64,000 bases of DNA from Agapetus fuscipes (taxonomy: Eukaryota > Arthropoda > Insecta > Trichoptera > Glossosomatidae): NCBI GenBank assembly GCA_951799405.1, contig CATOGX010000043.1:1-64000 (forward strand), written 5' to 3'. Both the position numbers and the translations under genes were made by a program. Numbering within the stretch: the stretch's first letter is position 1; the number at the start of each line of letters is the position of its first letter. The notes beneath the pieces were generated by a model. That model saw only the letters and a program-made list of their open reading frames with translations, had not been told where the DNA came from and searched no databases. Shown piece by piece: positions 1 to 64,000 of this stretch.

Positions 1-600
1 AGGGTGAAGGTCACGTACTGGTGATCACTTTTCGTGTGTTCTGGGAGCACACGCCAGTTCTTCACCCGTCCGATCATTCCTTCATCGGCGAAGGTTACGT
101 CGATGACAGAACCCGTGGCACCCCTGCGGAAGGTGAACTCCCCACCGACATTTGCAGGCAGCAAATGAAGGCTCGAAGCCACCTCACACAGGAGAGCACC
201 CCGTCGGTTCGTCACCGGCGAGCCCCAGTCCGTCACCCAGGCGTTGAAGTCGCCCGCCAACACCACAGGCACCGACGCCGTCCGGACGTCCTCCTCTAGG
301 CGTCGCAGGTCCTCCTCAAACTGCTCAAGTGGATGGTTGGGGGAGAAGTAGCAGCTGTAGATCCTGCAGCCTGCCACCTCCACCCAAGTCCACCCGCGAG
401 CAGCGGGGGCAGGAGCACTCCTGGTGACGCACAAGCTCGTAGAGGGGAAGAAGATGGCCGCCGTCCCGGCGCCAGCGACTGGAACAGTCACGATACTGCT
501 CCGAGACCAGGACGACGTCCACCCCCTCTCTCGCACCACCTGGAACATAAGATCCTGGTGACTCCAGGGTATTCTCCTTCACCTTCGATCACTCACTTTT
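1..600 (-). mobile_element. Non-LTR retrotransposon fragment, APE-type endonuclease domain
   Basis: The minus strand encodes the second half of an apurinic-type endonuclease: VVLAGDFNAWVTDWGSP near 256-215, then TFRRGATGSVIDVTF near 140-95 and SDHQYVTF near 30-10. The Asp-Phe-Asn and Ser-Asp-His motifs are catalytic in this family. Bases about 330-600 carry the upstream part (VDVVLVSEQYRD) in a different frame, so there is at least one frameshift. The pattern resembles R1/LOA-like clades; the exact clade is uncertain. The reverse transcriptase would lie left of base 1. Decayed, not a working gene. Confidence 0.8.
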
Positions 601-830
601 ACCGGAGGAGGTAAAAATCTCTTCTTTCGTTCCTCTCGTCGTTTGTTCTTTTCCGTCTCCTCTTCGTCAGGGGGGGGGGGAACATTACAAGCTACACTGT
701 CAGCCGGCGACATCTTGTACCTACTGATAAAACTTTTCGTGGATCAACATTTGGCACAGTTCACTCTTTTGTTCATATATTGATTCTAATTTTGACATTA
801 TTTGAAAATGTATTAATTGCTTATATTTCT

Positions 831-1080
831 TGACTGGTATGTTGGTATGCGACTGACCACCCATACTGTAAAAAATGGTTCACTTTGCCAATGTCACCCC
901 TGCTTCAGGGAAGGTCGGCAAGAGTTGTAGGGCTTATGTTCATTTGAGATTGGGTTTTTTTATATTGTAGGTCCACATGCGGCATGTGTAAGCGCGAAAT
1001 TATGCATGTCTGCTTGTGGGAATGCATTTAATATGAATCTCAAATGATACATATCTTTGCAGCTTAGATTTAGATTTTAG
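831..1080 (+). repeat. Interspersed repeat family A (SINE-like, TAGATT-tailed), full copy
   Basis: About 245 bp. Signature blocks in order: CTGACCACCCATACTGTAAA, TTCAGGGAAGGTCGGCAAGA, CACATGCGGCATGTGTAAGC, CTGCTTGTGGGAATGCATTT, and an end AACTTAGATT plus TAGATT repeats. At least fifteen further copies occur in both orientations. The short tandem tail and 5'-truncated copies suggest retroposition, but I see no tRNA-type A/B boxes, so its promoter class is unknown. This copy abuts the copia fragment that follows. Confidence 0.8.
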
Positions 1081-1406
1081 ACATAATCTCCAAGGCAGTT
1101 TCGCAATTTTCTATTAGTGTAATTTGTTTGAAGTGCATAGAAGAGGTTATGATGAACATTGCCATGCCGTCACTTTTCAACCATTCTGTACAGTCTCCTT
1201 GTGGTTTCGGTTTCGACATATTATCTATTCCTTTAGCTTTATGAGCACATTTTATTTGAAATTTCCATTGACGAAAGTTGGTCCCATCAAATCTTTCAAT
1301 ACTCATTGTCCGCATGGAATCCATTTTAGAGGTTATTTTAACACTGATTTCTTACTTGTAACTTTTGTTTGTACTTCTACTTTCAGAGTTTTCTGGGCCC
1401 ATAACC
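1081..1406 (-). mobile_element. Ty1/copia-type retrotransposon fragment: primer-binding site and gag start
   Basis: On the minus strand GGTTATGGGCCCAG (1406-1393) matches the complement of the anticodon arm of initiator tRNA-Met, the primer site used by copia. A gag start codon follows at 1324, giving MDSMRTMSIERFDGTNFRQW and later TSSMHFKQITLIENCETA, typical of the N-terminal copia Gag domain. The frame is cut at 1081 by the tail of a family A repeat. An LTR should lie to the right of 1406, but I cannot delimit it. Confidence 0.8.
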
Positions 1407-1494
1407 TATTAGATTATGACTTTTTATTTGAATAAAATATCTCTTTTATAGTGCAAAAACTTTTTTTTTTCTTACTATACATGTTACTGTAAGA

Positions 1495-2100
1495 ATAGGG
1501 TATTTTCACGTTTTTCTTTTTTTGTGATTTAAATTTGTTTATGCTTTATTAGCCCAAAACTTCTTGAATTTTAATTTTAGTTGTATTTTTAGCAAAGTTA
1601 TAAGCATTTTAAAATCGATTTTTGAATTTTCGCGCCTAAACGCTACTAGATGAAATTTTCTCGCGTGACGTCACGGTCTTGTAAACAACGCCGTGTCAAC
1701 TGACAGCCCTCACATTTATGTAATTCAAACATCGCTTTTTCAATGTTTACACCGTTGAGGCTGTTATTTTTCAACAAGTTTGTGTGTTTCTTTAAAAACA
1801 TTTCATTTGTTTCTGTTGTTTTCATTTGTTTCTGTTGTCAACAACACATGTCAACAGAGTATGGAATGTCAATAAAAGAAAGTGACGTCAACATAATATG
1901 ACGTCACAGCACCGGAAATAGAAAAAGCAGATCTCATATCCGTTTAAAAACTTGTCCAAATTTCTATATTTTCTTTTTTAAATATAAAATCGAAAAAAAT
2001 TATTTTCGACTTCAAATCAACATATTATTATTTGATTTTTCGAAATCTATCAAAATAATATACTTTTTATCATATTCCTCACTATTACAAATACCCTATA
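1495..2100. repeat. Possible MITE with 11-bp inverted ends
   Basis: Starts near 'atagggtattt' (about 1496) and ends near 'aaataccctat' (2089-2099), a perfect 11-bp inverted pair about 600 bp apart around AT-rich DNA with several 'tgacgtca' motifs (about 1667, 1884, 1899). Homology does not extend far past the 11 bp. No coding capacity seen. The rest of 2100-2870 is AT-rich with no recognised feature. Confidence 0.3.
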
Positions 2101-2871
2101 CTCAGTTACAACAATAATAACTTGTTCAATGCTACCAGTGATTATTTCTAATAGGCATATATTTCTAATAGGTATCATATATCTCTAAGGGTTAAATTTT
2201 TATATAGGTACCTATAGATATACATTTTTGTGTAGAGGATGTCACTTAAAGCTTGGCTCATTTTGTCGAAGGGGGCAAATGTCTGCAAGTACAGACATGT
2301 TTGAGGCTCGAAAGAGCTGGTGTATGTAATATTTTATTTGTGTATTCCATAATCACTTCAGATGTTTTATGTGGAATTTTCCACTCTTTTTTTTAGTGTG
2401 ATCGTAACATATTGAATATTTTGAGCGAGTCCTGGATGTTGTCTCTGTATTTTTTTTTTGTATTCAGCTCAGAACGTATTGTTATATAATAGTCGACTCC
2501 TGTAACGAGTTATTACTTGGTTAATATAAGTACCAGTGTAAAATATATTTTGATTGTACTGACAAATTTATTTTATAGAGTTTTCGACATGTTTCGGTTA
2601 TTGGAACCACCTTGAAATTTCTCAATCCGAGTCGATAATTCTCACAGCTGCCAGTTTTCTTCTTCCTTCTTTCTGGTGTGTTGATAGGATAGAAGGATGT
2701 TCCTGTAAAATTCCCTTTTCCTTTTTGGGTTCCCATAAAATTTTAAATTTTGCTAATGGCCAAAGACCTAGTGTTGGTTGTGTAGACTGATGGATTACTT
2801 CTGGTTTTCTCTTTCTTTATTTTTGTAAGAAAGGGGAATGTTGTTATTTTTAAAATAACATTTAAAATATC

Positions 2872-3540
2872 ATAATATGTGTGAAGTCAGCACAATGATG
2901 ACTGCAGTCACGTTGACGTGGCGGTAGCCGAAAGACAACCGAGTTTTGCCGAAGCGGCACGAAGCGGCACAAAGTCGGTCGACCGACAAGCAGTCTGAAA
3001 TTACGCGCGCAGGAAGGTGGAGGTCGGACACAGCGCTGCGACGTGGCAATTACTGCCTGGGTTTCCCAGTTGGGGGCCCCCGTGGACTTAGCCGCGAGGC
3101 TTCCAGGTGGGGACATATACATAGAGCATCCACCAGGGCACCCGCCTTATGGACCGGAGCCTGGTGCCCTCCACCCTGGGGCTCCACGTGTTGAGGCATC
3201 CGCCTCATGTGAACATCACCTCCCGAACTTAGTGTAAGCTCGCCTAGGACTCCAGCCTACAGATCAGTGCTTCGTGAAAGTGAGCCGCCAGAACTGTGAT
3301 TGTGTTTGAGTGCGTTAATACAGGTCTGGCCATTTCCTTCTCCGCCCTTTCCCTTTTTATGGATTTGACTTTAACTGATTAAATCTCTTTTGTTAGACAA
3401 CATTAGCTCTTGTCTTATCAATATACAACCCTTCCCAAAGTACAAAGTTAGCAACACAAAGAAAGAACCCCACGCCCTGAGAGTGATACCGAAGAAGCTA
3501 GCCAGAGTGAGTATCTTGTAGGTACATCAGAAGGTACCTT
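2872..3540 (+). repeat. GC-rich island, possibly LTR or retroelement remnant
   Basis: A GC-rich block (2900-3260) in AT-rich surroundings. It carries 'cgaagcggca' as a short direct repeat (2950-2970) and then a segment ending in 'ctcttttgttagacaaca' near 3390-3405, which resembles the R-U5 end of an insect LTR. A 64-codon open frame (3043-3237) has Pro/Gly/His-rich sequence unlike any protein I recognise. No second LTR, primer site or protease/RT motif found, so this remains a guess. Confidence 0.3.
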
Positions 3541-6500
3541 TCTCATTTAAAAACCTAACAAAAGTATTGTATGCCACTGCGCGCAATTAGCTTTTGTAGC
3601 ACTCGTGTTACAAAGACTATCATTACTAGGCAGTGGCATAAATAACTATGAAATTTTAATACATATTTTCAACTTAGATTATAGATAGATAGATGCTGTT
3701 GGATAGTAAATCCCTGCTTTTAATTCATAAAATAACAAGACATGTTCATAATTATCAATATTTTATTTGCAATGATTTCAAATAATACAGTTTTAAATTT
3801 TGATGTCAAAAGATTGCGTTTCTTTCACTAATGTTTTCGACAATGAAATTAAGTTTTATAAAATAACAGCGCACTCGTAAGTACACAACTAGAGAATGAG
3901 TTGGTTACTCAGACTTCCTCCTCCCATGTAATCTTTTCAAGTAATTTTCTATTTCAAAAATATCATTTTACGCTTTTCCTCCTAAAAAGTACCAGTTTCA
4001 ATGAATTTTCTGTAAAATATTTATATATTTATGTACCTAACGATCTATGTGGTCATCTAGTTCCTGCCTGCAATAAGTCCATCCAACAATAGGTTTATCC
4101 AGCAGAATGTGTGCCCCTCAAGGATATTGTTTAAGTACACTGATTGATGATAGCACTCCTAGTTGTGGAATCAACAAGGTTACTGAGGCTAAATTTATGT
4201 GAATCACATCTTATTAATAAGGAAGCTTAATGAGGAGCATTACTTCTAGTCTGGCTTTGAACGTGAGCGCTCTACCTACTGAGACATTGACCAGACAAAG
4301 AGCATTTTTATGCTTCACTGGCAATCAAACTACCTACCTTTGGATTACGAGTCTGTAGTGTTGAGCAATAGACTACAACCAGTCAAGACATGGAAATATA
4401 TATACAATTAGAGTGTAACTGTTCTGCTAGGCGTGGCCAGATGCTCCGCAGAGTTGCCTTCCTTTGTATCCTTGCACACCTCTCATCCATCTTGCCAGAT
4501 TAAGTAATGTGAGATCTCCCCCATAGAGGTGAGATATTCCATATAAATGCCTGGTTTAAAAAATGTAAGCAAGATATTTTGTCAGTGGACTTATCGCAGA
4601 TGGGAGCACGATGACTCCTCTAACATTCTGTTCCGCGAGGATAAAGAATTAGGAAACTCACCTCAATTGCGTAAATCATAAAACTGCATGGAAAATTTAT
4701 CAGTCTCTAGGAGTGCCGTTGTATATTCTATACATTTTCAATGTACGCAATCGATGAGAGATCTATGTAGCTAATGTTTTATACTCGGGGTACTGACGTC
4801 TGGTTTTGATGCACAAAATTTCATTTAATTAAAAATATAAGTATTTCATTATAATTTGATAAAATATAACTTTCCTATAAGTACTGTAGATCTTCAACAT
4901 CTACATATAATATAATTGATGTTTTTTAGTTTCACATTTCTTACGCTGGTCCATGACAACGCAACTGAGCGTAAATTTGAAACCTTGGATAAACCGCAGT
5001 TGCAAGTTTCCGCTCCGTCTGTTCAGCGCAAGAAGGTAAATATTCATTGAATAATTAAGTACTTACTTTTAAGTACCTACTGTTTGGCTAGGACGGGTTT
5101 TTACTTTACTAGGAAGTAAGTGAGAACCAGAATTTTTGACTGGATACTTGTGACACAACCCTATGGATTATTTTTTCATCTTTGATTTCATGTGTAATGT
5201 AAGCACACATCTATCGTGGATTATTGCATAGATTTGACATGTTTTGTCTCGTATCAGAAAAGTTGTGATTTATTATTTTGTTAAATTTGTCGACCTCATC
5301 GCGCTGAATATTTGATCTGAGGCCAAACAAGTATTTGTATTAAGTTCCCTGCCTTGTGAATCGTCCACATGACATTCAGTTGTTTGGTTCTCACTCCATT
5401 CGTATTGAATAAAGTAAAAGCTCGTCCCAGAGATATTTGTTGGCCATCGTATTGTTAGTTTTTTTTTTCATTATTGTTTAAAAATATATATTTTAGGCGT
5501 TGTTAGTGTAACACTATGGAATTCCCCTTGGACCTATAACAACTTACGCGCTAGTATCTTTACAAACAATTTAACAAACAATAATATTACTGTAACGCTG
5601 CATCGTTAACAATATTACTTTATTGACATTGTCATTTAGGTTTCAATACTTAACCTAGCGCCATCTTTAATTAATCAGAGACCAAACTTTCAACATCTGG
5701 ATGAAGAGTCATCTGTCAAAAACATATAACTGACAGATGAACTGTCAAATATAAACATTGTTTTAGTGAATACGCAAACAACATTGCAATTCACTGAACT
5801 TCATATCATTTCATATTTCATCATGGATTCTTCACTTATAATTACGAAATGGCTTCTATTAACTCAGGGTTAAGGCTACAGTCAAGAGACCTAACCGAGA
5901 TTTGCATTCCAGCTGTTTTATTTCAAACATACGCCAGTCAAATCACCACCACCTTGTCCGCTCAGCCATAGTGCTAACAGACAAGTTGAGATAAAAAAAA
6001 ATAAAAAAGTCATAGCATGACATAGCTAATGTCATAACCTACACAACAAAATGGATTTTCATGTGACAGAACTGTTCACCTGTCAGTTATATGTAAAATC
6101 ACAATCTTCATTATTTGACAGTCAAGTAACTGCCCAACTTTTTGTTCTGCTATTGAAAATAATTGTTCCTGAAGTTCCCTTAAGTTAGTGGTGCGTCTGC
6201 AGCCCAGGAAGTATTTACAACAACCTGCCAGTTGCCCTGACTGGGACAGTATTCTCTAACAAGTCGCTGGATATTCTTCCCCATGTCTTGACCGTGGTCA
6301 TCATCTTGTAACGTTTCATTACAAATCTTTGTGTATTTTCTTCTGAGATTTATTCTCGAAGGTTGAACACCCTTTAAGCAACCCTTACAGAAAGAAATGA
6401 TGTTGATGTTTTCGGTGAATAGAACGATGGACCCCGGTCAAGATCAAAGAGAAGAGTATCCCGCATTTGAAGCCGGCCGTGAAAGCCTGAACATAATAAT

Positions 6501-7949
6501 ATTTATGAAAAATATACAAACAAAAACAATTAAAGAACATTTTAGAAATCCTTTAAAAATTGTTTAAAGCTCGTTAAAAAGAATGCGCAACAAGTGGCAA
6601 TAAATAAAGCTGTTTTCAAATTGTTGTGGGTTCATATCCACCTATCCCACCCTGATGATGACCCCTGCAACAGTGGCCCATCCATAAGATAAATATTTAA
6701 AAATGAATTGTCATTAACATCAAGCCACTACGGTGGAATTGACATCAATTCTAGGTGGATTGGATGAAGAGAAGTTTGCTAATTCACTTCCAAGGTTTGT
6801 TTTTAAATGGAAGCAAAATTTGTGTAAACATTAAATAAACATTGCAATCAGAAAATCATCATCCTCAAGGTTAAGAGAGATGGATAATCAATAAATAAAA
6901 TACTTAACATTAAAAACATGCAGAAGTTTAAGATAAAATAATACTTTCAAATACTATTGTAAAATAAATAAATAAATTTAAAACTCATCATTGCTGAAAC
7001 ACATGGAGGAGCCTGCAGCTCTTACACAGACATCCCGACCACGGAGCCCCCGGGATACACACTTTCAGTTTTATAGATAGCACCCACACTATTTAAAAAC
7101 AAATGTTTAAATTAACAATTATTACCTAATTTAAAAAAATATTTAAGCAATTTGACAATTGATCAAAAAATATATATTTACCCAATGACAGATCATTGGA
7201 TAAATATTTTGGGTGACTCTGTCAAGAGGACCTGTTGGTATTCAAACCATTTCTGTTTTATTTCAAGCGTACACTAGCCAAGTTACACATTGGTAAAATA
7301 AATAAAATGGCAAAGCAGCAGTGGCCCAAGTATACAATATCACAAATAAGTGATCTGTCATAGGACTCATCCTACTTTGGCCCAAGTATGCAATATCACA
7401 AATACAAATGAATGGAACAGTTTCTCAGCTGAAGTTACAGGGAAAGTTGGAGCACATCTAGAAATGATAAAAGTTACAACTATTTCTAAATCAAAATGTG
7501 AGTGTGTAAGAGATTTGTTGCTATGAATTCATAATATAATCTTTACAATGCTAAGAATTGACAATGTAAAATGCATCCATCAAAAATATCAGAAATAGAT
7601 GGCGCCAACGAGAAATCATTGTTTACTTTATGTCTCATTTTGACGCATGACGTTTATATCTTATGTCTCATTTGAATTGTTGTTTACCTATAATTGTGTT
7701 TCATGGTACATTTGTTACTATGGGGAGAAGCAGACATGCGCCATCTATATCTGTTACGTTGATCGATGGTAAAATGAAATCCTAATAACAATATTTTATG
7801 TACATAATTGTTGTATGTATACAATACGGGCTTGTAAACATTCCTAAGCTAAAACATAGTTTATATAAAACCTTTTTAAAAAATTGAAGAGGTCTTCTTT
7901 ATTTATGTTCATGTGAGCTTAAAGCGCCAAGTGTGAAAATAAATAATGT
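3541..7949. other. AT-rich gene-free stretch with small inverted-repeat elements
   Basis: No coding region recognised. Visible items: an inverted pair 'acatataactgacag' (5722-5736) and 'ctgtcagttatatgt' (6080-6094) about 370 bp apart, probably a fold-back element; 'atagatggcgc' (7597-7607) paired with 'gcgccatctat' (7737-7747), a possible 150-bp MITE; degenerate SINE-B-like tRNA-region remnants near 4330-4390; and a non-LTR 3'-end trace near 4430-4500 on the minus strand. Confidence 0.5.
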
Positions 7950-8186
7950 TAAGCGCTGCAAGCCTGGCCCTCCATACGGTTCTGCGAGACCCAAGGACAT
8001 TGAGACCCAAGTTCCTGCAAGGCTGGGTAGACTTCAGGTGACCGGTCTTTGGTGAAGGCAGATTAACTTTTGAACATATTTGAAAATTAAATGACTGTTA
8101 TTTGTGCGCTGCCGGAAATCGAACCCACAATCTTCCCATCATGAGTCCGTAGCATTAACCACTAGACTACAGCCGGTCTGGTTCAA
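7950..8186 (-). repeat. SINE family B (tRNA-derived), diverged copy
   Basis: On the minus strand the right end reads a tRNA-like A box (TAGTCTAGTGGTTAATGC) and a B-box-like GGTTCGATTTCC near 8120, followed by the family body (GACCGGTCACCTGAAG). Diverged and shortened at its 3' end. Family members elsewhere: 15120-15400, 29877-30165, 33050-33356, 58063-58305, 62965-63243. Confidence 0.75.
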
Positions 8187-8322
8187 AATTCCATACTGAC
8201 ACGTAAATTTAAAATGCATTTGTGTGCATGAAGAAATGTTAACTTGAATGATGGCTCCGCCGGCACTGCAGGGGTACCAACATGTAGTGTAGCAGCGGAG
8301 GGAGCTACTTCATGTTGAACAG

Positions 8323-8466
8323 CTAGCACCATGTGCTCGTGTAGATCACTTACAAGGAAATCTCCCAGCTGGTTAATGTGTCAACATAAGCTAGCTAGCA
8401 CCATGTGCTCGTGTAGATCACTTACAAGGAAATCTCCCAGCTGGTTAATGTGTCCACATAAGCTAG
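8323..8466 (+). repeat. 72-bp tandem duplication
   Basis: The segment beginning 'ctagcaccatgtgctcgtg' occurs at 8323 and again at 8395 with nearly identical sequence. An open frame crosses both copies but has no protein-like features. Next to it, 8515-8598 is a diverged piece of repeat family A (core 'cacagcatgtgcaagtgtaa'). Confidence 0.85.
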
Positions 8467-8699
8467 CTTGTGTTCAGGGTGAGACGACAAGAGCTGCAGA
8501 GCAAGAGTCATGTTCATTTGGGGTTCAGGTTTTTATGCAAGCGCCTACACAGCATGTGCAAGTGTAAACTTGAACATGCCTGCTTGTGTGTGTGCATGAA
8601 GTTACTCTCCTCAGGAGGAGGGACTCCCTCATGTTCATCAAGTAGACAGGATCTCTTCATGTCAACAGATCCTACAGACGTCACAAGGCTACCGGACAG

Positions 8700-9443
8700 G
8701 CTTCCAAAATAATTCTCTATTTATTGAAATAATTCTGCAACAGGTTTATAGAGGAAAGCATTCATCCTCCCTACATGTATCTTACACCTAATCATATTTT
8801 TATTTATTTTTCTATTTATTATTTATTTTGTTCTAGCAATTAATTTACAAAGTGAGACCCTAGTACAGTTCTTGTATTTAACAATATTTAACACTTCCGC
8901 CATCTTGAAACGGACATGTCCGCCATCTTGAAATGGTAGAAAAATTGTTAAAGCCAAGTTTAGTAATTAGTTTCTCATCTTCAAGGCAAACCACCTATCA
9001 TATATCATATTTATAAATACCCCTAATTTAGTTCAGCGTTTCCTTTCTGCACATTCGTAAGCAATATCCAGGTGTCTTTCAATTCATTGCCTCAAAAAAA
9101 ATACTATCAGTCGATGAAATAAACAATAGTGACCAATTCCACAAAACTACACAATGTGTAGGTTTTAGTATGCAGTACAATGTGTAGGATGTAGTACAAT
9201 GTGTAGGATGTAGTACAATGTGTAGGATGTAGTACACATCCATGGGAGCTAAATATCAAAGTATTGTTCCAAACCAAGTGACAGGTTCTTAAGCGTTATG
9301 TGTTGGGATGTCCAAACAATAGGTATTATTTAAATAGTTTGAAAAGACACTAAAGTGCACCATCCTGCATTTAGCATTACCGCCAAGTGTACGGGAAACA
9401 GTGCTGTGAAAACCATCCCTGATTATCAGGAATCTATTTTGTT
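8700..9443. other. Gene-free stretch with a short 19-bp minisatellite
   Basis: AT-rich. Contains 'ccgccatcttgaaa' twice (about 8897 and 8921) and three perfect 19-bp units 'acaatgtgtaggatgtagt' at 9177-9233 after a diverged fourth copy at 9151. Ends at the Penelope-like insertion. Confidence 0.6.
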
Positions 9444-9540
9444 ATATTATTTAGATTTTCAGCAGTTACATTGTGAAAGTTCATTTTAATACAATAAAAT
9501 AAAAAATTGCTTTGTCATAATTCACATGAGTTTATTTTAG

Positions 9541-9582
9541 GACACGACCAGTTTCGGGAGAAGCAGTACCTCCCATCTTCAG
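9541..9582 (-). ncRNA. Hammerhead-ribozyme-like motif in the PLE end
   Basis: Minus strand: CTGAAGA (9582-9576), a hairpin with arms GGGAG/CTCCC, then GAAAC (9555-9551), then TGGTCGTGTC. This matches the hammerhead core order CUGANGA - stem II - GAAA - short stem III - GUC. Hammerhead motifs are known in the terminal repeats of Penelope-like elements. Stem III would be only two base pairs (AC/GT), so activity in isolation is doubtful. Confidence 0.6.
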
Positions 9583-9628
9583 GTGTAAATAGAAACTAAC
9601 ACAGAATACAGAATTACGAAGCAAGGAT

Positions 9629-10183
9629 TTAAATTACAGAAGGGGAGGGGGAAGTTGTATGTGGGCGGGGCGTAATAGGAAACATAGAAAGTAGAGGTGA
9701 AGTGTTAGGGAATAGGATATTATTTAGGAGATTATTTTCTGAATTTATATTTTTTTGGATTTCTAGATTTTCAAAGTTGTTCATAACTTTACCTTTGTGG
9801 GGAATGGGGTGAAGGAGTTTTAACTTGTGAGTGTGGAAGGAATGGTTGGACTCAATAATGTGGTTGGCGAATTCAGAATGACCGTTGCTTGTTAGGCAAC
9901 GGCGGTGTTCTTGAATTCTAGTTTTTAGATTTCTTGCAGTTTGTCCGATGTACTTCAGTTCACAATCTCCACAAGAGATCTCATAAACTCCACTTTTCAT
10001 CATGAGGTCAATTTTATTTTTTGAGTTAAAGAGGATAGTTTTTAAGTTGTTATTTGTGTAGAACGCGGGTTTAATGTTAGTGGGAAGTATTTTGGAAATT
10101 TTGGTGGATAATGGGCCTGTGTATAGATTTTTTTTCCAATATTCGTGTCCAAAAATAAACTCATGTGAATTATAACAAAGCAA
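9629..10183 (-). pseudogene. PLE C-terminal GIY-YIG endonuclease, truncated open frame
   Basis: 184-residue open frame without its reverse-transcriptase part. Domain at residues 64-120: SGVYEISCGDCELKYIGQTA (64-83), with GVY and YIG matching the GIY-YIG core, then RNLKTRIQEHRR with the conserved Arg, and FANHIIESNHSF. In PLEs this nuclease nicks the target and follows the reverse transcriptase in one polypeptide. The first residues come from the inverted terminal tail, so the apparent start codon is probably accidental. A Cys-x-x-Cys pair (71-74) lies inside the domain, as in many PLE nucleases. Confidence 0.88.
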
Positions 10184-10199
10184 TTTTTTATTTTATTGT

Positions 10200-11796
10200 A
10201 TCTATTTTGTTGCTTACTTTGGGTGACATCAGAAAGCCGAAAGATGTTTTGAATGTTCGGAGTTGATTGCTGATTATTATTTTCAGCATCATCATAACAA
10301 ATGATTGTACTTAGATAATTGTAAAGTTGTCCAAGCCCTAGTTGAAGAAGTAAAGCTTACATTTGTAATGTTCTGTGTTTGTGGCAACACCTGCATCTTG
10401 CTGTACATGCCCTCCCTACAGCCCACTTCTCCAGCTTCTCTACTTTATGTAGACTTCCTGTGAGAATGTACAGAGTGTGCTCATCATGCAGCAGCTTTGC
10501 TTTAGGACAAAGTATAAAAGGGTCAAGTATAAAAATAAGTATGCAGCCTTCATTATCTACATATATGGTACACAGGATTTCTTTTATAGATTTTACACAG
10601 GATTTCTTTTATAGATTTAAATTTTACAATTATTAGTTAGGTTGATAAAAAAATATACATTCAAGCCAAATAGAAACAAAGGAAGCAATCTAGGGATTTT
10701 AAAAAAATGAGATAAATGTATGAAAACACAAAAATGTCTTTGTTTCCATGAATTTAAGTCTCTTTTTAAAATAAACTCCTGGATTGGCTCCATGGGTTCT
10801 TTATGACTCTTTTATGCATTTTGTTTTGTTTTGTTTTGCTTGCTTGTCTTTTTGAAAGCAAGAAACAACTTTAAGAATTCTTAGAAAAACCGGATACATT
10901 TCATCAGCATCAAGCAAGGAAGTTAAGTAACTTCTAGTTTTAATAATTCTCATCATTTTGATTCGAATCAAATGATGACATATCAGCTGATGAAATCATT
11001 GACACCAGGTGTAAACTTTGAGTCTTTTAGCGTAAATTTAAAATGTGAAGTATATCACATAATATTGATGAAATTACAATAATTGTTGTAACTAGTTTCT
11101 AAGATTAGAAGTATTCTTAAATAATAATATACTGTGCAGCTGTAAGTACATTGATTAATTAAATATCCAGCTTTACTCAACAAGTGCACCAACTTTTCAG
11201 CAAATTTATCTTAAAAAGGTTGTGCACAGCTGAAGTAAAGTCAACAGTAAAAGTAAAACTCATCTAAAGCAACAGGGACTCAAACCCACTGCTTTTCCTG
11301 GGGAAGTAGATGCTTCAACCATTGAGCTATTGACAGGATTAAATATAATAAAGAATTCATTTACTTAAAGGATATTTTTACAGATGACTTTGTTAATTGC
11401 AAAAATATTTGTTTTTAAAAATAAAACTGAGAAGGCGAGCAACAATCTGTTAGCTGAGTTCAACTAAAGGAATACAATATTCATATTGTCCATTTTACCA
11501 TTTCTATGCCTCATCCAACAATGATCTACCGCACATTTTGCGATTTTTTCTTAACATAGTTTGCTTATATCGTATTTCAATTGAAATTCCCATTTCAGCA
11601 TAGATCATTGTTAGACGGGGCCTTCATCTCCCCAGCCATAAACTCTACTTAATTATAAATACTGAAAACACGATTAACAAATACATTATCTCACAATAAT
11701 TGCGTGTATATGCAAGGTAATATTCTCCTATGGACGGCCCCACTCCCTCGCCTGCTTCCGCCCCCCGTAAGGATCGCTGCAGCTGTGTCTGTAGTG
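10200..11796. other. 3' flank of the exchanger gene, no gene recognised
   Basis: AT-rich DNA downstream of the stop codon; it should include the 3' UTR. 10690-10800 is a fold-back element ('gagataaatgtatgaaaac' with an inverted partner near 10770) related to 34668-34805. 11275-11335 resembles a tRNA-like SINE end ('ggactcaaacccact'). No clear polyadenylation signal could be assigned. Confidence 0.5.
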
Positions 11797-11980
11797 CTAG
11801 GGTTCTCCGTCCACGGAGGAGGAGGAGCTGGACAGCAGCGAGGTGCCCACAGTCTGCTGCCGCTTCACCTGCCCGCGAGGAGTTCCCTTGGAGACAGGAG
11901 TTCTCCTCGCCGACATCTTCTCACTCTCAGGAAGAGACTTGCTGAACTTCTCTTCCATGATGGCGTCTCTGGATAAGCCA
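11797..11980 (-). CDS. Nhe2: NHE visible exon 14: C terminus and stop
   Basis: 184 nt including the stop; residues 824-884. Reads [20 protein letters not shown], a basic [18 protein letters not shown] stretch, a poly-Ser run and a final VDGEP. The last four residues (DGEP) do not form a clear class I PDZ ligand. Acceptor TTCCAG at 11986-11981. I could not see a convincing AATAAA polyadenylation signal in the next few hundred bases on this strand, so the end of the 3' UTR is undefined. Confidence 0.86.
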
Positions 11981-14900
11981 CTGGAAGCAAACATTGAGCC
12001 ACTGTGAGATAATACTAATAACTAGGAAAAACTGGGACGTTCTTTACAGCTGTGTTCGTTTTGCAGGATACTTGGGCCACGGCACAGTGTCACCTTTACC
12101 ACAGTACATGGCACATCATATTTATTGCGGGATATTGTAATTTGTGTCTCTTTAATGATGAGTTGATAGTGATGAGAGTCCGGTCAATAGCTCATCATCA
12201 CTTCACCTCACACTGAAGAAGCCCATCGCAGACATGAACAAAGCGTCCGGAAGCTCCAGCTCCGGACAGTAGACCTCAGTAGACCACGGCAACAGATCCC
12301 AGAAAGCTACTCTCCAGCACACAGGCTCCATAGCAACCAATGCAACCTTATGTAGCACCCAGCAGACACATCACACATTATCTTGCTGCATTTTTTGACA
12401 GAAACTTTTTTTTCCAAGCAGTAGATAAGAAAATTTACATTCTTAAAAGTAATTGAATATAATTAAGTAAAGCTGTGAAAAGACATTACCAAAAAAATCA
12501 ATCACAAAATATAATAAAGTTACCCGGTGAGCTCCAGCATTGATCCTCTCCTGGTCTGCCCCCTGTTGGGGCCCTGCATGATGCTGGCCGGCCTGCTCGC
12601 CACTCCCAGAGGATCTGCATGACCCACTTCCTCCATCAGCAGCACGGAGGAAGGTCCCCCGATGCTGTAGCTGCGCCCCGTCAGCTGGGGCCTCCCCGGG
12701 CCTTGTCCCGGAGGGGGCGGCTCTCCCAGGCTGCCCTCAGAACCTGAGGGCCCGGCCGTGGCACCTGGCGGGCCTCCTGCAGAGCTAGAGCTCTCGCGCC
12801 GGAAGAGACCTATGATGGATTTGGCCTGCTTAGGCTTTGCTATGCCACCTGGTAGGGGACAGGGGGGGGAGGGGGGCAACAAACAAAATGCAAATAAGTG
12901 AAAAAATAATCGGTGCTTTTGAAAAATTGGACGACTAATCAGAGTGCAAGGCGGGTAGACAGATGTAGTACATGTTGGAGTACGAATCAAAGGAAAATCT
13001 ATAATTTTGGAAGTTTCCATGCACAGAAAGAGAGAGTGGAAAATAATATAATCTATCTACTGTACCTGAGCCAGTATTATATTTGAGTCGTGTAGAACCA
13101 CAGACAGTTTTCTACCTTTATTTTCAAAAAAAGAGATAAATTATATCGCACGCTTAATCATAAAGAGCAATAACTCAAAAAATAAGAATGTTGGGAAATC
13201 ACCTTTGAAGTTCAGACAACCAGTACAGCTTGTATGGGATGAAAAAGGCGACCGATGTTTTAACTCGGTCATATTCGTCCAAATTGAACGGCTGTCGCAT
13301 TCTACCTATTCTTCTCACATTGTTGTTGCGTTTTATTACAAAATCTCGATTTTCCCAATTTTTGAGTTATTGCTCTTTATGATTAAGTGTACGATATGTA
13401 AACATAGAGAATGCCTCTTTCTTTATCTTATTTTTGAAAACATCCTAGATTCCTACCTTTGGTCCAGGGCGACTCACATATTACTCAGCGTAAAGCACTT
13501 GAGCTTTCAAATTAAATGACATATGAAAGAAGTGTTTACGCCGTTTTACCTTAAAATGCTGGCTTTGTTTTTTGTGCAGAAATAAAAATATGGGAACAAT
13601 TTTGGAAAATATTTAACTTAGACAATGTTAAAAAATAGACTGCAATAAGTTTTATTGTACGCCCCAAGTAAAAATAAAATAAGGGGAAAAAAGTCAGAGT
13701 ATGTACACCCTGAGTCAAAATGTTGCCAGAGTGTAACCATAGACTGGGAAACCAATGGACAAAATTTTAATTTTATGTCTGATCACTGTTTTTTCAATTG
13801 ATTTTTGAGAAATTGCAGCACCTACTCTTTGTGGATTATTTTTTCAGCTTACTGTGTTATTCATTAGTGTGTGTTTAGTTGGAGCAGGTTCACAACGTAT
13901 AACGAGTTAACATTGCTGTCAAAATCAGTCAGTTTATTTTGATGGCGACATTCATAAGCCCTGTCACTAGGGAGTCTTGTCTGTGGTATTATTGTGTTGA
14001 TGTTAATAGCAGCCAAAATAAAATATTTTAATACTTTGTGAATAAAATAACATTGCGTGCTTCATTTAATAAAACATAATAAAATGTATTCAGAGCCCTA
14101 ATGATGTGAAGGCCATTCTCACGTTCCCACACTTGGCATGACATTCCTTTTTTGAAAATTTGAAAAAGGAACAATGGAAAACATTCAATTAGCAAAATTA
14201 CATGATTTATCTCACCAGCTCACACAAAAAGTGATGGTTGAGAATGAACTCAAAGAGTTCCCCCGATGACGGTTCGTCTAATATCCAAAAAGTGTAATTA
14301 ACCTTGAAATTTAATTATAATTTGAAAATATGTTGAACGACTGTAGCCCCAGTTTAAATTTGACCTTAACCGACCCATGAAGGTCACACAGGTCACTTGC
14401 TTGACCTTGAGCCTACCTAGGAAGGTGTTGGAGGGAGAGTTGTAGGCCAGGTATTCCTTGTTGGAGGCCCAGGAGGGGAACTCGCTCTGCTTGAGGGCCC
14501 CGGCGCCCTCGTCTCCTCGCTTCCAGGGCAGCATGGTCTCCGTGGCTGTGGGCGTGCTCACGCGCGCATGCTCGCCGGTCATGTACATGTGGTCTGCAAC
14601 GTCACGCCACATGTAATTACGCGAAGCAACTTAACCAGTATTATTGCTAGACAATCATGTTCAGTTCATCAAAGGGCCCTTGAGGTGTGCTATGCACGAA
14701 AACAGCGCTTTTCAAAATAAATCATCCAATTATGTACATACAATAGCTGGATACCAACACTTTCCTTTAAATAAATAAATCATTATTAGGAGTAATAAAT
14801 CATTATTAGGAAAGTACAAAAGAATGTGATGAGATGGTTTGGGCATGTGGAAAGAATGAATGATGATAGACTGACAAAGTATGTATACAAAGAAAGTGTG

Positions 14901-17900
14901 AAAGGAAAAAGAGGGAAGGGACGACCGAGAAAAGTATGGAGTGATCAGATTGTGGAGATTGTGAAAGAATGGGATATACAAAGTGAGCGTAAAAGATGAA
15001 AATGCATGAAAAAGGTGATGGATATAAAGGAATTGAAAGAGGTATGTCAGGATAGGAAAAAATGGAGGCAACTCTGCAGAGGCTCTGGCCACCCCTAGCG
15101 GAATGGCGACAAAGTTACAGTTACAGGATGATTTATTTGGTGAGCGCTGTTTTACAGTGAATTCCACCTCAAGAGCCCTCTGCAAGCTTGGTCGTTGCTA
15201 TGGAAAGGGGCAATGACACAAGCAAGACCCAATTGCTGTATGGCTGGATAGACTTTCGGTGATTGTTCTTTGGTAAGGCATATGTTTTTTTTAACCCAGC
15301 GAAGAGCATATTTTCAAAATTAAATGATTTTTTTTTGATCCACCGCATATCAAACCCACGACCAACACCAATGATATTGTAGTGCTAAGTTATGGGCTGC
15401 GACTTGAGCGCTGTCTTTGGGCTCCCATCGACCACGGCAACAGATTCCGCTAGACAGCCCTCAACTGCTCTACCAACTGATCTATAGACCAGAGGAACAA
15501 GGATCATTTATTTGGTTATGACAACTATCCTTAAGGTCCTCCAGTGGCGTGACTATCATACAAGCTAAAAAGCTAAGCATGCCTACCCTCAGAAATGCAA
15601 ATAATGAATATTTTTGAGTAGATTACAGACATTTAAAGTCATTCGTCTTTTTAAATTTCCCCCCATCAAAAGTAGTGCTGCTGCCATCTGTGTGTGGCAG
15701 TAGGTTATTATTATTAGGCATTGATGAAGTTAACTCTGTTACGCAACCGTTATTGAGAAATGTATCCCTGGCTTTGTTTAACGTATGAAAAAAGCTTGAT
15801 CTCTGTAAGCTTGTATGAATATAGTCGGTTAAGCTCTTTTGTCATTATAAATGAACACAATATTATTACAGATTGTGCTTGGGAGTACACATGATAATAA
15901 TATCACCATATGCTTAGCTTTTCGTCCATTCAATTTTACGATTCCAGACTGGAGCCATTTACAGTTGTATGAATGACCGATTGTATTTTGAATACACTGT
16001 CGCGTCAGGTGCGTTTTATTCGAATATCAGAATAATTGACTTATTCCTTGTTTGCGATCGAATCCACCTTTTTTGATAGTATATAAAATTAATTCCGGTG
16101 AAAATATTGTTGTGCCTTGTAAGGATCTTAAGTGTGTGAAGGTTTTTTTTGTTTCAATCCAAAATCTAAGTCTGAAGAAATTAAGAAGCACTGGGGAAAA
16201 GAAACATCGGGGTAAGATTTATTATTTGTAATTGCAACCTTAATTATCCAGCATGCGTATGGCAGAAACTGTAGGCACACCACTGAGGTCCTCTGTAAGC
16301 TCTGTTATCATTTCATGCATGGCACCAAATAACCAAGATCCAGCAACTGTCCAGAAGATAGAGTAGTGGAAATAATATCCTCCTTGGCAACCCAGAACTT
16401 GGTGGTACAAGGAGTTGGTGTAAAGCTGCCTCCTGAACTTGGGGAAAGGAAAGGCCCAAAGTGTTTTGCCGTCTTTTACCAGTGAGGGGGGTGGAGGGGT
16501 GTTGTATGATGTGCAGCTTAGATTAGATTACATGAAATGTAAGTTTACCATCTGATGACTTGGACAGCCGCGCCTCATCCTCCTCTATGATGTCGTCTTC
16601 AGGCACTGAAACACAAGGTGAGACATGTCACTTGGATGAAGGATTGTTCCTGATGCTCTTTTTAGTTTTACTTTATTGGTAATAATATAACAAGAGTCAT
16701 GCCCACATGATGTACAAGGTCATGCGGCTACAGATGAGATGAGACAAGTAATGCAAACCAAGGTCAGAAAAAGCAGATCAAAGACATTTAAAATTACATA
16801 AACAACATAAAGCTGATACTGTTGTCCCATCACTTCATTCAGAACCTACGTAGTCAAAAACATTAGATATTAATAGGCCTCCCTGTAAGACACAACTATG
16901 AATGGTCGTTGTGGAAAGCTCTACAGACTCTGGACTCATGAGGGGAGAAGCCGGAATGACTTAAGCATCTAGAGGACCTTATTGCACGAGGGGGCTTTGT
17001 CCTGGGAGTTGGGCAAGCACCTTAACTTCGAAGCCCTCTTCGCTAAAAATAGTCAACAAATGAATGCAGCTCAGAACTAGACTAACTTTAGTAATGAGAA
17101 GAAGTTATTGGGAAATAATCTAGGAAACCAGATGGAGTTGGTCTTCTGCACTGGAGCTGCCTTTAGTCAGGAATGACGTAATGTTGGATCATTTCCATCA
17201 AGTAGACAGCCAGTTGGTCTACGCCCATGAGGCCTAAGGACTTAGACCTTCCTGGTAGGTGTGTTAATTTCCCAACACTAATCTAATCTAATCTAATCTA
17301 AGTTGCAAGGATATGTTACATTGAAGATTCACATTACATGCATTCTCACAACCAGACACGTACAAGTTCGCGCTTGCACATGCCTCATGTGAACCTACAA
17401 CATAAAAATCAAATCTCAAATGGACATACACCCTGCAACTCTTGCCGTCCTTCCCTGAGACAGGGGTGACATTGGCAAAGTGAACCATTTTTACAGCATG
17501 GGTGGTCAGCCGCATACCAACCTATAAGTCAAGGAACACACACACACGACAAATTACATTTTATACACTGAGCTGCATTTACAGCTCCATCCTTTTAAAA
17601 GACCATTATTTCCTTGGTTATCACAAGAGCACATGCAGCAGACTCCAGGATAATAATAAATGCCTTGGATGGTGCCCGCTGGTGTTGACCTCTCAGACTT
17701 CCCAGGATGCAGTAAGCAGATGAAGTCCTGAGAGTAAGAGGACCATGGAGGGAAGCAGCACAAGACAAAGAGTCCTGGAGGATTATGGTGCGGCAGGCCC
17801 TGAGCCTTTTAGGTTTTTGAGCCACAGAAAGTATTACATACAAGGCTCTCACAACTTCTGGGACTTCACACTCTAATGTGGTCACACAACTGGAGAGTTC

Positions 17901-20900
17901 ATTCTTGTAGTGAAGTAAACAGAAGATCAATGATTCAGATGTTCAAGATGAAGTTCATCCTATTATAATAGTTAGCCCTGAAGGGTTGCTTTATGTCTCA
18001 AGGAGTCTCGTCATCAACATAAACATACATCTGGTTGAATTAATTAAAAATAAGATAAAACATTAAAGAGCAAATACAATTTAAGCTTATAAATAAGCAC
18101 AACTACCACATACTTTGAGTTTTCAATATAAACATTGGCATTATATATTTTTATCAAGAGTGGTGCATTGAAAATTGCCTCTGATTATCAAAACCAACAG
18201 ACAATAAATAAAAGTGCTCAGTATTGAGTATTGGTATTGTAGCTGCAGGCTGGCATGGCCAGTGGTTACACTTGAGCGCTGACTTCTGGAAACTTGTCCT
18301 GTACCATCGAAGCTGGAGCTTACAGACGTTTCATGTCTATGATGATGCTCATCAACATCATGCTGAAGAAGGCCATTGTAGATATAGTAGAAACGTACAG
18401 AAGCCTCAGCTTCGATAGACCTTAGAAACAGATCCCAGGAAATAATTCCCCGAGAATTATTGAGGAAATTTTTTAATTGAATATTCATTTGAAAAATACA
18501 CCACTGATGGACAAAGCTAAGGCCTGAGTGCACATGTGAGGCAAGTGTCAGAGAGCATTTTATATTTATTCCAACAGGCTGGAGCCTCTTACAACTTACA
18601 GCAACAGTCATTTCTGTCAGTTTTCTTTCTCTGCCCTTGATTACTTAACCGAAACATGAGTTCAATATGAAATAATGTTGACAGTTCATCCTTCATTAGT
18701 CGGAGGATGGGAGCATGTTTACTTTATCAGAGAATCAAATGTCAAGATGGCAGGACATCATCACTCAAAAAATTATCTGCCACCAAATATAACTCAAACA
18801 TAATTCACATTTTTCACAAAAAGGTGAAAATGAGATATTAGGGATAAGATGCCAACTTGGAAATCAACCCTGCTATGGTATTTTTTGCTCTGACAGCAGG
18901 ATGCTGATACTGTTCTTGCGGGTATTGACCATAGTCTGATGATTTGTCTTTTGCCAACGTTTTGCTAAAATCCGTGAGTAACTTCTTCAGAGCTTGATTA
19001 CTCAGTGATGTGATTTGTAACTTTGCTGTTCTTGCACAGCTCTTGCAGCAAGGAGGGCTTGGCTTGGATATTTGGCGTGACAAGTCTCCTATTTGTATCA
19101 ACTAAGAACCACATTTATGCAACTTCAGACCGTCTACTTTCCTATTATTTATTTTGTTTAATTCAACAGCTTCTCTCCTAAGATCCTGACAGCACATATA
19201 GCTGATGTTGTAAGGTGTGTAGAATTATAGTAAACACCAGAAACTGGCATTTATTTCTCACATACTTATTGACTTGCTTAAGTTTTTTGTACTCACAGGC
19301 CTTAAACATTAAAAGATATTAAAATATATAAAATATTATAGTACAAAGTAATCATGCCGTATCCTACTAACTTACCGTTTTAATACCTAAGTATGAGAAA
19401 TATAAATAAGTGCAGAGCTTTATAAGTTGTAAGTATAATACATAGATTGGTGAAGAGAGATAAGAACAAAGAAAAGATTGAGCAAATAAATAAATTTGAA
19501 GGCAAAGAAAAGTGAACGTGAAGCATTCCCATGGAGTTGTCGGCTAACTAACTATAGCTTAGAAGTGCTCAGATTCTGATAGAAGCAGTTGCTTCAGAAA
19601 TAGTTAGAGTTAAATTTAACTGCTAGAAAGGATCTCGATACTTTCATTATTTCTGATAGGTGAATAACAATCTAACCGTGGATGTTTTTTCATTTAGAAT
19701 TGAAAAAGATCTCACTTCACTTACAAGTAGGATAGATAATGGAATGGTTAATATTTGCATGTTGCTTGTTTATTTTCACAGGTAAGAAGTCGGCGTTAAC
19801 CCAACTGTGAAAGAGGTGGCCGCCATTTCAAAACTTCTCCACCCCAAGTGGTTCCACAGCAAGATGTCCATATGATTATTTTAATCATCATAATATAAAG
19901 TGAATTACCTGTGCAAGAGCAATGCACTTCCTCAATATATTGTTTTAATCTAATTTATTGAACGATTTCTCTTTAGCGCCGCTCTGTGAAAAATCACCTC
20001 AAGGGCGCTTTGCATTGTTCATTGTTTTTTTTGTAAAAAATACTTGATGGTAAAATAATGAGCAAATCTCTAATTAATGAGAAGCTCAGTATTGTGTTTA
20101 TTATGTAAGTAAATATGAGTAAGATGAGATTTGCCTTCATCAAATAACTGCACAACATGTGAGGAGCACTTGTAAGCCTCTACCCGCTAGGAACAGTGAA
20201 CAAGGAAGACAAGGTGTCGCCAGGCAGGTGGGTGTTAGTACCGAAGTTGTAGTTGGAGCGCTCCCTGCGCCACGGCAGAGACTTCTCCACGGCCGTGGGC
20301 AGCGCTTCCCCCGCGGGGGCGCGCGAGTACTGTTTCACCAGACGCGCCTTCAGCGGGTTAAAGCCCGGCAGGCTGGCTATCTGGTTTATGAGCGAGCTGG
20401 TGTTTTCTTTGTGCGAGGACGTGGGACTGATGTCTTCTATAATGCCTGGTGTCGCCGCACCAACACAAGCATACTCATAGAGATTGTACGGGATCCAATC
20501 CATGCCACACAAAAGGCAACAAATGTTATTATTCTAACAATTACAGATGTACGCGGATATTAATGAATTTAGATGGCAGCTAAAGCAGGGCGCTATTATG
20601 CCTATGCGGCCTTCAAACTCATAAAATCTATGAGAAATTTTAGCAATTCAGATAACATTGCATTGATCTATCAACAGTGACATTTTACAATATGGCCATG
20701 TTAGTTCTGAGATCCACCATGTTCAGTTTGATCCGTGTCGATCCCTACATAGTTCAATAGATTATAGTTCCTTGACTAATAGGTATGAGGCTGACCCTCA
20801 TGCTGTACAAATTAAGCTATTTTTGATTTCTTTAAACTTTGCCTTTTGCTTGCACAGATTGGATAACACTTGTAAGGGTTAGAAGAGATAAAAAGCATCC

Positions 20901-23900
20901 AAACATTGTAATAGTATTCTGTTTGTCACAAGCATAGAGTAAGTATATCATATCATATTATATTGTATAGATATGTGAAGTAATGGCAGGTAATGTGTGA
21001 GAGACACACAAAGTGGTGAGAGATGAAGAAGAACCAAGGTTAGTAGAGAAAACCATCTGGCTGATGTTACAACGCATGCAAAAATATTTGCAGAAAAGTA
21101 TATATATTCTCCAGTACAATTCCTGTATTCTTTTAAACTTAGCTTAACTTATTGTCATGGCATGCATACACCAACGATGCATAATTTACAGACATTGAAT
21201 AAGTTTAAAAAAAAAGAATTAAAAGAATTATGAAATATTTTTAAAAGCCTTCTTTATACCTCATTTTTGTGCAAATGTAAAACTCTTGGGACTACAATTT
21301 TAACCATTTCCCAAGAGTTCAAACAATTAAATTTTCAGAATCAATTTATTGACTAATAATTTAATTTTTTGCTAGTTTAATTTATTAATCGAATACTTAA
21401 TAGGTGGTTATTATTTTAGCTTTTAATGATGGCAGCATTGAAGTTTCAAGCTTATTTTCAAAATGGAGTCCATCAACTGTCATTTCCACACAAAATAAAT
21501 TTCAAAGTATTTTTGTAAATTTTAAATAAAGTAACAAAAAAATATGTGTTATCAAGGAATGAAGGCTTCTTTATTGCTGAAATATTTCATTGTCTTATAA
21601 ATAACTTTAAATGAACAATTATTTAAGTACTTAATACGTTTAATTTTTGCATGGCATACCTAACATGGATTTCTCTAATTTTTATAAGTTAGTTTATTTT
21701 TTAACTTAGCTACAAATTATCAAAATGGGTGCAGTTGATGAAATAACTTGAGTTAAGTGCACTGGTGTAAACAAAGGAAATAGACGTAAGGTGAGAAACC
21801 TTTGGTTTATTACAATTGGCTTTGAATTTTGAATAGTTATGGAAATTTGAATGCCAAATGAATTGGATGTAAAAATGAAATGTAAAAAAAATAACATTGA
21901 GGCCCTAACGTGAATTGACATAGACAATATTGTGTCTACAGCAAACAAACACTTTGTTATTGATTGCTAAGGATAGCAGTCCCATACAAGACTGACATTT
22001 GTTTGCCGAGAAAAAGTTCTAAATTAGAAAATGTTCAGACCCCACTGATGGTTAAGTGGGGACGTTATCACAACTAGAGATCGTTACTGTGAGCTGCCTG
22101 TCTTTACTGTGAGCTGCCTGTCTTTACTGTGAGCTGCCTGTCTTTACTGTGAGCTGCCTGTCTTTACTGTGAGCTGCCTGTCTTTACACGACGTTTATCC
22201 TTCAACATCATTTGATTGACACTGTCAGACTTCAGTATTGACTTCAATTTGTGGTGTTTGTTTGAAAAAAGGAAACCCCCACATCAAGTTAAGTGGTTTG
22301 CATAATGCTGACTCCCTTACCTGTGAAAAGGATAAATTTCCCTACATGCGACCTCTGCAGGGATCATGTGGCAAGAAGTTGCACTAGTGTGCAGCATAGT
22401 TGCTTTAGCCTTGGAGCAATGTCAAGCAAGATTAAGTCGCTGTAAGGATGGATGGATCTTTGTTCCCAGTTCCCCATGACTTAAATCAGCAGATCTGAAC
22501 CAGCTCACTTCTAACACTGAGTCTGAAGCATGAACCACTAGACCGCGACAGGTTATCTTAGAACATGAAGATTGTAATATTTTGAAGCATCCTCACGTCC
22601 AGAGTCTATTTCCCTTCCCTGCACCAGTGATTGAGAAGTGTTGGCATGTTTTACTTGTGAGTGCTCATTGCTTGTTAATCTGTAGGTATTGTTAGTAACA
22701 AATATATAAGTTGTGTTTTAGTGAATCTGTTTCTCTGATTTTTTTTCAGTAATATAACCATACTGGGTGTTAGAATCAAAACATTAATATGAGTTATCTC
22801 AGATTGTATCAACACAATAAAGAAATGTTGTTCCAGATTTAGCTTACATGACTTTAAACTAAACAATAAATTGCCTGCAGGATTCTCACACACTTGTTCC
22901 TTTCATTCAGTATAAAGTTACTAGTGTCTGTCTGCTAAAGTAACCCACTCAGAGACCACACTTAGGTTAGTGACTGTGTACTGAAGGAACGAGACAAGCG
23001 TCCTAGAGTAGTGCAGTATACACAGCTTACACTGAACACCGATGACAGCTAAAGGAGGGCGCTGTTGTGACTTGGGGCCTTCAACCTGCTAAAATCAATG
23101 TGTATTATTTTATTTAAAATAAAAATAAAAATTCTGAAACGTAGTTTTATTTTCACATGTCAAATGTCGGTGTTATGGCCGCGGGGATCAAGACAGATTA
23201 TTTGGAACCGGATAATGCTGGTTCGAATCCCGCGACGATAACTTCGACCCTGGTTCAACAGATGCCGTTGCATGCACACAAGCTTCTGCTTTCGCATGAA
23301 GACCACTGGCCAGGCAAAATAGGTTGGTGGATTGCATTCCTTTCCACAAATCTATTTAAAAAAAAAAAACAAAAAAACTACGTTTCAGATTTTTTTTTTT
23401 TTTAAATAAAATGAATTTTCACTGTGCGAATACACAAACCCTACAAAATCTAGTGTATTATTTTGTTTTTCTTCAACAAAATACTTTTGTTTTGATTTTT
23501 GATTTCTACCACATCCAGTTTAAGCCGTGTACACTTATACAGGTGTACTTATACAGTGGTGCACGGATGTTAATGAATGTGAGTGACAGCTGGGTGAAGG
23601 CGCTGCTGTGATAGTCAGAGCTACCAACTGATGAACTAATGGATATCATTCTGCTGTTCTTTAAGATTGCACTCCTTGCTCACCACACAGCCTCTTGATA
23701 GCACTTCTTGTAGCTTTCAGCACAGCCATCCTGCTTTTTCATCATCATATAGAATAATAACCACAAGCAAGACAAGCAGCTGTCTTCATTGTTAATTATA
23801 AAAAGTGAAGTCTCACAAAATGTTGCGAGAAATTAACATTACAATCTGTGTACCTACAGATGTGCACGGCTTTAAATGAATTTAGATGACAGCTAAAGCA

Positions 23901-26900
23901 GGACGCTATTGTGATTTCTAGACCTTCAAGCTTCCACAGTCAATGGGTATTATTTTGTTTTTCCTCAACAAAAATACATCTTAAATTTTAGCAATTCAGC
24001 TAACATCACATTGAACTATCAAAAGTGACATTTAAAAAAAAGTTACATAGTTCCGATTTTCCCCCACTCTATAGATATTTTCCCCCACTCTATAGATATT
24101 TTCCCCCACTCTATAGATATTTTCCCCCACTCTATAGATATTTTCCCCCACTCTATAGATATTTTCCCCCACTCTATAGATATTTTCCCCCACTCTATAG
24201 ATATTTTCCCCCACTCTATAGATATTTTCCCCCACTCTATAGATATTTTCCCCCACTCTATAGATATTTTCCCCCACTCTATAGATATTTTTCAGTTTTA
24301 AGTCACATATGCCTTGTTCAGTAAGGTTGAGTACTAATACTTAAGAGGGGGTGTGCTTATTCCGCCATGTTTTAGTTGTTAGTTCACAAGAGTTTTACAC
24401 GTGAACACAAGCTCCCTGGTGTGTGCTTATGGGCAGGCACTCGTACAACCATCTACTAATTCACGAGTACTCGACCCTGTGATTGGCCCTATCAAACCAA
24501 ATTTGAAACAACACACCTCAAGTGTATGAAAATGTTTTATGTTTCAATGTAAAATATTCAAAGCAAAATATGTACACAAACACAAACACAAACACACAAA
24601 GTTACACACTTACACATGATCAAACAAAACAACGTATAAACACGTCTTTCATTCCCACGCACAATAAACTTTGCAAATGAGGAACACAGAGTGAGGTTAT
24701 GTTGGGTGTCATGTGAGGCTGGGTATAGAGGGACTAGTGAGACTCACAGGCTGTCTTGGCGGTGAACATGATTCCTCCGTCGTCGTCTGATCTCCCGGCT
24801 GGGCGCTGGGCCGGATCCTCAATTCCTATTTCGTTTATGGCATCCGGGTAATCTGAAAACCCAAGCTTTTTAAGGAATATGGCAGACATGAATCTCATTT
24901 TGGAAACTTCACAAAAAACTTCATTTCTGTTGTAAGATTGAAGGTTACGCTTAGATTTTTAACCTTCCCTGGCCGAAGCGGGGTACCTATATGAGATACC
25001 CCAAAAAAACGTTTTATTTGATTACTCAATAATTAATCGAGCAATTCAATTGAAACTTTTTGTAATCTTCGTAAAGCTACTAAGAAACATTTCTGTATAT
25101 TTTGTTTTATTATTAGTTTAAGTATTCAAAGCATGTAGTCTTCAAATAATTGTTTTTGATAAATATTTGCATATTCTAAGTAATCACGTGGTCAGAAACA
25201 CGTCCCAAATGCTCTCGCGGGGGGAGCGCTGGAGCATGTGGGGGGACGGGAAGTGCGGGCGCGTCATTGTGTGTGTGTTCCATGTGTGTGCAGTCCAGAG
25301 ATAAGCTACTTGTTTCACTTTTTTACGCGGGCTTACCGCGTCACAGCTGTGCGGAAGAGAGTCAACTATATTGTCCGCTGACGACTTTACTCCGTCGTTT
25401 CTGGGTAAGCGAGTGGAACAGTTGCGTCGTCTTCTGTCATTCCAGTGGTTCCCAAAACGTTTTATAATATTTTATAAAAAAAAAAAAAAAATGTTTTTGT
25501 GAAGAGAAAGGTAAGTTCGTTGTTTTTTTTTCTGAATAGGTAGGTATATTGTTTTTCCTTTGTGATATGTGCCTAACATTTGATTTTTTTCTCTCTCTAG
25601 AAAATGGCTAGAAAAAATACCTATAAAGAAATAGAAAAATTGCAAGACGTTAGTGATGACGAAGTTATTGACAGTGACTTAGAATTTGAATTGTGTAATT
25701 CGGATGATTCTGAAGTCAAAGATATTATTGAATCTGAGTCTGATGAATCTGAGTCTGCATACTGTAAAAAAAATGTTTCAATTATGTCAATGCCACCCCT
25801 GCTTCAAGGAAAGGCGGCAAAGTTGCAGAGCTTATTTCATTTGCGGTATTTCCTACTGTAGACACATTTGAAATTGTATTTGTATGCGCGAAAATCCTAC
25901 GTATGTTTTACTTTTGTGGGTGTATAAGATGTGGATTGTAAATTTTAATATATATTTGCATCTTAGATTTAGATTTAGAGTATTTAAATAAATAATAAAT
26001 CATTCGTTAATTTGTTGCAGATATAAACTACGCCCAGATAATAAAAGATGCCTTCGCTTGATATTTCTCAACACTATTGCACATAACTTGAAAAATTGTA
26101 TTTATGTTTTTTTGATTTTAACTTTATTTATGTTTTTTTTAATTTTTTTCTATGTTGCATATTTCACTATTATTCAATTGAAAATGAAATAAAAATTGTT
26201 AAGTATAGAAATTTAGTTATTAAAAAATCTTGTTTTATTTTCACTTTTTTTATTATTTATATAAAGGACACGAACGTTTTCGACTACTTCGTAGTCATCA
26301 TCAGGTTCATCACCTGATTATGACTACGAAGTAGTCGAAAACGTTCGTGTCCTTTATATAAATTATATTTTGTATTGTTTGTGTATTAACACTGTGAAAA
26401 TTCATTTTGTTTCAATTTATAATTTTTGGATGAAATTTTTCAAGCAAAACACTGTTTATTTTCACTATAGACTTTATTTAAAAGATTAAAATCTTTAAAA
26501 CGAAATTACGAACGTTTTCGACCTAGAAGGTCATCATCAGGTATCTGATGATGACCTTCTAGGTCGAAAACGTTCGTAATTTTGTTTTAAAGATTTTAAT
26601 CTTTTAAATAAAGTCTATAGTGAAAATAAACAGTGTTTTGCTTGAAAAATTTCATCCAAAAATTATAAATTGAAACTTTATATAAATAATAAAAAAGTGA
26701 AAATAAAACAAGATTTTTTAATAACTAAATAAAGATGAATTTTCACAGTGTTAATGTACCAACCATACAAAATATTATTATAGAAATGTTTATTTTAAAT
26801 TCTCTTCCACCGTTTAGGAAACACTGGTTGAGTTTGACCTATTTGCGTCATTCCGACGGTGTGTGCGGACCGAAACGCACGTCTGGCGGGCTCTCTTCCT

Positions 26901-29900
26901 TATGATTATTTTGTATGAAAAGTAGCTGGGGTCCTCCGGTACCCCACTTCAGACCATGTGGAATTTTTAGATACTCAGGGTGATAAAGGTTAAATATCAA
27001 AAACAAAAAATATTTCAAATAAGAAGTGTTCAATTCCATTTCTCATGGACTTGGCATAATTTTGAATATGAATCTTTTTTCTTGGTGTGCAAACGTCACA
27101 CTTGTTTGGGACTATCGCCCTTAGCAACCAATAAGAAATATTTGTATGTATTTTCCATAGCAACCCGGCCGCGTTACGTAATTTTTTTGTCTATGTCAAT
27201 TCACGTACGGAGCTCATTTTTAGCAGGTAATAGATATTAAATGTCAGGGTAGGACCTACTCATTCATTTAGAAAGCAAAAGGAAGTACTTGTTGAAAATG
27301 ACCACAGACAATTCAACTGCTTCCCCCTTGTCACAGTCCGGTACCTGATCAGAAGTCCAGGAGTGTATGGGGGTGTCTGTTACCTTTCAAATGCTTGACC
27401 AGCCATCCCGTACATTTTGCGACCGAAACCATAGACACAGGATCTTATGAAAAGGTGGTTTGATTGCTCATGAGTATGTACATACTTCTAAATAGACAAA
27501 AAAGCTGTGACATCAAACAGCCAGGCTATAACTAGTATTTTGTTATTGGTTGCTAAGCTACCTAGTCGCATAGACCGTGCCAGACGAGATAATGTCCAAG
27601 TCTGTTCAGTTTACACTAAACAATAATTAATAACCATGTGGTCGTGCAAGAAGTAACTAACAGCTTGTAAACTGTTCAGGAGACATCTAAACACTTTTGT
27701 TTACTAGATTTAAAAAGTAAAATTTCCTCATTAAAATAATTAATTATTGATGATGGAGTGATGTTTTCCGGGATCTGTTGCCGCCGAAGCTCCAACTCCA
27801 GCTCCCACAGAGCACGGCAACAGATCCCGGAAAACATCACTCCAGCATCATCAGCCGGCCGTGTAAGCCTAAAACTCTTATTCAAATTATTGAAACCTTC
27901 TTTACAAATACAGTAATATCCCGTTTTACGCAAATTCGGAATTACACAGTTTTTATTTGTGATCATTTTGCGCACCCGCCTCTTCGGTTTACGACAAGTT
28001 TGATCGTGTTCCGTGTGGAATAACAATTCAGCCTCAGGTCCTGAATAAAATCGATGGTATAATAGAAGAAGTGATTGATATTCGATTGACTTACGCGGTC
28101 CCACCTATCGCGTAAGTCCGGGGGTATTACTGTATTAACATGTTTTCGTTTGACAGTAAAAAAATAAAAACAGCATGCATTGAAAACTACTCTTAGGAAA
28201 TTGAAGGTTTGGCAATGGCAGTACTGCATATAGGAAGCATATATTTTGTCTGCCTAAGTAGGAAGACGCAGGGATCTCAGATGTAGTTTAGAGTAAAACA
28301 ATAAAACAGCAGGGGCACATAGATGAGAAGGAGAATAATTATAAGCCAAGTACATTACTTAAACATAAAACATTCAAAGCTGTGACAAACACTTATACTT
28401 GGTTTGTCAACTAAGTGTGTAGGTACACTAATTTAAATAATTGATTTATTTAACTTTTTGAAGTTTGCGTAGTTACACATTAAAAATTAATTTTTATGAG
28501 AAAGTATAAAAATGTTTAAAAAACACAGATTTTTATTAGATAGGATTATTGGGGCGCTACTATACTGATCAGGATTATTGGGGCGCTACTGTACTGATTA
28601 GGGTTAGTGGGGCGCTACTGTACTGAATAGGGTTAGTGGGGCGCTACTGTACTGAATAGGATTAGTGGGGCGCTACTGTACTGATTAGGGTTAGTGGGGC
28701 GCTACTGTACTGATTAGGATTATTGGGGCGCTACTATACTGATTAGGATTATTGGGGCGCTACTGTACTGATTAGGATTATTGGGGCGCTACTGTACTGA
28801 TTAGGATTATTGGGGCGCTACTATACTGATTAGGATTATTGGGGCGCTACTGTACTGATTAGGATTATTGGGGCGCTACTATACTGATTAGGATTATTGG
28901 GGCGCTACTGTACTGATTAGGATTAGTGGGGCGCTACTGTACTGATTAGGATTAGTGGGGCGCTACTGAACTGAATAGGATTAGTGGGGCGCTACTGTAC
29001 TGATTAGGATTAGTGGGGCGCTACTGTACTGAATAGGATTATTGGGGCGCTACTGTACTGATTAGGATTATTGGGGCGCTACTGTACTGATTAGGATTAT
29101 TGGGGCGCTACTGTACTGATTAGGATTATTGGGGCGCTACTGAACTGTAATCAGAGAAATAAATAAACACGTGCAGGTTGCTCGCCAAGGCTACAAACAC
29201 AGCAGGCAGAGGTTGTTAGTATGTTAAGTGAAGACTGTACCTAATCTATAGTACTTTTTTTTACCGTGGGTAAACTGTTTGGCAGACCCGTTCTGCTGGA
29301 ACTCGGGGAAACTGACGTGGTTCTGCTTGCCGTCCTGAAATATAAAACCACAAATTCAAATGAAGTAGGAAATGGGAAAAATGATGTTTAAGTTTGGGTT
29401 TCAGATGGATTATGGAGTCCACGCTCTTATGCAGATATAGAAACAATCAACATGCTGATCAGATGATTAAGAAAGTTTCATTATGCAAACGCTGCAAAGC
29501 TGGATGAACCTTTGGTGAACAATTTTTGGTAAAGGCATATATGAATTTTATAGCCCGGCGAAAAGCATATTTGGAATTTAAATGATGACTTTACAAAGCA
29601 ATTAGGAAAATTAGATACTTCTTGAGCTGTGCTGGGATACGAGACAAGTGGGCAGCTTTCTCCCACGAGCATTCCAGGATGATGACCACGAGCTCAGGTC
29701 ACACACGAGAGGTATGTTTTCACATTTTGGTTTATCTTCTATTCAAAAAATGATTAGTACAATTTGCTAGTTTTGATCGACAATACGAAAGCACATTATT
29801 ATACATTATATTTACAGGGGAAACATCAAACAGAGAGAAGAGAAACACTCATATGTACAGTATAATAATAACATTAAGATGATTTATTTGGTGAGTGCTG

Positions 29901-32900
29901 TTTTTGTGTGAATCCCCCCTCAAGAGCCCTCGAATGCCCTCTGTGAGCTTGGTTGTCACTGTAGCAAGCGCCAATTCTCTAGCAAGACCCAGTCGCTATG
30001 AAGCAGAATGAACCTTTGGTGACCGGTCTTTGGTAAAGGCAGATAAATTTTTCAACCCAGCAAAGTGCATATTTGAAAAATTCATATTTGTGCTCCACTA
30101 GGAATTGAACCCACTACCTTCCAATCACTATTCAGAAGCTTCAACGATTAGACTACGGGCCATTCATTTAAGTATATTCATTTTTTTACCCGGCAGCTTT
30201 CTCTGAGCACCATTTCAAGCATGTTGTGGCAGAGTGAACTTGTAAGTTTAGTTTCCGGAAAAGGCAGGAAGAGCTGTCTGACGTTCAGATTCTCTTCTGC
30301 AAGCACAAGTGCAGCAAGTGCATGTGCTTGCTCGCAGCTCGTGTACGTGTATACATGGAGAATAAACCTCAATTGCTCGCAAGCTCTATTGTGTTAATTC
30401 AGATGCCGGCAGATGGTGAGTGGAGCTAGCTGGCCGGGTCTCTTACCTTGTTGAGCCGCTTGCTGCGCTTGTGGTGGTGCTTCCTGTCCCCCACCACCCT
30501 CCTGATGTTCATGTGTGTGCGGTAGTTGACCTGCGTGGTGAGGTCGCGGTCATTCACCGCGTGCCGGCTGTAACTGAGACGCCGGTGCTGTCGGGGAAAA
30601 CACCGTTATCAGCTGATGGGGAAACACAAAGGCACACTGCACACCTGCCAGCATTCTAAATTACTTATTATTCCTGCATAAATGGAAAACATAAATACAC
30701 ACCTGGCAACACACACGCCAACCACACATTTATACTTTGATGATGCCTGCATACATGGAAAGCATTGAGTCATAATGAGGTCATTTTTTTTGCAACTAAG
30801 CTACACATATAGTGTAACTTCTTGCCGCGTTATCCCCGAAGGGGTCGCATGTGGCGAGTTGAACCTATTTATTTTTACAGGTAAGGGGGCCGGCCTTACG
30901 CCAACCACTTCAGTTGAAGTGGAGGTTTCCCAGCTCCCGAGAGTGCTGGTACTCATTTCTTGTGAAGGCTGAGTAAACCTTGCCGGTATTTTATTTTGGG
31001 GTTTGAATTAAACACCGAAATGGGAAATCATTTCTGACACCCTCGGTGGGATTCGAACCCGAGCTTTCGGCATGGAATGCAAGCACTCTACCACCTGAGC
31101 TATCGACCGGACTATCATTCAAAATGCCAAAAAAGTTATGACGTCACAAGGTTGGGCTTCTAGGGCAAAGTCTTCCTTATAATTTGTTATCGGTTGATAC
31201 GAACACTACTCACATAGACCTCTGACGTTTACCCGTGCAGAAAAATTTGAATTCCAATCATCCAAGTAAAAAATATTCCAATCCCATAATATACAATATG
31301 ATAGACAGCAGTCAGATAGACTCCAGTCCAGCACACATAACAGATCCTTGGAGCAATTTCTCTCAAAGCTAAACAATCCCATCACAATGCATTCACTTAC
31401 AAATAAACCTTTACTTTCAACACAACAAGTTCTCGAGTGCTGCGAGTTAATTTTATTTTAATTCACTTTGATTTATAATTTAGCAATTTATTGATAATAT
31501 TTAGAGATGACAACTAGACTGTTCATTTACACATAAAATTGCCAGCATCACAATCAGAGCTTTACAAAAAAGTATAGAGTTTTGACTTATTCAAAATTTC
31601 AATAAGTATCTATATTTAAATATATTTTTAAGAAGAAACTTTTAATCTGCAGGTAAAAGCAAGTAAGTAATAAGAGCCAACTTTTCAATAAGTTAAATAA
31701 CACACTGTCTAACAAATAGTTGAATAACACATTGTCTACCGAATAATAAACTGAACATGTTTAGTCAACAAATTACTTTAGAGTTTCTTATTGCATGACC
31801 CATCTCTAGTCATGTATACTACCAGGGCTGGAAGTCTCATGACCACGGTAATTCTAACCTACGGAATATTGGTAATAATTGTATGAAAACTAATCAGCTG
31901 TTCACTTGCGGCCATCTTGGATTCACAGGTCTTCATACAAATATTACCGATATTCGGTAGGTAAGAATTACCGTGGTGATGAGACTTCCAGCCCTGGACC
32001 TGGAGACTCCACTGGCGCTGGTTGATCTTGCCATATCTATTAGCAATAAAACATGGCGGCACATGAACAGCTGATCGCACAATGTATATTTTTTCATACA
32101 AATTGCATGGTACAGGGATCAGCTGTTAACACACCGCCATGTTTTATTGCTTGCTATCTCCAAATAGATATGATAAGACCAACTGACACCCGTTGAGTCT
32201 GCAGGGCCTGGATTAGTTTTCAATTCCTATATTAATGATGAAGTTCATTTAGCGTTACTCATGCTACATCAAGGTGTCGGGGCACTTCTGACAAGTAGGG
32301 CACACTGAACGGAACATCCATGGCTTCACCCAGCCTCCATGGGTTTCCTGCTAATGCTGTGGGTGATACATTTAGGCGTTTCATATGAACAACAGATTGC
32401 TCTTTACATGAATGCTACTGCCATCTATTAAATAGCAATGAAAGCTAAATGTCCTTACAAAATGAAAAAAAATGTCTATTCACTCTGATAGATAACTGAA
32501 TCTATTTTCACTGTTAAAATATATTTCTAAAATTGTTCCATTCACAACAAACACTTCCATATGAGTCAAACTTTATCAATATATTTAGCAATTATTATTA
32601 TCTGCCATTGAACAATTATTATTATCTGCCATTGAACAATTATTATTATCTGCCATTGAACAAAAATACTTTAAAATGTTACAACTTATATTTTTCTATA
32701 TTTTTTGTAAACAATTTTTACAGTGAAATTGAATTCTTCTTGTGGAGCAGATATTTTTTTGCAATTCTTCGAGAAAATAAAGCTTTTTCCTCAATCCAAC
32801 AGATGGCAGTCACTCAAATAAATGAGGACACAGAACCTCAATGAAATTAGTGAAGGTAAAATGATTTTTCATGAGATAGCAATCAGACTGGGGACACATG

Positions 32901-35900
32901 TATGCATTTATATATATTAATGAATGTTCCTTGGAAAAATAATGTGAGCTTCGTTGCAGTAGGAAAACATTGTTCCCACACAAGCTCTCCGGCAACAGTC
33001 ACATGCACTGTTAGACGAGCACCAACTTACTGCGCACAAGACAGGGAATAATAATAATAATATTAGGATGATTTACTTATTTGGTGAGCGCTGTTTTCGT
33101 GTGTATCACATCTCAAAAGCCCTCTGCGAGCTTGGTCGTCGCTATAGAAAGAGCCAATTCTTAAGCAAAACCCAGTTGCTGTAAGGCTGGATGGACCTTC
33201 AGTGACTGGTCTTCGGTAAAGGTAGGTAGATGAATTTTTCACCCAGCGAAGAGCATATTTGAAAATATAAATGGTATTTTTTGTGCTCTGCCGCGATTTG
33301 AACTCACAACCTTCCATTTACGAGTCAGAAGTGTTAACCACTGAACTACGAACCGGAATCCTGCATTTATTATGCATGACAATGTTTCCTTTCTATAATG
33401 TTCAAATTCATGTTTCTATCCAACACATCGCACGTTTAATAATAAAGAGCAATAACTCAAAAAACAAGAATGTTGGGAAATCACGTTTGAAAGTCAGACA
33501 ACCAGTACAACTTGTATGGGATGAAAAAGGCGTCCGATGTTTTATCTCTCGGTCATATTCGTCCAAATTGAACGGCTGTCGCATTCTACCTATTCTTCTC
33601 GCATTGTTCTTGCGTTTTGTTACAAAATCTTGATTTTCCAAATTTTCGAGTTATTGCTCTTTATTATTAAGCGTGCGACATGTCTGCTTGTGAGCGTGCA
33701 TGTGTGAATCTTACATGGTAATAAGCCTATTCAACTAAGTTATAGAAGTTAGATGCCAGGTTGGCTGAACTAGCAATTGTTTGTCATAATAATTCTGTGC
33801 TTGTAGCTGTGACCTTGCAGCGCTTCTACTGCAGCCTACAAACTGTTAGTAGGCACCACAGATCGTAGGCACTTAGTTTCAACAAAACAACACAAGTAAG
33901 CCGCATGTGAAGTGCAACTTCTTGCCGCATTGTCTCTGAAGGATTTTCATGTGGTGAGTGAAGGTTTCACAAATAAATCGTTCAAGGTATCCCTGTTTCT
34001 GAGGGAAAAGGTTCTCATTTCTTGTGAAGGCTGAGTAAACCTTGCTGGTGCTGTGGTTCTAGGTTTGAAATAAACATTGAAATGACAAATCATTTCCGAC
34101 ACCCTTGGTGAGGATCAAACCCTAGTCATGTAAACGCAAGCGTTCTATCAACTGTAACATGGACTGTCAATACAAAAAACTGAACTTGTTGATGAGCAAA
34201 AGAATTGTCAAGAATTACACACTCACACAGGAGCACTTAACCTTAAGATTAAGCGTTAGTTTGATTCTTGTATACGCTTATTACATTAGTAGAGTGAAAT
34301 GTGTACTACAACATCCAGTAGGCAACTGATATTGATCTAAAGTTATCTGACAATTGTTGTAAAATACTTCAAATTAGTGACTAACATGGAAACCTACTCT
34401 TTAACTTACCTATAAATAATCTGTGATATTATTAAATTGGACGACTTTACCATACCTACAGCTAGTGATGTGAAAAAGCAAGAAATAATAAGCTAACTGT
34501 GTAGGTATTATGTATCTAATACATTGTATCGAGTATAGATGTTAAATACAATAAAATACCCAAAGAAAAATGTGATTTTGTTACTAATGTTGAATATGTG
34601 ATGAATACATTTAGATGCTGTTGCTGTTTTTCAATGTTCTTGATTATGATGAGTTGTGTAGAACCAAAGATGGCGATCTATGTAGGTTGCTTTTTAAAAT
34701 GAGATGAATATATGAAAACATAGAGAATGTGATTGTCCATGTTTCCATACAAGTATTTATCTCATCTTTAAACTCCTGCATGGCCGGCCATTCTTTGATG
34801 TTATACTACTTTTACTATCTATGAACCAAAAAGTATGGAATAAAATTTTAGGATTTTAATACCTGATCTAGTAAAAACAACTTGTCTACGATTATTTTCT
34901 TACATTTACAAACTGTTTTTTTTTTAAATATAAAATAAGTGTTTTGCTTTGTCCATCTACTTATTGTGCATAGAGATTCAAGATAATGAAGTTTCTAAGT
35001 ACCAACTTAAAAAATCAACTTAAAAAAATACCTAGCTCCTGATGTTTAAAATACCTAGCTCCTGATGCTTAAAGTTTTTCTGAAATATTATTTTTGATGA
35101 CGTTTAGTCTTTTTTTAAATATTTCTAAAATAATGTCTTACAAAAAGAAAAAAAAATCATACAAGAGTCCTACAGAGAACCAGAGGCGGTAAACTAGGAT
35201 ACACAAAGAAATGAAATAAATGTGTAGCAACACAGGCAATGTTCTGGTGTTCGCACCTGTTTACAACATTCTTGAAAAAAAACATAGATTGCAGTCTTCT
35301 GTGGGACTCATGAACAAAATTTTTAGTACAATGTGGTGTGTGAGCATTAATTAAGTATTAATATACTAAAGATGACTGGTTTTACTTAGATGTACATCAG
35401 CTGGCAGGTCATGTACAGGTATGGGATGCATATTTAAGTCTTACTTTAAAATGACAGGAAGTCCAACCATTGTTTTCACATTACACATCTCTAAGCGGCA
35501 AACTAACGCATATGTTCAACAAGTGTAGGAAATATATGTTCTTTATTTGGATTCCAGGGACAAACTAGCAATTAAATTCAAAACATATGTTCCATATTGT
35601 AATGTCGGCGTCAACCTGACGCTTATTTTAAGAAACAAAAGTTCTCTATCGGAGTTTTAGCATCCAAGTGATAGTTCAGTTTAAAACATAATAATATGCT
35701 CCTTTTTTTCTTTCAAAATAACACTTACATCCAAAACAATAGTGATGTTCTTTGTTAGAATGCAAGTGTCAAGCTAACACATAATATTGTAGAACCATTC
35801 CTTCATAACACATTTGAATTTAAGTGTTAAGTTTACGCTTAGAAATGTATTGATCCCCAAACTATGACAGATTGTTTCATAGACAACATTTGTATCACAC

Positions 35901-38900
35901 ACACATGGCCTAATGTTATTCATATTATTTGATTATCTTCAGATAATATAAGAAGATTATTACCTGAACAATTAATATCATGACCCGAACACAAAAGGGC
36001 AAAACAAATGAAACGTCAATTTAAATAAGAATAAGCCAAAATGCAAACACACAAAGGTAAAACATAAGAAAGCAAAATGAAAACCAATACACTGAGATCC
36101 ATAATCAGAGACACTCACCTTCTTACTATCGTTACAAGACGATAACTGTAGGAATGATAAAATAAACTCAAATTAGAAAATCCATTTGCTCGTGAAGAAA
36201 CCAGAGGACGCAGTTGTAAACCAAAACAGCAAACTCTGAGTGAGAAGCCATGTTGTATGGAAACAATGTTCTGCAGTGAATGAACTTGTGGTTTAGTTTT
36301 TTTAAGTGTGTGGATGATTTTTTGATATGGCCACGAGGTATTGTTTAACATTTGTAAGCGTCAAGTTAGCACATAAATTCAAAGCACCTTTGAATCAAAT
36401 GTTCTTCATTTAAATTTTAGTGTAAAGCTTCTTGTTTTCTTTCTTCTTATGACTCTTTAGGGAAGATTGGGGACTATTGTAGCGATTTGCACTTTCCATC
36501 CTGCCGCACAAAAGAGAAGTCTTGTGCTTTTGCCAAATCACTGCCTCAGGGTTGTTAACCAGGATGTTCTCCTTCAACCTGGAGCCTGTCGTCTCTCAAC
36601 TCTTCCCTGTGTGATGAGATACAGGAGACTGAATTTCTCATTTCTCATCATGAGTCCAAAATAAACCAACTTCTGTCTTTTGACAGACATCAGAAGTTTG
36701 GTTCTGGTGCACATACAGGATAAAATCTCTGTGTTTGTGACCAGATTCATCCAGGATATTTCTGCATCCAACTTTAATGATTGTGGGTAAAGTGAAAGCA
36801 ACAACTTAAATGCACATGAATATCCAGTCCTAGATATTCATTATTTTAAATTAATGTGTTAACTTCAAGCTGGAGAATGTTTATAAGCCTGTCCCGCAAC
36901 TTGTGGGACACCGGCCGCGTGATGTTCCTTCTTTATCATGCAAAGCATGTTCCTTGATGTTTTACTTTAGGAGAATCTCTAATAAGTAGAAGAAGAAGTT
37001 GTGTAGATATTGAAATAACATGATAAGGTGTAAAGTGTACACGGCTACATATGTGAGGAGGGAGTTACCTGAGATTGGTGGTTTCGATCGATAACCTCAA
37101 CGAGAAAAGATAAAAGAAATATTGGAAAATTAAAACTCATTCAAAAAATTAAACAGTCACATAAGAAATGCCAACATAGTAGAATAAAATAAAATAATGT
37201 ATAAAGAATATCTTATTTGTTTGGGCCCACCAGGTTCCCCTTGTCACCGTGCACCCTCACACAGTCAGTGACAAGCTGGGAGGAACTCTGATGAGATCTT
37301 CTAACAATTCTAAATTTATAACAACTTTTTTTTTTATTACGGCGATTATATTATTAAGTTCCATGAGTGATTTTGCAAACAATGCCTTTGAATCCTCAGG
37401 TTGCTAAAGAATTAGTATAGCCACCTGAGGATGCAAACGGATTGTTTGCGAAACTGGTCGAGGAACTTAATATACTCGCCGTAACAAAAAATCAACAAAG
37501 TTATTTTCATCTTTATCGATGAATGATTACAAAGTGAATGTCTCTACAATCAATTAAAGTCTAAATTTGTTTGAAATATCTATATGGTGGGCCAAGAACA
37601 TGTTACTCCCAGAATTGTGTTTCACTTTGCACGAGACTTCCAGGTAACAATTGTAATGATAAAACAATTGTAAATGATGTCAAATAACTACAGGAACACA
37701 TAGCATGTAGACTAGCTCAGATAATTTTTTATGTATTTAAGGGTTTTAAAATACGATTTCGTTTCACACTAAAAAAATGTCTAGCTTGTTCCTTGTGAAC
37801 ACTAAATATAAATAACACAGATAAGATATAAAAATATATATAATATCTCAAAATAACAAATGTAAAAATTAGTATCACAGAAAAAGGACGATACAAAGTT
37901 CACACATGTGACGCCATCTTGTCCCCCAGTTGTGATTAAAGGAAGTCCAGGGATGCACAATGTAATAGTTGCGTTTACAACTGAAAGGAAGGAAGCACCT
38001 CCATACTTTATACAACAGATGAGTCGCGTATCTCCACAGCCCACTATCTCCACGCGCACCCAGTTTTGAGAAACTGACCATTTAAATGTCAGCGATGGAG
38101 GAATCGGGAACTAACCATTGTCAAACTTGTTTTTAGTCAAAATATAGCGGAAATAGGAAGAAAAAAGATACACACGCCGTAAGGGCACTTACCCTTGACA
38201 TAAAGATACAAATATAAAAAAATATTTTTTGCAGAAGAAGTGGAGATAGCGGCTTTTGGAAATATTGGACTCAGTTATATAATATGAGATCCTACAAGAA
38301 CCTCTCCTCCAAAAGATTACTACATTCAGTCGCGGTGTAAGCGAGCTCATACAAGGATGCTGATGACTATCTGTAAATCTTAAATTACATGTTGCAATGT
38401 GCAGCTGTGCCAAAACAAAAACATTCTCGCAATGAAACATTGCAGGACACTGCCGGCAGACATGTTAGACAGGAGGCGCCGGTTATATCCACAACAATCA
38501 CACCAAGCACCCTGGACGACAGGTCAACAGCAAAGCAGGAAGACTGGAGGACATTAGGTTGAGCAGAACAACAAGATCAAAACTGAAGCAGGTTATCTGT
38601 GTGAGGAAGACGGAGATGCTCACCCTCCTGTACGGCTTGCACAGCTCCTCGGCCAGCAGGTGGTGGATGCGCGCATCAGTCATGTCCTTCTTGGAGGGAT
38701 TGTACTCTAGCTCCTGCATGTCGATGTTCCAGGTGGAAGTATCCAGCTGGCTGAAGCTGGGGCTGCAACACAACAAGGGACTCTCTACACTCAGCTACAT
38801 ATTGTAGGTTTCACCAGTCACATGATTTATCTATCAGAACATGAGAACTATGTGTACAAATGATTGAAATGGATATATATATATATGTGTGAGTAAGTAC

Positions 38901-41900
38901 ACATTCAGCATTTGTAAGCGCGAACTTACACCTGTTTGTGGGTATGCATTTGATATGAGCTTTGAATGTTAATATACCCTTGCAACTTAGATTATAGATA
39001 GATGCTTAACACCCAGAATACCTTCCGTTGAAGTTGTTGGTATAGTTCCTGAAGATGGCGGACATGGACTCTGTGCCGGAGATGTTCCCGATGGTGGAGG
39101 CATTCCTCTGCATGTACTCGATGGCGTCCCGCATGGCCAGCTTGGAGTACGTTTCCAGGATCTTGGGCTCGGCGCCCTGGTAGTTGCGCAGCAGGAAGGG
39201 CCGGATGAACTTGTTGTCGAAGCGCTTGAACTTGTCGCGGATGTGGTAGTTGCCGTGCTTGCCGATGATGTCCTCGATGCCGGCCATCATGTGGTCCATG
39301 AACTAGAGGGGGCAGAGCAACACACATAGGAGTCACTCTATCATCCTATTTATTTTATTGTCACTTAGATATAAATGGAGTCAATTCATGTCAAAAGAAT
39401 GATTACAAAGTTGTGGCATATTGTGTTATTGTTTGCCCTTTAGAGTCTAGACCTGTGACTAGACCTGTGACTAGACCTGTGACTAGACCTGTGACTAGAC
39501 CTGTGACTAGATCTGTGACTAGACCTGTGACTAGACCTGAGACTAGACCTGAGACTAGACCTGTGACTAGACCTGGGACTAGACCTGTGATTAGACCTGT
39601 GACTAGATCTGAGACTAGATCTGAGACTAGACCTGTGACTACGCTCCCTATCTTCCTCTACGCTCCCCATCTGACCCTACTCTCCCTTTATTCCTTACGC
39701 TTCCTATCTTCTTCTACGCTCCCCATCTTACCCTACTCTCCCTTTATTCCTCTACGCTCCCTATCTTCTTCTACGCTCCCTATTTTCCTCTATGCTCCCT
39801 ATCTTTTTCTACGCTCCCTATCTTACCCTACTCTCCCTTTATTTCTCTACCCTTCCTCTACGCTCGATATCTTCCTCTACGCCCCCTATCTTCCTCTACG
39901 CTCTCTATCTTCCTCTACGTCCCCTATCTTCCTCTACGCTACCTATCTCCCTCTACGCTCTCTATCTTCCTCTATGATCGATATCTTCCTCTACCCTACT
40001 CTCCCTTTATTCCTCTACGCTCCCTATCTTCTTCTACGCTCCCTATTTTCCTCTATGCTCCCTATCTTTTTCTACGCTCCCTATCTTACCCTACTCTCCC
40101 TTTATTTCTCTACCCTTCCTCTACGCTCGATATCTTCCTCTACGCCCCCTATCTTCCTCTACGCTCTCTATCTTCCTCTACGCCCCCTATCTTCCTCTAC
40201 GCTCTCTATCTTCCTCTACGTCCCCTATCTTCCTCTACGCTACCTATCTCCCTCTACGCTCTCTATCTTCCTCTACGATCGATATCTTCCTCTACGCCCC
40301 CAATTATCCTCTACGCTCCCTATCTTCCTCTACGCTCCCTATCTTCCTCTACGCTCCCTATCTTCCTCTACGCTCTCTATCTTCCTCTACGCTCCCTATC
40401 TTCCTCTACGCTCCCCATCTTACCCTACTCTCCCTTTATTCTTCTACGCTCCCTATCTTCCTCTACGCTCCCCACCTAACCCTCCTCTCCCTTTATTCCT
40501 CTACGCTCCCCATCTTACCCTACTCTCCCTTTATTCTTCTACGCTCCCTATCTTCCTCTACGCTCCCCACCTAACCCTACTCTCCCTTTATTCCTCTACG
40601 CCCCATATCTTCCTCTACGCCCCATATCTTCCTCTACGCCCCCTATCTTCCTCTACGCCCCCTATATACCTCTACGCTCCCTATCTCCCTCTACGCTCAC
40701 TATATTCCTCTACGCTCTCCATCTAACCCTACTCTCCCGTTATTCCTCTACCCCCCCGTATCTTCCTCTACACCCCCTATATTTCTCTATACGCCTCCTA
40801 TCTTCCTCTACGCCCCCTATCTTCCTCTACGCTCCCTATATTCCTCCACGCTCCCCATCTAACCCTACTCTCTCTTAATTCCTCTACACCCCCTATCTTC
40901 CTCTACGCTCCCTATTTTCCTATACGCTCCCAACCTTCCTTTACGCTCCCCATCTTACCGTATTCTCTCTCTACGCTCCCAACCTTCCTCTACACCCCAT
41001 ATCTTCCTCTACGCTCCCTATATTACCCTACGCCCCCTATCTTCCTCTTCGCCCTCCATCTTCCTCTAAGCCCCCTATCTTACCCCACGCTCCCTATACT
41101 TAAGATGTATATATTTATCTTCTTTCTGTAATTACTGGCGCGTAAAAAGCGCTCTCTTAAGAGCTCCATTCTCCTTGTGACGTCATCACTCATTAACGAC
41201 CTTAGGGGGAGGTGGAGGGGGAGGGGTCTCGCTTAATCCAAAAGCGTTAATGCGTAGAAAAATTAACGGTCATTACGGTGCCAGCCAGTTAATCTTAGAG
41301 GTAAAAAAATAACTAAAAATTCAATACAATGATGTGAATCCAAAATGAAAAGTCAAATACCTACCTACACTCTTAAGGAATGTAGAATGTTTTCAGTATG
41401 GTTGTTGCTAATTAGTTTTTTTCCTTCGGAGACGCAGGTCTATGTGAGTAGGGTTTTCAGCAGCCTATAAAAATGGTACCAGCCTAGTCCCTAGCAACTC
41501 GCTTGGCACGTCACAATTTTTTACCTAAATATATATTTTGTGGCGACTTCTGAAGTTGAGAAGTAATTACTTTGAAAGCTGATTTTCTTGCACATTCTCA
41601 TGTACTCAGATATATGACAAATCAATGGCCATTATTGGCATTTGATTTAAGACTTTCACTGTCTCCGTTTCTTCTACGTAAAGCAAAACTAGTTGGATAT
41701 ATCAAGAGAGAGAACTCACTATGTGAAAGGGCTTGATCCAAAAAAAAAGAAGAATGATTAATTATTTGAAATGACATTTCATAAAAAGTTTACCTTTCGC
41801 ACTTTACTGTCCCGAGCTGACCTTGCGGTATAAAATAATATAATACGTGTGTGTGGACGTGAACATCGATATCGCGACATTGGAAAAGCAGGGAAAGCAC

Positions 41901-44900
41901 GGGCAGTCAAAGAGTGAAGTTAGAACAGTCAGTGAAAACACGGGGAGTCAAAGAGTGAAGTTAGAACAGTCAGTGAAAACACGGGCAGTCAAAGAGTGAA
42001 GTTAGAACAGTCAGTGAAAACACGGGCAGTCAAAGAGTGAAGTTAGAACAGTCAGTGGAAACACGGGCAGTCAAAGAGTGAAGTTAGAACAGTCAGTGAA
42101 AACACGGGCAGTCAAAGAGTGAAGTTAGAACAGTCAGTGAAAACACGGGCAGTCAAAGAGTGAAGTTAGAACAGTCAGTGAAAACACGGGCAGTCAAAGA
42201 GTGAAGTTAGGACAGTGAAAGGAATGCTCAACTTGTGAAAATATAAATCTGTTTAAAAAAAATACATTCTCATTAAAACGAATTTTCACTGTATTAGTAC
42301 ACAAACTCTAAAAAGTTTACTGATTGGGAGCTCTGTCGTATCTTCCATAAATTTAAATTTACGCAATCGAGGGGAGCAATGTCAATGTTTTATACTCAAG
42401 CTATCGGGCAAACAATGAACAAAATATGCCAGACGTTTTTTACTTCAGTTAGTGAAACATTTATTCGAAAATATGTTCTCTGGAAACACACACACCTGGT
42501 CCCACAGCCTGCCTGCCTTGGTTCATCTCGAGATTTCACCACTAGCAAGTAGGAAACATTTTTAGCTCGAACTGACATTATCTGCAGATGAACCCCAGTG
42601 TTGTGTCCGTGGGAACCAGCGCCGTGGGAGTGTACGTGAAGGGTTTGTAAGCGAGAGCTTCTCATTAATCAAGCTCTTTAGTTAAGTGGTTTATTTGTCT
42701 ACAAGTTTAGCTGAAAGGCGTCTTGAATACTGATTTTTGAAAAAGATTTTCCAGTTACCCATCTGTGACAAACAATTTATTTTTTCGGGGTGTAGTCTAT
42801 CGATTAACAAACTTGTTTTGGAATCCATGGGGAAGCTCAAATATATTCGCCTTACGCTAGCCACTTCAGTTGAAGTGGGGGTTTCAAAGCTCCCGAGGGG
42901 GCTGGTACTCATTTCAAATGAAGGCTGAGTAAACCTTGCGGTATTTTATTTTGGGTTTTCGAAAGAAACCTCGAAACGGGAAATCATTTCTGACACCCTC
43001 GCCTCGGTGGGATTCGAACCCGAGATCTCGGCATGGAATGCAAGCACTGTACCAACTGAGCTATTGACCGTAGAAGGAAATGACAGTAAAATTCATCTTT
43101 CAATCAGACAGCAGCTGTCAAAGCTCGGCAGAGAAGATGCATTATAGAGTCATGGTGGTGATATCTTCGGTGTCGTGCTCCAGCACTATTTCCCAGGAGA
43201 AGTGTCTCTCACACCTACAGAGTAAGAAGTAGGAGCGCGTTACCCTCTCGTGTATCCGCTCGTTCATGGTGGGCTTTCTCTTCTCGGCGCGCTTCACGTT
43301 GAGGATCTTCACCAGCGGCTTGATGGTGATGCCCTGGATGAACACGGTGAAGTAGATGACGGCGATGGTGGTGGTGATGAACATGGGCTGCGAGGGAACC
43401 ACCTTGCGGTCTATCAGCAGCACCAGCGCGAAGGCCACGGCGCCGCGCAGACCTGTGGACAACAGCGAGAAGGTGAGCTACACATGCGGCATGTACAAGC
43501 GCGAACTTATATGTGTTTACTTGTGAAAATGTATATAATGTGAATCGCGAATGTTACATATTTTTGCAACTTAGATTAGATTAGATTTTTATAAGGACTA
43601 ATGAGCTGTTCACTTGCGGCCATCTTGGATTTACAGGTCTTTATACAAATATTACGGATATTCGGTAGGTAAGAATTACTGTGGTGATGAGACTTCCAGC
43701 CCTGGAAGGTAGGTATGAAATAAAATAGTCCCCGCGGACCAACAGGTAGTCACTTACCTATCTACAGCGACGACCAAGCTCGCAGAGGGCTCTTGAGGTG
43801 CGATACACACAAAAACACCCCTCACCAAATAAATCATCCTAATATTATTATTATTAACAAGTGCACAGCATCGCTGTTGGATGTTTGTTTTGATGGCATG
43901 TACAGTGTACAGAGCACATCCCGGCTCACTCAGCGCCGCCTAGTGGGCGCCGCGCTACGCCGTGTAGACTGTAGAGCCCAGACAGGGCGGCGCTTGGAGA
44001 GGCGTAGAGACTTATTATTGATGGCTACGCCTCTACGACAACTGACAAGGCACGCCTACGACCTACGCAACAATGTTCCTAGGGTTTGGTAGTGTTCACT
44101 CAACACAGTTGTTTTACAAAACATAATTAATTACGTAATAATAATCGAGATAGATAGGTGATCATATTTAAAAAAATAAACGAATTTTTCGTGTTCTGCA
44201 AGGAATCAAACCCACTACCTTTCCAAAACAAGACTGTAACTACTAGACTTTAACCGGTAAAGTTATATATCGCTACCTTAAAGGTAAAACTGAATAAGTG
44301 ACATATTAAGCTAACATGGACTTCTCAAATAAATATCCCTTTTTGAAAACACTAAAAAAACGTGTGAAAATCCTGTAATTCAGAAGTTTTAATGAGCACT
44401 TACTGATAATTAGTTCCCTTACTATGAGAAGTTACTCGCAATAAAATGTTTTATCCACCATTTCTCCAATCAGTGAATCAGCACTTATTCAGTTTTACCC
44501 TTAAGGTGGCGATATGCTAGTCCTGATCCAAGGACTTGTTAAGGTTTAAGTAATTTTTGCTATCTCGCTTTTAATGTCTAACAACATATTTTAAATATGT
44601 TCATTTTCAAACTTTCTTATCTCTTCTCAATAACTTGTATTTCCCGTCTTTCTTTTTGGCTTTATTTCCCACTGATCGTATGTTATTATATATTTCGTAA
44701 GCGAATTGTTTTCTGATTATAAACATCAACAAATAGAATAAATAAGCAACAGCAGCGACATCTTCCCGGCTTTTCACTGCGACACGAAATGCAATCAACT
44801 CTGATTAAAGCGCTAACGAGAATAGGAAAACCAATCAGCTGATCCCACTGCAGGCGCGAGCACTGGCTAGAGGCTAATTCTGTGCATCGTTTTACTCATT

Positions 44901-47900
44901 TCAATATCTTTTTCCTTTGACTAAGTTACAAAGATAAATTAACATTTAAAATTCATATTAAATGCATACCCACAAACAGACTTGTGTAAATTCGCGCTTA
45001 TGAATATTACGTGTGTTCTTACAAATTAAAATCTAAAAATCAAATGAGCACACACCCTACGACTTTTGCCGAGACATGACGAACTTCTCCACCTTGTTGA
45101 GCTTAGTTGTATACTGTAGGACTCACCTCCGTAAGACATGACGAACTTCTCCACCTTGTTGAGCTTAGTTGTATACTGTAGGACTTACCTCCGTAAGACA
45201 TGACGAACTTCTCCACCTTGTTGAGCTTAGTTGTATACTGTAGGACTCACCTCCGTAAGACATGACGAACTTCTCCACCTTGTTGAGCTTAGTTGTATAC
45301 TGTAGGACTCACCTCCGTAAGACATGACGAACTTCTCCACCTTGTTCAGCTTAGTTGTATACTGTAGGACTCACCTCCGTAAGACATGAAGAACTTCTCC
45401 ACCTTGTTGAGCATAGTTGTATACTGTAGGACTCACCTCCGTAAGACATGACGAACTTCTCCACCTTGTTGAGCTTAGTTGTATACTGTAGGACTCACCT
45501 CCGTAAGACATGACGAACTTCTCCACCTTGTTGAGCTAAGTTGTATACTGTAGGACTCACCTCCGTAAGACATGACGAACTTCTCCACCTTGTTGAGCTT
45601 AGTTGTATACTGTAGGACTCACCTCCGTAAGACATGACGAACTTCTCCACCTTGTTCAGCTTAGTTGTATACTGTAGGACTCACCTCCGTAAGACATGAC
45701 GAACTTCTCCACCTTGTTCAGCTTAGTTGTATACTGTAGGACTCACCTCCGTAAGACATGACGAACTTCTCCACCTTGTTGAGCTTAGTTGTATACTGTA
45801 GGACTCACCTCCGTAAGACATGACGAACTTCTCCACCTTGTTGAGCTAAGTTGTATACTGTAGGACTCACCTCCGTAAGACATGACGAACTTCTCCACCT
45901 TGTTGAGCTTAGTTGTATACTGTAGGACTCACCTCCGTAAGACATGACGAACTTCTCCACCTTGTTGAGCTTAGTTGTATACTGTAGGACTCACCTCCGT
46001 AAGACATGACGAACTTCTCCACCTTGTTGAGCTTAGTTGTATACTGTAGGACTCACCTCCGTAAGACATGACGAACTTCTCCACCTTGTTCAGCTTAGTT
46101 GTATACTGTAGGACTCACCTCCGTAAGACATGAAGAACTTCTCCACCTTGTTGAGCATAGTTGTATACTGTAGGACTCACCTCCGTAAGACATGACGAAC
46201 TTCTCCACCTTGTTGAGCTAAGTTGTATACTGTAGGACTCACCTCCGTAAGACATGACGAACTTCTCCACCTTGTTGAGCTTAGTTGTATACTGTAGGAC
46301 TCACCTCCGTAAGACATGACGAACTTCTCCACCTTGTTGAGCTTAGTTGTATACTGTAGGACTCACCTCCGTAAGACATGACGAACTTCTCCACCTTGTT
46401 GAGCTAAGTTGTATACTGTAGGACTCACCTCCGTAAGACATGACGAACTTCTCCACCTTGTTGAGCTTAGTTGTATACTGTAGGACTCACCTCCGTAAGA
46501 CATGACGAACTTCTCCACCTTGTTGAGCTTAGTTGTATACTGTAGGACTCACCTCCGTAAGACATGACGAACTTCTCCACCTTGTTGAGCTTGTGCAGCC
46601 GGAACTTGTTAGCGAGGGCCGTAAGGATGATAACGCCTGTCAAAAATAAACCAACTCTAAAGTTACAAAGTCAAAATTATTAAAATATGAAAAGTATGGT
46701 CGAGCTGTATGGTTAGTGTGCAGCAGTCGCTGGTATGGTTAAGCGAACAAGGTGGCACTCGAATTAGCGTTATTGAAACTAGCGCAAGTTCGAGTCCCGT
46801 CGTGTCCTATCGACAATAGCTTTGACCCTGGTTCAGCAGATGGCATCGGGCAAATATCATTTAACAATTAATTAACATATAAAATAATGAATTATATATT
46901 GATGTGAAAACCTGCTAGATTGGCCAAAAACCGGTTGGTGAATTGCATCCCTTTTCACAATCATTCAAGACACAGTAATGAAGACAACGCTCACCGCATA
47001 TCCTGTAGACGGAGCAGAAGAGGATGGTCAGCACCACGAACCACGTGTTCCACACGTGGTCGTTCTGCACGGTGGCCACTCCCAGGAACATGAAGATGAT
47101 GGTCTCCGAGGAGCTGGACAGCATCTTCATGGCGTACTTTACGGTGGTGTGCGACTTGTGCGAGATGTTGGCCTCCACGTAGTTCTTCATGGTGATGCCG
47201 CAGAACGTGATCCTGCGGACAACACAACAACAACATTACTGGACAGCAACCAACACGTAGTTCTTCAAGGTGATCCTGGGGACAACATTACTGGACAGCA
47301 GCTAACACGTAGTTCTTCATGGTGATGCCGCAGAACGTCATCCTGGGGACAACACAACAACAACATTACTGGACAGCAACTAACACGTAGTTCTTCAAGG
47401 TGATCCTGGGGACAACATTACTGGACAGCAGCTAACACGTAGTTCTTCATGGTGATGCCGCAGAACGTGATTCTGGGGACAACACAACAACAACATTACT
47501 GGACAGCAACTAACACGTAGTTCTTCAAGGTGATCCTGGGGACAACATTACTGGACAGCAGCTAACACGTAGTTCTTCATGGTGATGCCGCAGAACGTCA
47601 TCCTGGGGACAACACAACAACAACATTACTGGACAGCAACTAACACGTAGTTCTTCAAGGTGATCCTGGGGACAACATTACTGGACAGCAGCTAACACGT
47701 AGTTCTTCATGGTGATGCCGCAGAACGTGATCCTGTGGACAACACAACAACAACATTACTGGACAGCAGCTAACACGTAGTTCTTCATGGTGATGCCGCA
47801 GAACGTGATTCTGGGGACAACACAACAACAACATTACTGGACAGCAACTAACACGTAGTTCTTCAAGGTGATCCTGGGGACAACATTACTGGACAGCAGC

Positions 47901-50900
47901 TAACACGTAGTTCTTCATGGTGATGCCGCAGAACGTCATCCTGGGGACAACACATCAACAACATTACTGGACAGCAACTAACACGTAGTTCTTCAAGGTG
48001 ATCCTGGGGACAACATTACTGGACAGCAGCTAACACGTAGTTCTTCATGGTGATGCCGCAGAACGTCATCCTGGGGACAACACATCAACAACATTACTGG
48101 ACAGCAACTAACACGTAGTTCTTCAAGGTGATCCTGGGGACAACATTACTGGACAGCAACTAACACGTAGTTCTTCATGGTGATGCCGCAGAACGTGATC
48201 CTGTGGACAACACAACAACAACATTACTGGACAGCAGCTAACACGTAGTTCTTCATGGTGATGCCGCAGAACGTGATTCTGGGGACAACACAACAACAAC
48301 ATTACTGGACAGCAACTAACACGTAGTTCTTCAAGGTGATCCTGGGGACAACATTACTGGACAGCAGCTAACACGTAGTTCTTCATGGTGATGCCGCAGA
48401 ACGTCATCCTGGGGACAACACAACAACAACATTACTGGACAGCAACTAACACGTAGTTCTTCAAGGTGATCCTGGGGACAACATTACTGGACAGCAGCTA
48501 ACACGTAGTTCTTCATGGTGATGCCGCAGAACGTCATCCTGGGGACAACACAACAACAACATTACTGGACAGCAAATAACACGTAGTTCTTCAAGGTGAT
48601 CCTGGGGACAACATTACTGGACAGCAGCTAACACGTAGTTCTTCATGGTGATGCCGCAGAACGTGATTCTGGGGACAACACAACAACAACATTACTGGAC
48701 AGCAACTAACACGTAGTTCTTCAAGGTGATCCTGGGGACAACATTACTGGACAGCAGCTAACACGTAGTTCTTCATGGTGATGCCGCAGAACGTCATCCT
48801 GGGGACAACACAACAACAACATTACTGGACAGCAACTAACACGTAGTTCTTCAAGGTGATCCTGGGGACAACATTACTGGACAGCAGCTAACACGTAGTT
48901 CTTCATGGTGATGCCGCAGAACGTCATCCTGGGGACAACACAACAACAACATTACTGGACAGCAACTAACACGTAGTTCTTCAAGGTGATCCTGGGGACA
49001 ACATTACTGGACAGCAGCTAACACGTAGTTCTTCATGGTGATGCCGCAGAACGTCATCCTGGGGACAACACATCAACAACATTACTGGACAGCAACTAAC
49101 ACGTAGTTCTTCAAGGTGATCCTGGGGACAACATTACTGGACAGCAGCTAACACGTAGTTCTTCATGGTGATGCCGCAGAACGTCATCCTGGGGACAACA
49201 CAACAACAACATTACTGGACAGCAACTAACACGTAGTTCTTCAAGGTGATCCTGGGGACAACATTACTGGACAGCAGCTAACACGTAGTTCTTCATGGTG
49301 ATGCCGCAGAACGTCATCCTGGGGACAACACAACAACAACATTACTGGACAGCAACTAACACGTAGTTCTTCAAGGTGATCCTGGGGACAACATTACTGG
49401 ACAGCAGCTAACACGTAGTTCTTCATGGTGATGCCGCAGAACGTCATCCTGGGGACAACACATCAACAACATTACTGGACAGCAACTAACACGTAACACG
49501 AACTTTATGAATGGGCAGCCACTTCAACGTAGTTCTTTATTGTGAAAGCACAGAGTGTGATGCTGAGGGAAACAGTAGACTATAGTGATTTCACAGAAAG
49601 TGATGTAACTATCAAATTATGGACCCCAATACTGGACCTTGTTTCTCTGCTGTGTTCAGCTTGTACCAGAAGTTGGCTTGTACGCAGATCATCATCCAGT
49701 TATTGGAGTTTCTCACATAAAAATAAAGTCATAACCAATCTAAGCTTACGTAAGATGACAATGTAAAGGTATTGTAACACGAGAGAAAAACGGAAAATAA
49801 GAATAAGAGTGTCTGCTGTTGACTCCGAAACCTCGCAAATTGTTTTTGCATAATATCAAAAGAAAAAAAGTCACAATGAAAAAACTAATTATGAGGCAGG
49901 ACACCAAGTATAAAACTGTGCGTAGAGCTTAAAATATTGTATTAAAACTAAAAAATAGCGCCTCCAGTGAGCGTTTAGCGCTCCCTATACATTTTTTTTG
50001 TAAAATATGATGCGATTGAGTACCAACGTTTAGTTTAAAACTTGCGGTCCACGCAGGGAACAAAGGATAAAGGAGAAAAAATCATTAGTATGCTACACAA
50101 AGACCTCGCTGATGGCAAAAAGTTTCTGCTTTATTTCAACTGATGTCAGTGTCTGCGTCAGAAAAAATAATCAACTTAACCTTAAAACAAAATATAATTT
50201 TATAAACAACACATTTACTTTGTCACCATTTTAATTTCATCATAGAGGGTTGGAACCTGTTCATTTTCATTAGATACCTTACCAAACCAAGCCAAACTAC
50301 ATTAATTACTCATTCAGGATCAGTGCAGTATTCGCGGCTGTTGGACGGATGAAACAGATTTATTTTGAAGGCTGAGTAAACCTAATCAGAACACACAATA
50401 GTCATTGATTAAGTTTTTGATTTTTCACTTATTGGGCCAAAAAAATGCCAGTGTACGCACAGCACGAGTAAGCGCGAACTTATAAGTATCTACTTGCGGG
50501 CGTACATTAAATATTAATCTTAATATGCAAATAATATTTTAGATAGCTCATGGCTATTTCACTACGTACGCTGCATCTAAATAGGGATTAGGTGCTTTTG
50601 AAAAACCATTGTCGCAGAACTACAATGTGACTGTTTTATAATACAGTCTCTCCTCTGCTCTCGCCACAAAAGTCACTCACAAAAGAAACAAGGTCAACTC
50701 AGCCTTCACAATTCCTCGCAGCGCCTCTTTGTGCGCAGATCTTTGTGTTGTGATCTATTTGCAGGTGATGGCTTAAGGCTTGACTCTTAATAAGGTGGAA
50801 GAAATGTAAAGAAGAGGAGATAGACCATGCAAAGACATCTCGTGTAGACTGTCGAGAATATTGCAGAGATAAGGACAACTCTAAAGTGAAAAACTGATCT

Positions 50901-53900
50901 AAAAAGCATGAAATAAGAAAGGGTTGATTGAATTACATCTTTAATCTGAGTTGCAAATATATGTATTATTACAATTAGGACTAGGGGCGTTGCCCCTGGC
51001 TGCTACGCAGCCCAACCCCTTAACATTTGGTGAATGTGTATATTGCGCATAGTTTCCTCGCGTTAAAATTCAGAAAACATGTAGAATAAAAACATGCCGC
51101 CTTTGAAAAAGAAAATCGACCACCCATACTTTAAAAAATGTTTCACTTTGCAGATTTCAGCTGTGTTTCAGGGGAGGTTGGCAAGAGTTGCAGGGCTTAT
51201 ATTCATTAGAGAATGGGTTTTTATGTTGTAAGTCCACATGGGCCATTTGTAAGCGCGAATTTTTACCTGTCTGCTTGTGGGAATGCATTTAATATGAATC
51301 TCAAATGGTATGTATCTTTGCAACTTAGATTATAGAACTAAACAAAATAATTTCCTTGACTTATGGGTTAGTATGTGGCTGACCACCCATACTGTAAGTA
51401 ATGGTTCACCATGCAAATTTTATCTCTGTTTGAGGAAAAGTCGGCAAGAGTTGCAGGGCTTATGTTAATTTGAGATTAGATTTTTATGTTGTAAGTCCAC
51501 ATGGGGAAATTGTAAGCGCGAACTTGTACCTGTCTGCTTGTGGGAATGCATTTAATATGAATCTCAAATTGTATGTATCTTTGCAACTTAGATTATAGAA
51601 CTAAACAAAATAATTTCCTTGACTAAAAGGTTATTATGTGGCTGACCACCCATACTGTAAGCAATGGTTCACCATGCAAATTTTATCTCTGTTTGAGGAA
51701 AAGTCGGCAAGAGTTGCAGGGCTTATGTTAATTTGAGATTAATTTTTTATGTTGTAAGTCCACATGGGGCATTTGTAAGCGCGAACTTTTACCTGTCTGC
51801 GTGTGGGAATGCATTTAATATGAATCTCAAATGGGATGTATCTTTGCAACTTAGATTATGTAAAGAAATACACAAAATAATTTCGTTGACTTATAGGTTG
51901 GTATGAGGCTGACCACCATACTTAAAAAAATGGTTTACTTTGCAAATTTCACCTTTGTTTCAGGGAAGGTTGGCAAGAGTTGCAGGGCTTTTGTTCATTT
52001 GGAATGGGTTGTTATGTTGTAAGTACACATGCAGCATATGTAAGCGTGAACTTATACATGTCTGCTTGTAAGAATGCATGTAATATGAATCTCAAATGTT
52101 TTATATCTTTGCAACTTAGATTACAGATTTAAATCCATTTTTATTTTGTGTATTTTTTTTTAATTTGCCTGAAATAAAAGAAAATATAAAAAAAAAATTC
52201 ACGTTTTGCCGCTAGATGTCAATTTATTTCCATACATTTTCAGTATGAACAAACAGGTTTATTGAAAGAAGTTTTCAGTGGATTTTAAACACATACGCAA
52301 AAGCTCGCAGCATTGCAGCATATATACAAAAATTAATTTGCCATAGATCAGGAATGTGTTTCCTCTGCTGTGATGGCATTAATTTTGAAAATCGAAAATG
52401 TAAGCGAATGACGACGGTCTGGAGTAATATAATAAAGGATACACATTAAATACATTTTTCCAAGCAGACACGTATAAGTTTGCGCTCACACATGCCGCAT
52501 GTGACCTAACAATATAAAAACCCAAATCGCAAATGAACCCAAGCTCTGCTACTCTTGCCGACCCTCCCTGAAGCAGGAGTGACATTGGAAAAATGAACCT
52601 TTTTTTGGTTAGCCACGTACCTACCAACCTATAATTTAAGAAACTAGTAAAAAAATGGGTGTAAAATTCCTATGTACCATTAAGTGAACTCGGCAGATAT
52701 CTGCCGAGTATATCGATACCCTAAAAATTACTGAATACGTAACATATTAAGTTAACATGGGTTTCTCAGATAAATGTAAAAAAAATCCTATATTTTATGA
52801 GAGAAAACATTACAATGTGTGAAAAGGCTGTAGTTAATAAGTTTGTCATGAGCACTTTCTTATAATTAGTTCACTTACTATGAGAAGTTACTCACTATAA
52901 AATATTGGATCCACGATTTCTCAAATCGTTTTACCTTTAAGGTGGCGATATGCACATCGATAAGTCAGGCTTTAAGCTATGTAAGACGTGTGTTTGCGTG
53001 AGATATGAATATGCAAGTTGTTGATTAGTTCCAGCTTTGTTAGGCAGGAGGTCTAGTAGACATATGCGGTCTGTTCAAAGCGGTCCATGACAAAGGCACC
53101 AGCAGGCACCGCGGCATTACAGTCAATGGGAGGATTATGTAGATCACTCTAACCGATACATCACTGTACTGGAAATAAATCTCTAACGTCTTCTGTGATT
53201 GAAATGTTTCTATTCATCAACAGTGCCATTACTTAATCGCGCTATTTGTTATTTTATCAATAACTGTATGTAAAGCGCCCTTGAGGTGATCTAAATCTAA
53301 ATGTAAACTGCAAAGATATATATCATTTAAGATTCATATTAAACGCATTCCCACAAGCAGACATGTAGAAGTTTGCGTTAACACATGTCGCATGTGGAAC
53401 TTCAATATAAAAACCCAATCTCAAATGAACATAAGCCCTGCAACTCTTGCCGACCTTTCGTGAAACAGGGATTCAACAAACAGATGCTTCACTATATCGT
53501 CCCCTTAGTGCTTGTTTGCGAAAGAATGCGCACTACAAAGGAGCTCTTGCAACCATTAAGCAGAGAAAGCTTATGTGCTTCGGTCACATTTTGTTAAATG
53601 AGAAGTACCGTCTCCTTCATCTTATCATTCAGGGTAAGATTAAGGGGAGAATATCTCAGGGACGCCGAAGGACATCGTGGCTGAGAAACCTGCGACAGCG
53701 GTTCGGCAAAAGCACCAAGTCCCTGTTTCGAGCCGCAGCATCACAAAATCAAAATGATAATATCGCCGATTTTCAATAGAAGTGGCACAAAAAGAAGAAG
53801 AAGTGTTTGTTTGTCTTATGTCTATCAGAGGCAATTTCACTTGAGCAATATTTGTATGAGTACCTGACCAATGTGTCTTACGAAAACTGGAATTTGATTA

Positions 53901-56900
53901 AAATATATTTAAAACAACTCTCATATTATCGTGTTTTACGATTTTTTCTTAGCTCAGCTAGTGAAGAATGTGATTCTAAAGAAAATTTCATTAAAAGGTC
54001 ATATTTGATTCAAATGGTAGATGAGCCAAAGAAGCACTAGGAGGACGAATTATAGCGATGTAAAATATGGCCAGTAAAATGAATTGGCATTTCAACCGTG
54101 GGTGAATTTTGATCTCCTTTATCAACCGTTACCAGCGCTGTCTATTTAACGGATAAATATAACAAAGTATTTGTTTATTTATTTAACAATTTTCACATTT
54201 TCTCATTCCTTGGAATTATTTCGTCAATTTTGATCCAAAGTATACAATGGTTTTACTTTCATTTGGACCTGAAGACGTCTTTATCCAAGAAATTACAAAA
54301 ATATGCTAATTTCAGTTTCCTTTGCAATCAGGTCCGATCGTGAAGATAGACGTTTGCTCGCCGAGAAAAAAATTCCATTAGTTAAATAATAAGTCCATTC
54401 GTGCCTACAATTTTCTTTATTTAAATCTAATTATGTACTTTCTTGATTATAATATTATTTTGCTTCAAGTCCTAGTCCTTGTATTTTTGTTTCTCGGTAC
54501 CGCAAGCAGGAAGATGATATTATAAAGGAGACCTCTGTGAGCGCTTTCTGTTTGTTTTATTTTTCCGTTGTGTATTCCGCCGGAAAGGAGAGCGAGTATG
54601 GTTGGCAGCACTGAATGCCCGAAGGCGTTCTTTGCCATGGGAGGTACCTATTCCTTTACCAATAATATTTTTCAATCTGTTATAATTTTACTATTTTTCG
54701 TTGCAGTTTTTAGCTAATATTTCCATTCATATCGAAGATTGGCTATATCATCGCGGCTATTTCTCTAAAATCTATAACATAAGTTGCAAAGATACATTAA
54801 CATTTAATGTTTATTTCAATTCACGCCCATAGGCAGACACGCATCGATTCGCGCTTATACATGCTGCATGTGAACTTCCAAAAAAATCATATCTCACATG
54901 AACTATGCAGTGAGCATGGCAGCTGCTGGCGCCTGGTGGCTAGGCAAGCGTATCCTAGCGCAGCATGTAAATGTGACTATATCCTGTCGCCATTCCGCTA
55001 GGGGTGGCCAGAGCCTGTCTAGAGTTGCATCAAACCCAATCTCTAATGGACATAAACCCTGCAACTCTTCCCGAGCTTCCCTAAACCAGGATAATTTAGC
55101 AAAGTAAACCATTTTTACAATACGGGTGGTCAGTCTAAAAGTCAAGCAACATATCGACACCTTAATGGTAAAACTTAATAAGTGCTGATTCACTGATTTG
55201 AGAAATCGTGGATTAAACACTAAATTGGATGTAACTTCTCATGGTAAATGAACTAATTTTAAGGCAGTGCTCATGAAAACTAAACTACAGGGTTTTCTCT
55301 GTTGCAGTGTGTTCTCTCGTAAAAAGTAGGAAAAAGGTGCGTTAATCTGAGAAACCCATGTCAGTTTAATATGTCACTTATTCAGTTTTACCTTTAAGGT
55401 GACGATATAAATAGAACAGAATAAGTATTTTTTATAATGGAATTTTCCATAGTGAGGAATGTTTTATTGCACGATATGTTTTACGGTAGCCGCTGTAAAA
55501 AGACAGAGAGATTTACAGTTGCGCTGGTTTATCAGGTAGAGAATGTTTACCTCCAGATAACGCTACTCTTGCAACTTAAATTATGGTTCAGCACAACTGC
55601 TTTATGCTGGCCACAGATCACGGAATATAACATGCTGGCCTTATTCACAATTCATCTTAGGCCGCACTCACACGCAGTGAGTTGATGTTGGACTTAACTA
55701 GAAGCTCTTTATAAACATCTCATTTTAACAGTTTAAGGTCCTGTTGCAGCAACCTCCAATCGATATTTGATTTACACATCAAATTTCAACACTTTATTCT
55801 GGTAAAGACTTCGGTTAAAATTTCTCGGAAGTTGGTAATTATATGATGAAATTTGAACACGAAAGATGATGTGCATCAGCTGATTTATGTAGATGCAACC
55901 AATTTTTTTATTTGTTCAGAAAAATCACACTTAATTTTGATTTTTGTCTGATTGGAGTTTGATGCAACAGGCTCTAAGGGTTTTTGAATGGATATTGTGA
56001 AGATTCATTTTAAGTGAATAATGTAAAAATAAAACACACAGTTTTTTTACATGAGTTGATTTATTTCTTCGAGCGCTTTAGCTGAAACCTTGAAACTTTT
56101 GTCGGAATCCACTTTGAAATTTTTGATCTGTTTGTTGTCCTCTTGATTATGATGTGATAACATGAAAGCGCTCAAGGAAATAAATCAACTAGTAAAGAAA
56201 AACTTTGTGTTTTTACATTATTAACAAAATATTTGTTTGCCGTTTCCCTAGCAACTTAACGGAAGGGGGGAAACAAAATTGATAATAATTCACATGCGGA
56301 TCTAAAAATGTAAGGTAAAGGTAAAGCATGTACGTATGTGCATTTTTATATTTGTTTCAAGGAAAGGCGGCAACAGATGTAGAATTCATAAAAAAAAATG
56401 TTTTTCTGGTTTAATTTGTTTTACTAATAATAAGAACACCTGCAGCATGTTTAGGTACGTACTTCAACTTGCCAGATGTTTAAATATTTCTGCAACTTAG
56501 GTTACAGAAATTACAGATTTAAGTTAAAAACAAGCGCCAATCTCTGTTGGAATCTGCGTACATTCTAAAATTGGAACCACGAGAGAAAACACGACATAAA
56601 TAATTAAATTTGAAAATAGAACGGTGTTGCCATTGGCGATGTTTATTTTTCCCAGAAAATAAATGTTGGGAAACAATATGGCGCCCTGTAATAACCTACA
56701 TAAGCGTGGAGATTTATAGCCGCGCAGTCGTCTCATGTTGTTATCTCGCTGGCGGTTAGCTGGCAGGTTGGGTTAGGTTGGTGACTTGGGAAGTCAACTC
56801 TACGGTGGTCAGGCGTTGCTTAATCATAACCAAAGCAACTAGGTCTGTGGGGTAAAACGACAGAGTTCCCGCCTCTCTAGCAGGTCTGAGGAGACTGTGA

Positions 56901-59900
56901 AACTAAAACAGAATCCGTTTTTAACCTTCCCTATTGGCATGAGAACTTTGAAACCCTGTAAGCCCCGTAATCAAGGTTTTTGTGCGCAACAAAACACGCC
57001 ATGGATGGATTTCATAATACATTGAATAAAGAATACACACTTTTCAGGCACCGCCGCTAGTCTGTGAATCCTGAAGCGCTATTCTGATTAATTCCTTACA
57101 CTTTATATATCAATCCAAGTCAGAACTAGCTAGCACTTTCTAAATAACTCCATAGAGAAAAAAAAATCACACAGCACCTTATTTTTGGACACAAATAGCT
57201 ATCTCGTCACCTTAAGGTCATAATGAATATAGCAGAGTTGCGCTTCTGCAGTCTGATTGATATCTCTCCAGGTCTTTGAGAAAAAAATGTTTCATCACAT
57301 TCTAAGATCTTTACTTGTGGGTGGCAGGTGGCGCATCCGTACCAACGCAAAGCTGAAGTCCATAATATTGTAAGAGTCAAACATCGTCTCAGTGATGAAA
57401 CCAAGGAGACTGCAGTGGGCCGGACATGCAGCACGTGCAGAGGACTCCAGGATACTCAGAAATGTCTTGGATGGTCCCTCCACCAGTGTTAGACACCTCG
57501 GACGTCCCAGAACGCGTTGGGCGGACAATTTTGAGGACCATGAATGTGACCATGGAAGGAAGCATCAAAAGACAGATTCCTGGAGGATTATAGTGCGAGA
57601 GGCCCTGAGCTTCTGTGCCGAAGAAAATAAAAGGAAAGACAAGAAGTCTGTGCACCGTAGGGTTGATGAGGCTGGTGATGTACAGCGTGGTGTAAGAGGA
57701 CCCAGCCAGTCCCGCGCCTGCTTACTCCTATCGACCTACATGGCCGACATCTTAAACACCGCCTAACAACTTTACGGCGCTAAAAATAACCTTTCATTAT
57801 CAAATTCAGAGAAATCAAGACGTTGGAACTGAATAAGTGAATATATTCAACAATATATTTTAGCTAGGGTTCGTTTCGCACCGAGAGTGTCAGGCATACA
57901 ATATCCCGTTTCGGTATTTTTTTCAAACCAAATCATAGTTGCGGCAAGGTATAAATGGTCTTAGAAATAAAAAGAAAACGTACTACATCAGAGTCAGGGA
58001 AAATAAATTATTTCTAAGCGGCCTTTTTTTACCTGTGAAAATAAATAGCCCCCCAAAAAAAAGACCGGTCCGTAGTCCAGTGGCAACATTTCTTCGACTT
58101 GTAAATGGAAGGTTGTGGGTTCGAATCCCGGCGAAGCACACAAAATATACCATTTATATTTTCAAACATGCTCTTCGCTAGGTTGAAAAATTCATAAAAC
58201 CTTCACCAAAGACCGGTCACTGAAGGTCCATGAAGCCTTACAGCAACTGGGTCTTGCTTGAGTATTGGCGCTTTGTAGCGTCGACCAAGCTCGTAAACAA
58301 CACCTCTGCGACACTACAACAAGTGTAATAGACCCTTAGAGTATCTAAAATCTAGAGAGTCTCCCGCACAGGATTTCTTTAAAAAAACTAGGCTCCGCTC
58401 CCAAATTGCGACCACCAAAGGGACAACGCAGCGAAAAGTTGCATTTGATGTGCAGCTTGTAGCGCTGTGTTTCCAGTCCCTAGGGATGATGTGTGGTAGA
58501 GGTTTGATTTCTGAGCCAGCGCTAGTTGGACATATGTTTATTTATTGAGGTTCGTCTCCGAACTAGTTAACTCCGCTAATTGTTAAGCAAACCTCGCCCC
58601 GCCCAAGTATCCCGAACACCCGCCCCATCTGCAGCTGTTCCCAGGGAGCCAGCGGGCAAGTAGAATGCAAACGCAACTGAGCTACACATATAGTGTAACT
58701 TCTTACCGCGTTATCCCCGAAGGGGTCGCATGTGGCGAGTTGAATCTATTTATTTTTACAGGTAAGAGGGCCAGCCTAACGCCAACCACTTCAGTTCAAG
58801 TGGGGGTCTGGTACTCATTTCTTATGTAGGCTGAGTAAACCTTGCCGGCATTTTTTTTCCGGTTTGGGGTTTGAAAGAAACACCGAAACGGGAAATCATT
58901 TCTGACACCCTCGGCAGAACTCAAGCCCGAGCTCACGGCATGGAATGCAAGCACTCTACCAACTTAGCTATCGACCGGACCAAGTAGGGTAGTAGCTTAG
59001 GACGTGAGGTAAGTGGAAAGTTATCTAAAGTGTTCAAGCATAGACAGCATGCAAGCGATCCTATGTGTGTACGCATTTACTGAAGCTATTTATCCCCAAG
59101 TTTTTCGCAAAAGTTGTACTTGACTTGCGTACCTACGTTTTTTTTAAACGATAAAAAGGTCGACTACTTATTCTACATGGTAAAAACGATAAGTAAACAG
59201 TCAGATTCATTTTATATACGCGCCGAAACGAAGATGAATGAAAGCTCAGCAACTTCTTCCACATTCTTCTCTCGAGACAGGAATCTCTCTACAATCCTAC
59301 ATACCGCATTTTAAGCACTCAGAAGTGAAGTGGTCAGGAATTTATAATTAATTCAACAATTATTTTTTAAATAATCGTCAATATGCAACCCCATTACATG
59401 TAGGTGGGTGGAGATGGGGAGGGGAAGATTTCTCCTTAAGTGAGTGAGTGCATGAGAAGAGGCCTTCCCCACTTCATCCCTCTACGGCGTAGACCCGAGA
59501 GAGAGCTACGATAGGCCTCTACTAACGTCACGTCAGCTCTACGCCACGTTACGGGAATTACAACCAAGTTGTTCACATCGACAACTGTAAGGTTGTGAAT
59601 TCGTGCTGATTTTGAATCTCCCTTAAACTGGGAATTTGGCATACTCGTAACTCGAATTAGAAGATGAATAACTGAACAAATAATGAATGCGAACGAACTG
59701 TGAGTGTTTGAAAAACAATAAACCAGAGAAATAGAGTTGTTTAAAACCATCGATCAGTATAAAAGATATAGATGGCTTACGTGTGTTAATTTTCCATAAA
59801 AACAGACGTACCATGAAACGGAATAAAAGATAAATAATGAAAGAATGAGACATAACATATTAACGTTATTCGTCAAAAAGAGACATAAGCGTAACGGTTG

Positions 59901-60817
59901 CCTAGAAACTGATTATAAAGAGGCATTGTATTTCATTTATGGTACACAAATTGGCTCAGGTATTTTTTATGCTGATCGATGTGTAAAACTGACCAATGAC
60001 TCTCTGGAAAAGAACACATGACATTAATAACTTACAAAGGAGATTACAGAATCGCTCATATTTTCAAAATAAGAGCTTCGTCCATCAATCACGAGCAATA
60101 ACATAATATTTAGTTGTCTATACTGTGTGACTTGCAGAACAGAGTCGAGGTACATGTTCTGTTCGGTCGACTGACTTTCTCCAAAACATACTCCGACAAA
60201 AGTCTCTCACAGACAATGACAAAATGTTAATCACTGAGATAAAAAATGAGAATCAAAACAATGGTAAGCAAGTCACTTAGAATGGACACTTCCTCCTTAT
60301 ACTCATGACCATCGATGAACATATTTCAAAAGGAAAAACGTAAAGGATTTCACTCACGCCAATATCCCGCTCATGTGAAAGATCTCAGCATTCAGGTAGG
60401 CCAGGTAGGCCATCACGAAAATGAAGATGGGCTCGATGACCCTCACTTGGTTGGTGAATCGCGTCACCAGGCCAGTGGCGAAGCCCCACAGGACGCCGAT
60501 GACAGTTCCGCCCACGGCCACCACGAAGAAGGAGGCCAGGCCGGCCAGCAGGTCCGTGTAGATGATGTTAGCCGGGCCCATCTCGGAGTAGGCCTCGAAC
60601 ATGTGGTACAGCACCACGGTGACGGCGTCGTTGAGCAGCGACTCCCCGAACACCACGATGTACAGGATCTCGTTCACGTGGATCTCCTCGAACACGGCCA
60701 GCACGGCCACGGGGTCCACGGCGGAGATGAGCGCGGCGAACAGGAACATGTCCAGGATGGGCATCTCCTCGGGCGGACCGAAGATGCCGGCCTGGGCGCA
60801 GGCCCACAGGGAGCCTC
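11797..60817 (-). CDS. Nhe2: Na+/H+ exchanger, plasma-membrane SLC9A/NHE family; 3' 14 exons, 5' end outside window
   Basis: Joined exons 60817-60358, 47212-46995, 46636-46553, 43452-43244, 39302-39022, 38762-38624, 30587-30447, 29334-29265, 24852-24748, 20445-20242, 16605-16549, 14593-14417, 12848-12524 and 11980-11797 give one open frame of 884 codons plus stop, with GT/AG introns and matching phases throughout. NHE hallmarks in order: AVDPVAV (residues 33-39 of the visible chain), GESLLND (58-64, the ion-binding Asn-Asp), GGLRGAV (254-260, with the conserved Arg), IQGITIKPL (293-301), then a basic amphipathic stretch near 343-363 where calcineurin-B-homologous protein binds in this family. 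The family exchanges extracellular Na+ for cytosolic H+ and controls pH and volume. The tail (about 325-884) becomes Ser/Pro/Gly-rich, suited to phosphorylation and scaffolding. The symbol follows Drosophila Nhe2; orthology to one paralogue is inference. Introns are dense with repeats, and three carry minisatellites built from exon edges. Confidence 0.93.
12150..12312 (+). repeat. PLE-related palindromic relic (family I), copy 1
   Basis: Contains CTGAAGA (12213-12219) followed by 'agcccatcgcagacat' and 'gaacaaagcgtccgg', then 'aagctccagctccgga' and the end 'ggcaacagatcccag'. Matches 18240-18430 and shares its end with 27755-27843. In copy 2 the same place reads CTGAAGA...GAAACGT, a hammerhead-like layout; here the second box is degraded. 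Confidence 0.55.
12524..12848 (-). CDS. Nhe2: NHE visible exon 13: Ser/Gly/Pro-rich distal tail
   Basis: 325 nt, residues 716-823. Begins [20 protein letters not shown], then a low-complexity Gly/Pro/Ser stretch ([17 protein letters not shown]) and [12 protein letters not shown] near the end. Probably disordered and phosphorylated (FRRESS and TRRGSM fit basophilic kinase sites; inference). Acceptor ACCAG at 12853-12849 after a pyrimidine-rich run, donor GTAACT at 12523-12518. High GC content marks the exon clearly. Confidence 0.88.
13143..13398. repeat. MITE family G, copy 1
   Basis: 256 bp with long inverted ends: 'cgcacgcttaatcataaag' then 'agcaataactc' at the left, 'gagttattgctc' then 'tttatgattaagtgtacg' at the right. 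A second copy lies at 33426-33682 with a nearly identical interior. The open frame at 13205-13519 is an accident of this element. Flanks (13080-13140 and 13400-13450) are also partly complementary, suggesting nesting in another fold-back repeat. Confidence 0.85.
13400..14416. other. Intron 12 remainder, nothing recognised
   Basis: AT-rich intronic DNA between MITE G and exon 12. I see no coding potential, array or named element. Confidence 0.4.
14417..14593 (-). CDS. Nhe2: NHE visible exon 12: tail exon
   Basis: 177 nt (59 codons, cassette-compatible), residues 657-715. Includes [31 protein letters not shown] and [17 protein letters not shown]. Acceptor TTGCAG at 14599-14594, donor GTAGGC at 14416-14411. 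Codons are G/C-ending. No named domain, but the YNSPSNTF stretch and the proline-directed Ser/Thr sites resemble exchanger tails. Confidence 0.86.
14664..14730 (+). repeat. SINE family B, 3'-end fragment
   Basis: 'cccttgaggtgtgctatgc' and 'aacagcgcttttcaaaataa' match the family B 3' end (CTCTTGAGGTGTGATTC... then CACCAAATAAATCATCC). Confidence 0.65.
14800..15110 (+). mobile_element. Non-LTR retrotransposon reverse transcriptase, C-terminal fragment
   Basis: Plus-strand translation reads [20 protein letters not shown], then [17 protein letters not shown] and, after a stop near 14997, [18 protein letters not shown] and [16 protein letters not shown] and GRPRKVW are hallmarks of the C-terminal tail of arthropod non-LTR reverse transcriptases. 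The end 'ctctggccacccctagcgg' recurs near 54990 and 61350 (minus), so this element type is repeated. Internal stop shows decay. Confidence 0.8.
15120..15400 (-). repeat. SINE family B copy
   Basis: Starts at the left with 'gatgatttatttggtgagcg' and runs through the body to a degraded tRNA-like head near 15350-15400 (B box as 'atatcaaacccacg' in + orientation). It sits directly beside the reverse transcriptase fragment. Confidence 0.8.
15401..16548. other. Intron 11 remainder
   Basis: No gene. 15410-15470 contains 'cgaccacggcaacagattcc', an end of the palindromic family I. The rest is AT-rich with no recognised element. Confidence 0.4.
16549..16605 (-). CDS. Nhe2: NHE visible exon 11: micro-exon with acidic cluster
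   Basis: 57 nt, residues 638-656: [19 protein letters not shown]. Too short to find by length alone; supported by the acceptor TTTCAG just upstream, donor GTAAAC at 16548-16543, continuous phase with exons 10 and 12, and a good acidic tail sequence. Its length is a multiple of three and it starts and ends in the same phase, so skipping would not shift the frame. Confidence 0.82.
17279..17537 (-). repeat. Repeat family A, full copy with (ATCTA)n tail
   Basis: The minus-oriented copy ends at the left in a run of 'atcta' units (17279-17300), the tail of the family, followed by 'agttgcaagg' and all signature blocks up to 'tataagtcaaggaacac'. A clear example of the tail type. Confidence 0.85.
17590..17830 (+). 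mobile_element. Non-LTR reverse transcriptase C-terminal remnant
   Basis: Nucleotide similarity to 57392-57640: both share 'actccaggat', 'gtcttggatggt'-like, 'ggaggattat' and 'ggccctgag' in the same order. Here the frame is broken repeatedly, so identity rests on the better preserved copy. Confidence 0.6.
18240..18430 (+). repeat. PLE-related palindromic relic (family I), copy 2, with two hammerhead-like motifs
   Basis: Head-to-head arms 'tcgaagctggagcttacag' (18307-18325) and 'acagaagcctcagcttcga' (18397-18415). Plus strand: CTGAAGA (18363-18369), 'aggccattgtagatatagta', GAAACGTAC. Minus strand: GATGAGCATCATCATAGACA then TGAAACGTCTGT. Both read toward the outside. Ends with 'aacagatcccagg' shared with copy 1. 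Confidence 0.55.
18431..20241. other. Intron 10 (3' part), no recognised gene
   Basis: An 87-codon minus open frame at 18838-19101 ([20 protein letters not shown] inside) has protein-like composition, but no motif I know and no flanking support. 19785-19860 contains a degraded SINE family C piece ('acaggtaagaagtcggcgtt'). Otherwise AT-rich. Confidence 0.4.
20242..20445 (-). CDS. Nhe2: NHE visible exon 10: Ser/Arg-rich tail exon
   Basis: 204 nt, residues 570-637. Contains [40 protein letters not shown] and [15 protein letters not shown]. Several Ser-Pro and Arg-x-x-Ser contexts suggest phosphorylation, an inference. GC-rich codons stand out from the flanking AT-rich intron. Acceptor CCAG at 20449-20446, donor GTACTA at 20241-20236; the donor is non-consensus after GTA, so the exact 3' edge is slightly less certain, although the phase is correct. 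Confidence 0.85.
20536..20695 (+). repeat. Interspersed repeat family E copy
   Basis: 'gaatttagatggcagctaaa' followed by 'gcagggcgctattatg' and 'ttttagcaattcagataac'. The same order recurs at 23858-24040, with partial copies at 23027-23110 and 23530-23650. No coding capacity; class unknown. Confidence 0.7.
20696..22083. other. Intron 9 segment, nothing recognised
   Basis: AT-rich intronic DNA. No array, tRNA-like region or coding motif seen. Confidence 0.4.
22084..22187 (+). repeat. 20-bp minisatellite, about 5 copies
   Basis: Unit 'ttactgtgagctgcctgtct' repeated with essentially no variation, so the array is young or homogenised. Followed at 22325-22400 by a plus-oriented fragment of the SINE family C 3' domain ('acatgcgacctctgcaggga'). 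Confidence 0.95.
22440..22560 (-). repeat. tRNA-like SINE remnant (family B-like)
   Basis: 'ctgtaaggatggatggatct' and, further on, 'gaaccactagaccgcgacag' match the body and the A-box end of family B in minus orientation, strongly diverged. 22560-23026 holds nothing recognised. Confidence 0.45.
23145..23345 (+). repeat. SINE family F (tRNA-like) copy 1
   Basis: Contains GGTTCGAATCCCGCGACG (23220-23237), a perfect B-box core, with an A-box-like 'tggccgcggggatca' 45 bp before. The body 'gaccctggttcaacagatg' and the end 'ggttggtggattgcattcct' recur at 46700-46965. It is flanked by 'ctgaaacgtagtttt' (about 23135) and its inverse 'aactacgtttcag' (23378), so it may sit inside a small inverted-repeat element. 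Confidence 0.7.
23858..24040 (+). repeat. Repeat family E copy 2
   Basis: 'tgaatttagatgacagctaa' then 'agcaggacgctattgtg', 'ctcaacaaaaatacat' and 'ttttagcaattcagctaac', in the same order as 20536-20695. Partial members at 23027-23110 and 23530-23650 cluster in the same 1 kb. Confidence 0.7.
24056..24290 (+). repeat. 21-bp minisatellite, 11 copies
   Basis: Unit 'ttttcccccactctatagat' plus one base, perfectly repeated. Because 21 is a multiple of three, the array stays open on both strands (FPPLYRY repeats on plus, YRVGENI repeats on minus), so open frames of 99 and 81 codons arise by chance. Confidence 0.97.
24291..24747. other. Intron 9 remainder before exon 9 donor
   Basis: AT-rich with short 'cacaaacacaaac' simple repeats near 24575-24600. 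Nothing else seen. Confidence 0.4.
24748..24852 (-). CDS. Nhe2: NHE visible exon 9: acidic tail exon
   Basis: 105 nt, residues 535-569: [20 protein letters not shown] then [15 protein letters not shown]. Acidic and probably unstructured. Acceptor TTTTCAG before 24852, donor GTGAGT at 24747-24742. The donor base splits a Cys codon with the next exon; frame and phase both fit. Confidence 0.86.
25604..25758 (+). pseudogene. piggyBac transposase N-terminal remnant
   Basis: Starts [20 protein letters not shown] and continues with an Asp/Glu/Ser-rich run ([12 protein letters not shown]), the acidic N terminus typical of PGBD transposases. The frame runs into the family A repeat at about 25759 and stops at 25861. 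A 5' UTR intron is suggested by GTAAGT at 25511 and TCTCTCTAG ending at 25600, just before the start codon. DDE-type catalytic region absent. Confidence 0.65.
25759..25979 (+). repeat. Repeat family A copy inside the piggyBac frame
   Basis: Starts 'catactgtaaa', so 5'-truncated, and contains 'tgccacccctgcttcaagg' and ends with 'cttagatttagatttag'. It interrupts the transposase frame, dating family A activity after the piggyBac insertion. Confidence 0.8.
26212..26778. mobile_element. PLE-end palindrome with four hammerhead-like motifs
   Basis: Two nested palindromes: 26264-26352 and a large one centred near 26542 whose arms (26409-26541 and 26543-26675) are almost perfectly complementary, extended by outer arms 26214-26260 and 26680-26727. 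Candidate 9-bp target duplication 'tatagaaat' (26203-26211 and 26779-26787). The motifs CTGATGA-hairpin-GAAAACG occur at 26304-26264 (minus), 26314-26352 (plus, as CTGATTA), 26540-26505 (minus) and 26545-26579 (plus). No protein remains. Confidence 0.75.
26994..27754. other. Intron 8 segment, nothing recognised
   Basis: AT-rich, no gene or array. Open frames here lack motifs or splice support. Confidence 0.4.
27755..27843. repeat. Perfect 29-bp-arm palindrome, family I related
   Basis: Left arm 27755-27783 and right arm 27815-27843 are exact inverted complements, beginning 'ggagtgatgttttccggga' and ending with its inverse, around a 31-nt loop containing 'gaagctccaactccagctc'. The arm motif 'ggatctgttgccg' and the loop motif match the ends of the two family I copies. 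Confidence 0.9.
27844..28540. other. Intron 8 segment
   Basis: AT-rich. No gene or named repeat, apart from 'gcgtaagtccgggggtatta', a short echo of 'aatatcccgttttacgcaaa' at 27916, forming a loose inverted pair (27914-28132). Confidence 0.4.
28541..29147 (+). repeat. 29-bp minisatellite, about 21 copies
   Basis: Unit 'taggattattggggcgctac' followed by 'tgtactgat'. Variants at three positions (attatt/attagt/gttagt, tgtact/tatact/tgaact, gatt/aata) are shared by blocks of neighbouring copies, showing block-wise expansion. Lies 118 bp downstream of exon 8's donor; the unit does not resemble the exon. Confidence 0.97.
29265..29334 (-). CDS. Nhe2: NHE visible exon 8: small polar tail exon
   Basis: 70 nt, residues 512-534: [20 protein letters not shown] followed by FTH. 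Short, polar, no recognised domain. The acceptor has a good pyrimidine tract (TTTCAG at 29340-29335); donor GTAAAA at 29264-29259. Phase agrees with both neighbours (one-base G carried to the next exon). A 29-bp minisatellite begins about 120 bp downstream. Confidence 0.86.
29468..29600 (-). repeat. SINE family B fragment
   Basis: 'gctgcaaagctggatgaacc' and 'cggcgaaaagcatatttgg' match the family B body; the tRNA head and tail are missing or degraded. Confidence 0.6.
29877..30165 (-). repeat. SINE family B, near-complete
   Basis: Minus orientation: head with GGCCCGTAGTCTAATCG (A box) near 30163, B box 'gggttcaattcc' near 30105, body, then the end 'caccaaataaatcatctt' at 29880 followed by a TAA-rich tail ('ataataataac', 29862-29872). 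Confidence 0.85.
30447..30587 (-). CDS. Nhe2: NHE visible exon 7: basic His/Arg-rich tail segment
   Basis: 141 nt, exactly 47 codons (residues 465-511), phase 0 at both ends, so it could be skipped without a frameshift. Reads [20 protein letters not shown] and ends in a basic cluster, [12 protein letters not shown]. The RRLSYSRH sequence matches the Arg-Arg-x-Ser type of kinase site, which is inference. Acceptor ACAG at 30591-30588, donor GTAAGA at 30446-30441. Confidence 0.9.
30792..31111 (-). repeat. SINE family C (tRNA-derived), full copy
   Basis: The minus-strand head reads CGATAGCTCAGGTGGTAGAG (A box) and GGTTCGAATCCCACCGAGG (B box), a near-intact tRNA fold (about 31111-31037). The body includes AAGGTTTACTCAGCCTTCAC, and the 3' domain holds a CCCCTTCGGGG hairpin and ends TGTGTAGCTTAGTTGC. 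Copies: 58673-58981, 42851-43073, 33903-34172 and fragments. Confidence 0.9.
31822..31997. repeat. MITE family K, complete
   Basis: 176 bp with long inverted ends: left 'ccagggctggaagtctcat' then 'gaccacggtaattct'; right 'agaattaccgtggtgatgag' then 'acttccagccctgg'. Interior contains 'ttcacttgcggccatcttgg'. A partial copy lies at 43585-43706. Ends in CAGGG, compatible with a hAT origin, but I find no clean 8-bp duplication. Confidence 0.85.
32016..32185. repeat. Second fold-back element adjacent to MITE K
   Basis: 'aataaaacatggcggcacat' (about 32044) pairs with 'caccgccatgttttatt' (about 32133), and 'catatctatt' with 'aatagatatg' outside it; 'gctgatc/gatcagc' lies inside. About 170 bp, non-coding. 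Confidence 0.75.
32589..32661 (+). repeat. 24-bp tandem repeat, 3 copies
   Basis: Unit 'caattattattatctgcca' followed by 'ttga(a)', perfectly repeated. Confidence 0.9.
33050..33356 (-). repeat. SINE family B, full copy with (TAA)n tail
   Basis: Left end is the tail 'aataataataatattagg', then 'ttatttggtgagcgctg'; the right end is the tRNA head with B box (minus, 'ggttgtgagttcaaatc') and A box 'tagttcagtggttaacac'. One of the best copies. Confidence 0.87.
33426..33682. repeat. MITE family G, copy 2
   Basis: Same inverted ends as 13143-13398 ('cgcacgtttaataataaag' / 'ttattattaagcgtgcg') and the same interior ('cagacaaccagtacaacttg'). The two copies are about 90 percent alike by eye, suggesting fairly recent spread. 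Confidence 0.87.
33903..34172 (-). repeat. SINE family C, diverged copy
   Basis: Retains 'gtgcaacttcttgccgcatt', 'ggctgagtaaaccttgctgg' and 'caaatcatttccgacaccct', but the tRNA head is eroded ('atcaaccctag...'-like). Older than 30792-31111. Confidence 0.75.
34173..36464. other. Intron 6 segment, mostly featureless
   Basis: AT-rich. 34668-34805 is a fold-back repeat ('gagatgaatatatgaaaaca' with an inverted partner 'atacaagtatttatctcatc') related to 10690-10800. A 22-bp duplication 'aaaatacctagctcctgatg' occurs near 35026 and 35047. No gene seen. Confidence 0.45.
36465..36800 (-). mobile_element. Non-LTR reverse transcriptase C-terminal fragment
   Basis: The minus strand encodes [15 protein letters not shown], then [20 protein letters not shown] and [16 protein letters not shown]. 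KLxYFGxxMRNEKFxLL followed by a basic Arg-rich run is the well-known tail of insect non-LTR reverse transcriptases. Same family as 53473-53780. Truncated upstream; no conserved YADD segment present. Confidence 0.75.
37337..37488. mobile_element. PLE-end palindrome with hammerhead-like pair
   Basis: Outer arms 'ttacggcgattatattatta' (37337) and 'cttaatatactcgccgtaa' (about 37466-37484). Plus motif: CTGAGGA (37435-37441), hairpin GCAAAC/GTTTGC, GAAACTGGTCGAGG. Minus motif: CTGAGGA (37399-37393), TTCAAAGG..TTTGC, degraded second box. Layout matches the other PLE loci; no protein. Confidence 0.6.
37489..38623. other. Intron 6 remainder
   Basis: AT-rich. Nothing recognised before the exon 6 donor. 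Confidence 0.4.
38624..38762 (-). CDS. Nhe2: NHE visible exon 6: tail segment
   Basis: 139 nt, residues 418-464: [20 protein letters not shown], then [20 protein letters not shown] and CKPYRR. This acidic and helical stretch occurs in the regulatory tail of NHE2/3/5-like proteins. Acceptor GCAG at 38766-38763, donor GTGAGC at 38623-38618. Ends in phase 0. Confidence 0.9.
38889..39003 (+). repeat. Repeat family A, 3' half, next to exon 5
   Basis: 'catttgtaagcgcgaactta' and 'cttgcaacttagattatag' plus 'atagatag' tail. Its end lies only about 18 bp from the donor of exon 5, so it forms the start of the intron. Confidence 0.8.
39022..39302 (-). CDS. Nhe2: NHE visible exon 5: membrane-proximal tail, CHP-binding region
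   Basis: 281 nt, residues 325-417. Contains [19 protein letters not shown] (about 344-362), an amphipathic basic stretch that in characterised NHE proteins binds calcineurin-B-homologous proteins needed for stability and activity. It is followed by an acidic/helical section and Asn/Thr-rich sequence ending in NFNG. Acceptor CTAG at 39306-39303 after a pyrimidine-rich run; donor GTATTC at 39021-39016. The last two bases split a Ser codon with the next exon. Confidence 0.92.
39449..39642 (+). repeat. 12-bp minisatellite, about 16 copies
   Basis: Unit 'agacctgtgact' with a few 'gag'/'atct' variants. Twelve is a multiple of three, so it stays open in both directions. Joins directly to the pyrimidine-rich satellite that follows. 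Confidence 0.95.
39643..41100 (+). repeat. Pyrimidine-rich 19-bp satellite with 263-bp higher-order repeat
   Basis: About 1.46 kb of degenerate units like 'ctacgctccctatcttcct'. A longer block beginning 'tattttcctctatgctccct' occurs at 39781 and again at 40044, giving a 263-bp higher-order period. The plus strand is strongly C/T biased. A 437-codon open frame over this and the preceding array has only the repeated [13 protein letters not shown] peptides and no gene support. Confidence 0.93.
41101..41896. other. Intron 4 segment
   Basis: AT-rich. Contains a G-rich 'ggggaggtggagggggaggg' tract at 41207-41226. No gene recognised. Confidence 0.4.
41897..42215 (+). repeat. 41-bp minisatellite, about 8 copies
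   Basis: Unit 'acacgggcagtcaaagagtg' followed by 'aagttagaacagtcagtgaaa'. Copies differ at single bases (gggg/gggc, aaa/gaa); last copy truncated. No similarity to any exon seen. Confidence 0.97.
42216..42850. other. Intron 4 segment with PLE-tail-like trace
   Basis: 'aacgaattttcactgtatta' at about 42278 resembles the motif 'atgaattttcacagtgttaa' next to the PLE palindrome at 26734 and again 23411, probably a PLE 3' tail remnant. Nothing else recognised. Confidence 0.4.
42851..43073 (-). repeat. SINE family C, 3'-truncated copy
   Basis: tRNA head intact on the minus strand (TCAATAGCTCAGTTGGTACA; GGTTCGAATCCCACCGAGG), body present, but the 3' domain after 'ccacttcagttgaagtg' is missing. Ends about 70 bp from the 3' edge of the exon 4 region. 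Confidence 0.85.
43244..43452 (-). CDS. Nhe2: NHE visible exon 4: GGLRGAV helix to start of cytoplasmic tail
   Basis: 209 nt, residues 255-324. Begins with the [12 protein letters not shown] helix whose Arg257 is invariant in NHE exchangers, then [23 protein letters not shown], the last membrane span, and then basic sequence opening the tail ([13 protein letters not shown]). Acceptor CAG at 43455-43453; donor GTAACG at 43243-43238, a weaker but acceptable 5' site. Ends in phase 0 at an Arg codon. Confidence 0.94.
43475..43706 (+). repeat. Family A 3' half followed by partial MITE K
   Basis: 43475-43592 is family A ('cacatgcggcatgtacaagc' to 'gattagattagattt'). 43593-43706 is the right two-thirds of MITE K ('gctgttcacttgcggccatc' to 'gacttccagccctgg'). 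The family A copy starts 20-25 bp from the acceptor of exon 4, within the intron. Confidence 0.8.
43755..43855 (+). repeat. SINE family B, 3' part
   Basis: 'gcgacgaccaagctcgcaga' to 'aataaatcatcctaatatta' with a TTA tail. 43856-44100 contains a GC-rich block with an Arg-rich open frame ([18 protein letters not shown]) of unknown origin. Confidence 0.75.
44180..44262 (-). repeat. SINE family B, tRNA-head fragment
   Basis: Minus B box 'agtgggtttgattccttgc' and A box 'taaagtctagtagttacag'. Ends where MITE D begins. Confidence 0.65.
44266..44516. repeat. MITE family D, copy 1
   Basis: About 250 bp; inverted ends 'tatcgctaccttaaaggtaa' / 'ttacccttaaggtggcgata', then 'aactgaataagtg' / 'cacttattcagtt'. 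Flanked by TA on both sides, compatible with a Tc1/mariner-type target. Copies: 52709-52952, 55150-55409, 62004-62241, and an end fragment at 57206-57230. Confidence 0.87.
44517..44919. other. Intron 3 segment, nothing recognised
   Basis: AT-rich intronic DNA without array or coding motif. Confidence 0.4.
44920..45072 (-). repeat. Repeat family A, cut off by the 62-bp array
   Basis: Starts 'ctaagttacaaagataaatt' and proceeds to 'ctacgacttttgccga', where it stops exactly at the first minisatellite unit. The family A piece normally continues 'ccttccctgaagcagg', so array growth or deletion removed the rest. Confidence 0.75.
45066..46552 (-). repeat. 62-bp minisatellite made of exon 3 end plus 5' splice site, about 24 copies
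   Basis: Each unit on the minus strand holds 37 nt of exon 3 coding sequence ([13 protein letters not shown]), the donor GGAG|GTGAGT, and 25 nt of intron ending 'caactaag'. Units are nearly identical; all show the GT donor (one has GTAAGT). Variants CTC/CTG in the Leu codon and a V-to-F change (GTC to TTC) mark subtypes; two linked variants recur about 744 bp apart (near 45347-45407 and 46088-46152), so 12-unit blocks were duplicated. The array is adjacent to the true exon. Confidence 0.97.
46553..46636 (-). CDS. Nhe2: NHE visible exon 3: short linker exon ending in SYGG
   Basis: 84 nt, residues 227-254: [27 protein letters not shown]. Corresponds to the cytoplasmic loop before the GGLRG helix in NHE proteins. 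Acceptor is a good pyrimidine tract ending CAG at 46639-46637; donor GTGAGT at 46552-46547. The last 37 nt and the donor are the repeated unit of the 62-bp array that follows downstream. Phase joins G|GT Gly to the next exon. Confidence 0.93.
46700..46965 (+). repeat. SINE family F copy 2
   Basis: 'gcaagttcgagtcccgtcg' is the B-box region, followed by 'tttgaccctggttcagcaga' and an end 'ggttggtgaattgcatccct', as in 23145-23345. Located in intron 2 just before exon 2's donor. Confidence 0.7.
46995..47212 (-). CDS. Nhe2: NHE visible exon 2: central membrane segments
   Basis: 218 nt, residues 154-226. Reads [20 protein letters not shown], then the family-typical [22 protein letters not shown] and a hydrophobic [17 protein letters not shown] helix. 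Splits Ala with the preceding exon and Gly with the next. Acceptor AG at 47214-47213, donor GTGAGC at 46994-46989. The 5' end of this exon and its acceptor form the core of the minisatellite that begins immediately upstream, and a diverged second copy of its start lies at 49505-49562. Confidence 0.94.
47180..49495 (-). repeat. 130-bp composite minisatellite made of 3' splice site plus exon 2 start, about 17 copies
   Basis: The unit has two related parts on the minus strand. Part A (78 bp) holds 'gttgtccccag' acceptor followed by about 36 nt of exon 2 (GATGACGTTCTGCGGC to AACTACGTG) and 'ttagttgctgtccagtaatg'. Part B (52 bp) is the same with a deletion inside the exon part. A-B pairs alternate; in two places A follows A (near 47760 and 48240). 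All A copies keep the acceptor AG. The first copy is the true exon start at 47212. Confidence 0.97.
49505..49562 (-). pseudogene. Diverged, truncated duplicate of exon 2
   Basis: Minus strand: acceptor 'ctactgtttccctcag' (to 49563) followed by CATCACACTCTGTGCTTTCA and AAGAACTACGTTGAAG. In the exchanger frame it reads [18 protein letters not shown] then stop, against [18 protein letters not shown] in exon 2. Similarity is at amino-acid level, with silent and replacement changes, so it is an old exon duplication, not an array unit. It stops after 18 residues where the minisatellite begins. Confidence 0.7.
49563..51108. other. Intron 1 segment, mostly featureless
   Basis: AT-rich. 50448-50546 is a partial family A copy ('gagtaagcgcgaacttataa'). 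'gaaggctgagtaaacctaat' at 50369 is a SINE C trace. No coding region seen. Confidence 0.45.
51110..52135 (+). repeat. Four tandem copies of repeat family A, 263-bp period
   Basis: The 'caacttagatt' end recurs at 51321, 51584, 51847 and 52112, spaced 263, 263 and 265 bp. Copies 2-4 also share the non-A linker 'aacaaaataatttccttgac', so three arose by unequal duplication of repeat plus linker, not by independent insertion. Confidence 0.9.
52425..52645 (-). repeat. Repeat family A, inverted copy
   Basis: Minus orientation: 'gcagacacgtataagtttgc', 'aaacccaaatcgcaaatgaa', 'gaccctccctgaagcaggag', 'ccaacctataatttaag'. Opposite orientation to the four tandem copies 300 bp away, forming a potential large hairpin. 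Confidence 0.8.
52709..52952. repeat. MITE family D, copy 2
   Basis: Left end 'tatcgataccctaaaaatta' (degraded), right end 'ttacctttaaggtggcgata'. Interior 'ttaagttaacatgggtttct' matches the other copies. Confidence 0.83.
53291..53472 (-). repeat. Repeat family A copy abutting a reverse transcriptase fragment
   Basis: 'acatgtcgcatgtggaactt' and 'ccctgcaactcttgccgacc' present; stops at 'gtgaaacagggattcaac', where the reverse transcriptase piece begins. 52953-53290 holds nothing recognised. Confidence 0.8.
53473..53780 (+). mobile_element. Non-LTR reverse transcriptase C-terminal fragment
   Basis: Plus strand: [67 protein letters not shown]. Matches the insect RT tail pattern RKLxxFGHxxxNEKYxLLxLIxQGKI followed by GRRRxSWLxNLR. 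Same lineage as 36465-36800; no YADD core; ends at a stop after DFQ. Confidence 0.85.
53781..54780. other. Intron 1 segment, nothing recognised
   Basis: AT-rich DNA with short unsupported open frames. Confidence 0.4.
54781..55148 (-). repeat. Repeat family A split by an insertion
   Basis: 54781-54906 is the 3' half and 55028-55148 the 5' half of one minus-oriented family A copy. The 121 bp between them contain 'gccattccgctaggggtggc', the same sequence that ends the reverse transcriptase fragment at 15080-15110, so a non-LTR 3' end probably landed inside. Confidence 0.7.
55150..55409. repeat. MITE family D, copy 3
   Basis: Ends 'atatcgacaccttaatggta' and 'ttacctttaaggtgacgata', interior 'ttgagaaatcgtggattaaa' and 'aaacccatgtcagtttaat'. 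The interior is inverted relative to copy 1. Confidence 0.87.
55410..56017. other. Intron 1 segment
   Basis: No gene. 'gatattgtgaagattcattt' (55991) resembles the PLE tail beside 9470, leading into the palindrome that follows. Confidence 0.4.
56018..56223. mobile_element. PLE-end palindrome, degraded hammerhead-like motif
   Basis: Left arm (56018-56082) runs 'aataatgtaaaaataaaaca' to 'cttcgagcgctttag'; right arm (56165-56223) 'aaagcgctcaaggaaataaa' to 'gtgtttttacattattaa'. Plus strand in the right half: TTGATTATGATGTGATAACA then TGAAAGCGCTC, a CTGATGA-hairpin-GAAA layout with changes. Same architecture as 26212-26778. Confidence 0.55.
56325..56525 (+). repeat. Repeat family A, strongly diverged copy
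   Basis: 'gtttcaaggaaaggcggcaa' and 'tctgcaacttaggttacag' keep the family order, with a mutated centre ('cacctgcagcatgtttaggt'). Confidence 0.6.
56526..57391. other. Intron 1 segment
   Basis: No gene recognised. 'cgtcaccttaaggtcataat' at 57206 is an isolated MITE D end. Confidence 0.4.
57392..57640 (+). mobile_element. Non-LTR reverse transcriptase C-terminal fragment
   Basis: Plus strand: [51 protein letters not shown], later [11 protein letters not shown]. RLxWAGHxxR and GRPRxRWxDN are diagnostic of RT tails of Jockey/RTE-like elements. The frame runs to 57766 but loses similarity after about 57640. Related, more decayed copy at 17590-17830. Confidence 0.85.
58063..58305 (+). repeat. SINE family B, plus-oriented copy with intact tRNA boxes
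   Basis: GGTCCGTAGTCCAGTGGCAA (A box) and GGGTTCGAATCCCGGCG (B box) 45 bp apart, then 'cgctaggttgaaaaattcat', 'gaccggtcactgaaggtcc' and 'cagcaactgggtcttgcttg'. The clearest tRNA-like head of the family. Confidence 0.88.
58306..58672. other. Moderately GC-rich intron segment
   Basis: 58590-58660 contains 'cctcgccccgcccaag' and similar. No gene or named element. Confidence 0.35.
58673..58981 (-). repeat. SINE family C, second full copy
   Basis: Begins at the left with 'gcaactgagctacacatata' and contains 'ttatccccgaaggggtcgca'. The tRNA head has a damaged B box ('gggcttgagttctgccg'). Small deletion after 'tcaagtgggggtctgg'. Confidence 0.88.
58982..60357. other. Intron 1 segment before the exon 1 donor
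   Basis: AT-rich; no gene, array or recognised element. Open frames lack splice support and known motifs. Confidence 0.4.
60358..60817 (-). CDS. Nhe2: NHE visible exon 1: membrane core with ion-binding motif
   Basis: 460 nt, visible residues 1-153, entered after a one-base split Gly codon. Starts [11 protein letters not shown], continues with [13 protein letters not shown] and [15 protein letters not shown], then two further hydrophobic spans, and ends at HMSGILA. Glu59, Asn63 and Asp64 correspond to the carboxylates and Asn needed for cation translocation in NHE proteins. The acceptor is AG at 60819-60818 with a short pyrimidine run; the donor is GTGAGT at 60357-60352. Directly upstream the exon's first 37-40 nt and the acceptor are repeated four more times (60818-61100), so the true acceptor is chosen by exon length and homology. 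Third codon positions are rich in G/C, unlike the flanking DNA. Confidence 0.94.
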
Positions 60818-61100
60818 CTGGGGACAACACAGAGACAACATGAGAAGATGCCGGCCTGGGCGCAGGCCCACAGGGAGCCTCCTGAGGGTAACACAGAGAC
60901 AACATCAGAAGATGCCGGCCTGGGCGCAGGCCCACGGGGAGCCTCCTGGGGACAACACAGAGACAACATGAGAAGATGCCGGCCTGGGCGCAGGCCCACA
61001 GGGAGCCTCCTGATGGTAACACAGAGACAACATCAGAAGGTGCCGGCCTGGGCGCAGGCCCACAGGGAGCCTCCTGAGGATAACACAGAGACAACGTGAG
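60783..61100 (-). repeat. 64-bp minisatellite made of 3' splice site plus exon 1 start, 5 copies including the exon
   Basis: Starts of 'gatgccggcctgggcgcagg' (or 'ggtg...') at 60783, 60847, 60911, 60975 and 61039, exactly 64 bp apart. Each unit on the minus strand has an acceptor (CCCCAG, CCTCAG or CATCAG), then 38 nt of exon 1 ([13 protein letters not shown]). The minus strand has no stop through all copies, giving one open frame from 61109 into exon 1. AG is kept in every copy. Confidence 0.97.
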
Positions 61101-61138
61101 ATAATGCACATGCAGAACTGTAGGAGATCCTATTGTTA

Positions 61139-61185
61139 CTAATCACCTGCGCAACTAAGCTACACATATAGTGTAACTTGTTCCT
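61139..61185 (-). repeat. SINE family C 3'-end fragment
   Basis: 'gcaactaagctacacatata' plus 'gtgtaact', the terminal 30 bp of family C. Confidence 0.7.
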
Positions 61186-61329
61186 ATGTTACCTAATGAC
61201 ATAACACGATCATTTGGTCACCTCGTCTTGGAGAGAGCATACACCTTCTGGCAAATGTAAATTAATAGAAGAAAAAAAGTAAATTACATTAATCTGTTTT
61301 ATTTCTTTTTACTGTAACTGCGATTCCAT

Positions 61330-61470
61330 ATATGTCACCATTCCGCAAGGGGTGGCCAGAGTCTCAGAGTTTCTTACACTTCTTTCTATCCTTGCATGCC
61401 TCCTTTAGCTCTTTTATATATTTCATTCTTTTCATGTATGACTGTTTTTATTTATAATAGTTTTTGAGTT
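61330..61470 (-). mobile_element. Non-LTR 3' end fragment
   Basis: Minus strand: KELKEACKDRKK and, past a stop, SGHPLRNGD, equivalent to the end of the fragment at 14800-15110 ('ggccaccccttgcggaatgg'). Confidence 0.6.
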
Positions 61471-61479
61471 CCAAAGGAA

Positions 61480-62003
61480 AATGAAACCATTAAGAAGAAT
61501 CACTAGACTATGACCGATCAGGATGTTAAATATTGAAAATTGTCATGTTTTTAAAGCTGTTCTGGGTATCGAACCGTGAACCTTCTGATTAGTAAGCACA
61601 CAGCGCGATACTGAGTTCTAGGCGTTAAACCACTGGACTAAAACCTATCAAAAATTATTCAATAAACTAGTATTCTGAAAATGCTACCGGGTATCAAACA
61701 CTGTACATTTTGATGAGTAATTTTAACACAATAACCATCCAACTATGACCGACTAGATTACCCTGTCGTGGTCATTCTCGTATTATTTTTAATTCAACCA
61801 AAACTACCTAATTATCTTAATGTTCCGTGTTTGAATACAAAGCTCCGCCCCTCAAGATCCACCTGATCATGGACTCACCAGCTTCCTGCCTCTCCCGCAT
61901 GCACAAACCATGCTGCGCTTGAGGCCTCAGTCATCAGTGTCTGGTGCAGGGGCGGGCATCCTATACATGCAGAAGTGTAGAAGGACGATGTATAAGGCAG
62001 GAT
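61480..62003. other. Intron segment with tRNA-like SINE traces
   Basis: 'gggtatcgaaccgtgaacct' (61565) and 'gttaaaccactggactaaaa' (61624) look like the head of a family-B-type SINE, minus orientation; a second, weaker one lies at 61690-61770. No gene. Confidence 0.45.
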
Positions 62004-62241
62004 AAATCGCCACCTTAGGGTTAAAACTGAATAAATGCTGATTCACTTATTTGAGAAATCGTGGATAAAACCTTTTTTTGAGTATAACTTCTCATAGTAA
62101 TTGAACTTAGTTCTTCACTTCAGAATTTTCACACTTTTTTATCGTTTTCTCTCGTAGAAAATATGAAAAAGCTGCATGTTATCTGAGGAACCAATGTTGG
62201 CTTAATATTTCACTTATTCAATTTTGCCTTGAAAATATCGA
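62004..62241. repeat. MITE family D, copy 4
   Basis: Left end 'aaatcgccaccttagggtta'; right end 'attttgccttgaaaatatcg' degraded. Interior 'cacttatttgagaaatcgtg' and 'aatgttggcttaatatttc' as in the others. Confidence 0.82.
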
Positions 62242-62271
62242 AATAAACATAAAATAAAGAGTGACAGTACT

Positions 62272-62959
62272 ATCAGTTCAATCAGCAGGACAAAGCGGTG
62301 GTAATCTGACTAATAACAATCAGCAGGACAAAGCGGTGGTAATCTGACTAATAACAATCAGCAGGACAAGCGGTGGTAATCTGACTAATAACAATCAGCA
62401 GGACAAAGCGGTGGTAATCTGACTAATAACAATCAGCAGGACAAGCGGTGGTAATCTGACTAATAACAATCAGCAGGACAAGCGGTGGTAATCTGACTAA
62501 TAACAATCAGCAGGACAAGCGGTGGTAATCTGACTAATAACAATCAGCAGGACAAAGCGGTGGTAATCTGACTAATAACAATCAGCAGGACAAAGCGGTG
62601 GTAATCTGACTAATAACAATCAGCAGGACAAAGCGGTGGTAATCTGACTAATAACAATCAGCAGGACAAAGCGGTGGTAATCTGACTAATAACAATCAGC
62701 AGGACAAGCGGTGGTAATCTGACTAATAACAATCAGCAGGACAAGCGGTGGTAATCTGACTAATAACAATCAGCAGGACAAAGCGGTGGTAATCTGACTA
62801 ATAACAATCAGCAGGACAAGCGGTGGTAATCTGACTAATAACAATCAGCAGGACAAAGCGGTGGTAATCTGACTAATAACAATCAGCAGGACAAGCGGTG
62901 GTAATCTGACTAATAACAATCAGCAGGACAAAGCGGTGGTAATCTGACTAATAACAATA
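62272..62959 (+). repeat. 37/38-bp minisatellite, 18 copies
   Basis: Unit 'aacaatcagcaggacaaagc' followed by 'ggtggtaatctgactaat'. Copies exist in two length forms, 38 bp (acaaagc) and 37 bp (acaagc), interspersed irregularly. Otherwise almost perfect. Confidence 0.97.
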
Positions 62960-62964
62960 ATATT

Positions 62965-63243
62965 AGGTAAATTTATTTGGTGAGCGCTGTTTTTGTGTGA
63001 ATCACACTTCAAGAACCCTCAGCGATTGTCGCTGTAGAAAGCGCCAATTTTCAAGCAAGACCTAGTTGCTGTAAGGCTGGATGGACCTATGGTGACCGGT
63101 CTTTGGTAAATGCAGGTTAAGCTTTCAACTCGGCGAAGAGCAAACGTGAAAAATTAAATATTTTTTTATGCTCCGCTGAAATTAGAGCCCACTACCTTCC
63201 AATCACGAGTCCGAAGTGTCAACCACTAGACTACAGACTGGAC
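62965..63243 (-). repeat. SINE family B next to the 38-bp array
   Basis: Tail 'aataatattaggtaaattta' directly continues the last array unit; head near 63240 with 'agtctagtggttgacac' (minus). The SINE tail may have inserted at the array edge. Confidence 0.85.
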
Positions 63244-64000
63244 TAGTACCTACATGTTTGAAATAAACCAACGCTAGTTAACTAGCAACGAATCCCGTCA
63301 AGCTCTCTTGATGATATCATGAACGTTGAGTTATAAGATTTTCACTTGAAATTATAAACATCGAAAATTCAATAAATAAAAGTGACGAATCATTACTTGA
63401 TAATATTTAAATTTAAAAAGTAAAAAAACATTTTTTTTCTTTACAAGTTGTGTTTAATATCTTGAGCGTTTACGGTGTGTTCACACGTCATTTTCAAGAT
63501 AACTATGTCAATACATTATGCACTTGTTGCTAGCGATTACTAAATATGTTGTTGAATGGCAGTCCTCATTAAATATTTATTTTAACGACGCTGTCCCAAT
63601 ATTTTCGAACAGTTGCTGAAATTCGCCGTTTTTTAGTGTTTTCGAGGTTTATTTATGTATATTATTAACGACAATAATCAATTTTGATGCTTAGAAATAG
63701 AAAATGGCAAGTATTAACTTTAATTATTTTATTTTAAAATTAAAATAAAAGCTCAATTTAAAATACTAAAAATTAAATACGGGAAGTCGATTACGCATTT
63801 CTACAAAAAAGGCATTTTTGAACTCTCATTAACTAGTACATACGTCAATTTTTTGTATTATAAATGTTCTACAATATTGTAGAAAATATTGTTGTTAACA
63901 ATGCTAATTGACGTTTTTTTTTGTTTTTTGTAAATTGAAAGTAAAATCAACACTTTTAGGAACCCCAAAAATGTGCCGAAAATATAAATTTTTAGTGCTC
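63244..64000. other. Intron remainder to the window edge
   Basis: AT-rich; no exon of the exchanger or other feature seen. The next upstream exon must lie beyond 64000. Confidence 0.4.

Follow-up and report, generated by a model that had tools for sequence, protein, structure and literature searches.

Minisatellites spanning exon-intron junctions in three introns of a Na+/H+ exchanger gene of Agapetus fuscipes

How three introns of a single gene came to carry minisatellites whose unit runs across an exon-intron junction, and how such a gene could still be spliced, is the question raised by a stretch of 64,000 nucleotides from Agapetus fuscipes (contig CATOGX010000043.1, positions 1 to 64,000; hereafter the window). 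The minus strand of the window encodes an insect Na+/H+ exchanger gene. The predicted protein shows domain homology to SLC9 exchangers (NHE3-like) and shares 84% identity with Periplaneta nhx-9 across 99% of a 503-aa query. This query is approximate: the 11 residues that open E6 are absent from it, and three intron codons follow E7 at its end. PF00999 is among the matches, and the top PDB matches are NHE1 and NHE3. In a tree built from 25 of the 120 listed proteins, the window sequence groups in one fork with 17 further rows, of which 16 are winged insects; mosquito and mayfly rows fall outside this fork, and the tree is, therefore, unreliable in detail. The window also holds a retrotransposon fragment with two relatives at 49-51% identity.

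The exons were placed using 14 homologous proteins (tblastn) and the splice dinucleotides, and the junction arrays were called by TRF and dissected into units. The features that concern the arrays are the following:

E1, 60358..60817, minus strand: exon with the true acceptor at 60817/60818, AG/GT ends and a frame that is open once joined; translation ends HMSGIL; tblastn identity of 74-82% among homologs spanning the entire exon.
E2, 46995..47212, minus strand: exon with the true acceptor at 47212/47213, placed by homologs, splice ends and frame; translation ends YRIC.
E3, 46553..46636, minus strand: exon with the true donor at 46552/46553, placed by homologs, splice ends and frame.
E4, 43244..43452, minus strand: next exon downstream of A1, placed by homologs, splice ends and frame.
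Array A1, 45072..46592, minus strand: called at 62 bp; 24 full 62-bp units and a partial 25th without donor, giving 23 extra donors.
Array A2, 47176..49495, minus strand: called at 130, 260 and 390 bp, among other unit lengths; upstream of E2 it holds 34 extra units, giving 34 extra acceptors.
Array A3, 60780..61101, minus strand: called at 64 bp; five 64-bp units, the true one counted, giving 4 extra acceptors.

The host introns measure 3,100 bp for A1 (about 1.6 kb without the array), 13,145 bp for A2 and at least 3,183 bp for A3, where the intron exits the window. At the edges of E4, TRF found no array.

The A1 unit consists of the last 37 nt of E3 and 25 nt of intron, which starts with GTGAGT (GTAAGT in one unit of the 24), while the A3 unit joins the 26 nt that end the intron in AG to the first 38 nt of E1. 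In A2, 18 of the extra units have 78 bp (41 nt of intron and 37 nt of exon) and 16 are a shortened form of 52 bp with 22 nt of exon. The two forms mostly alternate, so that what had been described as a 130-bp array at E2 is indeed a junction array, with its unit resolved as a higher-order pair of 78+52 bp. The exon share per unit is nearly constant, at 37, 37, and 38 nt (chance 0.0026, computed after the fact), which agrees with the 36-38 nt given in the original prediction, as does the copying of one donor (A1) and two acceptors (A2 and A3). Plain random duplication does not predict such constancy. In all three arrays the extra copies sit on the intron side of a true exon that is itself intact and in frame; the 61 full extra copies all retain GT or AG, and the mean unit identity within the arrays is 0.938-0.995. 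The splice junctions are thus repeated together with the exon edge, and the cell must single out the correct site from 5 to 35 that are nearly identical.

Repeats of this kind have been called mirages, which were reportedly defined in a paper on amphioxus Adh (NAR 2002). A1-A3 agree with mirages in their boundary-spanning unit, minisatellite size, similar copies and presence at both types of boundary. PMC3087553 and PMC3902484 describe amphioxus mirages in Adh3, the globins BflGb6 and BflGb9, PGBD5 and TnC, at donors and acceptors, and report that regular splicing is not disturbed. The likeness to these cases extends to a minisatellite-like unit across the boundary, to its size (10-160 bp there; 52, 62, 64, and 78 bp here), to the many copies that keep AG or GT, and to several exons being affected in one genome. 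The host differs, given that the amphioxus cases are cephalochordate, whereas here three are found in one gene of an insect, known from the DNA of one haplotype. The numbers of junction copies also differ, with 24 and 35 here versus 3 and 6 repeat units in two BflGb6 haplotypes. Other systems are more distant. Minisatellites at exon-intron boundaries also multiply splice signals in human duplicated genes, where, according to PMC2812944, they can give rise to new introns and to alternative transcripts, whereas the copies here are intronic and lie beside an intact exon. Splice signals are likewise copied where introns are gained through proto-splice sites duplicated in tandem (Rogers 1989 and later authors, cited in PMC3087553), but no new intron is evident in the exchanger gene. 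The 38-bp repeats of the VNTR in TERT intron 6 (PMC3948165) are a further intronic minisatellite that bears on splicing.

Three junction arrays in one gene had been considered hard to explain by chance, and within the window this stands. When the founder units of all 22 arrays were placed against 26 exon edges, at least three spanned an edge in 0.06% of 200,000 random placements, a figure that is post hoc, the window having been picked because of the junction arrays. One exon edge was off by one base and the edges of E9-E13 were taken from BLAST ends or nearby, from which no material change is expected. A blastn search of the window with 13 exons and their 60-bp flanks revealed no further array with a clear exon copy. 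The statement that the other arrays are free of exon content holds to this extent, with one reservation: a dispersed repeat adjoining the E5 donor matches the 263-bp array (51836-51904) at 69% overall, in an alignment that reaches about 25 nt into E5, and the exon part alone scores 10 versus a random mean of 6.7. A 72-bp repeat at 8321-8468, which contains GTAAGT on the minus strand, was suspected to be a fourth case and was dropped because the 330 C-terminal residues of nine homologs, used as tblastn queries, found no exon there.

The three arrays are probably mirage-type minisatellites that arose by microhomology-mediated duplication of exon edges, grew by minisatellite expansion and are tolerated through a preference for the exon-side splice site. 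Judging from the junctions, each array would have started as a short tandem duplication crossing the exon edge, between a few bases common to exon and intron; the extra copies would be intronic from the outset, and unequal exchange and slippage could then raise their number within the intron. The common run is 6 nt in A2 (TACGTG), 3 nt in A1 and 2 nt in A3, against chances at equal base frequencies of 0.0013 for at least 6, 0.05 for at least 3 and 0.16 for at least 2. The value for A3 is near chance, and that for A1 is uncertain because its original intron flank is lost. Just outside A2 lies a further feature:

E2 relic, 49524..49574, minus strand: diverged copy of the E2 intron-exon junction, 74.5% identical over 51 bp.

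The relic was detected by blastn at E=5.8e-5 with lax scoring, and its local score is 25, the highest among 1,827 random chunks being 17. At about 75% identity it represents an older duplication, indicating that the E2 junction was duplicated at least twice. The recurrent slippage-type duplication proposed earlier is thus supported by the junction runs and by this second event. Minisatellite turnover is suggested by the higher-order 78+52 structure of A2 and by A1, where a variant block of three units recurs at a distance of 12 units (744 bp). At this offset 6 of the 12 unit pairs are identical; other offsets come close, with 6 of 15 pairs for 9 units and 2 of 4 for 20 units. Such block patterns are indirect signs of length instability, seen in a single haplotype. 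An exchange between A2 and A3, considered from a 26-bp likeness of their acceptor tails, was set aside, given that T/G-rich tails are also found at E4 and E6 and composition is the simpler reading.

Normal splicing of the gene is assumed from its intact frame. Only the exon-side site yields the normal protein in each array, and the frame is kept by none of the 23 extra donors of A1, none of the 34 extra acceptors of A2 and one of the 4 in A3, an acceptor at +192 nt that would add 64 residues. The copies would be harmless as long as the spliceosome picks the site nearest the true exon body, and where the flanking introns are long, exon definition would favor that site. An array copy carries only one of the two sites that define an exon, the true exon both, and arrays could for this reason grow only on the intron side, tolerated because the exon-side site is favored in long introns. 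The choice may thus be made by position rather than strength. PMC9225289 describes, for long introns, a statistical preference for the exon-side site, which amounts to 60% in one comparison between equal donors and comes from a database and minigenes; the choice in A1-A3 must be nearly exclusive, beyond such a preference. For acceptors, the same text has long introns merely weakening an upstream preference, which makes A2 and A3 the harder cases for exon-side choice.

A different origin would make GC-rich exon edges, prone to form hairpins, the hotspots of slippage within an AT-rich locus, with the splice sites carried along as mere passengers. This is unlikely as a general explanation, and GC-rich hotspots account for at most part of the arrays. 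Indeed, 10 of the 12 arrays of at least 100 bp have 42-63% GC versus 39% in the window, and among 20 edges of 10 exons the E1 edge has the highest GC content (75%), and folding is strongest at the E2 acceptor edge (-11.1), with the E1 acceptor edge sharing second place (-10.5). Nonetheless, the E3 donor edge, which carries the 24-copy array, has a GC content of 47%, which ties for third lowest among the 20, and a folding energy of -4.5 (14th), so that the GC-rich edges of the original prediction apply to E1 and not to E3. No array is found at the E4 acceptor (72% GC, -10.4) or at the E13 donor edge (-10.5), and GC-matched placement still gave three matches in only 0.06% of trials.

It is conceivable, at long odds, that exon edges are duplicated as exon edges, for example by splicing- or transcription-coupled repair that takes about 37 nt of exon on either side. 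If so, mirages would keep arising from gene expression and not from random slippage, and the junction of A2 and the relic would have gone through the process more than once.

Selection for multiple splice sites, with several copies used to regulate exchanger isoforms, is a shade less credible still and found no clear support. All 61 full extra copies keep their GT or AG, the acceptor at +192 nt is in frame, and fewer columns vary in the exon parts of the units (6/112) than in the intron parts (12/92; 52-bp units left out), a difference that is not significant (Fisher p = 0.08). However, 60 of the 61 extra sites break the frame, and identity is high (94-99%) throughout the unit, so that conserved splice sites are expected from youth alone.

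The least credible alternative, an assembly artefact in which the repeats were expanded or put in the wrong place, is opposed by the patterned variants of the units (in A1 the recurring block of three units, in A2 two 78/78 irregularities), the absence of Ns from the window and the old diverged relic adjoining A2, and three different junction units would be hard to blame on an assembler.

In the open-access literature mirages were found described only from lancelets, and none from an insect. Three of them in one insect gene, read as duplicated exon edges that expanded as minisatellites, suggest that mirages originate in distant animals, and they may escape notice where short reads were used to assemble introns. 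They feed into models of how introns are gained, may mislead gene predictors, and constitute natural competition tests of splice-site choice, with up to 35 near-identical sites of which one is right.

The arrays lie in an animal Na+/H+ exchanger gene of the NHE3/nhx-9 kind, on the minus strand at about 11.8-60.8 kb of the window, which has 39% GC and zero Ns. Across 99% of its length, the exon-joined protein (503 aa, approximate) has 84% identity with Periplaneta americana nhx-9 isoform X5. Proteins from termites, ants and beetles also resemble it, and the closest solved structures are NHE1 and NHE3. In a tree with 25 relatives, the exchanger falls within one fork (support 95/87) together with 17 further rows, of which 16 are winged insects, and is placed no closer than this. 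Thirteen exons, numbered E1 to E13 along the gene, were placed in the window. Homologs match 11 of them at E<=0.001, but match E9 (near 24.8 kb; best E 0.003) and E13 (near 12.0 kb; best E 0.97) only weakly. The gene presumably has its first exons outside the window. The true exons E1-E5 are undamaged and join in frame. At 3-578 there is part of the endonuclease of a non-LTR retrotransposon; its two relatives carry Pfam PF14529/PF03372.

Three tandem arrays, A1 to A3, repeat an exon edge together with the adjoining splice site; besides these there is a relic, one further and diverged copy of the junction between intron and E2:

45072-46592, minus strand: A1, 24 full 62-bp units after the E3 donor, then a partial unit stopping before the donor
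47176-49495, minus strand: A2, upstream of E2, 18 units of 78 bp and 16 of 52 bp
60780-61101, minus strand: A3, upstream of E1, 5 units of 64 bp, true junction counted in
49524-49574: relic of the E2 junction, just outside A2, 74.5% identity over 51 bp

The A1 unit consists of the last 37 nt of E3, GTGAGT (GTAAGT in 1/24 units) and 19 more intron nt. The 78-bp unit of A2 joins 41 nt of intron end to 37 nt of exon start; the 52-bp unit, with which it mostly alternates, is shorter by 15 nt in its exon part and by 11 nt in its intron part. Units of A3 (26 + 38 nt) follow a two-unit alternating pattern. Mean unit identity is 0.984 in A1, 0.980 and 0.995 in A2, and 0.938 in A3. The exon share per unit is 37 nt in A1 (up to 40, given the shared AAG), 37 in A2 and 38 in A3. 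In 0.26% of trials, three independent draws agree to within 1 nt; the regularity was spotted after the fact, and this near-constancy may be coincidence.

The original observation that the remaining arrays are free of exon content was borne out by blastn with the 13 exons and 60-bp flanks, which gave no clear exon copy, the case of E5 being doubtful. A dispersed repeat adjoining the E5 donor matches a 263-bp tandem array (51118-52127), in an alignment that extends about 25 nt into E5; since the exon part on its own scores 10, against a random mean of 6.7, the match into E5 is read as an overrun. Repeats adjoining E4 and E5 have sequence in common with the 263-bp array, which also has matches elsewhere, including near 17.3, 25.9, 38.9 and 54.8 kb; it seems to belong to a dispersed family of repeats. 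About 120 bp beyond the E8 3' end begins a 29-bp array (28541-29147, about 21 copies), with no exon sequence inside. At 39447-41097, about 145 bp upstream of E5, a 12-bp array runs straight into a long pyrimidine-rich 19-bp array, and a two-copy 72-bp repeat at 8321-8468 carries GTAAGT on the gene strand and no recognisable exon.

With 22 separate TRF loci totalling 9,447 bp, the window is rich in minisatellites. An overlap was counted where a founder unit spans an exon edge with at least 10 nt either side (200,000 trials). Random placement gave a mean of 0.19 edge overlaps per trial and at least three in 0.06%, GC-matched placement 0.24 and 0.06%, random placement minus the 263-bp array at least three in 0.01%, and the 13 loci with at least three copies (263-bp array excluded) 0.005% at random and 0.02% GC-matched, none of which is a genome-wide probability because the window was chosen for this very feature. 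That GC-rich exon edges are a hotspot for arrays, as had been proposed, is unlikely: among 20 edges of 10 exons (E9-E11 omitted), the E1 edge agrees with the proposal but that of E3 disagrees. Selection for many splice sites is very improbable; GT or AG is kept in 61/61 full extra sites, but the remainder of the unit is about equally conserved. Variable columns number 6/112 in exon parts and 12/92 in intron parts (p = 0.08).

In the reading we prefer, each array would have been founded by a microhomology-mediated tandem duplication across the exon edge and later expanded by usual minisatellite-type growth. In A2 the exon-side and intron-side breakpoints have TACGTG (6 nt) in common, in A3 they have TC (2 nt); for A1, AAG (3 nt) is common to exon and unit end, but the original intron flank is lost. 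This sharing fits such a duplication, most clearly at A2. A distinctive three-unit block of A1 is present again 12 units apart (identical unit pairs: 6/12 at an offset of 12 units, 6/15 at 9), and the 78+52 pair was propagated through A2, both of which point to growth of the usual minisatellite kind. The relic scores 25, against a maximum of 17 among 1,827 random chunks, so the E2 junction probably underwent at least two duplications widely separated in time. Third codon positions hold 7/10 differences in its exon part, 6/7 of them A/T in the relic and G/C in the exon, as if coding constraint had acted on either copy, though the number is small. An assembly artefact is scarcely credible, given the patterned unit variants and the old relic alongside A2.

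The reading frame is lost with all 23 extra donors of A1, all 34 extra acceptors of A2 and 3/4 of those of A3; the fourth (+192 nt) is in frame, adding 64 residues. The true E2 acceptor reads GTCCGCAG, and the 78-bp copies read GTCCCCAG in 16/18 and GTCCACAG in 2/18. Judged from these sequences it has no evident advantage in strength over the copies, so the choice would have to rest on position or on the remainder of the exon. Each repeated piece has one recognisable splice site and the true exon has both. According to Carranza et al. 2022 (PMC9225289), long introns favour splice sites closest across the exon, as a preference and no rule; by such an exon-side preference, the true exon would win over one-site copies. 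For acceptors, that paper has long introns only lessening upstream-site preference, and given this weaker effect A2 and A3 strain the explanation more than A1. The introns with arrays are 3.1 kb, 13.1 kb and no less than 3.2 kb long. Neither of the two short ones measured (358 and 265 bp) has an array, but these are too few introns for a test. The acceptor tails of E1 (60818), E2 (47213) and E4 (43453) all finish TGTTGTCC[CGA]CAG, with 88% identity over 26 nt around the A2 and A3 acceptors. In a hypothetical protein of Blattella germanica (P0054), the E2 exon is predicted in the wrong frame (DHVLRYNDEELRG...), which looks like an error of the gene model at the E2 junction.

Minisatellite-like repeats spanning an exon-intron boundary are known in amphioxus as mirages. 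According to PMC3087553 and PMC3902484, Adh3 data and globin RT-PCR are reported to show no interference with regular splicing, and the authors of the globin work suggest mirages as a possible source of new introns. Among the matches listed in text searches of open-licence literature, no insect mirage was recognised. The exchanger arrays reach higher copy numbers than the amphioxus globin case, and differ from amphioxus mirages in that three occur in one gene. They are best placed with mirages, a known phenomenon, here in what would be a new phylum.
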